Assembly: GCF_024171955.1 (NCBI RefSeq)
Contig: NZ_JAMTCS010000011.1
Coordinates: 186,001 to 250,000 of the forward strand
Length of the DNA: 64,000 nucleotides
Reading direction: 5' to 3'
Source of the DNA: Promicromonospora thailandica
GTDB lineage: Bacteria > Actinomycetota > Actinomycetes > Actinomycetales > Cellulomonadaceae
The notes under the pieces were generated by a model. It was not told the origin of the DNA, did no database searches, and was given only the letters and a program-made list of their open reading frames with translations. The position numbers and the translations under genes are program-made. This document shows positions 1 through 64,000 of the stretch, piece after piece. Each line of letters starts with the position of its first letter. The stretch's first letter is position 1.

Positions 1-1
1 C

Positions 2-2437
2 GTCGGAGGCGACCCCGTGGCGCTGCTCGCGGCGCTCGGCTCCGAGCGGCTGGAGGCGCTCGCGGCCTCCGAGGAGTTCACGGGCCGGGTCCGCGCCGCG
101 TCCGAGGACCTGCACCACTACCTGCGGGACCCGCAGTGGTACCAGCGGCAGACGTCCGCCTCCGGCGCGGAGCTGCCGCGCGCCGTCGCCTACTTCTCGC
201 CCGAGTTCGGCATCACCTCGGTGCTGCCGCAGTACTCCGGCGGCCTCGGCATCCTGGCGGGCGACCACCTCAAGAGCGCCTCCGACATGGGCGTACCCAT
301 CGTGGGCGTGGGCCTGCTGTACGGCGCCGGGTACTTCCGGCAGTCGCTCACGCGCGACGCCTGGCAGGTCGAGACCTACCCGCTGCTCGACCCGGACGGG
401 CTGCCGCTGGCGGTGCTGCGCGAGGAGGACGGCACGCCCGCCGTCGTCTCGCTCGCGCTGCCCGGGGGCCGCACGCTGCACGCGCACGTGTGGGTCGCCG
501 CCGTCGGCCGCGTGCCGCTGCTGCTGCTCGACTCGAACGTGCCGGAGAACGACGAGGCGGCCCGCAAGGTGACCGACCGCCTCTACGGGGGCGGGGGCGA
601 GCACCGCCTGCAGCAGGAGCTGCTGCTCGGCGTCGGCGGTGTGCGCGCGCTGCGGGCCTGGTCGCGCCTCACCGGGGCGCCGGAGCCCGAGGTCTACCAC
701 ACCAACGAGGGGCACGCGGGGTTCCTGGGCGTGGAGCGCATCCGCGAGCTCGTCGCCTCGGGCCTGACCGTCGCCGAGGCGCACGAGGCGGTCCGCGCGG
801 CCACGGTGTTCACCACGCACACGCCGGTGCCCGCCGGCATCGACCGGTTCCCGAAGGAGCTGGTCAGCGCCTACTTCGGCGGCGACAACGCCATGGCGGG
901 CGTGCCGCTGGAGAGCGTCCTGGCCCTGGGCTCGGAGGACTACGACGGCGGCGACCCCACCGTGTTCAACATGGCGGTCATGGGCCTGCGCCTGGGCGGC
1001 CGGGCGAACGGCGTCTCGCTGCTGCACGGCCAGGTCTCCCGCGAGATGTTCGAGGGTCTGTGGCCCGGGTTCGACGCGCGCGAGGTGCCGATCACCTCGG
1101 TCACCAACGGCGTGCACTCGCCCACCTGGGTCGCGCCCCGGCTGGCCGCCGTCGAGGCCGAGCGCCTCGGGCTCGACGAGATCACCGCCCCCGACGCCTC
1201 GGCCGGCTGGCTCGACGCGAGCCGCGTGCCGGACGCCGAGCTCTGGGACCTGCGCAACGAGATGCGCGGCGAGCTCGTGGCCGAGGCCCGGCGGCGCGTG
1301 CGCACGTCGTGGCGCGAGCGCGGCGCGTCGCCCGCCGAGCTCGGCTGGGTCGACGACGTGCTGTCGCCCGACGTGCTCACCATCGGCTTCGCGCGGCGTG
1401 TGCCCACCTACAAGCGGCTCACCCTGATGCTGCGCGACCCCGAGCGGCTCAAGGCGCTCCTGCTGCACCCCGAACGGCCCGTGCAGCTCGTGGTCGCCGG
1501 CAAGTCGCACCCCGCCGACGACTCCGGCAAGCGGCTCATCCAGCAGCTCGTCCGGTTCGCGGACGACCCCGAGGTGCGCCACCGCATCGTGTTCCTGCCG
1601 AACTACGACATCGGCATGGCGCAGTCCCTGTACCCCGGCTGCGACGTGTGGCTGAACAACCCGCTGCGCCCCCTGGAGGCGTCGGGCACCTCGGGCATGA
1701 AGAGTGCCCTCAACGGCGGCCTGAACCTCTCCATCGAGGACGGCTGGTGGGCCGAGTGGTACGACGGCGAGAACGGCTGGGGTATCCCCACCGCCGACGG
1801 CGTCGAGGACACCGACCGCCGCGACGACCTCGAGGCCGCCGCGCTGTACGACCTCATCGAGTCCCAGGTGGCGCCCACCTTCTACGAGCGCACCGACGGC
1901 GTGCCCGGCCGCTGGCTGGAGATGGTGCGGCACACCCTGGCGACCCTCGGCCCGAAGGTGCAGGCCACGCGCATGGTCTCGGAGTACGTGCACGGGCTGT
2001 ACGCCCCGGCGGCCGAGGCGGGCCGGGCGCTCGCCGAGGACCAGTTCGCCGCGGCCAAGGGCCTCGCGGGCTGGAAGGCGCACGTGCGCGGTGCCTGGCC
2101 GCAGGTGCGCGTGGACCACGTGGAGTCGGCGGGCATCGGCGAGGCCGTGCAGGTCGGCGACCGGCTCACGGTGCGGGCCTACGTGTCGCTCGGGGCCCTC
2201 TCGCCCGACGACGTGGACGTGCAGGTGGTGCACGGCCGCGTGACGGAGGCCGACGTGATCGACGAGTTCACGGCCGAGCCGCTCACCCTCGCCGAGTCGT
2301 ACGAGGCCGGGCGGCACGCGTTCGGCGGCGAGGTCGAGCTGGAGACGTCGGGCCCGTTCGGCTACACGGTGCGCATCGTGCCGCGGCACCCGCACCTGAC
2401 GAGCGTCGCGGAGCTGGGGCTGGTCGCCAACGCCTGA
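2..2437 (+). CDS. glgP: Glycogen/alpha-glucan phosphorylase, 5'-truncated by window edge
   Basis: Cytosolic phosphorolysis of alpha-1,4-glucan to glucose-1-phosphate. The frame is open from base 2, and the residues before the GTG at 17 (VGGDP) continue the phosphorylase alignment, so the true start lies upstream and about 40-60 N-terminal residues are missing. 811 residues are visible; actinobacterial GlgP is about 850. The early part carries the GGLGILAGDHLKSASD glucan-phosphorylase motif. The PLP-site motif SGTSGMKSALNGGLN is clear, with the Schiff-base lysine at visible residue 567. The family assignment is the short alpha-glucan phosphorylase type of actinobacteria. A GC-rich 11-bp hairpin follows the stop. 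GlgX, the matching debranching enzyme, is encoded 34 kb away at 36.7-39.0 kb. Confidence 0.96.
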   Translation, partial: VGGDPVALLAALGSERLEALAASEEFTGRVRAASEDLHHYLRDPQWYQRQTSASGAELPRAVAYFSPEFGITSVLPQYSGGLGILAGDHLKSASDMGVPIVGVGLLYGAGYFRQSLTRDAWQVETYPLLDPDGLPLAVLREEDGTPAVVSLALPGGRTLHAHVWVAAVGRVPLLLLDSNVPENDEAARKVTDRLYGGGGEHRLQQELLLGVGGVRALRAWSRLTGAPEPEVYHTNEGHAGFLGVERIRELVASGLTVAEAHEAVRAATVFTTHTPVPAGIDRFPKELVSAYFGGDNAMAGVPLESVLALGSEDYDGGDPTVFNMAVMGLRLGGRANGVSLLHGQVSREMFEGLWPGFDAREVPITSVTNGVHSPTWVAPRLAAVEAERLGLDEITAPDASAGWLDASRVPDAELWDLRNEMRGELVAEARRRVRTSWRERGASPAELGWVDDVLSPDVLTIGFARRVPTYKRLTLMLRDPERLKALLLHPERPVQLVVAGKSHPADDSGKRLIQQLVRFADDPEVRHRIVFLPNYDIGMAQSLYPGCDVWLNNPLRPLEASGTSGMKSALNGGLNLSIEDGWWAEWYDGENGWGIPTADGVEDTDRRDDLEAAALYDLIESQVAPTFYERTDGVPGRWLEMVRHTLATLGPKVQATRMVSEYVHGLYAPAAEAGRALAEDQFAAAKGLAGWKAHVRGAWPQVRVDHVESAGIGEAVQVGDRLTVRAYVSLGALSPDDVDVQVVHGRVTEADVIDEFTAEPLTLAESYEAGRHAFGGEVELETSGPFGYTVRIVPRHPHLTSVAELGLVANA

Positions 2438-2443
2438 CGGCGT

Positions 2444-2470
2444 GGCCGGGCCGCGGTCGGCGGCCCGGCC
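2444..2470 (+). terminator. GC-rich hairpin after glgP
   Basis: Perfect 11-bp stem (2444-2454 with 2460-2470, loop GGTCG) starting 6 nt after the glgP stop. No T-tract follows, as is common for actinobacterial intrinsic terminators. It separates glgP from the ferredoxin gene. Confidence 0.6.
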
Positions 2471-2491
2471 CGGCCGTGAAAGAGTGCACCC

Positions 2492-2689
2492 ATGATGATC
2501 AACGTGGACCGGGACGCCTGCTGCGGCTCCGGCCAGTGCGCGCTGGTCGCGCCCGCAGTCTTCGGTCAGGACGAGAACGACCTGGTCGTGCTGCTCGACG
2601 CCCGCCCCGGCCCGGAGCACGACCGGGCCGTGCAGGAGGCCGTGAGCATGTGCCCCACCGGGGTCATCTGGGTGGACCAGAACGCCTGA
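2492..2689 (+). CDS. Small 3Fe-4S ferredoxin
   Basis: 65-residue soluble electron carrier. Cysteines are C10-x5-C16 and C54 followed by Pro, the three-ligand pattern of actinobacterial [3Fe-4S] ferredoxins that usually feed cytochromes P450. C11 is an extra cysteine next to C10; whether it could support a 4Fe cluster is unknown. The start at ATG 2492 (a second ATG follows at once) has no clear Shine-Dalgarno. An A-rich -10-like hexamer (AAGAGT) sits 6 nt upstream, so a leaderless mRNA is possible. No reductase or P450 gene is adjacent; the only P450 in the window is 51 kb away in the conservon. Partner therefore unknown. Confidence 0.9.
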   Translation: MMINVDRDACCGSGQCALVAPAVFGQDENDLVVLLDARPGPEHDRAVQEAVSMCPTGVIWVDQNA

Positions 2690-2703
2690 CGGGGCCTTGG
2701 CTT

Positions 2704-2820
2704 CGGTCAGTTGCCCGGTGTCGGGACTCGACGTCGGTCACTTGCCTTGAGATCGGTCGATCAGAGGACCGATCTCAAGGCAAGGGACCGACGTCGATCC
2801 GCTTTGCGGGCAAGCGACCG
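2704..2820. repeat. Family A compound palindrome (3'-end element)
   Basis: Begins 15 nt after the ferredoxin stop, between convergent genes. Inner arms 2730-2758 and 2767-2795 (29 bp, one mismatch, 8-nt loop) centre on AGATCGGTC/GACCGATCT. Outer arms 2704-2717 and 2807-2820 (14 bp, two mismatches) repeat the word CGGTCnnTTGCCCG. A degenerate relative lies at 46956-47020. Probably a bidirectional terminator or another 3'-end structure; function is inferred. Confidence 0.8.
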
Positions 2821-2823
2821 ACG

Positions 2824-3123
2824 TCAGGTCGTGCCCGGGCGTCGTACCGGCCGCGGGGGGACCGGCTTGGCGGCCTGGATCTCGGCGGCCGGGACGGTGA
2901 CGTCAGCGGGGTCACCGCGTCCGGGCACCGGGTCGGTCCGCAGCCGCAGGCCGGCGTCGGACACCTCGGTCACGAAGCCGATCACGTCGGTCCAGCGGTG
3001 CGCCGTAGCGCCGTCGGACACCACGGGGCCGTCCGGCGCGAGCCGACGGCGCACGACCACCCGCGTGCCCGGGCGGAGGGCGCGCCAGGCGCCGGGTTCG
3101 GCGGGTGGTGTAGCGAATGTCAC
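2824..3123 (-). CDS. Small SH3-like protein (Rv0428c N-terminal domain type)
   Basis: 99 residues. The body (LRPGTRVVVRRRL, then DVIGFVTEV, then VTVPAAEIQAAKPVPPRP) resembles the SH3-like beta-barrel found at the N-terminus of actinobacterial Rv0428c-type GNAT acetyltransferases, here without the acetyltransferase domain. The GTG start at 3123 is preceded by a purine-rich GGAAAGAGA. It is divergent from fdxA and they share a 137-bp intergenic region; it is convergent with the upstream ferredoxin gene. Function unknown: the family match is recognised from sequence character, not from a search. A short stand-alone gene of this type is often seen beside actinobacterial fdxA. Confidence 0.65.
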   Translation of the reverse strand: MTFATPPAEPGAWRALRPGTRVVVRRRLAPDGPVVSDGATAHRWTDVIGFVTEVSDAGLRLRTDPVPGRGDPADVTVPAAEIQAAKPVPPRPVRRPGTT

Positions 3124-3182
3124 GTCGGTTCTCTTTCCGCTGCGTGAGACCGGTCGGGATCTGCGGCTCTCCCGGGAGATAC

Positions 3183-3188
3183 TAGGAT
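3183..3188 (+). promoter_or_regulatory. -10 box of the fdxA-dapC promoter
   Basis: TAGGAT (extended ATACTAGGAT) in the divergent gap, 72 nt before the fdxA GTG. No convincing -35. Good match to actinobacterial SigA -10 elements. Confidence 0.45.
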
Positions 3189-3260
3189 CGCGCGGCAGGG
3201 CCCTGTGCGGCCCGCGCCGTGCCTGCCCCCCCAGTCCGGAAGTGGAAGGACACCCTCGAA

Positions 3261-3578
3261 GTGACCTACGTGATCGCTCAGCCGTGCGTCGACGTCAAGG
3301 ACCGGGCGTGCATCGAGGAGTGTCCCGTGGACTGCATCTACGAGGGCAACCGCTCCCTCTACATCCACCCGGACGAGTGCGTCGACTGCGGCGCGTGCGA
3401 GCCGGTCTGCCCGGTCGAGGCCATCTACTACGAGGACGACGTCCCCGACGAGTGGAAGGACTACTACCGCGCGAACGTCGAGTTCTTCGACGACCTGGGC
3501 TCGCCCGGCGGCGCCGCGAAGATGGGCGTCATCGAGAAGGACGACCCGATGATCGCGGCCCTTCCGCCCCAGGCCTGA
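3261..3578 (+). CDS. fdxA: 7Fe ferredoxin
   Basis: 105-residue bacterial-type ferredoxin with one [3Fe-4S] and one [4Fe-4S] cluster. The first ligand set is C9-x7-C17-x3-C21-Pro, plus CPVDC; the second is [12 protein letters not shown]. The acidic C-terminal half ([20 protein letters not shown]) is typical of actinobacterial FdxA/FdxC of about 106 residues. GTG 3261 is chosen because GGAAGGA lies 10 nt upstream and the protein then starts directly at the conserved TYVIAQPC; longer readings add an unconserved proline-rich stretch. The stop is 1 nt from dapC, so the two are co-transcribed, as in Mycobacterium tuberculosis (Rv1177-Rv1178). Confidence 0.96.
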
Positions 3579-3579
3579 C

Positions 3580-4692
3580 GTGGGTCTGCACGACCTCTCC
3601 GACCTGCCCTACCCCTGGGACTCGATCGCCGGCATCACGGCGACCGCGAGGGCCCACCCGGGCGGTCTGATCGATCTCTCCATGGGTACGCCCGTGGACC
3701 CGACGCCCGAGGTCGTGCGGCAGGCCCTGGAGGCGGCCTCGGACGCCCCGGGCTACCCCATGACGGCGGGCACGCCCGCCCTGCGCCAGGCGGTGGCCGC
3801 CTGGTTCGCCCGACGCCGCGGCGTGCCGGACCTCGACCCCGCGGCCGTGCTGCCGACGATCGGCTCGAAGGAGCTCGTCGGGCTGCTGCCCTCCCTGCTG
3901 CACCTGGGCCTCGGAGACGTGGTGGTGCACCCGTCCGTCGCCTACCCGACGTACGTGGCCGGTGCCCGCGCGGCCGGCGCGACGCCGCTCGCCACCGACG
4001 ACGTCGCCGACTGGGCGGGCCGCGACGACGTCCGCATGGTGTGGGTCAACTCACCCGGCAACCCGACGGGCCGGGTGCTCGACGTCGCGGACCTGCGCGC
4101 CGTGGTGGAGGCCGCCCGCGCGATCGGCGCCGTGGTGGTCTCCGACGAGTGCTACGCGGAGCTGGCGTGGGAGGTGCCGGGGGGCGACGTGCCCTCCGTG
4201 CTGGACCCCCGGGTGAGCGGCGGCTCGCACGAGAACCTGCTCGTGGCGTACTCGCTGTCGAAGCAGTCGAGCCTCGCGGGCTACCGGGCGGCGTTCCTGG
4301 CGGGGGACCCGGCACTGATCGCGGACCTCACGCAGACCCGCAAGCACCTCGGCCTCATCGTGCCGGCCCCGGTGCAGGCGGCGATGACGGCCGCGCTGTC
4401 GGACGACGAGCACGTGGCGGTGATCCGTGCCACGTACGGCGCGCGGCGCGGGGCGCTGGCCGCCGCCGTCCGCGAGGCCGGCTTCGTGGTAGACGGGTCG
4501 GAGGCCGGCCTGTACCTGTGGGTGGCCGCCCCGGACGGCCGATCCGGCCGCCAGGTCGCACAATGGTTCGCGGAGCGCGGCGTCCTCACCGCGCCCGGCC
4601 ACCTGTACGGCGACGACCGGCACACGCGCGTGGCGCTGACCTCGTCTGACGGTCAGATTGCCGATGCTGTGTCGCGCCTCACAGTTGCTTGA
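3580..4692 (+). CDS. dapC: N-succinyldiaminopimelate aminotransferase
   Basis: PLP-dependent class I/II aminotransferase, 370 residues, converting N-succinyl-2-amino-6-ketopimelate to N-succinyl-LL-DAP in the lysine/peptidoglycan pathway. Visible family features: PGYPMTAGTPALRQA near residue 60, the NSPGNPTG motif, SDECYAELAW, and SLSKQS with the PLP lysine at residue 228. The GTG start at 3580 is 1 nt after fdxA; its ribosome site would lie inside the fdxA 3' end and is weak, suggesting translational coupling. The fdxA-dapC pairing makes DapC more likely than another aspartate-type aminotransferase. Confidence 0.93.
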   Translation: MGLHDLSDLPYPWDSIAGITATARAHPGGLIDLSMGTPVDPTPEVVRQALEAASDAPGYPMTAGTPALRQAVAAWFARRRGVPDLDPAAVLPTIGSKELVGLLPSLLHLGLGDVVVHPSVAYPTYVAGARAAGATPLATDDVADWAGRDDVRMVWVNSPGNPTGRVLDVADLRAVVEAARAIGAVVVSDECYAELAWEVPGGDVPSVLDPRVSGGSHENLLVAYSLSKQSSLAGYRAAFLAGDPALIADLTQTRKHLGLIVPAPVQAAMTAALSDDEHVAVIRATYGARRGALAAAVREAGFVVDGSEAGLYLWVAAPDGRSGRQVAQWFAERGVLTAPGHLYGDDRHTRVALTSSDGQIADAVSRLTVA

Positions 4693-4700
4693 CCGACGGA

Positions 4701-4729
4701 TTGGAAAAACTAGAGCTGGGCGCGATACT
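4701..4729 (+). promoter_or_regulatory. SigA-type promoter of gltA
   Basis: TTGGAA (4701-4706), exactly 17 bp, then GATACT (4724-4729). Transcription would start near 4736, giving a leader of about 70 nt before gltA. Confidence 0.65.
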
Positions 4730-4807
4730 GTCGTGCCCCAGGTCGACGCTGCCCCGTCAGCTTTCTTTCGCCGCAGCGTCCCTCGTGCGCCCTCCAGGAA
4801 GGAAGAC

Positions 4808-6115
4808 ATGACCTCCACACCGGTGGACGGCTCGAGCCGCGTCGAGCTCGCCGTCGACGGAACCACCCACACCCTGCCTGTCGTCGCCGCGAGCGAGGGC
4901 AACGACGGCATCGTGGTGTCGTCCCTGCTCAAGGACACGGGCCTGGTCACGGTCGATCCGGGCTTCATGAACACGGCGTCGTGCGAGTCGTCGATCACCT
5001 ACATCGACGGCGACGCCGGCATCCTGCGCTACCGCGGGTACCCCATCGACCAGCTGGCCTCGGGCTCGACCTTCCTCGAGGTGGCCTACCTCCTCATCTA
5101 CGGCGAGCTGCCGAACGCGGCCGAGCTGGACTCCTTCACCGAGCGCGTGAACCGGCACACGCTGGTCCACGAGGACTTCCGCACGTTCATGGGCACGTTC
5201 CCGCGCAACGCCCACCCGATGGCGGTGCTCGCCTCGGCGGTGAACGCGCTGTCCACGTTCTACCCGGAGTCGCTCGACCCGGCGGACGACGAGCAGGTCG
5301 ACCTGGCCACCGTGCTGCTGCTCGCCAAGACCCGCACCATCACGTCCTACCTGCACCGGCGCCGCGTGGGCGAGCCGCTGCTGTACCCGGACTACTCGCG
5401 CGGCTACGTCGACGACTTCCTGCGCATGACGTTCGCGACGCCGTACGAGGCCTACGAGGCCGACCCGGTGGTCGTGGACGCGCTGGAGAAGCTGCTGGTG
5501 CTGCACGCCGACCACGAGCAGAACTGCTCCACCTCGACGGTTCGCGTGGTCGGCTCCTCGAACGCGACGCTGTACGCGTCGGTGGCCGCGGGCGTCAACG
5601 CCCTGTCGGGTCCCGCGCACGGCGGCGCCAACGAGGCCGTGCTGACCATGCTGGAGAAGATCCGCTCGGGCGGCGAGACCGTCGAGACCTTCATGAACAA
5701 GGTCAAGAACAAGCAGGACGGCGTGCGTCTGATGGGCTTCGGGCACCGGGTGTACAAGTCCTACGACCCGCGCGCCGCCATCGTGAAGAAGTCGGCCGAC
5801 GAGGTGCTCGACAAGCTGGGCGCCAAGGACGAGCTGCTCGACATCGCCCGCGGGCTCGAGGAGATCGCCCTCTCGGACGACTACTTCGTGGAGCGCAAGC
5901 TCTACCCGAACGTCGACTTCTACACGGGCCTCATCTACAAGGCCATGGGCTTCGAGCCGGCCATGTTCACGCCCCTGTTCGCGCTGGGCCGCATGCCCGG
6001 CTGGATCGCCCAGTGGCGCGAGATGATCAAGGACCCGCAGACCAAGATCGGCCGTCCGCGCCAGGTCTACACGGGCGCCACGGAGCGCCCGTACGTCCCG
6101 GTCGCCTCGCGCTGA
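4808..6115 (+). CDS. gltA: Citrate synthase (type II)
   Basis: 435 residues; condenses oxaloacetate and acetyl-CoA in the TCA cycle. Visible active-site motifs: HADHEQNCSTSTVR (H233, H236), GPAHGGANE (H271), MGFGHRVY (H313) and NVDFY (D370). The N-terminal beta-rich stretch before residue 60 (SYDPGFMNTASC-like) is the type II/hexameric form. ATG 4808 follows a strong AGGAAGGA; a longer in-frame reading from 4658 crosses the promoter and is rejected. Its own promoter lies just after dapC. A perfect 25-bp hairpin (family B) starts 14 nt past the stop. Confidence 0.97.
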   Translation: MTSTPVDGSSRVELAVDGTTHTLPVVAASEGNDGIVVSSLLKDTGLVTVDPGFMNTASCESSITYIDGDAGILRYRGYPIDQLASGSTFLEVAYLLIYGELPNAAELDSFTERVNRHTLVHEDFRTFMGTFPRNAHPMAVLASAVNALSTFYPESLDPADDEQVDLATVLLLAKTRTITSYLHRRRVGEPLLYPDYSRGYVDDFLRMTFATPYEAYEADPVVVDALEKLLVLHADHEQNCSTSTVRVVGSSNATLYASVAAGVNALSGPAHGGANEAVLTMLEKIRSGGETVETFMNKVKNKQDGVRLMGFGHRVYKSYDPRAAIVKKSADEVLDKLGAKDELLDIARGLEEIALSDDYFVERKLYPNVDFYTGLIYKAMGFEPAMFTPLFALGRMPGWIAQWREMIKDPQTKIGRPRQVYTGATERPYVPVASR

Positions 6116-6128
6116 CCGGGCACGCTCC

Positions 6129-6182
6129 GAGAACGACCTGAGGTACCGGATCCACCCGGATCCGGTACCTCAGGTCGTTCTC
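6129..6182. repeat. Family B palindrome after gltA
   Basis: Perfect inverted repeat with 25-bp arms (6129-6153 and 6158-6182) and loop ACCC. It begins GAGAACGACCTG and the arm centre holds GGTACCG. The same element, with the same loop, recurs after ligA at 59238-59287. Starts 14 nt after the gltA stop. Likely a transcription terminator for gltA, but longer and more conserved than needed for that. Confidence 0.9.
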
Positions 6183-6273
6183 GACGTCCGCTCTGGCGCG
6201 GCGTGATGCGATCGTTGCCTCGGGCGGTGCCTGTTTCGTCGTCCGTGTCACATACGGCGGCTACCTTGACCCC

Positions 6274-9200
6274 GTGAGCCGAGTCACCCTCCTTGCCCGC
6301 CGGTCGACGGCGCACCGTGGGCTGCTCGCGCTCGTGTGGCTGCTCGTCGCGGTGCTGACGGGCGCGCTCGGGGTGACGGTCGGCTGGACCCAGGTCGCGG
6401 CCACGGCCGGCACCCGCGACGGACTGACCTCCGCCGAGCCCGCCGAGCGGGCCGTGCAGCTCGCGACCCGCGTCGCGGACGGCGCCGACGCGGAGCAGCA
6501 GGACGCACGTGTGCGGCAGGCGCTCGCCGGGCTGCTCGAGGGCGTGCCGCACCGGGTCACGTACGACCTGCGCACGGAGCCGCGGTACACCCGCGGCGCC
6601 GACGGCGAGGACCTGGGCCGCTGGTCGCTGGCCGTGCTGCCGGCGGGTTCGCGCGCCGAGGCGCTGGCGGGGGGCGGTGCCGAGGGCGTCACCCTGGCCG
6701 ACGGCGCCTGGCCCGCCGCCGCGGACGAGGCGGCGGTGCAGGCCGACGCCGCCCAGGCCGCCGGGCTCGGCGTCGGCGACACGCTGCGCGTCAGCGTGGA
6801 CCCCGACGCACCGGGCACGACCGGCGCGGTCGTGACCGTGACGGCCACCTGGCGAGTCACCGACCCGGACGACGCCGTCTGGCTCGGCGACCCCACCGCG
6901 CTGACCGGCACGGACGGCTCCTCGCCCGGCCCCGTGGTCGTCAGCCAGGACGTGCTCGACGTCCTGGACACCGACCCGTTCGCGCGCTGGACCGTGGTGC
7001 CCGACGTCGCCGCGCTCACCCCGGCGCACCTGCCCGCCCTCGCGGCGCTCGCCGGTGAGGTCGAGCGGATGCTCGGCGAGGACGCCGACGTCGCGCCGCG
7101 CGGGCTGACCGTCGCGGGCAGCCTGTCGGACACCGCCGCCGACCTGGCGGAGGCCCTGCGCGCCGGGGACGCCGTGGCCCTCGTGCCGCTGTGCCTCCTG
7201 GCCCTCGTCGGCCTGGTCGCGCTCGTGCAGGTGGCGCGGCTCCTGGCGGCGACCCGGGAGGGGGAGGTCGCGCTGCTGGTCTCGCGCGGCGCCGCACCCG
7301 GCACGGTCACGGCAGCGGCCGCCGTCGAGGGCGCGCTGCTGGCAGTGACCGCCGCCGCGGCAGGTGCTGCGGGCGCCTGGGCGGCCCTGGGCCTCGTGGT
7401 CCGGGCCGAGGCGGGCGCGGCCGTCGCGCCGCTGTCGCCCGTGGCCGTCGCCCTCGCGGTGGCCGTGGCCGCCACGACGACGCTCGTGCTGGTCGCCGCC
7501 CTGCAGGCGCACGCGGCGGTCCGGCGGCAGGTGACCGACCGTTCGGGCCGGGTACGCCAGGTGGCCGCGCTCGGCACCGTCGTGCTCACCGTCGCGGCCG
7601 CCGTGGTGAGCGCGGCCCAGCTCCTGCGGTACGGCTCACCGCTGGTGACGACACCCGGCGGGACGAGCACCGACCCGGCGGCCGCCGCGGCGCCCGCCCT
7701 GGTCCTGGCCGCGCTCGCCGTGCTCGCGATGGCGGTGCTCGGCCCGGCCACGCGGCTGTGGGCGGGGCTCGCCGGCCGGGCCCGCGGGGTGGTGGGGCCG
7801 CTCGCGGCACGGCAGGTGGCTCGCCGGATCGTCGTGTACGTGGTGCCGGTGGTGCTCCTCGTGCTCGCGGGCGGGGCGGCGAGCCTGGCCGGCGGGTACG
7901 CGGGGACGGCCGAACGCCTGCGCGCCGACGTCGACGTGCTCGCGGTCGGCACGGACGTGCGCGTCACCGCGCCCGAGGCCGGCCGGCTCGACCCCGCGCC
8001 CTACCTGCCGGGCTCCGGCGGACCCGGGGACGACGCCGTCGCCGCGGCCCCCGCGCTGGCGGCCACCGCCTACGCCGACGGCCTCCCGGTCACGCTCCTC
8101 GCGCTGCCCGCCGCGTCCGTGCCCCAGGTCGTGCGCGCGCCGTCCCGGGTGCTCGGCCTCGGCGTGCTCGCGGAGGACCTCGCGACGGACGCGTTCGCCG
8201 CAGCTCCCGCGCTGCCCGACGCACCCGCGGAGGTCACCCTCGCCCTGAGCGGCACCATCCGCCCCACCACCGACGTCATGCCGTGGCCCGGGGCGTCCGA
8301 GCACGAGATCGACGCGTCGCTCCTGCTCGCCACCGCGGACGGCACGCTCGCGCAGGTGCCGTTCGGGCAGCTCACCGAGGGCGACGGCACGGGCGACACC
8401 CTCGGCGCCGAGCGGACCACGCACGAGCTCTCCGGCCAGGTCCCGCCGCCGCCCGCGGGCCAGGAGTGGCGGGTCGCCGCGCTGGACCTGGACACCCGCC
8501 CCGGCTGGGCGCCCGCCGAGATCGAGCTGACCGTCGACGGCCTGACCGCGGGCGGGCAGGAGCTCGACGGCGCCGCGTGGACGCTGTCGGAGACCCTCGA
8601 CGGGCCCGCCGGGCTGGAGCTCGGCGCGGACGCACCGGCCGGGACGGCCGAGCTGACCATGTCCTTCCCGGGCGGGGCGACCGGCGCCAGCCGCCTGCGG
8701 CTGCTGAGCACGCCCGACACCGACCCGGTACCGCTGCTCGCCTCGACATCGCTCACCGGCGAGCTCGGCGTCGCGCCGGGGGACACGTTCGAGCTGACCC
8801 TCGGCGGCACGCACCTGCCCGTGGAGGCCGTGGCGTCGGCGGGCACCGTGCCCGGCGCGCTCGACCCGTACGCCGCCCTGCTGGACCGCGGCGCCCTCGC
8901 GGCGGTGCTGGTGCGCGAGGTGAGCGACCCGGTGCTGACGAGCGAGGTCTGGCTCGCCGCCGGCCCGCCCGGGGCAGCGGCGGACACGGCCACCACGGCC
9001 CGGCTCGCCCAGGAGGTAGCCGCCACGGCCGAGGCCGACGCGACCACGAGCCGCGAGCGACCCGGCGTCGCGACGCCCGGCAGCGGGACGGCGGACGCCG
9101 CGGTCCCGGTCCGCGTCTCCTTCTGGCTCGCCGCCGCCGGCGCGACGGTCCTGGCGCTCGCGGGCGTCCTCGCGGTGGCCGTCGCGACCCTGCGCGAGCG

Positions 9201-9534
9201 CCGCGGCGAGGTCGCCGTGCTGCGTGCCGTCGGGCTCGGCCCGGTCGCGCAGGGTCGGGCCCGGGCCGCCGAGCTGGTCGCCGTCGGCCTCGTGGCGCTC
9301 GCCGTGGGCGCCGTCGCGGGGTGGGCCGTGGCCCGCTTCACCGCGGGCGGGCTGGCAGCCGCGACGCTCACGGGCGTGGACGCCGCGCCGCCCGCGCGCT
9401 TCGTCCTGGAGGCGACCGGGACCGGGCTGGTGCTGGCGGCGGCCGTGGCCGGGCTCGTGCTCGTCGCGACCGGGGTGGGCGCGCGCGTGGCCGCGCAGGC
9501 CCGCGACACCACCTACCGCGAGGAGGTCCGCTGA
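6274..9534 (+). CDS. FtsX-type ABC transporter permease, large (1086 aa)
   Basis: Membrane subunit of a MacB/LolCDE-like (type VII) ABC system. Visible order: cytosolic RR-rich start and TM1 (about 14-38), large extracytoplasmic domain (about 40-290), an FtsX membrane block with three TMs (about 296-420), two further TMs (about 425-540), a second extracytoplasmic domain (about 545-935), then a final FtsX block (about 945-1080) containing the LRERRGEVAVLRAVGL coupling-helix motif. GTG 6274 is chosen because TACCTT ends exactly 6 nt upstream (leaderless promoter pattern) and TM1 follows. Overlaps the next permease gene by one base. The substrate is unknown; it could be a peptide or lipid exporter, or an immunity-type permease. 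Confidence 0.85.
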   Translation: MSRVTLLARRSTAHRGLLALVWLLVAVLTGALGVTVGWTQVAATAGTRDGLTSAEPAERAVQLATRVADGADAEQQDARVRQALAGLLEGVPHRVTYDLRTEPRYTRGADGEDLGRWSLAVLPAGSRAEALAGGGAEGVTLADGAWPAAADEAAVQADAAQAAGLGVGDTLRVSVDPDAPGTTGAVVTVTATWRVTDPDDAVWLGDPTALTGTDGSSPGPVVVSQDVLDVLDTDPFARWTVVPDVAALTPAHLPALAALAGEVERMLGEDADVAPRGLTVAGSLSDTAADLAEALRAGDAVALVPLCLLALVGLVALVQVARLLAATREGEVALLVSRGAAPGTVTAAAAVEGALLAVTAAAAGAAGAWAALGLVVRAEAGAAVAPLSPVAVALAVAVAATTTLVLVAALQAHAAVRRQVTDRSGRVRQVAALGTVVLTVAAAVVSAAQLLRYGSPLVTTPGGTSTDPAAAAAPALVLAALAVLAMAVLGPATRLWAGLAGRARGVVGPLAARQVARRIVVYVVPVVLLVLAGGAASLAGGYAGTAERLRADVDVLAVGTDVRVTAPEAGRLDPAPYLPGSGGPGDDAVAAAPALAATAYADGLPVTLLALPAASVPQVVRAPSRVLGLGVLAEDLATDAFAAAPALPDAPAEVTLALSGTIRPTTDVMPWPGASEHEIDASLLLATADGTLAQVPFGQLTEGDGTGDTLGAERTTHELSGQVPPPPAGQEWRVAALDLDTRPGWAPAEIELTVDGLTAGGQELDGAAWTLSETLDGPAGLELGADAPAGTAELTMSFPGGATGASRLRLLSTPDTDPVPLLASTSLTGELGVAPGDTFELTLGGTHLPVEAVASAGTVPGALDPYAALLDRGALAAVLVREVSDPVLTSEVWLAAGPPGAAADTATTARLAQEVAATAEADATTSRERPGVATPGSGTADAAVPVRVSFWLAAAGATVLALAGVLAVAVATLRERRGEVAVLRAVGLGPVAQGRARAAELVAVGLVALAVGAVAGWAVARFTAGGLAAATLTGVDAAPPARFVLEATGTGLVLAAAVAGLVLVATGVGARVAAQARDTTYREEVR

Positions 9535-12365
9535 TGGGCGCCCTGTCCGGCCTGGGGCTGCTCGCCCGGCGTCAGCTCCGCACCTCGTGGGGGGCGACCG
9601 CGGCCCTCGGTGTCATCGCGTTCCTCGTGGCCGGGGTGCTCTCGACGGCGCCGCGCGCGGTCTCCGCGATGCACGCCGACCAGGTGGCGTACGAGACCGC
9701 GGAGGCGTCGGGTCCGGCGCGCGACGTCGTCTCCGTGATCGGCGCCGTGCCCGGCCAACCCGCGGGCGGGATGTTCTACGACCCGGGCCGGGCCGGCACC
9801 GGCGTACCCGACGAGCCCGACTGGGCGCCCTTCGTGGCCAACCTGGACACCGTGCGCGTCGAGACGCCCGAGCCGCTGCGCTCGGCCATGGGCGCCCCGA
9901 TGTTCCACGTGACGTCGACCGACCACGGCTACACCGACCCCGTACCGAGCTCGCAGCTGAGCGAGGCCAAGGTCTTCCTCCGCGCCGCCACGGACCTCGA
10001 CCGGCACGCGGAGCTCGTGGAAGGCCGCTGGCCGGAGCCCACGGCGGAACCGGTCTCCGGGGGCGAGGACGCGTCGTTCGCCCAGCCCGCACGGCCGGCC
10101 CCGCCGTTCGAGGTGGCGGTCTCGCGGGCCGTCGCGGACACCTACGGCTGGGAGCTCGGCGGGCGGTACGACACGCTCACCGGGTCGGGCGTGGTCGCGC
10201 TGGGCGACCGGTACCCGTCCCTGGTGGTGACGGGCATCTTCGAGACCGGCGACCCCGACGCCGACTACTGGCTGCACCATGCCCTCGCGGCGCGCGCCTC
10301 CGTGATCGCCGACCCCAACCGCGGGCTGCTCGGCACGGCCGCCGTCTACGTCGACCCCGCCATGATCACGCCGCTCACGCTCGGCATGGCCGAGACCCGG
10401 GTCTGGTACCCGGTGGACACCGGCGACGTGACCGCCTCGGCCGTGCCGCAGCTCCTGGCCCAGATCAAGGGCCAGTCCGCCCAGACCTTCCTCGTGGCCG
10501 CCGGGCCGGACGACCCGGCGCCGCTCCAGATGCGCCCCGCCAGCCGCCTGACCGAGATCCTGGAGCGCCTGCTCGCGCAGCGCACCGGGGTGGACGCGAT
10601 CGTCGCCGTCCTCGCCGTGGGGCCCCTGGGTGCCACGCTCGTGGTGCTGGCCCTGGGCGCGCGGCTGGTCGTGGACCGGCGGCGGGCGGTGCTCGCGCTG
10701 CTCCGCGCCCGCGGCGCCTCCGGGGTACAGCTGCGTCTGCTCATGGGCGGCGAGGGCCTCGTGGTCGGGCTGGGCTCCGCCGCGCTCGGGTTCGCCGCCG
10801 GCGTCGCCCTCACCGCGGCGACGGGGGTGCATGCCCCCGTGAGCGCCGGCCAGGTGGCCCTCGCGCTCGCCGCGGGTCTGGCCCCGGCGGCCGCCCTCGC
10901 TCTCGCGACTTCGCCCGCCGGGCTGCGGCCCACCCGGGCGGACCTCGCGCCGCGCTCGCGCAGCCGCGTGCGGTGGGTGCTGGAGCTGCTCGTCGTCGCG
11001 GCCGCGGTGCTCGCCACCTGGCTGCTGCTGTCCCGCGGGGTCGTCGCCGGGGCGGGCGCGGGGTCCGGCGTCGACCCGCTGGTCGCCGCGGCTCCGCTGC
11101 TGGTCTCCTTGGCGCTCACCCTGCTCGCCGTGCGCGCCTATCCCTGGATCGCCCTGGCCGTCGAGCGCGCTCTCGCGCCGCGCCGGGACCTGGTTCCCTT
11201 CCTGGGTGCCGCCCGCGCGACCCGCGACCCGGCGGGTGGGCCCGTGCCCGCGGTCGCGCTCGTGCTGGCCGTCGCGGTCGCCGCGACGTCGGTGGTGCTG
11301 TACTCCACGGTCTCGGGCGGCGTGGTCCGTGAGGCGTGGCGTGCCACCGGCGCCGACCTGCGGGTGTCGGGACCCGTCATCGACGAGGCGGCCGCCGGGC
11401 AGCTCGCCGGCATCGACGGCGTCGACGCGGTCACGCCCGTGGCCGACGCCGGCGACGCCGTGCTGCAGGCCGCCGGATCCGCGCCGCGGGCGCACCTGTA
11501 CACGGTGGACGCCGGCGGGCTCGCCCGGGTGCAGCGTGGCGTGGCGGGTGCGCCCGAGACGCTCGGGTCCCTGACGGCCGAGGGCCCCGACGGCGCCCTG
11601 CCCGTCATCCTCACCCGGGGCGCCGCCGCGCCGGGCGTCGCCCCCGGCAGCACCGGGCTCACCCTGGCGACCGGGAGCGGCACCGTGCCCGTCACCGTGG
11701 TCGACGTCGTCGACGAGCTGCCCGGCCTGCCCGCCGGACGCGCGCTCGTGCTCGCCGACACCGCGCTCCTGGAGCAGGCGACCGGGGAGACCTCCTGGGC
11801 GCGGCTCGCGCTGGTCGGCCTGACCGGCGACGCCGACCGGTCGGCCGTGCGCGGCGAGGTGGCCAGGCTGCTGCCGACGTCGGCGGTCGAGGACCCGGAC
11901 CAGCAGGCCGACGCCGTGCTCGCGGCCCCGGTCTCCGGCGGGCTCGTGGTCGCCTTCGTGCTGGCCGTGGTGCTCGCCGCCCTGCTGTGCGCCGTCGCCG
12001 TCGTCATGACGCTCATGCTCGCCGCCCCCGCGCGGGCCCGGCTGCTCGCCGTGCTGCAGACCCTCGGCCTGTCCCCGCGGCAGGGCCGGGGGCTCGTGGG
12101 CTGGGAGATCGGGCCGTGGGCCGGGATCGCGCTGCTGGTGGGCGCGGTGCTCGGGGTGGTCGTGCCGTCGCTCGTGCTGACGGCGGTGGACGTGACGGCC
12201 CTGACCGGCGGGACCGTCCAGCCGGACCCGGCGTACGACCCGCTCCTGCTCGGGGCCGCCACGGCGGGCTTCGTGGTGGCGGTGCTCGCGGCGGTCGGTG
12301 TGGCGGCCGCGCTGAGCCGTCGCGGTGAGGTGGCCGCACAGCTGCGGATGGGGAGCAATGACTGA
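9534..12365 (+). CDS. FtsX-type ABC transporter permease, second large subunit
   Basis: 943 residues, partner of the preceding permease. TM1 (about 20-42, ALGVIAFLVAGVLS) is followed by an extracytoplasmic domain to about residue 350. Then come an FtsX-like block with LVVDRRRAVLALLRARG, several hydrophobic segments, a second extracytoplasmic region (about 605-795), and a terminal three-TM FtsX block with a coupling motif LLAVLQTLGL. ATG 9534 overlaps the previous stop (TGATG), so translation is coupled; the frame is open much further upstream but only as a shadow of the first permease. Two non-identical giant permeases plus two ATPases suggests a heteromeric transporter. Substrate not evident. 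Confidence 0.85.
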   Translation: MGALSGLGLLARRQLRTSWGATAALGVIAFLVAGVLSTAPRAVSAMHADQVAYETAEASGPARDVVSVIGAVPGQPAGGMFYDPGRAGTGVPDEPDWAPFVANLDTVRVETPEPLRSAMGAPMFHVTSTDHGYTDPVPSSQLSEAKVFLRAATDLDRHAELVEGRWPEPTAEPVSGGEDASFAQPARPAPPFEVAVSRAVADTYGWELGGRYDTLTGSGVVALGDRYPSLVVTGIFETGDPDADYWLHHALAARASVIADPNRGLLGTAAVYVDPAMITPLTLGMAETRVWYPVDTGDVTASAVPQLLAQIKGQSAQTFLVAAGPDDPAPLQMRPASRLTEILERLLAQRTGVDAIVAVLAVGPLGATLVVLALGARLVVDRRRAVLALLRARGASGVQLRLLMGGEGLVVGLGSAALGFAAGVALTAATGVHAPVSAGQVALALAAGLAPAAALALATSPAGLRPTRADLAPRSRSRVRWVLELLVVAAAVLATWLLLSRGVVAGAGAGSGVDPLVAAAPLLVSLALTLLAVRAYPWIALAVERALAPRRDLVPFLGAARATRDPAGGPVPAVALVLAVAVAATSVVLYSTVSGGVVREAWRATGADLRVSGPVIDEAAAGQLAGIDGVDAVTPVADAGDAVLQAAGSAPRAHLYTVDAGGLARVQRGVAGAPETLGSLTAEGPDGALPVILTRGAAAPGVAPGSTGLTLATGSGTVPVTVVDVVDELPGLPAGRALVLADTALLEQATGETSWARLALVGLTGDADRSAVRGEVARLLPTSAVEDPDQQADAVLAAPVSGGLVVAFVLAVVLAALLCAVAVVMTLMLAAPARARLLAVLQTLGLSPRQGRGLVGWEIGPWAGIALLVGAVLGVVVPSLVLTAVDVTALTGGTVQPDPAYDPLLLGAATAGFVVAVLAAVGVAAALSRRGEVAAQLRMGSND

Positions 12366-12383
12366 ACCGAGGAGGCACACGCG

Positions 12384-13337
12384 ATGAGCACGACCATCGA
12401 GCTCACGGACGGCGGCACGCCCGCGTCGTCCGGTCCGGCGGGCGGCGGCGAGATCCGCTGCGGCGACCTGGTGCGCATCTTCGCCACGGACGGCGTGGAG
12501 GTGCAGGCCCTGCAGGGCCTCACGCTGACCGTCGACCCGGGCGAGATCGTGGCCGTGGTCGGCGCGTCCGGCTCCGGCAAGTCCACGCTGCTGACCATCC
12601 TGTCCGGCCTCGACACCCCGACGGGCGGGTCCGCGGTGGTGGCCGGGACGGACCTGCTCACCATGGGCCCGGCCGAACGCGTGCGGTACCAGCGCTCGAC
12701 CGTCGGATTCGTGTGGCAGCAGACGTCCCGCAACCTGCTGCCGTACCTCACGGCGAGCGAGAACGTGCGGCTGCCGCTCGAGCTCGCCGGCACGCTGCCG
12801 CGGCGGGAGCGCGCCCGTCGCGTGCAGGACCTGCTCGACCTCCTGGAGGTGGGCCACGCGGCCGGACGCCGGCCGGGCGAGATGTCCGGCGGCGAGCAGC
12901 AGCGGACCGCGATCGCGGTGGCCGTCGCGAACGACCCGCGCGTGCTGCTCGCGGACGAGCCGACGGGCGAGCTCGACGAGGCGACGTCCGTCGAGGTCCT
13001 GGAGGCGCTGCGCGGCGTGAACCGGGAGACGGGGGTGACCACGCTGATCGTGACCCACGACCCGACCGTGTCCGAGCACGTCGCACGCACCGTCCAGATC
13101 CGGGACGGCCGTACCTCCACGGAGACGCTGCGGCGCACGGAGCTGGACGAGCACGGCGCCGAGCGGCACGTCGCCGAGGAGTTCGCGGTGGTCGACCGGG
13201 TGGGCCGCCTGCAGCTCCCGCAGGAGTTCGTGCACGCGCTCGACCTGCGCGACCGGGTGCGCCTCGCCCTGGAACCGGACCACGTGGGCGTGTGGCCCGC
13301 GGCGCCGGGACGCACCCCGACCGAGGAGGACCGATGA
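12384..13337 (+). CDS. ABC transporter ATPase with AbrB-like C-terminal tail
   Basis: 317 residues. Canonical LolD/MacB-type nucleotide-binding domain at about 22-240: Walker A GASGSGKST, signature MSGGEQQR (Met for the usual Leu), Walker B VLLADEPTGELDE, switch histidine in IVTHDP. The remaining ~75 residues are not part of an ABC domain: around 268-305, VVDRVGRLQLPQEF followed by LDLRDRVRLALE fits the swapped-hairpin AbrB/SpoVT consensus (V-D-x-x-G-R-x-x-L-P). This could be a dimerisation or regulatory tail. Ribosome site GAGGAGG lies 12 nt before ATG 12384. Shares a 4-base ATGA overlap with the next ATPase gene. Confidence 0.88.
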   Translation: MSTTIELTDGGTPASSGPAGGGEIRCGDLVRIFATDGVEVQALQGLTLTVDPGEIVAVVGASGSGKSTLLTILSGLDTPTGGSAVVAGTDLLTMGPAERVRYQRSTVGFVWQQTSRNLLPYLTASENVRLPLELAGTLPRRERARRVQDLLDLLEVGHAAGRRPGEMSGGEQQRTAIAVAVANDPRVLLADEPTGELDEATSVEVLEALRGVNRETGVTTLIVTHDPTVSEHVARTVQIRDGRTSTETLRRTELDEHGAERHVAEEFAVVDRVGRLQLPQEFVHALDLRDRVRLALEPDHVGVWPAAPGRTPTEEDR

Positions 13338-14041
13338 CCGCGACCGCGGGGACCCGGACGCCCACCGTGCTGCGCGCGCAGGGCCTCACCCGGGTGTTCG
13401 GCACGGGTGCCGGCGAGGTGCACGCCCTGACCGATGCGTCGCTGCAGGTGGCGGCCGGCGAGCTGCTCGTGGTGCGCGGGCCGTCCGGCTCGGGCAAGAC
13501 CACGCTGCTGAACCTGCTGGGTGGGCTGGACCGGCCCACGGCGGGCAGCGTGTGGCTCGGCGACGCCGAGCTGACGGCGCTGGGAGAGAAGGCGGTGCTC
13601 GCCGCGCGTCGCGACCGGATCGGCTATGTGTTCCAGTCGTTCGGGCTCGTGCCCGTGCTCTCGGCGGCGGAGAACGTCGAGGTGCCGCTCCGGCTGCGGC
13701 GTACGGCGCCGGCCGAGCGGGCGCGCCGAGTCGCGGACGCGCTGGAGGCCGTGGGCCTCACGGGGCACGCGCGGCAGCGTCCGTACGAGCTCTCCGGCGG
13801 TCAGCAGCAGCGGGTGGGGATCGCGCGGGCGCTCGTGGCCGACCCCGAGGTGCTGCTCGCGGACGAGCCCACCGGCCAGCTCGACTCCGGCACCGCGGCG
13901 GTGGTCATGGACCTGCTGGCCCGTGTGGTGCACGAGCGCGGCGTGGCCGCCGTCGTCTCCACGCACGACCCCGAGCTGATGGCCCGGGCGGACCGGGTGG
14001 TGGAGCTGCGCGACGGTCGGGTGGTGCGTGGCGAAGCATGA
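13334..14041 (+). CDS. ABC transporter ATPase (LolD/MacB type)
   Basis: 235 residues, a minimal nucleotide-binding domain: Walker A GPSGSGKTT, Q-loop in IGYVFQSFGLVPVLSAAENV, signature LSGGQQQR, Walker B VLLADEPTGQLD, switch STHDPE. Start ATG 13334 lies in the ATGA overlap with the previous gene and GAGGAGGA is just upstream. Last gene of the four-gene transporter operon. It lacks the AbrB-like tail of its paralogue, so the two ATPases may serve different permeases or form a heterodimer. Confidence 0.9.
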   Translation: MTATAGTRTPTVLRAQGLTRVFGTGAGEVHALTDASLQVAAGELLVVRGPSGSGKTTLLNLLGGLDRPTAGSVWLGDAELTALGEKAVLAARRDRIGYVFQSFGLVPVLSAAENVEVPLRLRRTAPAERARRVADALEAVGLTGHARQRPYELSGGQQQRVGIARALVADPEVLLADEPTGQLDSGTAAVVMDLLARVVHERGVAAVVSTHDPELMARADRVVELRDGRVVRGEA

Positions 14042-14167
14042 CTCTTTCGAAGTGTGAACTTTAACTAGGCGCCTCAAACAGGGGCGAGTGTGCTACTTTT
14101 GTCCTGATTTGCCACCTGTCTGGGGTGGCGACCTCGGATGTCATGACCGACTCACTACGGGAGTGGT

Positions 14168-14488
14168 ATGAAGAGCATGCGAGCAATCATGAGCGGCAGC
14201 GTCGCGACCGTCGCGGCATTGGGGCTGCTGCTGGGCACGGCGGCGCCAGCAAGCGCGGCTACCGGGTTCCGGTCGTGCTCGGCCAGCCAGGTCATCAAGA
14301 CCACGTCGGTGAACAAGGGCATCGCCAGCCACAAGTTGGAGGGTGGTGGCCGTCAGCAACTTGCCTTGACCCCGGACGCCGGCTCCACGTACAAGACGTA
14401 CAACATCTACTGGGAAGGCTGGCGCGCGGCGACCTGGACGATCACGGGAACCGTGTCGGCGGCGGGCGCATCTTGCGTCTCTTCCTGA
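14168..14488 (+). CDS. Small secreted protein, unknown function
   Basis: 106 residues. Clear Sec signal peptide: MKSMR, hydrophobic core to about 24, and ASA cleavage after residue 30. The mature part is about 76 residues, rich in Thr, Ser, Gly and aromatic residues (YNIYWEGWRAATWTI), with two cysteines (37 and 103) near its ends that could form one disulfide. It looks like a small beta-sandwich exoprotein. Start ATG 14168 has GGGAG 4 nt upstream; other in-frame ATGs occur at 14177 and 14189. Codon choice is less GC-biased than in the neighbours. It follows the FtsX transporter operon and overlaps a lipoprotein gene. It could be a bacteriocin-like peptide, but no family match is claimed. Confidence 0.75.
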   Translation: MKSMRAIMSGSVATVAALGLLLGTAAPASAATGFRSCSASQVIKTTSVNKGIASHKLEGGGRQQLALTPDAGSTYKTYNIYWEGWRAATWTITGTVSAAGASCVSS

Positions 14489-14760
14489 CCCGGCTCGGGG
14501 GAGCGCTCCTCGTGGTTCTCGTTCTCGCCGCGTGTGGCGCGCTGAGAACGGAGCCGCGGGGGGTGCCGTCCTCCGTGCCGCACATGACGGCCGGGCTCGA
14601 CCCCGCGATGGTCGGAGTGCGCGACTGCCTCATCGACCGGGGCTGGGAGGTGACCACCCGGGAAGGCGTCATCTACGGCCCGATCCTTCCCTCGGGTGAG
14701 ATGGCCGCCTACGAGAAGGATCAGGACGAGTGTGCCGAAGCCGCAGGGCTGATCGAGTGA
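14473..14760 (+). CDS. Small lipoprotein, unknown function
   Basis: 95 residues from TTG 14473. Short RxR n-region, hydrophobic core and lipobox LAAC with the lipidated cysteine near residue 21. The mature part holds DCLIDRGWEVTTREG and a second conserved-looking cysteine near the acidic C-terminus (KDQDECAEAAGLIE), reminiscent of other actinobacterial small lipoproteins with paired cysteines. The gene overlaps the end of the preceding secreted-protein gene by 16 nt in a different frame, so they are likely coupled. No in-frame ATG or GTG lies between the signal and the upstream gene body; hence TTG. A longer in-frame reading from 14125 would run through the other gene and bury the signal peptide, so it is rejected. 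Confidence 0.7.
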   Translation: MRLFLTRLGGALLVVLVLAACGALRTEPRGVPSSVPHMTAGLDPAMVGVRDCLIDRGWEVTTREGVIYGPILPSGEMAAYEKDQDECAEAAGLIE

Positions 14761-14914
14761 ACTGACCGGCTCGGTCGACCGGCGACAGCTCGCTTCGCAC
14801 AGGACGAACCTGGTCGTCGGGCCAGATGCACGCGTGTGGGCCTGTCCTCACCTCGACGAAGTCGTGGCCTGCGTCGGCCTGAGTGCGAGTCGCCTGTCTG
14901 CTTACTCTTGATCG

Positions 14915-17380
14915 GTGACCGGACAGCGTGATGCCCAACGTCTCGATCTGCGGGCCCTCCGGCGCCGGGCGATGCTCACGCAGGAAGAGCTCGCGTCCCG
15001 GGCGGGTGTCGCGGCGCGCACCATCCGCGACCTGGAGTCCGGCAGATCGCGACCGCAGGCGCGGACCCTGCGTCTCCTCCTGGACGCTCTGGGACTGGAC
15101 GTCGCGGGCCCAGACGCCGCCGGGCCGGAGCCTGAGGAGGACGCGCCCCGCGGCGCGCCGCTCGCGCCGGACCGGACCGTTCCGCGCGAGCTGCCCCGAG
15201 CCCCGACGGTGTTCGTCGGGCGCGACGAGGTCGTCGACGGCGTCGTCGCGGCGGTCGAGAGCGGGTCGCTCCTCGTCGCGCTCCACGGCATGGCCGGTGT
15301 CGGCAAGACGTCCGCGGCGGTCTGGTTGGCCCACCGGCTGGCACCGCGGTTCCCGGACGGTCAGATCTTCGTCGACCTGCACGGTGTCCGGAAGGCGGAC
15401 GATCCGCAGCCGGACCCGCGCGGCGTCCTGACGCGTCTGCTCCGGAGCCTCGGCACGGACGGCCAGGAGCTGCCGGCAGACCTGGACGAGCTCCGGGCCC
15501 GCTACCGCAGCGTGGCCGCCGGCCGCCGCATGCTCCTGGTGCTCGACAACGCGAAGGACGCCGACCAGGTCGAGGCCCTGCTGCCGGGGACACCGAGCAG
15601 CCTCGTGCTGTCCACCAGCCGACGGGACCTGTCGCGCCTCGCCGGCGCATACTCCGTGCCCCTGGGGGCGCTCGACCTGGCCGAGGCCGTCACCATGCTC
15701 CGCGCGGAGGTCGGCGACCGGATCACCGGCCAGGACGCGGTGGCCGTCGCGGAACGCTGCGGCTGCCTCCCCCTCGCGCTCGGCCTCGCCGCGGCGCGGC
15801 TCCGCAGCCGCCCCCAGTGGACCGCGAAGGATCTGCTCGCCCGGCTGTCCGACGACGACCACCTGCTCTCCGAGCTCGACCTCCGGCACGGCGGTGTCGC
15901 CGCCGCGCTGAACGCGTCGTACACCGAGCTCGACGGCGACCACCGGCGCGTCTTCCGCCGCATGAGTCTGGTGCCCGGCGACGACGTCGACGCGCTCGCC
16001 GCCGCTGCCCTCTCGGAGCTGAAGCAGCAGCGCACCACCTGGATCCTCGAGGCCCTCGTCGACGTGCACCTGGTGGAGAGCCGCTCGCCCGGCCGCTACC
16101 GGCTGCACGACCTCGTGCGGGTCTACGCGACCCAGCTCGCCGCCGCGGAGGAACCGGAGGCCGACCGGGACAGGGTCCTCGCCCGGCTCGTCGACGTCTA
16201 CCTCCACTTCGCGTACCGCGCCGCCCACCAGATCTCCGCGACGACGGTCCGGGTCCTGACCGAGGGGATGGCGAAGTACGACCTGGGCCTGCCGGGATTC
16301 GTCGACAAGGCCGCCGCCCTGGCGTGGTTCCGCGCCGAGCGTGCCAACCTGGCCGCCGCGGTGACGGCGTCCTGGCGCTCGGGCAACCTCGAGGCGGCCT
16401 GGCACCTGGCCACCGCCTTCGGCGCGTTCCGGCTGGCCGACCGGGACTACGAGGAGTACCTGCGGATCAACGACGCCGCGCTGGAGATCTCGCGCGACCT
16501 CGGGAACACGGCCTACGAGGCCGTCACGCTCGCGGACCGGGGCAGGCACCTCCTGGTGGAGGGCCGGTGCGGCGAGGCGATCACCTGCCTGGAGCAGGCC
16601 GTCGCCCGCTACCGCGATCTCGGGGACGACGCCGCGGCGGCGATGGCGCTGCGCACCATGGGTATCGCACACCGCCAGTCCGGACGGTTCGCGCAGGCGC
16701 TCGACGTGTACGGCGCGGCGCTCGTCGTCGCGGACGCCGCCGGCGAGCCGCTCGCTCGCGTGGTCGTGCGGGCGAACATGGTCGCGCCCCTGCTCCGGCT
16801 GGGGCGTCTGGCGGACGCCGAACGGTGCCTCGACGAGACCGAGCGGCTGCTGGAGGAGGGGGACGAGTACAACCGCCTCCGCATCGACAGCTACCGGGGC
16901 ACCCTGGCCCGTGAGAAGGGCGACGCGGTCGGTGCCTCCGTGGTGCACAGCGCCTGCCTCGACCGCTGCAGACAGCTCGGGTTCCGCGCCGGCCTCGGTC
17001 CCGTCCTGGTGGAGCTCGGGACGGACCTGACCCTCATGGGTCGCGGCGCGGAAGCGGCCGCCTACGTCGCGCAGGCACTCGAGGACGCGGAGGAGCTGGG
17101 ATACCCGGCACTGGTGCGCACGGCGCTGGTGGACCTCGGGCGAGCGAGGCTCGTCACCGGCGAGCTGGACGAGGCCGCCGAGCACCTGGAGCGGGCGGCC
17201 GTCCTCGCGGAGTCGCACGAGGACGGCTATGAGCTCGCGCGGGCCCGGCACGGCCTCGCCGACGTCTGGCGCGCCCGGGGCGACACCGCCCAGGAGAGGC
17301 AGCACCTGCGGCATGCCGCGGAGGCGTACGCGGCATGCGGCGTCCCAGAGGCCGAGGAGGTCGAGCGGCGGCTCGGCTGA
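14915..17380 (+). CDS. HTH / NB-ARC NTPase / TPR regulatory protein
   Basis: 821 residues, a STAND-class signal-transduction ATPase. Order: XRE-type helix-turn-helix (about 12-62, RRAMLTQEELASRAGVAARTIRDLE split across helices), NB-ARC NTPase (about 90-380; P-loop GMAGVGKTS with K131, Walker B MLLVLDNAKDA, sensor STSRRDL), winged-helix-like segment, then TPR-rich C-terminus (about 490-815). It resembles AfsR-type regulators but with an XRE domain instead of a SARP/BTAD domain. GTG 14915 sits exactly 6 nt after TACTCT (14903-14908): leaderless. It stands between two secreted-protein genes and plausibly controls them or senses their product (inference). Confidence 0.85.
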   Translation: MTGQRDAQRLDLRALRRRAMLTQEELASRAGVAARTIRDLESGRSRPQARTLRLLLDALGLDVAGPDAAGPEPEEDAPRGAPLAPDRTVPRELPRAPTVFVGRDEVVDGVVAAVESGSLLVALHGMAGVGKTSAAVWLAHRLAPRFPDGQIFVDLHGVRKADDPQPDPRGVLTRLLRSLGTDGQELPADLDELRARYRSVAAGRRMLLVLDNAKDADQVEALLPGTPSSLVLSTSRRDLSRLAGAYSVPLGALDLAEAVTMLRAEVGDRITGQDAVAVAERCGCLPLALGLAAARLRSRPQWTAKDLLARLSDDDHLLSELDLRHGGVAAALNASYTELDGDHRRVFRRMSLVPGDDVDALAAAALSELKQQRTTWILEALVDVHLVESRSPGRYRLHDLVRVYATQLAAAEEPEADRDRVLARLVDVYLHFAYRAAHQISATTVRVLTEGMAKYDLGLPGFVDKAAALAWFRAERANLAAAVTASWRSGNLEAAWHLATAFGAFRLADRDYEEYLRINDAALEISRDLGNTAYEAVTLADRGRHLLVEGRCGEAITCLEQAVARYRDLGDDAAAAMALRTMGIAHRQSGRFAQALDVYGAALVVADAAGEPLARVVVRANMVAPLLRLGRLADAERCLDETERLLEEGDEYNRLRIDSYRGTLAREKGDAVGASVVHSACLDRCRQLGFRAGLGPVLVELGTDLTLMGRGAEAAAYVAQALEDAEELGYPALVRTALVDLGRARLVTGELDEAAEHLERAAVLAESHEDGYELARARHGLADVWRARGDTAQERQHLRHAAEAYAACGVPEAEEVERRLG

Positions 17381-17500
17381 CGGACGGTCGGGAGATCTCC
17401 TGCCGCTGATCTGCCGGTCCGCCGCCTGGTCACCCGAGCCGCACGCGCACGAGACTGGTCTGGCGTTCGAGGCCGTACCCGACTGCGCAAGGAGAGAGCA

Positions 17501-18004
17501 ATGGCAAGCAACACCGATCGGATCCCGGGCAGACGCGCTCGGCTGCGCGTGCTCGTCGCGGCGATCTTGGCTCTGTTCGCCTTCGTGGGCGCCACCCAGC
17601 CCGCGTCGGCGGCTTCTGTCGTCCTGAAGAAGGTCGGCAGCCAGACGTCGATCTGGACTACTACCAACTACATGACGCCGAGAGATGACAAGGTGACGGT
17701 GTCCGTCATCCCGACCTTCACCAGCCACACGTCCACCTCGGTCAAGCTGACCACGTTCAGGATCTGCTTCTCCACGACGTTCGACCCTGAGCACGTGGCC
17801 GTCTCGATCTCGCCGGTGATCACCGACAACGGGACCGGTTGGACGGACGACTGGGTCTACCGCACCTACTACAGCGGAGACTGCCGCACGTACACCGTCA
17901 ACCGCACCTTCCGAAACAACAGCACCGACCACATGTTCCGGATCGAACCGAGGATCACCCACTCACTGATCGGTGGCAGCACCACGGCCGCCTACGAACG
18001 CTAG
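17501..18004 (+). CDS. Secreted protein, unknown function (167 aa)
   Basis: Signal peptide with twin arginines at 11-12, hydrophobic core 17-32 and PASA cleavage after residue 37. The mature ~130 residues are Thr/Ser/Val-rich with alternating hydrophobics (beta-structure) and two cysteines in the sequence contexts RICFST and SGDCRTY. There are no catalytic motifs I recognise. Start ATG 17501 has AAGGAGAG about 6 nt upstream, one of the best ribosome sites in the region. Base composition is lower in GC than surrounding metabolic genes, as in the other small secreted gene at 14168. Monocistronic after the NB-ARC regulator. Confidence 0.75.
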   Translation: MASNTDRIPGRRARLRVLVAAILALFAFVGATQPASAASVVLKKVGSQTSIWTTTNYMTPRDDKVTVSVIPTFTSHTSTSVKLTTFRICFSTTFDPEHVAVSISPVITDNGTGWTDDWVYRTYYSGDCRTYTVNRTFRNNSTDHMFRIEPRITHSLIGGSTTAAYER

Positions 18005-18386
18005 GAGGCCACCTCGCGCGGTGCCTGGTCGTCACGGCGATCGGGCGCCGCGCCGTGCTGCCGTACCGCAGCGCCCGCCGCCCGTGCACGTGTGCGTGGC
18101 CTGGGGCGGTCGAAGAACCGTATGCTGGGGCAACGGGTGAATTTCCTGACACCGGACCTCACGGTGCGTTTGTTACGGGTGTGAGAACCGCCTGGTCAGA
18201 ACTGTTACCCGCGGTTACCTGTGCGTACCGAGATGGTCACAACTCGGTGGCGTTTCTCGGGTGGTGGTCATCACCATATGCACGGACCGGTTACGTTAGG
18301 TCGTGATACCACGGGGTGCAACGAAGCGCCCGCATGCTCCGGGCGGCGACCGCCGAGCCGGGGTGTACTGCTACCCAGGAGGACAC
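18005..18386 (+). promoter_or_regulatory. Gene-free 382-bp region upstream of the peptide transporter
   Basis: No credible gene. Its 3' two thirds are AT-richer and contain repeated GTTAC words: GTTACGGGT (18172), GTTACCC (18203), GGTTACC (18212) and GGTTACG (18290), partly inverted. A palindrome-like GGTGGTCATCACC is at about 18263. A plausible -10 TACGTT at 18292-18297 would give an oppA-type leader of about 80 nt. Candidate binding region for a regulator of the transporter; no known consensus is claimed. Confidence 0.4.
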
Positions 18387-20075
18387 GTGACACCTCGAAA
18401 GCGACTGATGGGGCTCGGTGCGTTCGCGCTCGCCTCGTCGCTCGTGCTCACCGCATGTGGCGGTGGCGACAGCGGCGACGACAGCAGCGAGGGCACCAGC
18501 ACCGGGATCGTGACGATCAGCAACGGTGAGCCCCAGAACCCGCTCGTCGGGTCGATGACCAACGAGACCGAGGGTGGGCTCGTGGTTCAGCAGCTCTACT
18601 CGGGTCTCGTCTACTACGACGCCGAGGGTGTCGTGCACAACGAGATCGCGGAGTCGATCGAGTCGGACGACAACCAGACCTGGACGATCACGATCCAGGA
18701 CGGCTGGAAGTGGTCGGACGGTACGGACGTCACCGCGGCCAACTTCGTCGATGCGTGGAACTGGGCCGCCTACGGCCCGAACGGTGCCAAGGGTGCCGGC
18801 TTCTTCGACCCGATCGAGGGCTTCACCGAGACGCAGGGCGTTCCTGAGTTCGACGAGGAGGGCAACGTGTCCGGCATGGCCGAGGAGCCGACGGCGGAGA
18901 CGCTGTCCGGGCTCGAGGTCGTGAGCGACACCGAGTTCACGGTCACGCTGAACCAGCCTGAGTCGGACTTCCCGATCCGTCTCGGCTACTCGGCGTACTT
19001 CCCGCTGCCCGACGCGTACTACGACGACATCGAGGCGTTCGGCGAGAAGCCGATCACGAACGGCCCGTACGTGCTCGAGGACTGGCAGCACGACTCCGAG
19101 ATCAACCTCGTGCCGAACGAGGAGTACAACGGCCCGCGCAAGGCCCAGAACGGCGGCCTCGACTTCATCGTCTACACGGACGAGAACACGTCGTACGCCG
19201 ACCTGCAGGGTGGCAACCTCGACATCCTCGAGAACGTGCCGACGTCGGCCATGAGCACCTTCGAGGAGGACCTGGGTGACGGCGCCATCAGCGAGCCGTC
19301 CGCCAGCTTCGCCGCGATGACGGTGCCCGAGTGGCTCCCCGAGTTCCAGGGCGAGGCCGGTCTCAAGCGCCGTCAGGCCCTGTCCATGGCGATCAACCGT
19401 GAGCAGATCACGGAGACGATCTTCGCGGGCACGCGTATCCCGGCCACGGACTTCACGTCGCCGGTCATCGACGGCTGGACCGGTGAGATCCCGGGCAACG
19501 AGGTCACGGAGTACAACCCGGAGGAGGCCAAGTCCCTGTGGGACGAGGCCAACTCGGAGGACCCGCTGCCGGACGACTACGTCCTGACGATCCACACCAA
19601 CACGGACTCCGACCACCAGGCGTGGGTCGAGGCGGTCTGCAACGGGTACATCAACGACCTCGACATCAAGTGCGAGATGACGGGTTACCCGACCTTCGAC
19701 GAGGTCCTCAACGAGCGTGACAAGGGCCCGGACGGCAAGGTCAACGGTCTGTTCCGTGCCGGCTGGTCCGCTGACTACCCGTCGCTGCAGAACTACCTGG
19801 GCCCGCTCTACAGCAAGGCGGCCCTGGCCGGCTCCAACGACGGCCGGTACGAGAGCGACGAGTTCGACGCCGCCCTCAAGGAGGCCGCTGCGGCTCCCTC
19901 GCTCGAGGAGGCCAACACGCTCTACAACAAGGCGCAGGAGATCCTGTTCAAGGACCTGCCGGGCATCCCGCTGTGGTACTACTCGACGACCGCCGGCCAC
20001 TCGGAGGCCGTGGACAACGTCGAGTTCGGCTGGGACAGCATGCCGCTGCTGTACGAGGTGACCAAGTCGGAGTGA
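18387..20075 (+). CDS. Oligopeptide/dipeptide ABC transporter substrate-binding lipoprotein
   Basis: 562 residues, SBP family 5 (OppA/DppA). Lipobox LTAC with Cys24, then a Ser/Asp/Gly linker. Family signature features follow: GGLVVQQLYSGLVYYDAEG, the DGWKWSDGTDVTAANFVDAW motif split across the N-lobe, GPYVLEDW, and near the end the typical domain ending LWYYSTTAGHSEAV. GTG 18387 has a textbook AGGAGGA at 18377-18383; the frame is open from 18303 but with no ribosome site. First gene of the transporter operon; a strong hairpin separates it from the permeases, consistent with the binding protein being made in excess. Confidence 0.95.
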   Translation: MTPRKRLMGLGAFALASSLVLTACGGGDSGDDSSEGTSTGIVTISNGEPQNPLVGSMTNETEGGLVVQQLYSGLVYYDAEGVVHNEIAESIESDDNQTWTITIQDGWKWSDGTDVTAANFVDAWNWAAYGPNGAKGAGFFDPIEGFTETQGVPEFDEEGNVSGMAEEPTAETLSGLEVVSDTEFTVTLNQPESDFPIRLGYSAYFPLPDAYYDDIEAFGEKPITNGPYVLEDWQHDSEINLVPNEEYNGPRKAQNGGLDFIVYTDENTSYADLQGGNLDILENVPTSAMSTFEEDLGDGAISEPSASFAAMTVPEWLPEFQGEAGLKRRQALSMAINREQITETIFAGTRIPATDFTSPVIDGWTGEIPGNEVTEYNPEEAKSLWDEANSEDPLPDDYVLTIHTNTDSDHQAWVEAVCNGYINDLDIKCEMTGYPTFDEVLNERDKGPDGKVNGLFRAGWSADYPSLQNYLGPLYSKAALAGSNDGRYESDEFDAALKEAAAAPSLEEANTLYNKAQEILFKDLPGIPLWYYSTTAGHSEAVDNVEFGWDSMPLLYEVTKSE

Positions 20076-20122
20076 CTGTGATCACTTCCGGTTCGCCGGA
20101 GTGACCAATCACGCCAGGTGAC

Positions 20123-20153
20123 GGGCGGGGCGCGTGAGGAGCGCGCCCCGCCC
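20123..20153 (+). terminator. Hairpin between binding protein and permease genes
   Basis: Perfect 12-bp GC stem (20123-20134 with 20142-20153), 7-nt loop TGAGGAG. Sits 47 nt after the lipoprotein stop and 75 nt before the first permease. Acts as a partial terminator or a 3'-stabilising hairpin that would raise binding-protein mRNA over permease mRNA (inference from ABC operons generally). Confidence 0.7.
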
Positions 20154-20227
20154 TCCACTGTGCGGAGCCTGAGCACCGGATGCGGTCCGGGAGAATGTTC
20201 CGCAGCTACCCACAAGGAGACCAACCA

Positions 20228-21154
20228 ATGCTCTGGTACATCGGACGCCGGCTGTTGCAGGTGATCCCCGTGTTCCTCGGCGCCACGCTGTTGCTGTACG
20301 GGCTCGTGTTCCTGCGCCCTGGCGATCCCGTGGCCGCACTCGGTGGTGAACGCGGTCTGTCGCCGGCTGCCGAGATCGCGATCCGCGAGGCGTACCACCT
20401 CGATCAGCCGTTCATCGTGCAGTACCTGTACTTCCTCAAGGGCGTCTTCACGTTCGACATGGGGGTCACGTTCACCGGGCGCCCGGTGGTCGAGGTGATC
20501 GCTCAGGCCTTCCCGGTCACGTTCCAGCTCGCCATCATGGCGATCGTCATCGAGACCGTGTTCGGCATCGGCTTCGGCCTGTGGGCCGGGGTGCGCAAGG
20601 GCAAGCTCTTCGACTCGACGGTGCTGCTGTGGAGCCTCCTGCTCATCTCGCTGCCCACGTTCGTCATCGGTTTCGTGCTGCAGGCCGTCGTGGGTGTGCA
20701 GCTCGGCTGGCTGCCGATCACCGCCGGACGCGATCCTGATTTCATCAGCCTCCTCATGCCGGCCATCGTGCTCGCGACCACGTCGTTCGCCTACATCTTG
20801 CGCCTGACACGGACGTCGGTGGTCGAGAACATCACGGCGGACTTCGTGCGGACCGCCCGGGCCAAGGGGCTGGGGCGCGGCAAGATCATGACGCGCCACG
20901 TGCTGCGCAACTCGCTCATCCCCGTGGTCACGTTCATCGGTATCGACCTGGGCAACCTCATGGCCGGCTCGATCGTGACCGAGGGCATCTTCAACGTCAA
21001 CGGCGTCGGTGGAACCCTTTACCAGGCGATCACCCGCGGCGAGAACGTCACGGTGGTGTCGCTGGCCACGGTGCTCGTCGTCGTCTACATCGTCGCGAAC
21101 CTCATCGTCGACATCCTGTACGCCGTCCTGGACCCGAGGATCCGTTATGCCTGA
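20228..21154 (+). CDS. Peptide ABC transporter permease (DppB/OppB family)
   Basis: 308 residues, inner-membrane permease. N-terminal MLWYIGRRLLQVIPVFLG with TM1, the family motif FLRPGDP, a periplasmic loop to about 95, five more TMs, and the EAA coupling loop FVRTARAKGLGRGKIMTRHV. It ends with VDILYAVLDPRIRYA, characteristic of DppB. Start ATG 20228 has AAGGAG 8 nt upstream. Overlaps the next permease gene by 8 nt. Confidence 0.95.
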   Translation: MLWYIGRRLLQVIPVFLGATLLLYGLVFLRPGDPVAALGGERGLSPAAEIAIREAYHLDQPFIVQYLYFLKGVFTFDMGVTFTGRPVVEVIAQAFPVTFQLAIMAIVIETVFGIGFGLWAGVRKGKLFDSTVLLWSLLLISLPTFVIGFVLQAVVGVQLGWLPITAGRDPDFISLLMPAIVLATTSFAYILRLTRTSVVENITADFVRTARAKGLGRGKIMTRHVLRNSLIPVVTFIGIDLGNLMAGSIVTEGIFNVNGVGGTLYQAITRGENVTVVSLATVLVVVYIVANLIVDILYAVLDPRIRYA

Positions 21155-22106
21155 CAACCGCTACGAGAACACTTCGCGACCGGGACAGGAGCACTTCGTC
21201 GCGCCCCCGGAGGACGTGCGGGTCGGTGTCGTCGACGCCGTCGACACCTCCGAGGCGCCGTCCAGCCTGTGGGGCGACGCGTGGCGCGACATGCGGCACC
21301 GGCCGCTGTTCTGGGCCTCCGCCGCTCTCATCGTGCTCGTCATCCTCATGGCCACGATCCCCTCGCTGTTCACGTCGACCAGCCCCACCGAGTGCCACCT
21401 CGAGAGCTCCCTGGCAGGTCCCGCGGCCGGTCACATCTTCGGGTTCGACAAGCAGGGCTGCGACATCTACGCGCGTGCGATCTACGGTGCCCGTGCGTCG
21501 GTGACCGTGGGTGTGCTGTCCACGGTGTTCGTCGTCGTCGTCGGCACGATCATCGGCTCGATCGCCGGGTACTTCGGCGGCTGGCTCGACACCCTCCTGT
21601 CCCGGTTCACCGACATCTTCTTCGCGGTGCCGTTCGTCCTCGCGGCGATCGTCATCATGAGCCTGCTGCAGAACCGGAACGCGCTGGTGGTGGCCATCGT
21701 CCTCGCGACGTTCGGCTGGACCTCGATCGCGCGCATCACACGCGGTGCCGTGCTCGGTGTGAAGAACAACGAGTTCATCACCGCGGCCAAGGCCCTCGGC
21801 ATGGGGCGGCTGGCGATCCTGGCCAAGCACGTGCTGCCCAACGCGGCCGCACCGATCATCGTCTACGCGACGGTCGCCCTCGGTACGTTCATCGTGGCGG
21901 AGGCCACGCTGAGCTTCCTCGGCATCGGTCTGCCGACGTCGACCGTCTCGTGGGGCGGCGACCTCGACAAGGCGCAGGTGTCCATCCGGGTGGCCCCGGA
22001 GATCATGATCTACCCGGCGACCGCGCTCGCCCTGACCGTCCTCAGCTTCATCATGATGGGTGACGTGGTCCGCGACGCGCTCGACCCGAAGGCGAGGAAG
22101 CGATGA
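21147..22106 (+). CDS. Peptide ABC transporter permease (DppC/OppC family)
   Basis: 319 residues. Cytosolic N-terminus of about 50 residues, TM1 (about 56-75), a loop with FGFDKQGCDIYARAIYGAR (DppC motif of the GTDxxGRD type, here with Cys-Asp), then five TMs. EAA loop FITAAKALGMGRLAILAKHV; C-terminal GDVVRDALDPKARKR. ATG 21147 lies inside the end of the previous gene (8-nt overlap). Stop overlaps the start of the ATPase gene (ATGA). Forms the channel heterodimer with the preceding permease. Confidence 0.95.
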   Translation: MPDNRYENTSRPGQEHFVAPPEDVRVGVVDAVDTSEAPSSLWGDAWRDMRHRPLFWASAALIVLVILMATIPSLFTSTSPTECHLESSLAGPAAGHIFGFDKQGCDIYARAIYGARASVTVGVLSTVFVVVVGTIIGSIAGYFGGWLDTLLSRFTDIFFAVPFVLAAIVIMSLLQNRNALVVAIVLATFGWTSIARITRGAVLGVKNNEFITAAKALGMGRLAILAKHVLPNAAAPIIVYATVALGTFIVAEATLSFLGIGLPTSTVSWGGDLDKAQVSIRVAPEIMIYPATALALTVLSFIMMGDVVRDALDPKARKR

Positions 22107-23848
22107 CCACGACGATCACCCTCACCGACGGTGCCACCGAGGATGCCCCGGTGCCCGCCGAGAAGCGTGACGACAGCACGCCGCTGCTGGAGATCAAGGA
22201 CCTCAAGATCTCGTTCACCACGGCCACCGGCACGGTGGACGCCGTGCGCGGCGTGGACCTCACGGTCTACCCGGGCCAGTCCGTGGCGATCGTGGGCGAG
22301 TCGGGATCCGGCAAGTCGACGACGGCGCACGCGATCATCGACCTGCTGCCCGGCACCGGCAAGGTGACCGGCGGGTCCATCTCGTTCGGCGGGCGCGAGC
22401 TCGTCGGCCTCAAGCGCCGGCAGGTCGAGGACCTGCGCGGTCGCGAGATCGGCCTCGTGCCGCAGGACCCGATGTCGAACCTCAACCCGGTGTGGCGCAT
22501 CGGCACGCAGATCGACGAGGCGCTGGTGGCCAACGGCTTCCAGGGCAGCAAGGCGGAGCGCACCGCGCGCGTCGCCGAGCTGCTCGGCGAGGCGGGCCTG
22601 CCGGACGCCGCCCGCCGTGCCCGCCAGTTCCCGCACGAGTTCTCCGGTGGCATGCGTCAGCGCGCGCTCATCGCGATCGGCCTGGCCTCGCGGCCCAAGC
22701 TGCTCATCGCGGACGAGCCCACCTCGGCGCTCGACGTCACGGTCCAGAAGAAGATCCTGGACCACCTCGAGGGGCTCACCGCCGATCTCGGCACCGCCGT
22801 CCTGTTCATCACCCACGACCTGGGCCTGGCCGCCGAGCGCGCCGAGCACCTCGTGGTGATGTACAAGGGCAAGGTCGTCGAGTCCGGGCCGGCGCTGCAG
22901 ATCCTGAAGGACCCGCAGCACGAGTACACCAAGCGGCTCGTCTCCTCGGCGCCGTCGCTGGCCTCCCGCCGCATCCAGTCCGCGCACGAGCGGGGCCAGG
23001 AGGCCGAGGACCTGCTCGCCGAGCACGCCGACGAGACGGCCACCCAGGCGCCCGACGTCGTCGTGGCCAAGGACCTGACCAAGGTGTTCCACATCCGTGG
23101 TTCGCGGCCGGGTACGCACACCGACTTCACGGCCGTGGACGGCATCGACTTCACGCTGCCCAAGGGCCGCACCCTCGCGCTGGTGGGGGAGTCGGGGTCC
23201 GGCAAGTCGACGGCGGCCAACATGGTGCTGGGTCTGCTCGAGCCGACGTCCGGCACCGTGCAGTTCGACGGCAAGGACGTCGGCAAGATGTCCGCGAAGG
23301 AGCAGTTCGCGCTGCGCCGTCGCGTGCAGCCGGTGTTCCAGAACCCGTACGGTTCGCTGGACCCGACCTACTCGATCTTCCGGTCGATCGAGGAGCCGCT
23401 GGTCCTGCACAAGGTGGGCGACCGCAGGTCGCGCGAGGCGCGGGTGCGCGAGCTGCTCGACATGGTCTCGCTGCCCCAGGCGACCATGCGGCGGTTCCCG
23501 AACGAGCTGTCGGGCGGACAGCGGCAGCGCATCGCCATCGCGCGTGCGCTGGCGCTCAAGCCCGAGGTGCTGGTGCTGGACGAGGCCGTCTCGGCGCTCG
23601 ACGTGCTGGTCCAGGCGCAGATCCTGACGCTGCTCAACGACCTGCAGGCCGAGCTGGGGCTGTCCTTCCTGTTCATCACGCACGACCTGGCCGTGGTGCG
23701 GCAGATCGCCGACCTGGTGGCCGTGATGAAGGACGGCAGCATCGTGGAGCACGCGACCACCGACGAGGTGTTCGACAACCCGCAGCAGGAGTACACGCAG
23801 GACCTCCTGGCGGCGATCCCGGGCGCGAGCCTGGAGATCGGCGGCTGA
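22103..23848 (+). CDS. Fused double ATPase of the peptide ABC transporter (OppD-OppF type)
   Basis: 581 residues with two complete nucleotide-binding domains in one chain. First domain (about 20-300): Walker A GESGSGKST near residue 65, signature FSGGMRQR, Walker B LLIADEPTSALD. Second domain (about 315-575): Walker A GESGSGKST near 363, signature LSGGQRQR, Walker B VLVLDEAVSALD. Each is followed by an oligopeptide-type C-terminal motif. Start ATG 22103 overlaps the permease stop by 4 nt. The fusion fixes the ATPase pair stoichiometry. Last gene of the operon; the family C palindrome follows. Confidence 0.95.
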   Translation: MTTTITLTDGATEDAPVPAEKRDDSTPLLEIKDLKISFTTATGTVDAVRGVDLTVYPGQSVAIVGESGSGKSTTAHAIIDLLPGTGKVTGGSISFGGRELVGLKRRQVEDLRGREIGLVPQDPMSNLNPVWRIGTQIDEALVANGFQGSKAERTARVAELLGEAGLPDAARRARQFPHEFSGGMRQRALIAIGLASRPKLLIADEPTSALDVTVQKKILDHLEGLTADLGTAVLFITHDLGLAAERAEHLVVMYKGKVVESGPALQILKDPQHEYTKRLVSSAPSLASRRIQSAHERGQEAEDLLAEHADETATQAPDVVVAKDLTKVFHIRGSRPGTHTDFTAVDGIDFTLPKGRTLALVGESGSGKSTAANMVLGLLEPTSGTVQFDGKDVGKMSAKEQFALRRRVQPVFQNPYGSLDPTYSIFRSIEEPLVLHKVGDRRSREARVRELLDMVSLPQATMRRFPNELSGGQRQRIAIARALALKPEVLVLDEAVSALDVLVQAQILTLLNDLQAELGLSFLFITHDLAVVRQIADLVAVMKDGSIVEHATTDEVFDNPQQEYTQDLLAAIPGASLEIGG

Positions 23849-23861
23849 CACCCCTCTCCGC

Positions 23862-23958
23862 CGAAGTAGAACCAGGGCGAAGTAGAACTGCAGCGAAGTA
23901 GAACGGCAGCACATCCGTGGGATGTGCTGCCGTTCTACTTCGCTGCAGTTCTACTTCG
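23862..23958. repeat. Family C iterated palindrome after the peptide transporter
   Basis: Five copies of the 11-bp word CGAAGTAGAAC in exact 16-bp register: forward at 23862, 23878 and 23894; inverted at 23932 and 23948. The last two forward copies and both inverted ones form perfect 39-bp arms (23878-23916 and 23920-23958) with a 3-nt GTG loop. The first forward copy is unpaired. The 5-bp spacers differ (CAGGG, TGCAG, GGCAG). A second member with the same 16-bp period is at 62439-62547. Strongest hairpin in the window; probable terminator of the operon, but the iteron-like build is unexplained. Confidence 0.92.
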
Positions 23959-24017
23959 GCGCGGGGGTGTTCACCGGACAGTGACACGGTCGACACCTGG
24001 GGATTTCGATTCGCGGG

Positions 24018-24023
24018 TAGGAT
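24018..24023 (+). promoter_or_regulatory. -10 box upstream of typA
   Basis: TAGGAT in GATTCGCGGGTAGGAT, 64 nt before the typA ATG, placed just after the family C palindrome. -35 not clear. Confidence 0.45.
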
Positions 24024-24086
24024 GGGAGGTGCTGCGAGACCGGTCCCTTCGGGCCAGAGTCCGCGCCCCTGACCTCCCTTCTGGAA

Positions 24087-26042
<1,956 letters not shown>

Positions 26043-26052
26043 CCGCTCCCCG

Positions 26053-26111
26053 CTGAGTGCTGGACATCCGCCCATGAACGGCCGTTCCGAGGGCGGACGT
26101 CCAGCACTCAG
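26053..26111. repeat. Family D palindrome after typA
   Basis: Arms 26053-26073 and 26091-26111 (21 bp, one mismatch), starting CTGAGTGCTGGA. The 17-nt loop contains its own palindrome GAACGGCCGTTC. Same word and same 17-nt loop length as the element at 44332-44394. It overlaps an ATG (26074) that would otherwise be read as the mshB start. Confidence 0.88.
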
Positions 26112-26115
26112 TGCG

Positions 26116-27219
26116 TTGTCGGGTGGGGTGGTCGCCGTGCACGCGCACCCCGACGACGAGACCCTGTCGACCGGCGGCCTGATCGCCACGTTCGCCGCCG
26201 CCGGCCTGCCCACCTGCGTGGTCACCTGCACACGCGGGGAGCGCGGGGAGGTGCTCGCACTGCCCGGGACGACGTCGGAGGATCGCGCCGGGCTGGAGGG
26301 CGACGGCCCCGCGCTGGGCGCCTACCGCGAGACCGAGCTGGCCGCCGCGCTCGCCGCCCTGGCAGGCGGGCCGGACGGCGCGGGCGCGATCGAGCACGCC
26401 TTCCTCGACCGGCTGCCGCCCGCCGGAACCCCCGCGGACGGGGCGGGCACCGTGCAGGACGACGACACCGTGCAGGACGACGACACCCTGCGGTACGAGG
26501 ACTCCGGCATGGCGTGGGTGTCGCCGGGCGTGGCCGGTCCCGCCCCCGACTCCCCGCCGACGGCGTTCGCCCGCGTGCCGCTCGACGAACCCGCCGGGCG
26601 GCTCGCGGCGCTGATCAGGGCGCGGCGGCCCGCCGTCGTCGCCACGTACGAGCCGGGCGGCGGCTACGGGCACCCCGACCACGTGCGCACCCACGAGGTC
26701 ACGGTGCGCGCACTGGAGCTCGCGGCCGACCCGCGCTGGTACCCGCCTCACGCGACCCCCGGTGCGGCGGTGCACCGGGGCGAGCCGGCCGTCGTCGGGC
26801 AGCCGGACCTGCCGTGGGCGGGGGCCGAGCTGTGGCAGGCCGTGGCTCCCGAGGGTGAGGTACGTGCGGCGCGTGCCGAGCTCGCCGCCCTGCCGGCGGC
26901 GCGTGCCCTCGCCGCCGCCGAGGGCCTCACCTTCCCGGACCCGGACGAGGCGATGCCGCCGCTCGCCCGGCACGGTCTGGACGCGAGCCCGCCCGACGGC
27001 GAGGTGCTGACGCCCGTCGCGGGCGGAGTCCGGGTGGATGTCCGGCCGGTGCTGGACCGCGTGGTCGCCGCGCTGCGGGCGCACGCGACGCAGGTGCAGC
27101 ACGCGACGACGGCTGCGCGTGCCGCGGGCCCGGTCGTGGGCTGGTACGCCCTGTCGAACGACGTGCTGGCCCCGCTCCTGGCCGCGGAGACGTACCTGGT
27201 CGGCCGCCGCGCCCGCTGA
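26116..27219 (+). CDS. mshB: Mycothiol biosynthesis deacetylase MshB (PIG-L/LmbE family)
   Basis: Zn-dependent deacetylase acting on GlcNAc-inositol in mycothiol synthesis. Zinc motif AHPDDE near the N-terminus and GYGHPDHVRTHE in the middle are the MshB/Mca signature; the total (367 residues) is longer than the usual ~300. A Gly/Ala/Asp-rich loop (about 95-140) holds an exact 18-bp tandem duplication (26452-26487, giving VQDDDT twice). I place the start at TTG 26116, just past the family D palindrome; an ATG at 26074 lies in the hairpin loop, and GTG 26128 or 26137 are alternatives. No start has a good ribosome site. MshB rather than Mca is favoured by position after typA and before a DUF6113-like gene. 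Confidence 0.85.
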   Translation: MSGGVVAVHAHPDDETLSTGGLIATFAAAGLPTCVVTCTRGERGEVLALPGTTSEDRAGLEGDGPALGAYRETELAAALAALAGGPDGAGAIEHAFLDRLPPAGTPADGAGTVQDDDTVQDDDTLRYEDSGMAWVSPGVAGPAPDSPPTAFARVPLDEPAGRLAALIRARRPAVVATYEPGGGYGHPDHVRTHEVTVRALELAADPRWYPPHATPGAAVHRGEPAVVGQPDLPWAGAELWQAVAPEGEVRAARAELAALPAARALAAAEGLTFPDPDEAMPPLARHGLDASPPDGEVLTPVAGGVRVDVRPVLDRVVAALRAHATQVQHATTAARAAGPVVGWYALSNDVLAPLLAAETYLVGRRAR

Positions 27220-27257
27220 CGGAGCGGGCCCGGCGCCCCGACCTGCGCCCGAGCGGG

Positions 27258-27827
27258 TCAGCGCTCCTGCAGCGCGTCCAGCGCGATCGCCATCGCCGTC
27301 ACGAGCCGGCGGTCGAGCTGCGGGTCGTGGATGTCGACGACGTAGCGGTCGCGCAGGCCCCACTTCTTCTCGACGGAGAACGCCGGGCGGCCGTCGAGCA
27401 GGAAGTCGAAGTGGTACGGGAGCCAGTCGATCTCGGTGAACCGGCGGATCAGGGCGACGGCGGTGCTGCGCTCGGCGCCGGTCAGCGTGGCGTACCCGGG
27501 CTGCTCCAGGTGCCAGGTGCTGCGCAGCAGCGAGCGGGCGAAGTCCTTCCGGAACGAGCCGATGGGGCTGCCGCCCGCGTCGACGATGTCGTAGGTGGCG
27601 CCGAGGTCGATCACCTGGCGCGCCTTGAAACCGAGCACCGGCTCGGTCCTGCTGTCGTCGGTGTAGAGCGTGACCTGCTCGCGGAAGGCCATGCGCTTCT
27701 GCTGCGCGAACGCGTAGAGGTCGCCCTCGGAGCCGTCCGGACGGGCGCCGTGCACCTCGTACTGGTTGACGAGCATGCGGACGCGCTGGCGGACGATGAG
27801 GCGGGTCTGTGCCTGGAGGGTGTTCAC
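27258..27827 (-). CDS. LURP-one-related (Tubby-like beta-barrel) protein
   Basis: 189 residues. The N-terminal RMLVNQYEVHG and the repeated pattern of short beta strands match the LURP-one/YxjI group of scramblase-like folds: MAFREQVTLYTD, LGFKARQVIDLGATYDI, GSPIGSFRKDF, then after an insert a lone helix and FSVEKKWGLRDRYVVDI. Such proteins are cytosolic and have no assigned enzymatic role. The GTG start at 27827 is divergent from the DUF6113-like gene 58 bp away; the gene is convergent with mshB (38 bp). Function is not known; the fold call is from pattern recognition. Confidence 0.75.
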   Translation of the reverse strand: MNTLQAQTRLIVRQRVRMLVNQYEVHGARPDGSEGDLYAFAQQKRMAFREQVTLYTDDSRTEPVLGFKARQVIDLGATYDIVDAGGSPIGSFRKDFARSLLRSTWHLEQPGYATLTGAERSTAVALIRRFTEIDWLPYHFDFLLDGRPAFSVEKKWGLRDRYVVDIHDPQLDRRLVTAMAIALDALQER

Positions 27828-27885
27828 CCGCGGGAGTGTTCCACACGCGCAGCGACCTCCCAGAGGGATGCGGGAGAATGCTCGG

Positions 27886-28284
27886 GTGAACTCATCCGGA
27901 CGTCACCTGGGACGAACGATCCTGCGCACCCTGCTGGCCGTCCTGCTCGGGGTCGTGCTGGGCGCTCTGGGCACGGTGGTGCACCGGTACGGCGGCGACC
28001 CCTGGTACCCCGGCCTCGTGCTGGCGCTGGCCCTGACCGTCGCCGCCGGCGTGCTCGCACGTGCCTGGGCCGGGTACGGCACCCTGCTGGGCTTCGGTGT
28101 CGGCTGGGTCGGCATCGTGCAGGCGTTGTCGCTGCCGGGCTCGGGGGGCGACGTCGTGGTGCCGGCGGGCGTGCTGGGCATGGTCTGGTCGTACGCCGGG
28201 GTGGCTCTGCTGGCCGTCGTCGCGTTCCTCCCGGCGGGGTGGTTCGCCGACGTCCCGGCCCGTCGGAAGCGGCCCGCCGCCTGA
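27886..28284 (+). CDS. Small integral membrane protein (DUF6113-like)
   Basis: 132 residues, four predicted TMs (about 10-32, 40-58, 63-82, 97-117), short basic termini (RRKRPAA end). GTG 27886 sits exactly 6 nt after GAGAAT (27874-27879), the leaderless promoter pattern; the longer open frame upstream from 27766 overlaps the divergent LURP gene. In many actinobacteria a gene of this type sits between mshB and fdxA. Here it is still near mshB but the LURP-one gene intervenes and fdxA is 24 kb away. Function unknown. Confidence 0.75.
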   Translation: MNSSGRHLGRTILRTLLAVLLGVVLGALGTVVHRYGGDPWYPGLVLALALTVAAGVLARAWAGYGTLLGFGVGWVGIVQALSLPGSGGDVVVPAGVLGMVWSYAGVALLAVVAFLPAGWFADVPARRKRPAA

Positions 28285-28509
28285 CCTCGGCGGGTATGCC
28301 CGACCTGGTCCGGGACGGTAGGCGGCGCACCGGCCAGGATTGATACACAACCTCCACCTCGGGACGTCCGGTACGCGACCTTGAGACGGATTCTCACTCG
28401 ATAAGATGCCCGGCAGGGCGGCCCCGTCCAGCGGATTCCGCCGCAGGTCCGGTGCGCCCTGTGGGGGCGCGGAGAGCCCGCGTCTCGGGTAGTTGCACGG
28501 AGCGTGCCG

Positions 28510-31500
28510 ATGGGTGAGCCGACCGAGCGTGACGAACCGCTCGAGCCGACGTCAGACGAGAACGCCGGGACGAGACCCGCCCCGACGACCCCTCCCCGCC
28601 TCTCCCGGACGCGTCCCAGCGGCGTGCCGCCGCAGGTGGTCCGTCCCCCAGCACGTCCTGCCGGCCCGGATGCGGCGCAGTCCGCAGCTCAGGCCGGTCG
28701 TCCGAACGCTCAGCAGGCTTCCCGACCCCCAGAGAAGGCTCAGCCCGTGACACCTCCGGAGCAGTCCGGGGCCCCGAGGGCCCCGCACCAGCCCGCCCCG
28801 CCGTCGATCCGGCCGGCCAAGCCCGCGCGCGCCCAGGCCGAGCGGCCGGACGGCGCCTCGCCCGCCGCCTCGCCGAACGAGCCCGCCGCGACCCCGACGA
28901 CGCCGGCCGCCCCCGTACGGCCCGCTGTCGCCTCGAAGCGGCCCGGTGGGGATGCGCCGACGGCGGTCCCCGGCCGGTCCGCCGCGTCGGCGGCGTCCGC
29001 GGACGAGCCGCCGAGCACGCCGAGCCAGACCGGTCCCGACCCGGTGGCCGTGCTGCAGACCGTGGTGAACGAGCTCGCGACGCCCGCGGCGAAGGCCGCG
29101 CCGCCGAAGAACGGCTACACGCCGCGCGTCTTCGCGTTCGAGCGCCCGCCCAAGATGGCGGACGGCGGAACGCCGGGTGCTGCTGAGTCGGGTGGGCCTG
29201 GGTCCGGCGCGACCGGTGCCGGTGCGCCGGGTGCCGGTGCGTCCGGCGCTGGTGTGTCCGGTGGTGCGGCGTCCGGTGAGAAGGGCGCCGCGTCCGCTGG
29301 TGCGGGCGCGAGTGCTGCCGCCGCCGGTGCCGCCGTGGCGGGCGCCGCCGCGTCCTCGGCCACGCCGAACGCCCCGAGCCCGGCCGCCGGAACGCCGGCT
29401 GCCCAGGGCCCGGCTGCCCAGAGTCCGGCTGCCCAGGATTTGGCTGCGGAGAAGCCGGCTGCCGCGGCACCCGCCCCCGTGAGCCCGGCCGCCGAGAAGG
29501 CCGGCGCCGGGAGCACGGATGCCGAGAAGGTCGGCGCCGAGTCGACCACTGCCGAGAACACCGGCGGCGAGAACACGGGCGCGGGAAACCCGGCCGCGAA
29601 CCTGCCCGGCCAGAACCCTGCTGCCCAGCCCCCTGCTGCCCAGAACCCCGCCGCTCGGCCCCCCGCCGAGCAGGCTCCCGCTGCGCAGACCCCCGCCGCA
29701 CCGGCTCCCGCCGACCGGAAGCCCGCTGCGCCGGCGAGCGCGTCGACGTCCGCTGCCGCGGTGCCGGCCGACCAGCAGTCCGCGCAGAAGGGCGCCGCCC
29801 CGGCGTCGGGCGCCGAGCCGGCCGGTGATGCTCCCGCCGACGCGCCCTCTCCCGTGAAGCAGCCGGCGTCGGCCGCCGGTGCGGCCGCGGCGGGTATCGC
29901 CGCCGCGTCGGCTGCGTCCCCGTCCGCCCCCGCGCCGGGTGCCGCGACCCAGCCCGCGGGTTCGACCCCGCCCGGGCCGCGGAACCCTGCCGCCGGTTCG
30001 ACCCCGCCCGGGCCGGGGAACCCTGCCGCCGGGCCGACCCCGCCCGAGCCCGTCGCGGGGCGGACGCCGACCGCACCGCAGGCTCCCACCGGACAGGTTC
30101 CACCGACCCCGGCCGGGCAGGCTCCGCCGTCGGTCCCGCCGCGGTCGCTCATCCCGCCGACGGCCCCGGGCGCCGTCCCGCCGTCCGGCCCGGACGCCCC
30201 GGCCGAGGCGGGCGGCAGCTCGTTCCTGAAGCCGCTGACCGGCGCGATCCAGCGCGTCTCGCGCTGGGCGCCGGTGAACCCGGGCGCCGCTCCGGCGGCG
30301 TCGGCGCAGGGACCCGCCGGTCCCGGTGGCCCCGCGGGTGGTCCGGACGGTCCCGGTGCGCCGGACGCCGGTTTCTACGGCCTCGCCGGTGACGGCGCGC
30401 CGAGCCGCGGTCCCAAGATCGCGCTGTTCGCCGTGCTGGCCGTCGTCGTGCTGTTCGGCGCCTACGCGCTGACGGCGTGGGGCCTGAGCGACCGGGTGCC
30501 GCGCGAGACCACGGTGGCGGGCGTCGACGTCGGCGGCATGAGCCGGGCCGAGGCGGCCTCCGCCCTGACGGAGCAGCTCGGTCCGCGCGTCACGGAGCCG
30601 ATCGCGCTCACCGCGGGCGAGGGCAAGGCACAGCTCTCCCCGGAGCCGAGCGGTCTCGCGGTCGACGCCGAAGGCACGGCCGCCGAGCTCACCGGGTTCT
30701 CGCTGAGCCCGGTGCGGATGTGGGCGCACATGTTCGGCGGTTCCGACGAGGAGCTGCTGCTGGACATCGACACCGAGAAGTTCGACGCCGCGGTGGCGGG
30801 CCTCGAGGAGTCGCTGGCCGTCGAGCCGGTGGACGGGACCGTCTCGTTCGTCGACGGTCAGCCGGCCAAGACGGACGCCAAGGACGGGTCGCGGATCGTC
30901 GCGAGCGAGACGTCGCGCATCATCACGGAGCGCTGGCTGCGCTCCGAGGGCCCGTTCGACCTGCCGGTCGAGACCGTCGAGCCGGCGGTCACGCAGCAGG
31001 AGACGGACGAGAGCTTCGCCGTGGCGCAGAAGGTGGTCTCGGGCCCGGTCACCGTGGCGGTGGGCGGCCAGAACCCGGTGCTCACGCCCGACGTGCTGGC
31101 CGGCCTGGTCCGGTTCGAGCAGCGGGAGGGCGCGCTGGTCACGATCGTGGACCGCAAGGCGGCCGTGGCGGCGATCGTGGACGGCACCACCAACCTGCTG
31201 GAGGTGCCGGACGACGCGCACTTCGAGTTCGTGGGCGGCAAGCCGACGGTCGTCGAGGGCAAGACCGGTACCACGCTGGACCCCGCGGAGACGGGCAAGG
31301 CCGTGCGGATCGCCGCGACGAGCGACGACCGCGAGACGTCGGTCGAGCTGGTCGAGCAGAGCCCGGAGGAGACCGTCGAGTCGCTGCAGGCGCTGGGCGT
31401 CAAGGAGGTCGTCTCCGAGTTCAGCACGCCGCTGACCAACGAGCCGGTCCGGACCCAGAACCTGGTGCGCGGGGCGCAGATGGTCACCGGCAACCTCATC

Positions 31501-32079
31501 AAGCCGGGCGAGACCTTCTCCCTGCTGGAGGCTCTCGCGCCCATCACGCTCGAGAACGGGTACTTCGACGCGGGCGTCGTGGAGGACGGCAAGCACGTCG
31601 AGGCGGTGGGCGGTGGTCTGTCGCAGATGGCCACGACGTCGTTCAACGCGGGCTTCTTCGCCGGGTTCGACGACATCGAGCACCACGCGCACTCGTTCTG
31701 GTTCCCGCGCTACCCCGCGGGCCGCGAGGCCACGATCTACGTGGGCGCCAAGGACATGAAGTTCCGCAACGACACCCCGTACGGGGCGGTCATGCAGGCG
31801 TTCGTGTCGAACGGTCAGCTCACGGTCCGCATCTGGAGCACCAAGCACTACACGGTGCAGGAGAGCACGAGCCCGAAGCGGAACATCGTGCCGAAGACGA
31901 CCATCCACGACTCGTCGGCGGGCTGCCAGCCGTATCCCGGCGGTGAGGACGGCTTCTCGGTCACGATCTCCCGGAAGGTGCTGCACGACGGCAAGGTGGT
32001 GAAGGAGAACTCCTTCAACCACTCGTACAACCCGGACAACCCGGTGGTCTGCGACGGGTCCAAGGGCTCGGACGGCTGA
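28510..32079 (+). CDS. VanW-domain cell-envelope protein with giant Pro/Ala-rich N-terminus
   Basis: 1189 residues. Residues 1-630 are low-complexity Pro/Ala/Gly/Ser with short repeats (GAGASGAG, PAAQ, PAGSTPPGP) and are predicted disordered and cytoplasmic. One TM follows at about 637-657 (ALFAVLAVVVLFGAYALTAW), then two YoaR-type peptidoglycan-binding-like segments (about 670-955), then a VanW domain (about 964-1110; NLVRGAQMVTGNLIKPGETFS, GGGLSQMATTSFN, FWFPRYP) and a Ser/Asp tail. VanW proteins are linked to glycopeptide resistance loci but their reaction is unknown. ATG 28510 is preferred to GTG 28504 because GGAG lies 7 nt upstream. A TAAGAT at 28402-28407 may be its -10. Confidence 0.85.
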   Translation: MGEPTERDEPLEPTSDENAGTRPAPTTPPRLSRTRPSGVPPQVVRPPARPAGPDAAQSAAQAGRPNAQQASRPPEKAQPVTPPEQSGAPRAPHQPAPPSIRPAKPARAQAERPDGASPAASPNEPAATPTTPAAPVRPAVASKRPGGDAPTAVPGRSAASAASADEPPSTPSQTGPDPVAVLQTVVNELATPAAKAAPPKNGYTPRVFAFERPPKMADGGTPGAAESGGPGSGATGAGAPGAGASGAGVSGGAASGEKGAASAGAGASAAAAGAAVAGAAASSATPNAPSPAAGTPAAQGPAAQSPAAQDLAAEKPAAAAPAPVSPAAEKAGAGSTDAEKVGAESTTAENTGGENTGAGNPAANLPGQNPAAQPPAAQNPAARPPAEQAPAAQTPAAPAPADRKPAAPASASTSAAAVPADQQSAQKGAAPASGAEPAGDAPADAPSPVKQPASAAGAAAAGIAAASAASPSAPAPGAATQPAGSTPPGPRNPAAGSTPPGPGNPAAGPTPPEPVAGRTPTAPQAPTGQVPPTPAGQAPPSVPPRSLIPPTAPGAVPPSGPDAPAEAGGSSFLKPLTGAIQRVSRWAPVNPGAAPAASAQGPAGPGGPAGGPDGPGAPDAGFYGLAGDGAPSRGPKIALFAVLAVVVLFGAYALTAWGLSDRVPRETTVAGVDVGGMSRAEAASALTEQLGPRVTEPIALTAGEGKAQLSPEPSGLAVDAEGTAAELTGFSLSPVRMWAHMFGGSDEELLLDIDTEKFDAAVAGLEESLAVEPVDGTVSFVDGQPAKTDAKDGSRIVASETSRIITERWLRSEGPFDLPVETVEPAVTQQETDESFAVAQKVVSGPVTVAVGGQNPVLTPDVLAGLVRFEQREGALVTIVDRKAAVAAIVDGTTNLLEVPDDAHFEFVGGKPTVVEGKTGTTLDPAETGKAVRIAATSDDRETSVELVEQSPEETVESLQALGVKEVVSEFSTPLTNEPVRTQNLVRGAQMVTGNLIKPGETFSLLEALAPITLENGYFDAGVVEDGKHVEAVGGGLSQMATTSFNAGFFAGFDDIEHHAHSFWFPRYPAGREATIYVGAKDMKFRNDTPYGAVMQAFVSNGQLTVRIWSTKHYTVQESTSPKRNIVPKTTIHDSSAGCQPYPGGEDGFSVTISRKVLHDGKVVKENSFNHSYNPDNPVVCDGSKGSDG

Positions 32080-32098
32080 CCGGCGGTAGGTTGCGCAC

Positions 32099-32938
32099 AT
32101 GCTTGGACGTAGCGAGCGGGAGTCCCCCGCGCACGCGGTGCTGGCCGCGCGGATGGCGGGCTGGACCGACCCGGTGGAGCTGCTCGACCTCGGCACGACG
32201 GCGGACACGCTGGCGACCGTGGCGAGCATCGAGGCCCTGGCCGCCGTGGTGCACCTGGGACACCCGGAGCACCCGGCGCCGGGTCTCGAGCGCGCCCTCC
32301 TGGAGGGGGACTCGTCGCTCATCCTGACGGCGGCCGTCGCCGTGCCCGGCCAGTGGGTCTGGGTGGGCGCCGGCGCCACGGGCGGCCAGGTGGTGATCGA
32401 CGAGGCGGGGGTGCGGGACTGCGCGCCGGTGCTGCGCGGCCTCGGCGCCAGCCTCCGGCTGGTGCCCACGCGCACCACGGTCGAGGAGCGCATCGCGCTC
32501 GCCGGCGAGAGCGGGTCGCTCGTGATCGAGCGGTCGCGCGTGCCGGCGGGCTTCGCCGAGCTGCCCGACAGTGCGGCCCTCGCCGACGGCGGACCGGTCT
32601 GGTACGGGCTCCTGGAGTCCCGGGACGACTGGCCGCCGTTCACCGAGCCGGCACAGGTGTGGTTCGCGTTCGGCCCGGCGGACGACCACCTGGGCTCGTT
32701 GCAGCCTACCCTGGCGGTCGTGGCCGAGGCCGGGCTCGACCTCGTCCACCTGCGCAGCCAGCCCTCCTCGAGCGGTCCGCACGCGTTCTTCGCGTCGTTC
32801 TCCTGCCCCACGTCGGACGTGCTGAACGACCTCGTCGCCGCGCTCACCGAGCGGGGCGTCGCGCACCGCACCCTCGCGGTGCTGCCCGGCGACTCGTTCG
32901 TGCCCGGTCCCGACACCCTCACCCCGCGGTGGGCATGA
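32099..32938 (+). CDS. Uncharacterised protein with C-terminal ACT-like domain
   Basis: 279 residues, soluble. The C-terminal third (about 180-270: VWFAFGPADDHLGSLQ, LVHLRSQPSS, FFASFSCPTSDVLNDLVAAL) has the layout of a prephenate-dehydratase-type ACT domain, including a possible Phe-binding stretch. The N-terminal part shows no catalytic motif; it might be a degenerate dehydratase-like or chorismate-mutase-like region. ATG 32099 is 6 nt after TAGGTT (32087-32092), so it is leaderless and starts the cassette. Its stop overlaps the pheA start by 4 nt, giving strong coupling to aromatic amino acid synthesis. An allosteric sensor for Phe/Tyr is the natural hypothesis. Confidence 0.7.
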   Translation: MLGRSERESPAHAVLAARMAGWTDPVELLDLGTTADTLATVASIEALAAVVHLGHPEHPAPGLERALLEGDSSLILTAAVAVPGQWVWVGAGATGGQVVIDEAGVRDCAPVLRGLGASLRLVPTRTTVEERIALAGESGSLVIERSRVPAGFAELPDSAALADGGPVWYGLLESRDDWPPFTEPAQVWFAFGPADDHLGSLQPTLAVVAEAGLDLVHLRSQPSSSGPHAFFASFSCPTSDVLNDLVAALTERGVAHRTLAVLPGDSFVPGPDTLTPRWA

Positions 32939-33897
32939 CGCCGCCGCCCGCCGGCGCCCGCGTCGCGTACCTGGGCCCGGAGGGCACGTTCACGCACCAG
33001 GCCGCCCTGGAGTGGGCCCGCCGGGCCGGCGGCCCCGTGACCGCAGAGCCGCTCGGCACCGTCAGGGCCGTGCACGACGCGGTGGCCTCCGGGGCAGCCG
33101 ACGTCGGCGTCGTCGCCGTCGAGTCCTCCGTGGAGGGCTACGTGGTGCCGACCTTGGACGCCCTGCTGTCCAGCGCCGACGTCGTGGCTGTCGACGAGGT
33201 GGCCATCGACGTCTCGTTCGACGCCTTCGTGCGGCCCGACCACGGCGAGCTCACCGAGGTGTCCGCGCACCCGCACGGCCTCGCGCAGTGCGCCGGGTTC
33301 GTGACGGGCACCGGCCTGGCGAGCGTCCCGGCGTCGTCCAACGCGGCCGCGTGCCGCGACGCCGGACCCGGCACCATCGCCCTGGGCCCCACCATCTGCG
33401 GCGAGCTCTACGGCCTGGACACGTACGCCAAGGCCGTCGAGGACTTCCGCGGCGGACGCACCCGGTTCCTCGCGCTCACCCCGCGCGGTTCCGCCGCCCG
33501 CTACCTGGAGCGGTCGCGCGCCGCCGGCGAGACCGACTGGAAGACGATGCTCGCCATCACCCCCTCGGTGACCGGGCCGGGCGTGCTCGCCCGCATCACC
33601 GCGGCGTTCGGCGACCGCCAGGTCAACATGTCCAGCCTCATCACCCGGCCGCTCAAGGCCCAGGAGAGCCGGTACGTGTTCGTCGTGACGTTCGACGACG
33701 CGCCCTGGGGCGCGGGCGCCCGCGAGCTCCTGCGCGACCTGCTCGCCGCCGGCGACTCGCTCAAGACGCTCGGCCTCTTCCCGGCCGGCGCCGGGTTCCG
33801 GAACCTGGACGGTGCCCTCGACCCCGACCACGTGCCGGTCGGCTCGGTCACGGCGGCGGACCCCGGCGCGGTGCTGGACCAGGGGCTGCTGTGGTGA
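32935..33897 (+). CDS. pheA: Prephenate dehydratase
   Basis: 320 residues; converts prephenate to phenylpyruvate for phenylalanine. Catalytic domain 1-185: YLGPEGTFTHQAAL, the SSVEGYV variant of the usual NSxEGxV, SNAAACRDA, GRTRFLAL (TRF motif with the catalytic Thr). Regulatory ACT domain about 200-290: GVLARITAAFGDRQVNMSSL, and ESRY matching the ESRP Phe-binding motif. No chorismate mutase domain. ATG 32935 lies in the ATGA overlap with the preceding ACT-like gene; stop overlaps tyrA. Second gene of the cassette. Confidence 0.94.
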   Translation: MTPPPAGARVAYLGPEGTFTHQAALEWARRAGGPVTAEPLGTVRAVHDAVASGAADVGVVAVESSVEGYVVPTLDALLSSADVVAVDEVAIDVSFDAFVRPDHGELTEVSAHPHGLAQCAGFVTGTGLASVPASSNAAACRDAGPGTIALGPTICGELYGLDTYAKAVEDFRGGRTRFLALTPRGSAARYLERSRAAGETDWKTMLAITPSVTGPGVLARITAAFGDRQVNMSSLITRPLKAQESRYVFVVTFDDAPWGAGARELLRDLLAAGDSLKTLGLFPAGAGFRNLDGALDPDHVPVGSVTAADPGAVLDQGLLW

Positions 33898-34901
33898 GCG
33901 TCGGCGTCGTCGGCCTGGGGCTCGTCGGCGGCTCGCTCGCCCGCGCCCTGCAGGCCGCCGGGGTGCCCGTCGTCGCGACCGACCCCGTCTCCGGCGGCGA
34001 GGCGCGCGCCGCGGGCCTCGCGGTGGCGGACGACGTGGCGCACCTGGCCGCCGACCAGCCGGACGTCGTGGTGCTGGCCGCGCCCCTGCGCGCCATGCGG
34101 TCCGTGGCCGCCGAGCTGGCCGACGCGCTCGCCGCCCGGCCGGGCTGGGACCCGACGGTGACCGACGTGGGCTCGGTCAAGGGCCCGGTGCGGGAGGCCG
34201 TGACCGAGGCCGGGCTGGGCGCGCGCTACGTGGGCGCGCACCCGATGTCGGGCACCGAGCAGAGCGGTTTCGCGGCGTCGACGGCGGAGCTCATGCAGGG
34301 CGTGCCCTGGGCGGTGACGGTGGCCCCCGAGACCGGTCGGGAACGGCTCCGCCAGGTGCTGTCGCTGGTCACCGGGCCGCTCGGCGGGACGGCGGCGGTG
34401 CTGACCGACGAGCTGCACGACGAGGCGGTCGCGCTGATCTCGCACGTGCCGCACGTGCTGGCCACGCAGCTCCTCGGGGCCGTGGCGGGGGCGCCGGTGC
34501 GGGACCTCGCGCTGGGCCTGTCGGCGGGCTCGTTCCGGGACGGCACCCGCGTGGGCCTCACCGACCCGCGGCGCACCGAGGCGATGGTCACCGAGAACGG
34601 CGCCTGGGTGGCCCCGGTGCTGCGGCTCGCGGCCCGCGACCTGGAGCGGCTCGCCGACGACCTCGACTCCAACGCGCCGACGCACTGGTTCTTCGACCGG
34701 CCGGACCCGGTCCGCGAGCTGATCCGGCCCGGGGCGCCCCGGGTGACGGGCCTGCGGCCGGGCGACGGCGACGGCGACGAGGGCGGCCCCGACGTCGAGA
34801 CCGTGCCCCTGACGGGCGACTGGCCCGCCGGCCTGGTGACGCGCTGCGCCCAGGGCGCGGTGGTGGTCGCGGTGGAGCGGGAAGCGGTGCTCCTGCGCTG
34901 A
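33894..34901 (+). CDS. tyrA: Prephenate dehydrogenase
   Basis: 335 residues; NAD(P)-dependent oxidative decarboxylation of prephenate for tyrosine. Rossmann motif GLGLVGGSLA at the very start, catalytic-site AHPMSGTEQSGF, helical C-terminal half with HVPHVLATQLL. GTG 33894 overlaps the pheA stop (GTGA). The last ~60 residues include an acidic Gly/Asp-rich linker (GDGDGDEGG) and a short beta tail. Third gene of the operon; convergent with the FAD dehydrogenase gene 21 bp away. Confidence 0.93.
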   Translation: MSVGVVGLGLVGGSLARALQAAGVPVVATDPVSGGEARAAGLAVADDVAHLAADQPDVVVLAAPLRAMRSVAAELADALAARPGWDPTVTDVGSVKGPVREAVTEAGLGARYVGAHPMSGTEQSGFAASTAELMQGVPWAVTVAPETGRERLRQVLSLVTGPLGGTAAVLTDELHDEAVALISHVPHVLATQLLGAVAGAPVRDLALGLSAGSFRDGTRVGLTDPRRTEAMVTENGAWVAPVLRLAARDLERLADDLDSNAPTHWFFDRPDPVRELIRPGAPRVTGLRPGDGDGDEGGPDVETVPLTGDWPAGLVTRCAQGAVVVAVEREAVLLR

Positions 34902-34922
34902 GCGGGCCTGCTCAGCGCGCCG

Positions 34923-36626
34923 TCACAGGGACGCCGCCAGCGCTCGCCCGGTCGTGCGGCCCGTGAAGAGGCAGCCGCCCAGGAACGTGCCCTCCAGCGC
35001 GCGGTGGCCGTGCACGCCGCCGCCGCCGAAGCCCGCGGCCTCGCCCACGGCCCACAGCCCCTCCAGCACCTCGCCCGACGGCGTGAGCGCCCGGCCGGTC
35101 TCGTCGCACCAGAGGCCGCCCAGGGTCTTGCGGGTCAGCACCGACAGCCGCACGGCGAGCAGCGGCCCGTCCTGGGGGTCGGTGAGTGCCCGCGGCGGTG
35201 CCACCCGGATGGCCTTGTCCACGATGAAGTGCCGGGCCGCCGCGGTCGCCACGACCTGCGGGTCCTTGCCCAGCCCGGAGGCCACCTGCGCGTCGCGGGC
35301 CGTGATCAGCGCGGCCAGGGCGGCGCCGTCGACGTGCCCCCGCGACCCCGGCGTCGCGTCGGTGAGGGCGTTCATCCTCGCGGCGAGCTCGGCGGGGGTG
35401 TCGGCCCAGAGGAACTCCTCCGACTGCTCGGCGAAGGTGCGCACCGGAACGGACCGCCCGCGCACGCGCTCCAGGAGCAGCGGCACGGACTTGCCGGTCA
35501 GGTCGGGGTTCTGCTCGGACCCGGAGAGGGCGAACTCCTTCTCCATGATCGTCTTGTTCAGCACGAACCAGGAGTGGTCGTCGCCGCGCGTGGTCACGTG
35601 CCGCAGCGCGCCCAGGGCGTCGAAGCCGGGGTACAGCGGGCCGGGCAGGCGGTTGCCGTCCGCGTCGAGCCAGAGCGACGACGGGCCGGGCAGGATGCGG
35701 ATGCCGTGGTCGGTCCACACCGGGGAGTGGTTCGCGATGCCCTCGGGATAGTGCCACATGCGGTCCTCGTGGACCAGCGCGGCGCCCGACGCCTCCGCGA
35801 CCCCGAGCATGAGGCCGTCGGTGGAGTCGGGGACCCCGGAGAGCATGCGTGCGGGGAGCTGCCCGGCGTCGGCGGACCAGCGGGCCCGCGCGAGGTCGTG
35901 GTTGGCCCCGATGCCGCCGCTCGCCACCACGACGGCCTGGGCCGACAGCTCCACCTCGCCGGTCACGGTGCGGCTGGACGGTTCGCCGCGGCCGGCGTCG
36001 TCGTCCGCCAGGACCTGCGCGTGCACGCCGGTGACGCGGCCGTCGGTGACCACGAGCGAGGTGACGCGGTGCCGGAAGCGCAGGTCGAGCAGGCCGGCCC
36101 GGTTCGCCTCGTGGGCCGCGACCACGAACGGCTCGACGATCGCGGGCCCCGTGCCCCACGTGACGTGGAAGCGGGGCACCGAGTTGCCGTGCCCGTCGGC
36201 CGGGTGGCCGCCGCGCTCCGCCCACTGCACGAGCGGGAACCAGCGCACGCCCTTCGCGTGCAGCCAGGGCCGCATGCCGCCCGCGGCGAACTCGACGAAC
36301 CCCTCGGCCCAGCGGTAGCCGAAGCGGTCCGGGCCCTCGCCGCGCTCGGCCCCGGGGTCGAACTGCGCGGACCCGAGCCAGTCGGAGAACGCGAGCTCGG
36401 CGGAGTCGCGCACCTTGAGCCGGCGCTGCTCGGGCGAACCGACCAGGAACAGGCCGCCGAACGACCACCAGGCCTGCCCGCCGAGCGAGGCCGCGGGCTC
36501 CTGGTCGAGCAGGAGCACGCGCTTGCCCGCGGCGGTCAGCTCGGTCGCCGTCACGAGGCCGGACAGCCCCGCGCCGATGACTATCACGTCGGCGGCGACA
36601 TCGTTGTTGGGGCCGGAGTCAGTCAT
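34923..36626 (-). CDS. FAD-binding dehydrogenase (KSTD/fumarate-reductase-like, Rv0785 type)
   Basis: 567 residues. N-terminal dinucleotide motif VIVIGAGLSGLVTA, LLLDQEPAASLGGQAWWSFGG; C-terminal flavin motif GLWAVGEAAGFGGGG then HRALEGTFLGGCLFTGR. The family is flavoprotein 3-ketosteroid dehydrogenase/fumarate reductase-like; this long form is a stand-alone actinobacterial FAD dehydrogenase of unknown substrate. ATG at 36626 is 6 nt downstream of TACAGT (36633-36638 on the minus strand), the leaderless pattern. Same direction as glgX upstream (62-bp gap). Confidence 0.88.
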   Translation of the reverse strand: MTDSGPNNDVAADVIVIGAGLSGLVTATELTAAGKRVLLLDQEPAASLGGQAWWSFGGLFLVGSPEQRRLKVRDSAELAFSDWLGSAQFDPGAERGEGPDRFGYRWAEGFVEFAAGGMRPWLHAKGVRWFPLVQWAERGGHPADGHGNSVPRFHVTWGTGPAIVEPFVVAAHEANRAGLLDLRFRHRVTSLVVTDGRVTGVHAQVLADDDAGRGEPSSRTVTGEVELSAQAVVVASGGIGANHDLARARWSADAGQLPARMLSGVPDSTDGLMLGVAEASGAALVHEDRMWHYPEGIANHSPVWTDHGIRILPGPSSLWLDADGNRLPGPLYPGFDALGALRHVTTRGDDHSWFVLNKTIMEKEFALSGSEQNPDLTGKSVPLLLERVRGRSVPVRTFAEQSEEFLWADTPAELAARMNALTDATPGSRGHVDGAALAALITARDAQVASGLGKDPQVVATAAARHFIVDKAIRVAPPRALTDPQDGPLLAVRLSVLTRKTLGGLWCDETGRALTPSGEVLEGLWAVGEAAGFGGGGVHGHRALEGTFLGGCLFTGRTTGRALAASL

Positions 36627-36688
36627 GTGCGCACTGTAGCCACGTGACGGCCGTCGCGGTGCGGTCGCCGGGACAGGTCTGGGGTGAA

Positions 36689-39013
36689 CTACGTACGGCC
36701 CGGGGAGAGCAGCACCTGGAGGCTGAGGGCGTCCAGCACCGAGGTGGTGCGGGGGCCCGCCTCGTCCTCGGGCACGTGCGGGAAGTCCCAGCCGGAGTCC
36801 CAGACCAGCTCCCACGGGGCGTCGCCGTCCACCCGGGGCGGGAGCGTCACCTCGGCGTCGCCGAAGCCGCCGTTGAGCACGAGCAGCACGTCCGCGTCCC
36901 CCGAACCCGGCCCCGGCCGCAGCATCTGCAGCACGCGCAGGGCGGGATCGTTCCAGGTCGCGGGCTCCATGAGCCGGCCGTCTCCGGCGAACCACAGCAG
37001 GTCCGGGTCGGACTCGTGGGGCCGTGGGGACCCCAGGAAGAACGAGTCGGCGCGCAGCGCCGGGTGCTCGCGCCGCAGCCGCAGCAGGTACCGCGTGGTC
37101 TCCAGCAGGTCGGTCGCCGCCTCGTCGACGGCCCAGCGCAGCCACGACGTCTCGTTGTCCTGCACGTAGGCGTTGTTGTTGCCGCCCTGGCTGCGGCCCA
37201 GCTCGTCGCCCGCGGTGAGCATGGGCGTACCCGCCGCGAGCAGCAACGTGCCCAGCAGGTTGCGCTGCGACTTGCGCCGCGGCGGCACGATCGCCTGCCA
37301 CGGCTCGGTCGTGGCGTCGTCGCCCGAGGACGTGTGCCCCTCGATGCCGTGGTTCCACGAGAGGTTGTTGTCCGTGCCGTCGCGGTTGTCCTCGCCGTTG
37401 GCCTCGTTGTGCTTGTGGTCGTAGGCCACGAGGTCGGCGAGGGTGAAGCCGTCGTGCGCCGTCACGTAGTTCACGGATGCCACCGGCCCGCGCACCAGCG
37501 GCGGGTCCCCCGGTCCGAACAGGTCCGCGCTCCCGGCCAGGCGCGTGGCCAGGTCGCGCAGGCCGCGCATCTCCTGACCGCGCGCGCCCTGCCTGGGCGC
37601 GTCCAGCCAGAAGCCCCGCACCGCGTCGCGGAACCGGTCGTTCCACTCGGCCATGGGCGGCGGGAACGAGCCCGTCTGCCAGCCGCCCGGACCCACGTCC
37701 CAGGGTTCGGCCACGAGCTTGAGGCCGGACAGCACCGGGTCGGTCTGGAGGGCCACGAGGAAGGGGTGGTCCGGGTCGAAGCCGACGTTGCCGCGGCCCA
37801 GCGTCACCGCGAGGTCGAACCGGTAACCGTCCACGCCCACCGTCTCGGCCCAGTAGCGCAGCGAGTCCAGGGCCATCTGGATGACGCGCGGCCGCCGGAA
37901 GTCGAGCGAGTTGCCCGTGCCGGTGACGTCCGCCAGGGCCGCGGGGGAGGCGCCGTCGTGCAGGTAGTAGACCGGGTTGTCCAGGCCGCGCCAGGCCAGG
38001 TGCAGCCCGTCGTCGCCGCCCTCGCACGTGTGGTTGTAGACCACGTCGAGCAGCACCTCGATGCCCGCCTCGTGCAGCAGGTGCACCATCCCGCGCACCT
38101 CGTCGAGCACCGCCTCCGCGCCCTGCTCCTGCGCCGTCCGGGTCGCGTAGGCGGCGTTGGGCGCAAAGAATCCCAGGGTGTTGTAGCCCCAGTAGTTGGT
38201 CAGCCCGTTCGCCGCGAGCCGCGGCTCGGCCACGCTCTTGTGGATCGGCAGCAGCTCGAGCGTCGTCACCCCCAGGCTCTGCAGGTGCTCGACGACGGCC
38301 GGGTGCGCCAGGCCCGCGTACGTGCCCCGGAGCTCCTCGGGCAGGTCCTCCCGGAGCATCGTCAGGCCGCGCACGTGCGCCTCGTAGATCACGGTCTCCG
38401 CCCACGGCACGCGGGGCCGCGTCAGCGGCGGGGGCGGGGGCAGCGGGCCGACGACGACGGAGTGCGGCACGTACGGCAGGGAGTCCGCCGGGTCCGCCGC
38501 ACCGTGGCGGTCGCCCAGCCAGAGCCCTGGCCCGGGCCGGTCGTCCTGCCGTACCGAGACGGAGCCGATCACCTCGGGCCCGTACCGCAGCCGGCCCGCG
38601 AACCCGCGCGCGTACGGGTCGATCAGCAGCTTGGCCGGGTTGTGGCGCATCCCCGCGGCAGGGTCCCACGGGCCGTGCACCCGGAAGCCGTAGCGCTGCC
38701 CGGGCGCGACGTCGGGCACGTGCGTGTGCCACACCCCGTACACCGGGCCCACCATCTCGATGCGGCGCTCGGTGTACCGCCGGGGGTCGTGCTCGTCCAG
38801 CGCCGGGTCGGTGACGTCGATGAGGCACAGGTCCACGGCGGTCGCGTGCGACGCGAGTACCGCCGCGTCGATCCCGCCGTCGGGCGTCACGTACACGCCC
38901 AGCGGCGGCACGTGGCTGCGCCGCGCCGTCGGACGGATCAGCGGGCGGACGACCGGGCGGGGTGCCGGATCGCCCGGAGCCCGCTGCGGTACTGCTCGTT
39001 CTGACTGCACCAT
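36689..39013 (-). CDS. glgX: Glycogen debranching enzyme GlgX (GH13_11)
   Basis: 774 residues. Cytosolic alpha-1,6-glucosidase/isoamylase trimming limit dextrins left by GlgP. N-terminal CBM48-like domain (GVYVTPDGGIDAAV, GVWHTHVPDVAPGQRYGFRV), then the GH13 barrel: DVVYNHT, nucleophile in VDGYRFDLA, acid/base in LVAEPWD, third Asp in TAHDGFT, with NGEDNRDGTDNNLSWN typical of GlgX. A C-terminal beta domain follows. ATG 39013 is preferred over GTG 39046 because an AACGAT -10-like hexamer lies 7 nt before it. Divergent from etfB with 71 bp between. Confidence 0.95.
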   Translation of the reverse strand: MVQSERAVPQRAPGDPAPRPVVRPLIRPTARRSHVPPLGVYVTPDGGIDAAVLASHATAVDLCLIDVTDPALDEHDPRRYTERRIEMVGPVYGVWHTHVPDVAPGQRYGFRVHGPWDPAAGMRHNPAKLLIDPYARGFAGRLRYGPEVIGSVSVRQDDRPGPGLWLGDRHGAADPADSLPYVPHSVVVGPLPPPPPLTRPRVPWAETVIYEAHVRGLTMLREDLPEELRGTYAGLAHPAVVEHLQSLGVTTLELLPIHKSVAEPRLAANGLTNYWGYNTLGFFAPNAAYATRTAQEQGAEAVLDEVRGMVHLLHEAGIEVLLDVVYNHTCEGGDDGLHLAWRGLDNPVYYLHDGASPAALADVTGTGNSLDFRRPRVIQMALDSLRYWAETVGVDGYRFDLAVTLGRGNVGFDPDHPFLVALQTDPVLSGLKLVAEPWDVGPGGWQTGSFPPPMAEWNDRFRDAVRGFWLDAPRQGARGQEMRGLRDLATRLAGSADLFGPGDPPLVRGPVASVNYVTAHDGFTLADLVAYDHKHNEANGEDNRDGTDNNLSWNHGIEGHTSSGDDATTEPWQAIVPPRRKSQRNLLGTLLLAAGTPMLTAGDELGRSQGGNNNAYVQDNETSWLRWAVDEAATDLLETTRYLLRLRREHPALRADSFFLGSPRPHESDPDLLWFAGDGRLMEPATWNDPALRVLQMLRPGPGSGDADVLLVLNGGFGDAEVTLPPRVDGDAPWELVWDSGWDFPHVPEDEAGPRTTSVLDALSLQVLLSPGRT

Positions 39014-39084
39014 GTGACCAATCGTTGCAAACGCACCTGTGGACACGGTCCCTGCGGGACCGCCCGGCGTCGTACGGTAACCCC

Positions 39085-39897
39085 ATGCGCATCGTCGTCA
39101 CCGCCAAGTACGTCCCGGACATCAACACCGACCGAGGCTTCTCCGGCGGACGGGTCGTACGCAGCGCCGCCGAGGGCACGCTCAACGAGCTCGACGAGAA
39201 CGCGATCGAGGCCGCCCTGCGGCTCGTCGAGGCCGCGCGCGAGGCCGGCACCCTCGGCCCCGACGAGGGCGAGGTCGTCGTGGTCACCATGGCGGGCCCG
39301 GACGGCGACGTGGCGCTGCGCAAGGCCTTCCAGCTCGGCGTCGACCGCGGCATCCGGGTGTCCGGCGACGAGCTGGCCGGGTCCGACTACTTCGGCACCG
39401 CCGCCGTGCTCGCCGCCGCCGTGCGCCGGCTCGGCGCGGAGTCGCCGGTGGACCTCGTGGTCACGGGCATGGCGGCGCTCGACGGCCTCGGCTCGGTGGT
39501 GCCCACCCTGCTCGGCGCGGAGCTCGGGCTGCCCACCCTGAACCTCGCGAAGAAGGTCGAGCTGGCCGACCGCGTGCTGACGATCACCCGTGAGGCGGAC
39601 GACGTCACCGAGGTGCTGTCCGCGCCGCTGCCCGCCGTCCTGTCCGTGACGGACGGCGCCAACCAGCCGCGCTTTCCGGGCTTCAAGCTGATCATGGCCG
39701 CGCGCACCAAGGAGATCGAGGTCTGGACCCCGGCCGACCTCGGCCTGGACCCCGCCACCGCCGGGTCCGCCGGGGCGCGCACCGAGGTGCTGACCGCCGC
39801 CCCGCGCCCCGAGCGTGCCGAACCCGAGATCGTCACCGACAAGGGTGAGGGCGGCGTCGCGCTGGCCGACTTCCTGATCCGCAACGACCTGGTCTGA
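39085..39897 (+). CDS. etfB: Electron transfer flavoprotein beta subunit
   Basis: 270 residues; AMP-binding subunit of the ETF heterodimer that collects electrons from acyl-CoA and related dehydrogenases. VTAKYVPDIN start, LNELDENAIEAAL, GMAALDGLGSVVPTLLGAELGLP (nucleotide/interaction motif). A C-terminal extension ends GVALADFLIRNDLV. ATG 39085 is exactly 6 nt after TACGGT (39073-39078): leaderless. Followed by etfA after 26 bp. Confidence 0.96.
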   Translation: MRIVVTAKYVPDINTDRGFSGGRVVRSAAEGTLNELDENAIEAALRLVEAAREAGTLGPDEGEVVVVTMAGPDGDVALRKAFQLGVDRGIRVSGDELAGSDYFGTAAVLAAAVRRLGAESPVDLVVTGMAALDGLGSVVPTLLGAELGLPTLNLAKKVELADRVLTITREADDVTEVLSAPLPAVLSVTDGANQPRFPGFKLIMAARTKEIEVWTPADLGLDPATAGSAGARTEVLTAAPRPERAEPEIVTDKGEGGVALADFLIRNDLV

Positions 39898-39923
39898 GCC
39901 CGGGCACCCCGAGGAGACACACG

Positions 39924-40901
39924 ATGACCAACCGCACCGTCCTGGTCCTGCTCGAGCCGGCCACCGAGGTCCGCGACAGCGCCCTCGAGCTGCTCACCAT
40001 CGCCCGCGGCCTCGGCCGGGTCGAGGCCGTCACGCTCGAGGCGCCCACCGTCGAGGTGCTCGCGCAGCTCGGCACCTACGGCGTCGAGACCGTGCACCAG
40101 GCCGAGCTCTCCCGCGACGGCTCGTGCGTGACCGGCGACGAGCGGCACCTGCCCGCCGTCGTCGGCGCCGCGCTGGCCGCCGCCGTCCGCCTGACCGACG
40201 CCGACGTCGTGCTGCTGCCCACCTCGTTCGCCGCGAAGGAGGCCGCGGCGCTCGCGGCCCGCGAGCTCGGGGCGGGCCTCGTCATCGACGCCGCCTCGGT
40301 GCGCGAGGCGGACGGCCGCGTCGTCGCGGGCAAGCGCGTGTTCGCCGGCGCCTGGGACACCGAGTGCGCCCTGACCACCGACGTGGCCGTCGTGACCGTC
40401 CGCGCCAACTCGGCGGTGGCGCAGCCCGCCGACGTCGCCGTGGAGCCGGTCACCGAGGGCTACGCGGTCGAGGTGGCGGCGTCGCCGGTGACGCTCGTGT
40501 CGCGCGAGGTCAAGGCCGACACGAGCGGCCGGCCGCCGCTGGACCAGGCTGCGATCGTGGTGGCCGGCGGGCGAGGCACCGACGGCGACTTCGGCCCCGT
40601 CGAGGACCTCGCGGACGCCCTGGGCGCCGCCGTCGGCGCGTCCCGCGACGCCGCCTTCGAGGGCTGGTGGGACACCTACGTGGGGCAGACCGGCGTCACG
40701 GTGGCGCCGCGCGTCTACATCGGCGCGGGTATCTCGGGCGCACCGCACCACCGGGGCGGCATGCAGGCGTCCCAGGTGATCGTGGCGGTGAACAGCGACC
40801 CCGAGGCGCCGATCTTCGAGATCTGCGACTTCGCGGTGGTGGGGCAGCTCGCCGACGTGCTCCCGCAGGCTGCGGCGGAGATCCGCAAGCACAAGGGCTG
40901 A
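39924..40901 (+). CDS. etfA: Electron transfer flavoprotein alpha subunit
   Basis: 325 residues; FAD-binding subunit. The C-terminal FAD domain is clear: VVAGGRGTDGDFGPVEDLA, GASRDAAFEGWW, QTGVTVAPRVYIGAGISG, HHRGGMQASQVIVAVNSD, IFEICDFAVVG. ATG 39924 has GAGGAGA 8 nt upstream. Co-transcribed with etfB; no dedicated dehydrogenase or ETF:quinone oxidoreductase is adjacent. Confidence 0.96.
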   Translation: MTNRTVLVLLEPATEVRDSALELLTIARGLGRVEAVTLEAPTVEVLAQLGTYGVETVHQAELSRDGSCVTGDERHLPAVVGAALAAAVRLTDADVVLLPTSFAAKEAAALAARELGAGLVIDAASVREADGRVVAGKRVFAGAWDTECALTTDVAVVTVRANSAVAQPADVAVEPVTEGYAVEVAASPVTLVSREVKADTSGRPPLDQAAIVVAGGRGTDGDFGPVEDLADALGAAVGASRDAAFEGWWDTYVGQTGVTVAPRVYIGAGISGAPHHRGGMQASQVIVAVNSDPEAPIFEICDFAVVGQLADVLPQAAAEIRKHKG

Positions 40902-40936
40902 CCGGCCGGTCCCGGCCGCGTGGTGGAATGGGTGGC

Positions 40937-42031
<1,095 letters not shown>

Positions 42032-42146
42032 GGCCCCGGCCGGCCATCTCCCGTTCACCTGGGCGTACCGGGGCTTTCGCGGCGGGGACACCGCCCGCTC
42101 CTAGGTTGACGACGACCTGCCCCCCAGCCGGACCGGAGACCCTCCG

Positions 42147-44318
42147 ATGACGATCGCTCCCGAACACCGCCAGCTGCTCACGGTGCACACGCACGCGCGC
42201 GGCAAGCGCAGCCCCGTCACCTGTCGTCTGAAGTGCAACGACGCGTGCCTCCACCCCGCTCCCAACGAGAGCGCCAACGAGTACTTCAAGGACGTCGTGG
42301 GCGCGGTGCTGTCCCGCCGGGCGATGCTCGGGACGCTGGCCGTGGCCGCGGGCGCCGTGGTGATCGGTGCGCAGGGTGCGACGGCGCCGTCGGCGGCCGC
42401 CGCGCCGCTGGCCGAGGGCCGGTTCCCGGGTCATGGGCACGGGCACGGCAAGGGCCTCGCCTTCGGCGCGATCGACCCGCAGCCGGTCGACGTCGACGCG
42501 CTGGTGGTGCCCGAGGGGTACACGTGGGACCCGATCATCCGCTGGGGCGACCCGATCCTGCCGGGCGGCCGTACGTTCGACCCGGACAACCAGTCGCCCG
42601 AGCAGCAGGCCAAGCAGTTCGGCTACAACTGCGACTACCTCGACATCCTCCCGATCCGGCCGGGTGCGCCCAGCCGCGGCACGCGCGGCCTGCTGGTGTC
42701 GAACCTCGAGTACACCAACGCGGAGATCATGTTCCCGCCCACGGAGAAGTACTGGGACATCGCGCCCGACGGCAGCCGCACGAAGAACGCCTACACCCGC
42801 GCGATCGAGCGGGCCGCCCACGGCATGGCCGTGGTCGAGGTGCGGCGCCGGGCCGCGGGCACGCCGTGGGACCACCAGCGCCTCAGCCCCTACAACCGGC
42901 GGATCCACCTGGGCACGGAGTTCGTGCTCGACGGTCCCGCGGCCGGCTCCGACCTGCTCAAGACCGCCGCGGACCCGACCGGGCGGCGCGTGCTGGGCAC
43001 CATGAACAACTGCGCGGGCGGCACCACGCCGTGGGGCACGGTGCTCTCGGGCGAGGAGAACTTCAACGGTTACTTCGTGGCCGCCGGCGCGAACCCGACG
43101 GCGGACGCCCGCTACGGCCTCGGCTCCTCGACCAGCTACGGCTGGGAGCAGGACGAGCCGCGCTTCGCCCAGTCGGAGGGGTACGAGAACGAGTCCCACC
43201 GGTTCGGCTGGGTGGTCGAGGTGGACCCGTACGACCCGGAGTCCACCCCCGTGAAGCACACGGCGATGGGCCGGTTCAAGCACGAGGGCGCCAACGTCAC
43301 GCTGTCCCGCGCGGGCCACGCCGTCGCGTACATGGGCGACGACCAGGCGTTCGACTACGTCTACAAGTTCGTCTCGAAGGACCGCGTGGCCAAGGGCGAC
43401 TCGCGCTGGGCACGCGCCCACAACAAGACGCTGCTGTCCGAGGGCGACCTGTTCGTCGCGCGGTTCACGGGCGACTCGCCGGCCGCGCAGATCGACGGGT
43501 CGGGCGCGCTCCCGGCCGACGGCGCCTTCGACGGCACCGGCGAGTGGATCCCGCTGGTCAAGGGCGGACGCAGCCGGGTGCCGGGCATGTCGGTCGAGGA
43601 GGTGCTCGTCTGGACGCGCCTGGCCGCGGACAAGGTCGGCGCCACCAAGATGGACCGCCCGGAGGACGTCGAGATCAGCCCCGTCACGGGCCGCATCTAC
43701 GTGGCCTGCACCAACAACTCGGGCCGCACCCCCGGCAACGCGACCGAGGGCGCCACGGAGGCCAACCCGCGCACCCACAAGGTGGTCGGCGGCGCGACCA
43801 CCAACGGCAACCGGGACGGCCACGTGGTCGAGATCGTCCCGGTGGGCGACCAGACCTCCACCCGGTTCACGTGGAACCTCCTGCTGGTGGCGGGCGACCC
43901 CACCGTCGAGGGCACGTACTTCGCGGGCTACCCGCGCGACCGCGTCTCGCCCATCTCGTGCCCGGACAACCTGGCGTTCGACGCCGAGGGCAACCTCTGG
44001 ATCTCGACCGACGGGGCGCCGAGCTCGTCCGCGATCGCCCGCTGCGACGGCCTGTTCAAGGTGCCGGTCGCGGGCCGGGAGCGCGGGCACGTGCAGCAGT
44101 TCCTCTCGGTGCCCGCCGGTGCCGAGACCTGCGGCCCGCTGGTCGACTCGCGCGACGGCATGGTCTACGTGAACGTGCAGCACCCGGGCGAGGACGGCAC
44201 CTACGACGCGCCGGACTCGTTCTTCCCGGACTACGTCGCCCCCGGCGTGCGCCCGGAGGCGGGTGACTTCCGCGGCCCCCGCCCGACGGTCGTCCAGGTC
44301 TACCGCCCGCGCCGCTGA
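42147..44318 (+). CDS. PhoX-like (DUF839) exported phosphatase
   Basis: 723 residues. A 55-residue N-terminal region with three cysteines (C26, C30, C34; [13 protein letters not shown]) precedes a Tat signal (RR at 57-58, [18 protein letters not shown]). The mature beta-propeller has PhoX family features: [87 protein letters not shown]. PhoX enzymes are Ca/Fe alkaline phosphatases exported by Tat. ATG 42147; TAGGTT at 42102-42107 is a likely -10. A family D palindrome follows 14 nt after its stop. Confidence 0.9.
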
Positions 44319-44331
44319 CCCGACCGACACC

Positions 44332-44394
44332 CGCTGAGTGCGGGATCTTCGCCCCTCCGGCACCCGGAGAAGGGCGAAGATCCCGCACTCAGCG
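44332..44394. repeat. Family D palindrome after the PhoX-like gene
   Basis: Perfect 23-bp arms (44332-44354 and 44372-44394), starting CGCTGAGTGCGGGATC. The 17-nt loop contains a further stem CTCCGG/CCGGAG, so the structure is nearly continuous. Same word and same loop length as 26053-26111 after typA. Lies 56 nt before the cysteine desulfurase start. Confidence 0.9.
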
Positions 44395-44450
44395 TGCCGT
44401 GCGGGGTGGGATGCGATCCGCACCCCGCGACGTTCGTAGACTTGATGACC

Positions 44451-45728
44451 GTGACCACGCCTCCCGAGCCCGCGCGCACGCCCCTGACGGTCAGCGGCGC
44501 GCACGGCGACGCGCCCCGCGAGCCGGACGGGGCCTACCTCGACCACGCCGCGACCACGCCCATGTCCGCCGCGGCGCTCGCGGCGTTCGTGGCCGAGGCG
44601 CAACGCACGGGCAACGCGTCGTCGCTGCACTCGGCGGGCCGCACGTCGCGCCGTGCCGTCGAGGAGGCACGAGAGACGCTCGCCCACGCGCTGGGCGCCC
44701 GGCCGAGCGAGGTCATCTTCACCTCGGGCGGCACCGAGGCGGACAACCTCGCGATCAAGGGCATCTTCTGGGGCCGTCGGGCCCAGGACACGCGCCGCAG
44801 CCGGGTGCTCGTCTCCGCCGTCGAGCACCATGCCGTGCTCGACCCCGCGTTCTGGCTGGCGGGCCACGCGGGCGCCGAGATCGTGCTCCTGCCGGTGGAC
44901 GGCGACGGCGTGCTCGACCTCGACGCGCTGCGCGCCGAGCTCGCCGCGCACGGCGACGAGACGGCGCTGATCAGCGTCATGTGGGCCAACAACGAGGTCG
45001 GCAGCATCCAGCCGGTCCGCGAGGTGGTCCGCGCCGCGCGGCCCTACGGCATCCCCGTGCACACCGACGCCGTGCAGGCCGTAGGTCAGACGGCGGTGGA
45101 CTTCAGCGACTCCGGCGTCGACGCGATGACCGTGAGCGCGCACAAGCTCGGCGGGCCCGTCGGCGTCGGCGCGCTGCTCGCCAAGCGGGACCTGGCGCTC
45201 GACGCCGTGCTGCACGGCGGCGGTCAGGAGCGCGGGGTGCGCTCCGGCACGCTCGACACCGCGTCGATCGCGGCGTTCGGCGTGGCCGCCCGGCACGCCG
45301 TCGACTGCCAGCCGCAGCGCGCCGCCCGCCTGACCGCCCTGCGCGACGACCTCGTGGTCCGCGTGCGCGAGGTCGACCCCGAGGCGGTGCTGCGCGGCGC
45401 GGACCCGGCGTCCGGCCGGCGCCTGCCCGGCAACGCGCACTTCACGTTCCCCGGCGCGGAGGGCGACTCGCTGCTCTACCTGCTGGACTCGGCGGGCGTG
45501 CAGGCCTCGACCGGGTCCGCGTGCCAGGCGGGTGTACCGCAGCCGTCCCACGTGCTGCTCGCGATGGGCGTGCCCGAGGCCGAGGCCCGGGGCGCCCTGC
45601 GCTTCACGCTCGGGGCGACCTCCACCGAGGCCGACGTCGACCGCCTCGTCGCGGCCCTGCCGCAGGTGGTCGCCCGGGCCCGGGCCGCCGGCCTGGTGTC
45701 GGGCCGCGCCCTGGGCGGTGCGTCGTGA
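44451..45728 (+). CDS. Cysteine desulfurase (NifS/IscS family)
   Basis: 425 residues. PLP enzyme taking sulfur from cysteine; here probably feeding Mnm[13 protein letters not shown] start of the core, [42 protein letters not shown] with the PLP lysine, [10 protein letters not shown], and [15 protein letters not shown] with the catalytic cysteine. GTG 44451 chosen: TAGACT (44437-44442) ends 8 nt upstream, whereas ATG 44445 would lie before the likely transcription start. The first ~20 residues are unconserved. Stop overlaps mnmA (GTGA), giving direct coupling. Confidence 0.92.
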
Positions 45729-46906
45729 GGGTGCTGGCCGCCATGTCGGGCGGCGTGGACTCAGCGGTGGCCGCCGCGCTCGCCGTCGAGGCGGGGCACG
45801 ACGTCGTGGGCGTGCACATGGCGCTCTCGCGCAACCGCGACCAGTTCCGCACGGGCTCGCGCGGCTGCTGCTCCATCGAGGACGCGGGCGACGCGCGCCG
45901 TGCCGCCGACGTGCTCGGCATCCCGTACTACGTGTGGGACCTGTCCGAGCGGTTCGAGGACACGGTGGTCGCGGACTTCCTGTCCGAGTACGAGGCCGGC
46001 CGCACGCCCAACCCGTGCGTGCGCTGCAACGAGCACATCAAGTTCGAGGCCCTGCTCGACAAGGCGACGGCCCTCGGGTTCGACGCCGTCGCGACGGGCC
46101 ACTACGCGCAGGTCGTCACGCGCGAGGTCGCGTCGGCCGACGGCGGCGTGCGGACCCTGCGCGAGCTGCACCGTTCGCCCAACGACGCCAAGGACCAGTC
46201 GTACGTGCTGGCCGTCGCCGGGCCGGAGCGGCTCGCCCGCGCCATGTTCCCGCTCGGCGGGTTCGCCTCGAAGGATGAGGTGCGCGCCGAGGCGGCGCGC
46301 CGCGGGCTGTCCGTCTCGGCGAAGCCGGACTCCTACGACATCTGCTTCGTGGCCGACGGCGACACCCGCGGGTTCCTGCGCGAGCGCCTCGGCTCCCGCC
46401 CGGGCTCCGTGGTGGACACCGACGGCGCGGTGGTGGGCGAGCACGACGGCGCCTACGCGTTCACTGTCGGCCAGCGCCGGGGGCTCGCGCTGGGCCGACC
46501 CGCCGCCGACGGCAGGGCCCGGTACGTGGTGGACGTCCAGCCCGCGACGAACACCGTCGTCGTCGGCCCGGCCGAGCTGCTGAGCGTGGACCGGATCGCG
46601 GGGGAGAAGGCCCTGTGGTTCGACGGCGTGCTGCCGGGGGCCGACGGCGCGGACGGCGCCGTCGAGCCGGACGGCGACGGCTGGTTCGACGCCGAGGTGC
46701 AGGTCCGGGCGCACGGCGCGGCGGTGCCGGCGCGGGTGCGGGCGGTGGCCGGCGCGGACGTGGCCGGCGCGGACGCTTCCGGCATGGAGGTCGCGCTGAC
46801 AGGTTCCCCGCTGCGCGGCGTCGCGGCCGGGCAGTCCCTGGTGGTGTACCGCGGTACCCGGGTGCTGGGCCAGGCGACGGTCTCCGCCTCCTGGCGGGCC
46901 CGCTAG
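45725..46906 (+). CDS. mnmA: tRNA 2-thiouridylase MnmA
   Basis: 393 residues; thiolates U34 of Lys/Glu/Gln tRNAs using sulfur relayed from the cysteine desulfurase. PP-loop [12 protein letters not shown] at 8-19, [19 protein letters not shown] with the catalytic Cys101 (extra Cys98), DQSYVLA, and DICFVADG with persulfide Cys207. Residues about 300-340 are a Gly/Asp-rich insert. GTG 45725 overlaps the desulfurase stop. The stop is followed by a degenerate family A element and then the MetE-like gene. The order desulfurase-mnmA-MetE-like-ligA is common in actinobacteria. Confidence 0.94.
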
Positions 46907-46955
46907 GCGCGCGCTGGCCCCGCTGGTTCGGTCCTATGATCGAGCCCCCTTGTCG

Positions 46956-47020
46956 ACCTCGGTCAGATGCACTGAGATCGGTCGTTCGATGGACCGATCT
47001 GGGTGCCGGCGACCGATCTC
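46956..47020. repeat. Family A element (degenerate) after mnmA
   Basis: Core stem AGATCGGTC/GACCGATCT (46975-46983 and 46992-47000) with an 8-nt loop, same as the core at 2750-2775. The upstream arm (about 46957-46984) matches the family A left arm at about 22 of 27 positions. A third word GACCGATCTC sits at 47011-47020. Outer pairing has decayed. Lies between mnmA and the MetE-like gene. Confidence 0.7.
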
Positions 47021-47091
47021 GTGGCCCGATGTGCCGCAAGGGACCGAAACCGAACGTGGCTGGACGAGGACGCTGGACGAGGAGAGACCAC

Positions 47092-48129
47092 ATGACCGCG
47101 GTGAGTGGGCACGGGCCGTGGCCCGGTGGCGAGCGCGACGTGCTGGAGGCGCAGCAGACGGCGTTCGGTGAGCTCGCGGAGCTGCCGACCGGGATCGACG
47201 TCGTGCCCTTCCTGACCCAGCTGCCGCAGCGCGGCCCCGGAGCGGACGCGCTGGGCCGGACGGCAGCGCTCCTGGCCGAGATGCCGGTCGAGCTGGGCCC
47301 GCACGGCTGGAAGCTGACCGACCGCCCCGGCCGGGACGCGAGCCGGGCCGCGGCGTTCTGGCGGGAGGACCTCGGCGCGCTCGCGATCGCCGCGCACGGC
47401 CACAGCGGGCCGCTCGCGGTCGAGGTGCTGGGCCCGTGGACCCTGGCGGCGCAGCTCTGGTCGGCGCGCGCCGACCGCGTCCTGGCCGACACCGCCGCCC
47501 GCGCCGACCTGACCCTCGCCCTGGCGGAGGGCGTGCGCACTCTCGTGTCCGACGTCGTGGCCCAGGTGCCCGGCGCCGAGGTGACCGTGCAGCTCGCGGA
47601 GCCGCTGCTGGGTCAGGTGCACGCGGGCGTGCTGCCCACGTTCTCCGGGTACTCGCGGCTGCGCGCCGTGGCGGGGCCCGAGATCGTGGGCGGTCTGGAG
47701 CCGGTGCTCACGGCGGTGCGGGACGCGGGCGCGCGCTCCGTGGTGCACCTCGGGGGCACCTGGGTGGGCGTGCCGCCGGTGGTGCTCGCGGGGGCCGACG
47801 CGCTGGGGCTCGACCTGGCCGACGTCGGCCCGGGCGGCTGGAACGAGAAGGCCTGGGAGCTCATCGCGCGGGCTACCGAGCGGGGCACCCGGCTCTGGGC
47901 CGGGCTCCCGCCCGCGCAGGTCTCGCAGTGCGCGGGACCTGCGCTGGGCGGGCTCTCCGACCTGGTGGCGGTGCCGTGGCGCCGCATCGGCCTGCCCGCT
48001 GCGGCGCTGGCCGAGGTCACCCTGCTGGCCGCGCCCCGTGCGGCGCTCGGGTCCACCGACGCGCACCGCACGGAGCTGGCGAACCTCGGCCGGGTCGCGG
48101 AGTCCCTGGCGGAGAAGGCCGAGGCCTGA
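47092..48129 (+). CDS. MetE-like (vitamin B12-independent methionine synthase family) protein
   Basis: 345 residues, matching only the C-terminal barrel of MetE (full enzyme about 750). Visible: GIDVVPFLTQLPQR, VEVLGPWTLAAQLW, VTVQLAEPLLGQV, PTFSGYSRLR, VGPGGWN. The zinc motif HxC is not evident: the expected position reads VVHLGG with His but no Cys; a single Cys occurs in SQCAGPALG. Probably not a true methionine synthase. ATG 47092 has GAGGAGAG just upstream. In M. tuberculosis the same family gene (Rv3015c) sits next to ligA; here ligA is 8.7 kb away. Convergent with the S9 peptidase gene, 9 bp apart. Confidence 0.85.
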   Translation: MTAVSGHGPWPGGERDVLEAQQTAFGELAELPTGIDVVPFLTQLPQRGPGADALGRTAALLAEMPVELGPHGWKLTDRPGRDASRAAAFWREDLGALAIAAHGHSGPLAVEVLGPWTLAAQLWSARADRVLADTAARADLTLALAEGVRTLVSDVVAQVPGAEVTVQLAEPLLGQVHAGVLPTFSGYSRLRAVAGPEIVGGLEPVLTAVRDAGARSVVHLGGTWVGVPPVVLAGADALGLDLADVGPGGWNEKAWELIARATERGTRLWAGLPPAQVSQCAGPALGGLSDLVAVPWRRIGLPAAALAEVTLLAAPRAALGSTDAHRTELANLGRVAESLAEKAEA

Positions 48130-48138
48130 CCCCGCCGG

Positions 48139-50298
48139 TCAGGCGCCCGACAGGCGGTTCCAGAGGAACGTCCAGTGGGTGGCCGCCATGTACGCCGCCT
48201 GGGCGTTGTCCGCCGCGCCGCCGTGACCGCCCTCGATGTTCTCGTAGTACGTCACGTCCTTGCCCGCGGCCAGCATGAGCGCCGCCATCTTGCGGGCGTG
48301 GCCCGGGTGCACGCGGTCGTCCTTGGTCGACGTCGTGAACAGCACCGGCGGGTAGTCGCGCGCGGCGTCGAACAGGTGGTACGGCGAGAAGCCGCGCATG
48401 AACTCCCAGTCGGCCGTGTCCGGGTCGCCGTACTCCGCCATCCAGGACGCGCCGGCGAGCAGGTGCGAGTACCGCTTCATGTCCAGCAGCGGCACGCCCA
48501 CGATCACCGCGCCGAACAGCTCCGGATACTGCGTGAGCATGTTGCCTGCCAGGAGGCCGCCGTTGGAGCGGCCCTCCATGCCGAGCCGCTCCGGCGTCGT
48601 CACGCCCGTGGCCACCAGGTCGCGGGCGACCGCCGCGAAGTCCTCGTACGCGCGGTGCCGGTGCTCCTTGAGCGCCGCCTGGTGCCAGGCCGGCCCGTAC
48701 TCGCCGCCGCCGCGGATGTTCGCCACGGCGTACACGCCGCCGCGGTCCAGCCACGCGCGCCCGATCGTGCCCGAGTAGCCGGGCAGGATCGCCTGCTCGA
48801 ACCCGCCGTAGCCCCACAGCAGGGTGGGCGCGGGACCGGCGTCGCCGGAGACGAGGTCCGCGCGGCCCACGACGAAGTACGGCACCCGGGTGCCGTCGTC
48901 CGACTCCGTGAACCGCTGGCGCACCTCGAGCCCGGCCGTGTCGAAGTAGGCGGGTGCCGACTTCAGCACCTCGGGCACCTGCGCCGCGCCCACGGTGGTG
49001 CGGCTCAGCGTCGACGGCGTCAGGTATCCCGTGGTGACCACCCAGACGTCGTCCGAGTCCACGACGTCGACCGCGCCGACGCCCACCGTGAGCAGCTCGC
49101 CGCCCAGCGGCAGGTCGCCGCGCACCCAGGCGGCGCCCGCCGTCGACCCGTCCGTCGGCGGGGTGAGCACGTGCAGCAGGTTCTTCACGTCGTCCAGCAC
49201 GTTGAGCACCAGGTGGTGGCGGGTCCAGGTGGTGCCGGCCAGCGACGTCGTCGGCGTGGGCTCGAAGAGCACGGTGAGGTCGCGTGCGCCCGCCAGGAAC
49301 GCGTCGAACCCGGTGGCCAGCAGGGACCCGGCCCGGTAGGTCGTGCCGCCGACGGTCCAGTCGTCGCGCAGCTGCACCAGCATCCACTCGCGGTGCAGGC
49401 CGATGTTCGCCGAGTCGGGCACGTCGATCTTCGTGAGGGTCTGCTCGGGCGTGCCGACGCCGGTGGCGAGGTACGTCTCGCTCGCGTAGAACCGCAGCGC
49501 ACGGCGCACGAGGTCGCGCTCGAAGCCCGGCGTGTGCGAGCGGGAGGCGCTGACGGCCATGTCCTGCTCGGTGCCCTCGTAGACCAGGGTCGCCTCGGCG
49601 AGCGGCGTGCCACGCCGCCACAGCCTGACCTGTCGCGGGTAGCCCGACGGCGTCATGGTGCCCGGGCCGAAGTCGGTGGACGCGTAGACCGTGTCCTGGT
49701 CGACCCACGACAGGCCGCCCTTGGCCTGCTCGCGCACGAACCCGCCCTCGGACGCGGGCACGAACCGCTTCTCCACCAGGTCGAACTCGCGCGTCACGTC
49801 GGAGTCGGAGCCGCCGGGGGAGAGGTCGACCAGGGCGTGGCGCCGGGGCTCGCCCGCCGCGAGCTGCTCCGGTGTCGGGCGCAGGACGCTCGCGCCGTGC
49901 CACACCCAGCTCTCGCCCTCCTGCTCGGCCAGGGCGTCGAGGTCGAGGACGGTCTCCCACTCCGGGTCGGCGGTGCGGTAGGAGTCGAGGGTCGTGCGGC
50001 GCCACAGGCCGCGGCGGTGCGCGGCGTCCTGCCAGAAGTTGTAGTAGTGGTCGCCGACCTTCGAGACGTGCGGGATCTTGTCGTCCGAGTCGAGCACCTC
50101 GCGCACGGCCCGCTCGGTGTCGGTGAAGGCGGGCCCGCCGAGGACGGCCGCGCTGTGCGCGTTGCGCTCGCGCACCCAGTCGAGCGCGGCGTCGCCCTCG
50201 ACGTCCTCGAGCCAGGCGAACGGGTCGTCGGCGGTGGGGTCCAGGGGGGTCTCGGGAAGAGCGGTCCGGGGGGTGGTCTGGGTGTGCTCGACGCTCAT
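48139..50298 (-). CDS. Prolyl oligopeptidase family serine peptidase (S9A type)
   Basis: 719 residues, no signal peptide, cytosolic. N-terminal POP motif DDPFAWLEDVEGDAALDWV, a seven-bladed propeller, then the alpha/beta hydrolase domain: LLWGYGGFE, catalytic Ser near residue 575 in EGRSNGGLL, Asp in DDRVHPGHARK, His in IEGGHGG. ATG 50298 lies 7 nt after TAGGGT (50306-50311 on the minus strand), the leaderless pattern; upstream GTG is also possible. Divergent from the conservon with 292 bp between; convergent with the MetE-like gene. Confidence 0.92.
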   Translation of the reverse strand: MSVEHTQTTPRTALPETPLDPTADDPFAWLEDVEGDAALDWVRERNAHSAAVLGGPAFTDTERAVREVLDSDDKIPHVSKVGDHYYNFWQDAAHRRGLWRRTTLDSYRTADPEWETVLDLDALAEQEGESWVWHGASVLRPTPEQLAAGEPRRHALVDLSPGGSDSDVTREFDLVEKRFVPASEGGFVREQAKGGLSWVDQDTVYASTDFGPGTMTPSGYPRQVRLWRRGTPLAEATLVYEGTEQDMAVSASRSHTPGFERDLVRRALRFYASETYLATGVGTPEQTLTKIDVPDSANIGLHREWMLVQLRDDWTVGGTTYRAGSLLATGFDAFLAGARDLTVLFEPTPTTSLAGTTWTRHHLVLNVLDDVKNLLHVLTPPTDGSTAGAAWVRGDLPLGGELLTVGVGAVDVVDSDDVWVVTTGYLTPSTLSRTTVGAAQVPEVLKSAPAYFDTAGLEVRQRFTESDDGTRVPYFVVGRADLVSGDAGPAPTLLWGYGGFEQAILPGYSGTIGRAWLDRGGVYAVANIRGGGEYGPAWHQAALKEHRHRAYEDFAAVARDLVATGVTTPERLGMEGRSNGGLLAGNMLTQYPELFGAVIVGVPLLDMKRYSHLLAGASWMAEYGDPDTADWEFMRGFSPYHLFDAARDYPPVLFTTSTKDDRVHPGHARKMAALMLAAGKDVTYYENIEGGHGGAADNAQAAYMAATHWTFLWNRLSGA

Positions 50299-50590
50299 GG
50301 GCGTCACCCTACGCGGCACCTCCGACGCGGGCGCCGAGGCGGCGGATCCCGCGAGCCGGTCCGCCATGCTCCCGCATCGCGCACTCCCGGTTTTAACCGT
50401 ATTGTGGTGTTATCGCGCCATGGGGCGGCCTCATTCCTCAATGGCACATATTTTCGATCCGCACACCACAGTCGTGGCCTTCCACGCCTGGGACGCTCTG
50501 TGGTAGAAACTGCACTCCAAGGGGGTTGTTCGCCCTCTTCAGCCGAGTCTTTCGGACTCTGACGAGACAACTACTAGGGGGATCGGCTCG
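50299..50590. promoter_or_regulatory. AT-rich divergent region between S9 peptidase and conservon
   Basis: 292 bp without a gene. The part from about 50390 to 50580 is strikingly AT-rich for this genome (GGTTTTAACCGTATT, CACATATTTTCG). GTGGTGT at 50404-50410 and ACACCAC at 50462-50468 form an inverted pair 51 bp apart. The peptidase -10 is at 50306-50311; conservon promoter candidates include the GTGGTAGAAACT stretch around 50500. Likely control region for the conservon; binding proteins unknown. Confidence 0.4.
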
Positions 50591-52273
50591 GTGAGCTCGA
50601 TGTCTTCTTCTCCTCCGCCCAGCAGGCTGCGGCAGGTCGCACCCTGGGTGTGCGTGGCCGGTGTGCTCGCCTATGTGCTCGTGGCCCCTGTCCTGTTCAC
50701 CGCCACCGGAGCCTCGTCGATGTGGCCCGCGTGGCTGGTGGGCGTCGCCGCCGTCGGCCTCTCCGTCGCCGCCGCGCTGATCGCCGCACGCTCTTCCCGG
50801 GACGACATGGCGGCGCACGAGAACCTGGTCCTCTCCTACCGCCGGGCCGAGGAGCGCGCCGCCGCGGCGTCCGCCGCCCTCGACGCCCTGGCCAAGGAGC
50901 AGCTCCCCGCGTTCCTCGACAGCGCGCCGGCCCCGCCGCTGCCGCACCTGCCCGGCGACGCCGCCGCGCAGGCCCGGCTCGACGAGGCCGCGAGCCTGCT
51001 CGCCCGCGTCCAGGAGGAGCGCGTGGCCCGCCGCGACGCCGTCCAGGTCGCGGTCGTCGCGCTGAGCCGCAAGGTCCAGGCCGCGGCGCACCGCATCCAG
51101 GAGGAGGCGGCGCGCATGGTGCAGCGCCACCCCACCGACCCGGACATCCTGCAGACCTCCATGCGCGTCGACCACGCGGCGGCCCAGCAGGCCCGCCAGG
51201 CGCAGAGCCTCGCGGCCCTGTGCGGCGAGTGGCCGGGCCAGCAGTGGAGCGAGCCGCTCCCGCTGCCCGACGTCGTCAAGGGCGCCGCCAGCCGCATCAC
51301 CGCCTTCCACCGTGTCGAGGTGTCGGGCGACCCGGGCGTCGCCGTCTCGGCGCGCATCGTGGAGCCGCTCATCCACCTGGTGGCCGAGCTGCTCTCCAAC
51401 GCCACGCAGTCCTCCCCGCCCACCACGCAGGTGCTCGTCGCGCTCCGTCAGGTGCAGCGCGGCGCCGTCATCGAGATCGACGACTGCGGTGTGGGCCTCG
51501 ACCTCAAGCAGCTCGAGCAGGCGCGCGACATCGCCTCCGGCAAGCGCGAGATCAGCATCACCGAGCTGGGCGAGATCCCGCAGACGGGCCTCGCGGTGGT
51601 CGGCACCTACGCACGCCGCCACGGCTTCCGGGTCGACGTCACCGAGTCGGTGTACGGCGGTCTGCGTGCCATCGTCATGATCCCGGCCGAGCTGACCGAG
51701 GCAGTGGTGCCGTCGGGCATGCTCACGCCGGCCGCGACCCTGCCGAGCGCCTCCGTACCCTCCACCGGGGTCGCGGCGCTCGGTTCCAGCCGCAGCGCAA
51801 CCGCCGTCGTCGAGGCGCCGCTCGCTCCCGAGCTGCCCACCGCGAAGCCCGCGGACGACGACGAGTGGCCCGCCCCCGCGGCACCCGACCCTGCGACCGA
51901 GGTCCTGGCCGAGCCGCTCAGTGCGCCCGGCGAGACGGTCGACGACGAGGAGGAGACGCCCGTGGCCGGTGCCCCGGTGCAGGCCCCTGGCGAGCTGCCC
52001 CTGCGTCCCGGGCGGACCCGCCCGCAGGACGACGAGTTCCCCGAGCCGTCTGCGCTTCCGCAGCGGCGTTCGCGCCGAGGAGAGGCGGACGTGCCCGACG
52101 AACGGAACAGCGACCCGGAGCCCCGTACGACCGCTCCGGGTGCCGCTCAGACGGCCGAGGAGGCCGGCGAGTGGATGGGTGCCTTCTTCAGCTCCAGCGA
52201 GGCGCGGTTCGGGGACTCACCTGACAGCAGCGAACCGCCGGCCGGAGCCGGCGGAACTTCGGAGGACCGATGA
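50591..52273 (+). CDS. cvnA: Conservon sensor-kinase-like ATPase CvnA
   Basis: 560 residues. Two TMs (about 15-37 and 44-63, short extracytoplasmic turn), then a helical region (65-235) in place of a full histidine-phosphotransfer domain. A HATPase domain follows at about 255-375: N-box HLVAELLSNATQSSPP, DDCGVGLD, GLAVVGTYARRHG. The last ~185 residues are Pro/Asp/Glu-rich and disordered. This is the conservon CvnA layout of Streptomyces (nitrate-sensor-like kinase). GTG 50591 has AGGGGGA 8-9 nt upstream; ATG 50600 is an alternative. Stop overlaps cvnB (ATGA). Confidence 0.9.
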   Translation: MSSMSSSPPPSRLRQVAPWVCVAGVLAYVLVAPVLFTATGASSMWPAWLVGVAAVGLSVAAALIAARSSRDDMAAHENLVLSYRRAEERAAAASAALDALAKEQLPAFLDSAPAPPLPHLPGDAAAQARLDEAASLLARVQEERVARRDAVQVAVVALSRKVQAAAHRIQEEAARMVQRHPTDPDILQTSMRVDHAAAQQARQAQSLAALCGEWPGQQWSEPLPLPDVVKGAASRITAFHRVEVSGDPGVAVSARIVEPLIHLVAELLSNATQSSPPTTQVLVALRQVQRGAVIEIDDCGVGLDLKQLEQARDIASGKREISITELGEIPQTGLAVVGTYARRHGFRVDVTESVYGGLRAIVMIPAELTEAVVPSGMLTPAATLPSASVPSTGVAALGSSRSATAVVEAPLAPELPTAKPADDDEWPAPAAPDPATEVLAEPLSAPGETVDDEEETPVAGAPVQAPGELPLRPGRTRPQDDEFPEPSALPQRRSRRGEADVPDERNSDPEPRTTAPGAAQTAEEAGEWMGAFFSSSEARFGDSPDSSEPPAGAGGTSEDR

Positions 52274-52683
52274 CTACGCAGGCCGACGGCATGACGAGCA
52301 CCGACGGCAACAGCTGGATGCTCGAGCTCATCAGTGGTGTACGAGGGGTCAAGCATGTGGTCGTGCTCACCTCGGACGGCCTGATGAAGGTCCGCACGGA
52401 CCAGACCCCGCTCGACGTCGCCGACAAGGTGGCGGCGGCGTGCGCCGGGCTGGCCGCACTGGGGATCGGAATGAGCCGGGAGTTCGGGAACAGCGACACG
52501 ATCCGCCAGGTGATGGTGGAGTTCGACGGCGGCTTCTTGTTCGTCCGGGGAGCCGGTGACGGCTCCCGCCTCGCGGTGATCACCGAGTCGGTGATCGATC
52601 CCGCGCTGATCGCCCAGCAGATGCAGGCCCAGGTGCTCATGATCGGGGAGCGCACGCTGGGCACGGAGCGGATCACCGGCTGA
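52270..52683 (+). CDS. cvnB: Conservon Roadblock/LC7 protein CvnB
   Basis: 137 residues, soluble Roadblock/LC7 fold: WMLELISGVRGVKHVVVLTSDGLMKV, helix LDVADKVAAACAGLAALG, QVMVEFDGGFLFVRGAGD. In conservons it acts with the GTPase, likely as a GAP or scaffold. ATG 52270 overlaps the cvnA stop by 4 nt. 108-bp gap before cvnC. Confidence 0.92.
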   Translation: MTTQADGMTSTDGNSWMLELISGVRGVKHVVVLTSDGLMKVRTDQTPLDVADKVAAACAGLAALGIGMSREFGNSDTIRQVMVEFDGGFLFVRGAGDGSRLAVITESVIDPALIAQQMQAQVLMIGERTLGTERITG

Positions 52684-52791
52684 TCGGCGACGCAAGCTCC
52701 CACGGAAAGCAGTGACCGGGCCGGTCCTGGCCCGGAGGTTCAGGCACCACCAGCTCGACCAGTACCCGACCGACCGACAGGGGGCGAGGGG

Positions 52792-53145
52792 ATGGACACC
52801 GAGGAGTACCGCGACCACCCGGTGCGCTCGTACGTGCTCACCTCGGGGCGGGCGCACCCGTCGCGCAACACGCTGCGACCGGAGACGCTCGTGCGTGCCG
52901 TCGAGAGCCGTCCCGTGCTCTCGACGGCGGGCCGCATGGAGCGCGAGCTCGTGCAGCTCTGCCGCGGCACGCTCGCGCTCGCCGAGGTGGCGGCGTACCT
53001 GCAGCTACCGGTGAGCCTCGTGGCGGTCATGGTCTCTGACCTGGTCGACTCGGGGAACCTGACGATCCGTTCCAACCATCAAGCGCACGTCCTGCCCGGC
53101 AAGGACATCCTGGAGAAGATTCTCGATGGACTCCGCAAGCTCTGA
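52792..53145 (+). CDS. cvnC: Conservon DUF742 protein CvnC
   Basis: 117 residues, DUF742 winged-helix-like: VRSYVLTSGRAHPSR, LETLV-type helix, ICR-type LVQLCRGTLALAEVAAYLQLP, VMVSDLVDSGNL. Member of the CvnABCD complex of unknown exact role. ATG 52792 has GCGAGGGG just upstream. Overlaps cvnD by 20 nt. Confidence 0.9.
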   Translation: MDTEEYRDHPVRSYVLTSGRAHPSRNTLRPETLVRAVESRPVLSTAGRMERELVQLCRGTLALAEVAAYLQLPVSLVAVMVSDLVDSGNLTIRSNHQAHVLPGKDILEKILDGLRKL

Positions 53146-53737
53146 CCGCACCGCGTCCGGACAGCACCTGGCGCCGACCGTCGCACGGTCGGTCAAGGTG
53201 CTCGTCGTGGGTGCGTTCGGGGTGGGCAAGACGACGCTGATCGGCTCCGTCAGCGAGATCGAGCCGCTGCGCACCGAGGAGCGGATCACGACCGCGAGCG
53301 TCGGCATCGACCCGGGGCAGCCGAACAAGGACACGACGACGGTCGCGATGGACTTCGGTCGCATCACCGTGACCGAGGACATCGCCCTGTACATGTTCGG
53401 CACCCCGGGTCAGCGCCGGTTCTGGGACCTCTGGGCCGGCCTGGCGGACGGTGCCGTCGGCGCCCTCGTCATGATCGACACCCGGCACCTGGAGGACAGC
53501 TTCGAGGTGCTGGACCAGCTCGAGCTGCGGACCAAGATCCCGTTCGCGGTGGTCGTCAACCAGTTCCCGGACTCGCCCGCCTACCCGCTCGAGCGGGTGC
53601 GGGCGGCGCTGGACCTCCTGCCGGAGACGCCCATCGTGGAGTGCGACGCGCGCGACCGGCAGTCCGCCGTCCTGACGCTCATCACCCTCGTCGAGCACGC
53701 CATGACCTTCCCGGTCTTCCAGAAGGTCAACGCGTGA
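53126..53737 (+). CDS. cvnD: Conservon Ras-like GTPase CvnD
   Basis: 203 residues. P-loop GAFGVGKTT (29-37), FGTPGQRRFWDLWAGL as the G3 segment, NQFPDSPAY in place of NKxD, ECDARDRQS near the G5 position. This is the MglA/CvnD bacterial small-GTPase group (DUF in older annotation). ATG 53126 has GGAG 10 nt upstream, inside cvnC. Stop overlaps the P450 start (GTGA). Confidence 0.93.
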   Translation: MDSASSDRTASGQHLAPTVARSVKVLVVGAFGVGKTTLIGSVSEIEPLRTEERITTASVGIDPGQPNKDTTTVAMDFGRITVTEDIALYMFGTPGQRRFWDLWAGLADGAVGALVMIDTRHLEDSFEVLDQLELRTKIPFAVVVNQFPDSPAYPLERVRAALDLLPETPIVECDARDRQSAVLTLITLVEHAMTFPVFQKVNA

Positions 53738-54990
53738 CCTTGGCCAACCGGCTGCACCAGCGGCTGGAGGACATCCCCGACCGCATGCAGCTGGCGGACA
53801 TCACCTCGGCGCGGGACCCGCACAAGGTCTACGAGCGGCTGCGCGACGAGTGGGGCCCGGTGGCCCCGATGGACCTGGAGCCGGGCGTGCCGGCCTGGCT
53901 CGTGCTCGGCTACGACGAGGCCAGCAGCGTGATGCGCAACGAGCTGCTGTTCTCCCGCAACTCCCGCAACTGGCGGTACGTCCAGGAGCGGTCGCTGCCC
54001 GCCGACTCCGGGGTGTTCGCGACCCTGGCCCCGCGCGAGAACGCCTACTACCTCGACGGTATGCAGCAGCGCCGCCTGCGCGCCCCGCTCGACGACGCGC
54101 TGGGCGGTGTCGACGAGAAGCGGCTGGCCCGCACCGTCGCGGTGACGTGCGAGGCGATCATCGACCGCCTCCTGCCGCGCGGCGAGGCCGACCTGGTGCG
54201 CGACTACGCGGTCGCCGTCCCCGTGATGGTCATGACCGAGCTGTTCGGCATGAGCCTGTCCGACGGGAACAAGATGCACGAGCTCTCGGAGGCCCTCTAC
54301 GAGGGCACCGACCGGGCGCGGGCGGCCGCCGTCGAGCAGGAGGCGCTGCTGGCGGTGCTCGTGGCGACGCACCGGGCCGAGCCGGGCGAGGACCTCACGA
54401 CGGCCCTGGTGAACCACCCCAACCACGCGAACGACGTCGAGGTGATGGCCTCGATCGGCGTGATGTTCACGCTGGGGCACGACGCCGAGATCGCGTGGAT
54501 CGCCAGCACGCTGCACATGATCCTGACCGACCCCGCGTTCGCCGCGCGCGTGCGCCGTGGGCGGCTCGACCTCGACGACGCCCTGGACGAGGTGTCGCGG
54601 CGCAACCCGCCGGCCCCGCACGTGCTGCCGCGGTTCGCGCGGCAGGACTGCGAGCTGGGCGGGCGCCGGATCGCCTTCGGGGACGCCCTCGTCCCCGCCG
54701 TCGCCGCGGCCAACGCCGACCGGGCCATCCGCACCGACGACCCCTGGGAGGAGCTGGGCAGCCGGTTCCACCTGACGTGGGGCGCGGGTGCGCACGCCTG
54801 CCCAGCGCACCGGATCGGGCCGCTCATCGGCCGCATCGCGGTGGAGACCCTGCTGCGCCGGATCCTCGACATGGAGCTGCGGGTACCGGCCGAGGCGCTG
54901 ACGATGTCGCGCTCGCCCTGGTCGCGCCACCCGCGCACGCTCCCGGTGCGGTTCACGAGCCCGGAGACGGCCCCACCGCCGGAGCGCTGA
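53734..54990 (+). CDS. Conservon cytochrome P450
   Basis: 418 residues, translationally coupled to cvnD. Heme thiolate Cys356 in LTWGAGAHACPAHRIG: the usual Phe of FxxGxxxCxG is replaced and the residue after Cys is Pro, as in other conservon P450s. K-helix has DEVSRRNPP, so E286-x-x-R289 is kept, unlike Streptomyces CYP157 conservon P450s that carry EQSLW. The I-helix reads LGHDAEIAW, lacking the normal acid-Thr oxygen-activation pair. Probably a conservon (CYP157-like) enzyme or a heme sensor. Substrate unknown. Followed by a family E palindrome. Confidence 0.9.
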   Translation: MTLANRLHQRLEDIPDRMQLADITSARDPHKVYERLRDEWGPVAPMDLEPGVPAWLVLGYDEASSVMRNELLFSRNSRNWRYVQERSLPADSGVFATLAPRENAYYLDGMQQRRLRAPLDDALGGVDEKRLARTVAVTCEAIIDRLLPRGEADLVRDYAVAVPVMVMTELFGMSLSDGNKMHELSEALYEGTDRARAAAVEQEALLAVLVATHRAEPGEDLTTALVNHPNHANDVEVMASIGVMFTLGHDAEIAWIASTLHMILTDPAFAARVRRGRLDLDDALDEVSRRNPPAPHVLPRFARQDCELGGRRIAFGDALVPAVAAANADRAIRTDDPWEELGSRFHLTWGAGAHACPAHRIGPLIGRIAVETLLRRILDMELRVPAEALTMSRSPWSRHPRTLPVRFTSPETAPPPER

Positions 54991-55010
54991 CGGGCCCGCC
55001 CGCCCGTGCT

Positions 55011-59221
<4,211 letters not shown>

Positions 59222-59237
59222 CACCGGCTCGCTTCCC

Positions 59238-59287
59238 GAACGACCTGGGGTGCCGAGACCACCCGGTCTCGGTACCCCAGGTCGTTC
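59238..59287. repeat. Family B palindrome after ligA
   Basis: 23-bp arms (59238-59260 and 59265-59287), one mismatch (59252), loop ACCC, starting GAACGACCTGGGGT. Same word, same GGTACCG-type centre and identical loop as 6129-6182 after gltA, 53 kb away. Likely ligA terminator or more general 3'-end element. Confidence 0.9.
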
Positions 59288-59327
59288 TCGGCTGAAGGCC
59301 CGCCCGCGTAACGGTGAAGAGGTAGCA

Positions 59328-59353
59328 ACTTTTGCTTGACGCGCGACAAAAGT
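59328..59353 (+). promoter_or_regulatory. ROK operator 1
   Basis: ACTTTTGC-N10-ACAAAAGT, an inverted repeat with one mismatch, overlapping the -35. Same sequence pattern as 63778-63803, which lies next to a ROK repressor gene. Probable repressor-binding site. Confidence 0.8.
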
Positions 59354-59364
59354 CCCCTTAGGTT
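59336..59364 (+). promoter_or_regulatory. SigA promoter of the DUF1080-protein gene
   Basis: TTGACG (59336-59341), 17 bp, TAGGTT (59359-59364). Transcription start near 59371. The -35 lies inside operator 1. Confidence 0.75.
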
Positions 59365-59399
59365 CTAGCCGCAAGGTCAATGCCGACCGAGGAGACCTC

Positions 59400-62300
59400 A
59401 TGCGTCAACGTGGAACCACCATCCGCACGAGACAGGCGGCCGCTGGTGCGACCGCCGTCGCGCTGACAGCGGTGATGCTGTCCGGCGCCGTCCCCGCCGC
59501 GACCGCGGCGGACGACCTGCCGCCGCAGGAGCCAGGCGTCACGCTGCGGAGCTACGACATGGCCCGCGACCTCAGCGAGCTGTGCACGCTCCGCTCGGGT
59601 CAGACGCCCAACGTCGACCAGCTCAAGCCGACCATCGACTACTCGTCGGAGGGCGACTTCGGCCTGAGCGAGCGCTTCATCGCGCACGCGCTCGCCAACC
59701 TGTCGGTGCCGTCCGCCGGCAACTACGAGTTCCGGCTCACCAGCGACGACGGCTCGCGCCTGGTCATCGACGACACCGAGGTGATCGACAACGACGGCCT
59801 GCACGGCGCCGAGTCGAAGGAAGGCACCATCGCGCTGGAGCCGGGCTACCACGACCTGCGCGTCGAGTTCTTCGACAACACCAACGACAACGTCCTGAAG
59901 CTGGAGTGGCGCCCGCCGGGCAGCACCGACTACGTCGTCGTGCCGGAGAGCGTGCTGAGCACCGAGGCCGGCGTCGTGCGCGTGACCGCGCCCGGCACCA
60001 AGTACTGCGAGGGCTCGGACGAGACCGCGGGCGACGGCATGCGCCTGGACTCGGTGTACCCGGGCTACACCCTCACCGACCTGCGCCCCGACGGCTTCGA
60101 GCCGATGGTCGCCGCGCTCGACTGGACCGACGACGACCGTCTCGCCGTGGTGACGTCCGGCTCCGTGAGCCCGGGCGGCTGGGTCGAGGACCCGGAGCCC
60201 GGCGAGGTCTTCCTGCTGGACAACGTGACCGGCGAGACCTCGAAGGACCAGGTGACCTACGAGAAGGTCGCCACGGACCTGTTCAACCCGATGGGCATCG
60301 CCGTCATCGGCGACTCGATCTACGTCTCGGAGCGGGACAAGCTCACCGAGCTCACGGACCCCGACGGCGACGGCTTCTACGACGACCACCGCACGGTGGC
60401 CGAGTGGCCCTTCGGCGGCAACTTCCACGAGTTCGCCTTCGGCCTGCTGCACGACCGCAAGTACTTCTACCTGAACCTGTCGGTGGCCATCAACAACGGC
60501 GGCGCCACCACGGACCCGCAGCCCGCCGAGAACCGCGGTACGGCCATCCGCGTCGACCGTCGCACCGGCGAGGTCGAGTACGTGGCCGGCGGCCTGCGCA
60601 CGCCCAACGGCCTGGTCAAGGGCCCGGACGGCGAGATGTTCGTGATGGACAACCAGGGCGCCTGGCTGCCGAGCTCGAAGCTCGTGCACATCGAGCAGGG
60701 CAAGTTCTTCAACCACTTCACCAACCCGTCGGGCCCGTACGACGCCACGCCCGTCTCGGCGCCGGCGCTGTGGGTGCCGCAGAACGAGATCGGCAACTCG
60801 CCGAGCTCGCCGGTGCTGCTCGAGGAAGGCCCGTACGAGGACCAGCTCGTCTTCGGCGACGTGACCTACGGCGGTCTGCAGCGCGCCTTCCTGGAGAAGG
60901 TCGACGGCGAGTACCAGGGTGCGGTGTTCCGGCACTCGGCGGGCCTGGAGGCCGGTGTGAACCGCACCATCGTGGGCCCCGACGGCGCGCTGTACGTGGG
61001 CGGCATCGGCGAGGGCGGCAACTGGAGCGAGCCGGGCAAGCTGCGCTACGGCCTGCAGAAGCTGACGCCGAACGGCGAGGACGCCTTCGACATGACCGAG
61101 ATGCGGGTCACGAAGAAGGGCTTCGAGGTCGAGTACACGCAGCCGCTGTCCACCGAGACGGTCGCCAAGATCGCCGAGGACCCGAACGCGGCGTTCCGCA
61201 TGGACCACTGGCGCTACGTGCCCACGCGCGCCTACGGCGGCCCGAAGATCGACGAGCAGCAGCTCTTCGTCTCGGACGCCAAGGTGTCCCGGGACCGCAC
61301 CAGGGTGACGCTCACCGTGGACGGGCGCCAGCCCGGCTACGTGGTGCACCTGCGCAGCCCGCGCCCGTTCGCGGACAGCGAGGGTCGGGAGCTGTGGAAC
61401 ACCGAGGCGTGGTACACCCTCAACGCGATCCCCGGGTACAAGGCCCCGGCCGGCTTCCAGGAGGCCGAGGAGGCGACGCTCCGCGGCAGCGCGAACGTGG
61501 CGAACGAGCACAACGGCTACTCGGGCTCGGGCTTCGCGGCCGGCTTCACGAACCCGGGCGCGTCCGCGACCTTCACGACCACCGTCAAGCGCGGGGGCAG
61601 CCAGCCGGTGAGCCTGCGCTACTCCAACGGGCCCAACCCGTTCGAGGGCACCAAGACGGTGTCGGTGCTGGTCAACGGCCAGGAGGTCGAGCCGTGGGCG
61701 CTGGAGTCCACGGGTGACTGGAAGACGTGGGCGACGGCGACCCGGTCGCTCGACCTGCGCAAGGGAGTCAACACCATCACCGTGCGCTACGACGAGGACG
61801 ACGACGGCAACGTCAACCTCGACCTCCTCAAGGTCGGTGGCGGGGCCGACATCTGCGAGCCGAAGCGGTACGAACGGGGCTACACCGCGCTGTTCGACGG
61901 CACGCTGGCCTCGCTGGACGGCTGGAACATGGCCGGTCCGGGCTCGTTCGGCCGCCAGGCCGACTGCACGATCCGCGGGGCCGGTGGCATGGGTCTGCTC
62001 TGGCACTCCACGGAGCTGAACGAGTACAGCCTGAAGCTCGACTGGAAGCTCAAGAAGGACGACAACGGCGGTGTCTTCGTCGGCTTCCCGGACCCGGGCA
62101 ACGACCCGTGGATCGCCGTCGACCAGGGGTACGAAATCCAGATCGACGCCACTGACGAGCCGGACCGCACCACGGGCGCGATCTACACCTTCCAGGGAGC
62201 CGACCCTGAGGTCGTGGAGCGCGCGCTGAAGCCGGTGGGCTCCTGGAACTCCTACGAGATCCGGGTGGAGGGCCAGACGATCAAGGTCTTCCTCAACGGT

Positions 62301-62429
62301 GCGCTGGTGAACGACTTCGTCAGCACCGACCCCGCGCGTGACCTCAGCCAGGGCTTCATCGGGCTGCAGAACCATGGTCAGGGCGAGGCGGTGAGCTACC
62401 GCGACGTCCGGGTCAAGGACCTGAGCTGA
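59400..62429 (+). CDS. Secreted PA14 / sorbosone-dehydrogenase-like propeller / CBM / DUF1080 protein
   Basis: 1009 residues. Sec signal (cleavage near ATA|AD at about 36). PA14 domain (about 45-190: NYEFRLTSDDGSRLVIDD), six-bladed sorbosone/glucose-dehydrogenase-like propeller (about 215-560: NPMGIAVIGDSIYVSERD, NGLVKGPDGEMFVMDN). A CBM6/35-like domain follows (about 690-820: GYSGSGFAAGF, LDLRKGVNTITV), then DUF1080 (about 825-1009: GYTALFDG, WKLKKDDNGGVFVGF, DQGYEIQIDATD). DUF1080 enzymes include 3-keto-glycoside hydrolases; the reaction here is inference. RBS GGAG. Regulated with the ROK/ABC sugar cluster through operator 1. Followed by a family C palindrome. Confidence 0.88.
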   Translation: MRQRGTTIRTRQAAAGATAVALTAVMLSGAVPAATAADDLPPQEPGVTLRSYDMARDLSELCTLRSGQTPNVDQLKPTIDYSSEGDFGLSERFIAHALANLSVPSAGNYEFRLTSDDGSRLVIDDTEVIDNDGLHGAESKEGTIALEPGYHDLRVEFFDNTNDNVLKLEWRPPGSTDYVVVPESVLSTEAGVVRVTAPGTKYCEGSDETAGDGMRLDSVYPGYTLTDLRPDGFEPMVAALDWTDDDRLAVVTSGSVSPGGWVEDPEPGEVFLLDNVTGETSKDQVTYEKVATDLFNPMGIAVIGDSIYVSERDKLTELTDPDGDGFYDDHRTVAEWPFGGNFHEFAFGLLHDRKYFYLNLSVAINNGGATTDPQPAENRGTAIRVDRRTGEVEYVAGGLRTPNGLVKGPDGEMFVMDNQGAWLPSSKLVHIEQGKFFNHFTNPSGPYDATPVSAPALWVPQNEIGNSPSSPVLLEEGPYEDQLVFGDVTYGGLQRAFLEKVDGEYQGAVFRHSAGLEAGVNRTIVGPDGALYVGGIGEGGNWSEPGKLRYGLQKLTPNGEDAFDMTEMRVTKKGFEVEYTQPLSTETVAKIAEDPNAAFRMDHWRYVPTRAYGGPKIDEQQLFVSDAKVSRDRTRVTLTVDGRQPGYVVHLRSPRPFADSEGRELWNTEAWYTLNAIPGYKAPAGFQEAEEATLRGSANVANEHNGYSGSGFAAGFTNPGASATFTTTVKRGGSQPVSLRYSNGPNPFEGTKTVSVLVNGQEVEPWALESTGDWKTWATATRSLDLRKGVNTITVRYDEDDDGNVNLDLLKVGGGADICEPKRYERGYTALFDGTLASLDGWNMAGPGSFGRQADCTIRGAGGMGLLWHSTELNEYSLKLDWKLKKDDNGGVFVGFPDPGNDPWIAVDQGYEIQIDATDEPDRTTGAIYTFQGADPEVVERALKPVGSWNSYEIRVEGQTIKVFLNGALVNDFVSTDPARDLSQGFIGLQNHGQGEAVSYRDVRVKDLS

Positions 62430-62438
62430 CCGGCTCGC

Positions 62439-62547
62439 CGAAGTAGAACACCGGCGAGATAGAACCAGGGCGAGATAGAACTCTGGCGAGATAGAACCAC
62501 AGCGGTTCTATCTCGCCAGAGTTCTATCTCGCCCTGGTTCTACTTCG
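62439..62547. repeat. Family C iterated palindrome after the DUF1080-protein gene
   Basis: Seven words at an exact 16-bp period: forward at 62439 (CGAAGTAGAAC), 62455, 62471 and 62487 (CGAGATAGAAC); inverted at 62505, 62521 and 62537 (the last GTTCTACTTCG). Core perfect arms 62461-62498 and 62504-62541, loop 5 nt; the outermost words also pair exactly. Same word and period as 23862-23958. Between convergent genes; likely bidirectional 3'-end element. Confidence 0.92.
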
Positions 62548-62563
62548 GCGGGGGGAGGGAGGG

Positions 62564-63745
62564 TTAGGCGACCAGGCGGTCTACCGCCTCCGGGGAGAGG
62601 GCCTGGTCCACCGCCATGGCGCTCGCGCCCAGGACGCCGGCCTGCGTGCCGGTGCGGGCCGTCACGATGCGCAGGTGCTGCGTGGCCAGGGGCAGGGACC
62701 GCTGGTACACCACCTCGCGGATGCCGGCCACGATGTGCTCGCCCGCATCGGCCAGGATGCCGCCGATCACGATCATCGACGGGTTGAGCAGGCTGACGCT
62801 CGTCGCGAGCACGGCGCCGATGTCCCGGCCGGCCTGGCGCACGGCCTGGCTCGCGGCCACGTCGCCCGCGCGGACCATCGTGACGACGTCGGCGGGGGTG
62901 GTGGCGCCCTCCAGCCGGTTCGCGACGGCCAGCCCGCTCGCGATCGCCTCCAGGCAGCCGACGTTGCCGCAGCGGCAGACGACGTCGGTCACGCCGGGAA
63001 CGGCGACGTGCCCGATGTCGCCGGCCGAGCCCTGGGCCCCGCGCCGGAGCGCGCCGTCGGCGATGATGCCCGCACCGATGCCGGTGGCGACCTTGACGAA
63101 CAGCAGGTCCGCGATGCCGGGCCAGGCGGCGCGGTGCTCGCCCAGCGCCATGATGTTCACGTCGTTGTCCACGAGCACGGGGGCGTGGAAGCCGGCGCCG
63201 AGGATGGCGGGCACGTCGGCGTCGTCCCAGCCCGGCATGATCGGCGGGTTGTTGGGGCGGCCCGTCGCGTGCTCGACCGGGCCGGGCAGGCCCACGCCGA
63301 CGCCGGCGAGCTCGGCGGTCGTGCGGCCGGCCTCGCGCAGCAGCTCCGCGCCGGTCTCGGCCACGCGGGCGAGCACGGACTCCGGCCCGTCGGTGATCAG
63401 GAGCGGCAGCTCACGGTGCGCGAGCACGGTAGAGGCGAGGTCGGTCACGGCCAGCCGCGCGTGCGTCGCGCCGAGGTCCACACCCAGCACCACCTGCGCC
63501 GACGGGGCGAACGCGAAGGTCGCCGGCGGCCGCCCGCCGGTCGACGTCGCCTCGCCCGCCGGGGCGATGAGGCCCGCCGCCATGAGCAGGTCGATACGCG
63601 CCGCCACCGTCGACCGGGCCTGTCCCGTGACGGCGGCGAGATCCGCCCGTGTGCGGGGTTTCCCGTCGCGCAGGAGCTGGAACATGTCGCCCACTCCGGA
63701 GACCTTCGGTGCCTGCTGAACCACGTCCCGTGCCACTTCCACCAT
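62564..63745 (-). CDS. ROK-family transcriptional repressor
   Basis: 393 residues. N-terminal winged helix (about 15-65: [20 protein letters not shown]), then ROK sugar-kinase-like fold: [16 protein letters not shown] (ATP/phosphate loop), [31 protein letters not shown], the Zn motif [23 protein letters not shown]. Such proteins bind a sugar or sugar phosphate and release DNA. ATG 63745 is divergent from the sugar ABC transporter; operators at 63778-63803 and 59328-59353 fit its likely target. Auto-regulation is probable, as the operator lies in the shared divergent gap. Confidence 0.92.
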
Positions 63746-63777
63746 GCCTCTAGTGAATCATGGCCAACAGAGTCGCG

Positions 63778-63803
63778 ACTTTTGCTTGACGGTCGGCAAA
63801 AGT
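63778..63803 (+). promoter_or_regulatory. ROK operator 2
   Basis: Perfect inverted repeat ACTTTTGC-N10-GCAAAAGT overlapping the -35 box in the divergent gap between the ROK gene and the sugar ABC ATPase gene. Confidence 0.85.
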
Positions 63804-63814
63804 CACTCTACTTT
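63786..63814 (+). promoter_or_regulatory. SigA promoter of the sugar ABC transporter
   Basis: TTGACG (63786-63791), 17 bp, TACTTT (63809-63814). ATG 63821 is 6 nt beyond the -10, so the mRNA is probably leaderless. Confidence 0.75.
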
Positions 63815-63820
63815 CGAGTC

Positions 63821-64000
63821 ATGGTCGACGCAGACCCCCAACCGACAGAGTCGCCGGCACCGCAACGGGCCGAGCGGACGGCACAGCAACCCTTCCTCGA
63901 GATGCGCGGCATCGTGAAGGAGTTCCCCGGCGCGCGGGCGCTCGACGGCGTGGACCTCGAGGTCCGCCCCGGCGAGGTGCACTGCCTGCTGGGCCAGAAC
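63821..64000 (+). CDS. Sugar ABC transporter ATPase (RbsA/MglA/XylG type), 3'-truncated
   Basis: Runs off the right edge; 60 codons visible. After a short Pro/Gln/Glu-rich start (about 1-25) comes the family opening [20 protein letters not shown] followed by [15 protein letters not shown], with the Walker A just beginning at GQN. These are the monosaccharide-type (ribose/galactose/xylose) double-ATPase proteins. ATG 63821 is 6 nt after TACTTT (leaderless). It is controlled by operator 2 and presumably takes up a sugar linked to the secreted DUF1080 protein. Confidence 0.88.

Follow-up and report, generated by a model that had tools for sequence, protein, structure and literature searches.

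Hairpin families at 3' gene ends of Promicromonospora, several of them paired with AbiEi-like proteins

Introduction

REPtrons, as portrayed in passages of PMC8049555 and PMC3733652, combine families of palindromes dispersed between genes with a vertically kept gene that is framed by its own repeats, and the copies are more numerous where the gene is present. The gene encodes an HUH tyrosine transposase. Promicromonospora is a soil actinobacterium, and in a window of 64,000 nucleotides from P. thailandica, and in the rest of that genome and its congeners, we find an arrangement with the same features. The framed protein is a different one, AbiEi-like with a putative restriction-type nuclease part, and the arms reach about 50 bp, carry words recurring at 16-21 nt and stand mainly at 3' gene ends. 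The hosts are also different, actinobacteria being a word absent from the main text of PMC3733652.

We read the hairpins as non-autonomous palindromic elements at 3' gene ends, with families A, C and E of the window, as well as the P, J, L and CTGACTCG families, each tied to one AbiEi-like, putatively nuclease-bearing protein that would bind and cut them and so start their copying, and we give this reading a probability of roughly 0.6. Hairpins and partners together look like an undescribed counterpart of the pairs of REP repeat and transposase of other bacteria; no published description of such a system was found in the open-licence literature.

One alternative would be REP or REPIN elements proper, mobilised by a RAYT tyrosine transposase, given that REPs too form families of dispersed intergenic palindromes (passages of PMC3733652 and PMC8049555). 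This is virtually excluded, as PF01797 was found in 0 of 13 Promicromonospora genomes while the same search was positive in 5 of 14 control genomes, and the repeats here frame a different protein. An earlier note on this DNA had suggested REP-like elements that need a trans-acting protein, and a search for the transposase; the suggestion came nearest among its guesses, in that several families are paired with AbiEi-like proteins, albeit not with a RAYT. By eye, the printed arms of the A, E, J, L and P families do not end in the tetranucleotide GTAG; in the C family GTAG lies inside the paired word, and many copies have ATAG.

Results

The hairpins of the window belong to a genome-wide population

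The earlier note had placed nine hairpins 3' of stop codons, and all nine were recovered (9/9; all on the plus strand). In the A family, A1 (2704..2830, core 2728-2797; 31-bp arms, 97%) lies between a plus-strand frame ending at 2689 and a minus-strand frame at 2824-3123; the upstream frame comprises just 65 aa (2492-2689), and its counterparts were matched in 11 congeners. B1 (6128..6183; 26-bp arms, 100%) starts 12 nt 3' of the citrate synthase gene, and B2 (59238..59287; 23-bp arms, 96%) follows the gene for NAD-dependent DNA ligase. C1 (23862..23970; arms at 23878-23958 of 39 bp, 100%, with an outer part from about 23862) is located 3' of an ABC transporter gene and before typA, and the word CGARRTAGAAC recurs at 16 nt spacing in both of its arms. 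C2 (62436..62551; arms at 62451-62551 of 48 bp, 94%) separates the convergent genes 59400-62429 (plus) and 62564-63745 (minus, ROK). D1 (26053..26111; 21-bp arms, 95%) and D2 (44332..44394; 26-bp arms, 96%) stand 3' of typA/bipA and of a PhoX phosphatase gene, respectively. The single E hairpin (55011..55111; arms at 55028-55101 of 35 bp, 94%), with GAGATCTGG recurring in both arms, is likewise enclosed by convergent genes (53641-54990, plus; 55130-56641, minus). The description of the arms as very long holds for most of the nine; it is weak for the degenerate A2 (46954..47021), because its 30-bp arms are 73% complementary. A search of the window against Rfam gave 0 matches at gathering thresholds.

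Strong hairpins (arm score of at least 18) number 7 in the window, D1 and A2 scoring below this limit, and 57 in a further 800 kb of the same genome, that is 64 in 864 kb, and the same scan of 400 kb of a fourth-order Markov control returned none. The sample was not chosen at random; it comprises the window and the leading 400 kb of each of contigs C1 and C2, out of 5.38 Mb. Gene calls came from a GC-position script, with six misplaced frames of the window removed and two added by hand. The hairpins lie shortly 3' of stop codons (distances refer to assignments from -15 to 70 nt from the stop, n = 75, and one hairpin may count twice) and are in excess between convergent genes, where 30 of the 64 stand; of 483 intergenic regions 104 are of this kind (p = 4e-5). 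Repeated, enriched families at gene ends bear out the view that these are not convergent GC hairpins, and the population, with about ten families, exceeds the five families and nine sites first described.

The absence of a T-tract was confirmed in the sample, where T accounts for 11-23% per position over 15 downstream nucleotides, vs an intergenic background of 13.9%, and no downstream T run exceeds 3 nt (75 sense assignments). The layout of a canonical intrinsic terminator, with a run of T behind a GC-rich stem, was not found among the sampled hairpins; in several congeners, however, the D1 site has a T-rich tail ending in TGCTTT(T).

In Neisseria and Haemophilus, inverted pairs of DNA uptake sequences form terminators, and many of the words are single and also lie within genes. 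Short inverted words at 3' gene ends are common to those systems and the present one, and a passage of PMC2267715 links uptake words to terminators. However, the words are here nearly never single: the genome has 292 copies of CGARRTAGAAC (vs 4 of the reversed pattern), with 2 solitary ones among 100 listed of the 292, and a C ten-mer was counted 40 times in intergenic and once in genic sequence. Many unrelated words also coexist side by side among the hairpins of the genome. An uptake function is highly improbable, and we rejected it on the solitary-word counts.

Partner genes are framed by palindromes of their own family

One C-family hairpin outside the window is split by a gene (G000:C1:167240-168286) for an AbiEi-like, putatively nuclease-fused protein, with C words on both sides, and its orthologs in two congeners (G009 and G008) are framed by C-type words too. 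Since this gene lies outside the window, the earlier note had missed the partner proteins. The homologs of the genus (n = 29) fall into seven groups, five of them supported clades, one a single gene (P) and one (J) lacking clade support; the root of the underlying protein tree is subject to a long-branch warning.

By one automated rule, hairpins of the same family stand on both sides of 15 of the 29 homologs, vs 0 of 678 control genes (reading frames of 200-450 aa; Fisher 2e-23), although the rule omits by design three C-group genes with half arrays and misses the A gene L239 despite A palindromes on both sides. With hairpins of any family the counts are 18/29 and 14/678. A looser count, which has no matched control and includes words and weaker hairpins, finds both sides occupied in 25 of the 29 and one side in the other four (L227, L234, L243 and L244).

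The protein group matches the palindrome family, and the place of each gene is conserved. Agreement is complete in the supported clades C (3/3), E (3/3), A (7/7) and L (5/5, L234 by one word only); it also extends to J (7/7), with words that differ by up to three substitutions and members that join at a fork without support, and the single P gene has P palindromes. In the sister clade of C a hairpin word, CTGACTCG, is common to 3/3 members at relaxed scoring (score 11, without control). The window hairpin A1 has 27 eight-mers (both strands counted) in common with the palindromes around this genome's own A-group gene, and the E hairpin has 20 in common with those of the E-group partner gene.

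Among 297 genomes of the order, 118 encode homologs of the partner protein, the present one included. Outside the genus, the same family stands on both sides at 5 of 29 loci with a homolog, vs none of 334 control genes. The present genome has two further, weak homologs (C9:254249, E = 4e-6; C5:52710, E = 9e-5), which lack matching palindromes, and no homolog was found in viral contigs.

A purely mutational process, in which template switching copies one arm onto the other, could make and keep palindromes, with families arising by drift; the link to proteins would then follow incidentally from how common hairpins are near genes. Near-perfect arms, variable counts of 16-nt units and a nested palindrome (D2 in G010, where by eye another palindrome sits within the outer D arms) fit this process, but it leaves unexplained why none of the 678 control genes is framed by one family and why protein groups agree with palindrome families. 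We regard it as quite improbable.

The partner protein resembles AbiEi and carries a nuclease-like motif

PADLOC models of AbiEi match 24/24 members (best 1e-16), and Pfam AbiEi_4 matches 11/24 at E of at most 0.01, below the cut-off wherever bits were shown; on these matches the proteins are classed as putative AbiEi-type DNA-binding antitoxins. Towards the C-terminus, D257, E268, G271 and K274 of a D..E.DG..K motif are invariant in the 24 sequences, and we take this to be the catalytic motif of PD-(D/E)XK or restriction-type enzymes. The family members themselves gave no Pfam nuclease match; PF18741 (REase_MTES_1575) matched 2 of 3 distant relatives scanned (5e-6 and 8e-5, below the family cut-off of 38.2 bits), and hhalign joined the group of distant relatives to the partner family at 99.3%.

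A predicted model of a distant relative (mean pLDDT 65.7, usable in part; a first model, with mean pLDDT 36.6, was unusable) served as Foldseek query and returned matches that are not significant, to AbiEi (E = 0.035) and, as the first nuclease among the matches, to the homing endonuclease I-Bth0305I (E = 0.6). Sequences of solved structures searched with the partner protein gave 0 matches at E < 0.1. I-Bth0305I is a homing endonuclease of the Vsr-like or EDxHD class, and the C-group gene splits its own palindrome much as homing genes occupy their sites; in contrast, no intron or intein was seen here, and the sites are dispersed by the hundreds.

According to passages of PMC3985639, the DNA bound by AbiEi, the antitoxin of the type IV toxin-antitoxin system AbiE, consists of a pair of 23-bp inverted repeats with 3 bp between them. 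The partner protein is AbiEi-like in its N-terminal and middle parts and differs by the additional C-terminal domain, and the framing words here are dispersed genome-wide. An AbiEii-type nucleotidyltransferase toxin was absent among the seven neighbour genes scanned at four loci of the present genome, which encode M13 and M1-type peptidases, an M24 peptidase, a RIO kinase, a DNA polymerase A, a methyltransferase and a protein without match.

Words follow the gene in the C family, copy numbers in the C and E families

Beside the C-group gene the word is CGAAGTAGAAC/CGAGATAGAAC in the present genome (G000), CGAGGTAGAAC in G009 and CGAGGTAGTCA in G008, and the AAC type makes up 191/196, 238/462 and 0/284 of the respective period-16 array pairs. 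In one species the gene-adjacent and the genome-wide word thus deviate jointly from the usual one; in G009 almost half of the pairs differ from the AAC type beside its own gene.

C arrays number 462, 284 and 196 in the three carriers of the C gene, vs at most 116 in ten other genomes, and E arrays 75, 50 and 9 in carriers of the E gene, vs at most 6 elsewhere. The one-sided exact p value, obtained for the C and E families only, is 0.0035 for each and is optimistic, because the compared species share ancestry. C words remain in four genomes that have no C gene (G004, G005, G006 and G011).

Of the 64 strong hairpins, about 20 are of families for which this genome encodes a partner and about 10 of none of the labelled families, whereas B, D, F, G, H and I, for which no partner gene was found, make up about 34, more than half of the sample (the tally was adjusted by eye for two D hairpins automatically labelled C and two B hairpins left without label). 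Hence either other proteins serve these six families or the pairing is not general. Two F hairpins 1.6 kb apart (C1:100354 and 102079) were considered as a second kind of framed gene and dismissed, as the region contains a frame recognised by eye as glyoxalase-like and nothing that resembles a partner.

Gene ends keep a hairpin while its family changes

Hairpin sites persist across congeners while family identity shifts: a hairpin is retained in 64 of 97 congener cells, vs 29 of 261 at other gene ends (seven rows repeating a site, from convergent partners or neighbours with a common 3' region, were omitted). The elements are also not static: one gene end holds different families in different species. 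At the B1 gene end a hairpin of score at least 12 is present in 10/11 congeners, B-like by eye in G001 and G005 and of other families in the rest; for B2 the count is 5/12. The C1 site has C words in G003, G005 and G009, TCA-type words in G004 and G008, an H-type hairpin in G006 and degenerate H-like ones in G007, G010 and G011. For parsimony counts, families were labelled by hand and the degenerate H-like hairpins scored as H; synteny is partial for G002, G007, G008 and G010. The D word at D1 is kept in 12/12 congeners, with Watson-Crick pairs in 257 of 273 arm cells, vs at most 252 in 1000 shuffles of arms between species. Hairpins were present in 0/11 congeners at the A1 site and in just 1/8 at A2.

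Retention of a hairpin despite sequence change, its position 3' of stops and the excess between convergent genes would all suit intrinsic terminators of the U-less, I-shaped kind, exchanged by ordinary recombination. The AbiEi-like proteins would then be plain regulators with the framing palindromes as operators, dispersed copies being bound for regulation or by chance, and nothing would be mobilised. Passages of PMC3985639 describe autoregulation by AbiEi via inverted repeats, and passages of PMC8269248 describe structured transcript ends without U-tracts in Streptomyces clavuligerus, likened by its authors to I-shaped terminators. Compared with such terminators of GC-rich bacteria, the hairpins here have arms of 20-50 bp, common sequence families and partner proteins. 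This explanation alone does not account for one family at many sites, for copy number tracking the gene, for the putative nuclease part or for palindromes flanking both sides of a gene, and we consider it unlikely, albeit the strongest of the alternatives.

Under the preferred reading, of elements tied to a binding and cutting protein, the partner gene is framed by its own palindrome or lies inside it, the AbiEi-like part would bind the repeated word of the arms, and the putative nuclease part would cut or nick the palindromes, whereupon the element may be copied into other gene-end hairpins. The host would retain the copies because a long perfect hairpin could, with no need of a U-tract, end or protect the transcripts of one flanking gene or of both. 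So read, this is a REPtron-like system assembled from unrelated parts. The wider proposal, for which we see even odds, is of a second, independently evolved REPIN-like system in Promicromonospora, and probably in other Micrococcales, in which each AbiEi-nuclease fusion recognises, propagates and co-evolves with its own palindromes; as copies take over transcription-end hairpins, competing pairs would rewrite the terminator set family by family.

Should this hold, REP/RAYT would not be a one-off accident of history: unrelated enzymes would have given rise, on two occasions or more, to scattered palindromes served by a dedicated protein that is inherited vertically. A large group of AbiEi-like proteins would gain a function, and the turnover of gene-end hairpins in high-GC bacteria an explanation. 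Natural pairs of protein and word would also become available, with a specificity that apparently changed from one congener to another.

In the CTGACTCG group, one hairpin of L226 falls within the part of the frame that extends the protein at its C-terminus. The window also contains a site (48131..48428, no strand assigned) that has no strong hairpin in this genome and at which G001 and G003 carry an S-group partner gene; by flank alignment it measures 1.5-1.6 kb in these two, vs about 0.3-0.4 kb otherwise, and the G007 locus has the same flanks.

Long hairpins after stop codons

The genome of P. thailandica (high-GC actinobacterial, 5.38 Mb in 24 contigs, with the window at 186001-250000 of contig C11) has Promicromonospora panici and P. 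umidemergens as its closest named relatives, with TypA identities of 96% and 94%. Nine hairpins of five families (A-E) had been described in the window by an earlier note, and all nine are present as described, except that A2 is degenerate. The upstream genes encode citrate synthase (B1), an ABC transporter (C1), TypA/BipA (D1), PhoX (D2) and NAD-dependent DNA ligase (B2); two more hairpins follow the genes of a protein with a weak P450 match and of a PA14/CBM protein, respectively, and A1 follows a 65-aa frame. A 15-bp tandem repeat was also seen within a long reading frame of the window (29356-29658).

A direct hairpin search (score at least 18, loop 3-20) returned 28 hairpins in one 400-kb stretch, 29 in another and 7 in the window, versus none in 400 kb of Markov-4 sequence. 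The hairpins are thus more frequent than by chance, and the location after stop codons and the lack of a downstream T-tract given in the note were confirmed: in 75 hairpin-stop assignments (-15 to 70 nt) the median hairpin start was 13 nt past the stop, and no T-tract followed. Convergent gene pairs flank 30 of 64 hairpins, compared with 104 of 483 background intergenic regions (p = 4e-5). Nine of the 64 lie inside called reading frames, some of which are miscalls, e.g. the frame at 59101-59349 over B2.

Beyond A-E there are at least four more families, F (TTCGAGACCGAGGTTGCTTCG), G (CGAACGTAGG), H (GTGTCAGACGCTCAGGTC) and I (CCCAGTCATC). The C family word, CGARRTAGAAC, bore out the expected genome-wide recurrence with 292 matches (reversed control, 4), and a C ten-mer was found 40 times in intergenic and once in genic sequence. 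Among the matches listed (100 of 292), the words form arrays of two to six per arm with a 16-nt step, usually inverted in the opposite arm, and only two words are solitary.

Long hairpins as such are not peculiar to Promicromonospora, since 1198 kb of congener sequence yielded 78 and 348 kb from other genera in the family yielded 7. The C family is bound to the genus. Two C words at a 16-nt step occurred in none of 46 genomes outside it, and a looser C pattern, with 196 matches in the own genome and 0 to 462 within the genus, gave at most 3 in each of the other genomes of the order, apart from one with 12 that are mostly tandem repeat. The word itself shifts between species: AAC-type pairs make up 191 of 196 in the own genome, 93 of 116 in G005, 238 of 462 in G009, 7 of 94 in G004 and 0 of 284 in G008. 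Among the matches listed, the words of G008 are nearly all CGAGGTAGTCA, in the same architecture as C arrays. Separately, a tandem repeat of CGAGGTGGCTACCGGA, also with the 16-nt step of C arrays, is present in genome G099 (contig C1, 52468-52651); its listed units are all on one strand.

Conserved sites with changing families

Syntenic stretches from 12 congeners, four of them partial, were compared with the window one gene at a time. At gene ends that bear a hairpin in the window a hairpin (score at least 12) was kept in 64 of 97 congener cells, versus 29 of 261 for the other gene ends (p = 5e-24). The A1 and A2 sites are not common to the congeners (hairpin in 0 of 11 and 1 of 8). With family labels assigned by hand, parsimony on a six-gene tree gave 7 family changes at C1, 5 at C2, 3 at E, 6 at B1, 8 at D2 and 0 at D1; after citrate synthase alone, five hairpin families were seen in 11 species. 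At D2 of G010 another palindrome is enclosed by outer D arms. The D1 arms covary, with 257 of 273 cells paired and a maximum of 252 in 1000 shuffles.

A partner gene framed by its own palindromes

The partner gene was found through a split C hairpin on contig C1 (167059-168408), the halves of which are 1.25 kb apart with one 348-aa gene between them. Homologs (29 matches) are present in all 13 genus genomes, flanked by palindromes of differing families. By one automated rule, 15 of the 29 are framed on either side by hairpins of the same family, as against 0 of 678, 0 of 118 and 0 of 216 control genes; hairpins of any family stand on both sides of 18 of the 29 and of 14 of the 678 genus control genes. 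In a maximum-likelihood tree supported one-family clades were obtained for C (3/3), E (3/3), A (7/7) and L (5/5), the P group is a single gene, and seven J genes meet at a fork without resolution. The three members of the sister clade of C have the hairpin word CTGACTCG in common under relaxed scoring. Besides two weak members, the own genome has four strong ones (groups C, A, E and P); of the window hairpins A1, A2, C1, C2 and E belong to partner-bearing families, and no such partner was found for B and D. An F hairpin pair on contig C1 (100354-102168; arms of 42-43 bp) was considered as the frame of a further partner and rejected: the short stretch between the two has a glyoxalase-like reading frame and nothing of the AbiEi kind.

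For the C and E families, gene presence goes together with array number. The three carriers of the C gene are the richest genomes in C arrays (462, 284 and 196; next, 116), and the expectation drawn from this was met for E, where the three carriers have 75, 50 and 9 arrays, followed by 6, 3 and then 0, so that the third carrier, G003, leads only narrowly. The ranking has p = 0.0035 for each of C and E (exact, one-sided, with shared ancestry ignored).

Genomic place and inversion

Within a group the place of the gene is constant, at least one flank, and often both, aligning in every within-group pair compared (74-97% identity). In the own genome the C gene, and likewise the E gene, is enclosed by convergent housekeeping genes, a typical site for hairpins. 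The A-group gene is flipped relative to conserved flanks in 3 of 7 species (G001, G004 and G012); A palindromes stand on both sides, with loci L232, L233 and L237 in one orientation and L236 and L238-L240 in the other. This is what recombination between the framing palindromes would give.

The S-group place (loci L226, L227 and L228) corresponds to the gene-end site 48131-48428 of the window, and the S-group gene is present there in some species and absent in others. The aligned flanks are 1.5-1.6 kb apart in both G001 and G003, compared with about 300-410 nt in eight genomes that lack the gene, six of which have a plain hairpin there. The S-group gene tree, which joins G003 with G001, conflicts with the species tree, and this hints at transfer into the same site.

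The partner protein

All 24 aligned members match PADLOC AbiEi models, the first member over about residues 50-180. According to one study, AbiEi has a winged helix and binds a pair of 23-bp inverted repeats separated by 3 bp (PMC3985639). This site is like the Promicromonospora hairpins in length and symmetry. In the C-terminal part a D..E.DG..K motif is invariant. The members themselves gave no match to a Pfam nuclease; two out of three more distantly related proteins with this architecture matched PF18741 (REase_MTES_1575) at 5e-6 and 8e-5, both below the cut-off, and hhalign (99.3%) aligned the members with this group over most of the length. With a model of one of these relatives (mean pLDDT 65.7), the first distinct Foldseek matches were AbiEi and then the catalytic domain of I-Bth0305I, a homing endonuclease, none of them significant.

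Relation to REP systems

The earlier suggestion of a REP-associated tyrosine transposase (RAYT, PF01797) failed, as none was found in any of 13 genomes although the controls were positive, and the hairpins are therefore not REPs in the RAYT sense. Judged by architecture, they would nevertheless operate in the manner of REP/REPIN elements that have a dedicated partner, hairpins and partner protein together forming a putative REP/REPIN-like arrangement. No earlier description of such a hairpin-partner system was found in the open-licence literature searched.

Homologs and hairpins outside the genus

Of 297 genomes from the order, at least 118, spread over 49 of 95 genera and with the own included, encode homologs (E 1e-30 or better); this is a lower bound because only the top candidates per genome were scored. 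Among 29 loci from other genera, one per genome, same-family hairpins were found on both sides in five (L258, L259, L260, L263 and L268), versus 0 of 334 controls; L263 has CGAAGTAGAAC words with a 19-nt step. The remaining 24 exhibited no such framing at the threshold used, so that outside the genus the association either is recent, has been lost or is restricted. A distant homolog in Schaalia canis (3425-4693 of locus L110) has CGCGAGTGGTC palindromes on both sides. This framing says little by itself, since the palindrome is frequent in that locus: within 1561-4967 it is found around 1561, 2232, 2833, 3259 and 4932, and the copy at 2833 falls within a minus-strand reading frame (2278-3186).

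Long hairpins whose arms are ACGACGGCGGCCG-type or read ACGACGTCGGCCG were observed at similar spots downstream of typA in Arthrobacter and relatives (L060, L069, L080, L085 and L095), and may represent another lineage-specific family. Locus L086, from a record titled Sporosarcina, encodes an actinobacterial TypA with 80% identity to that of the window, and the record is probably mislabelled or contaminated.
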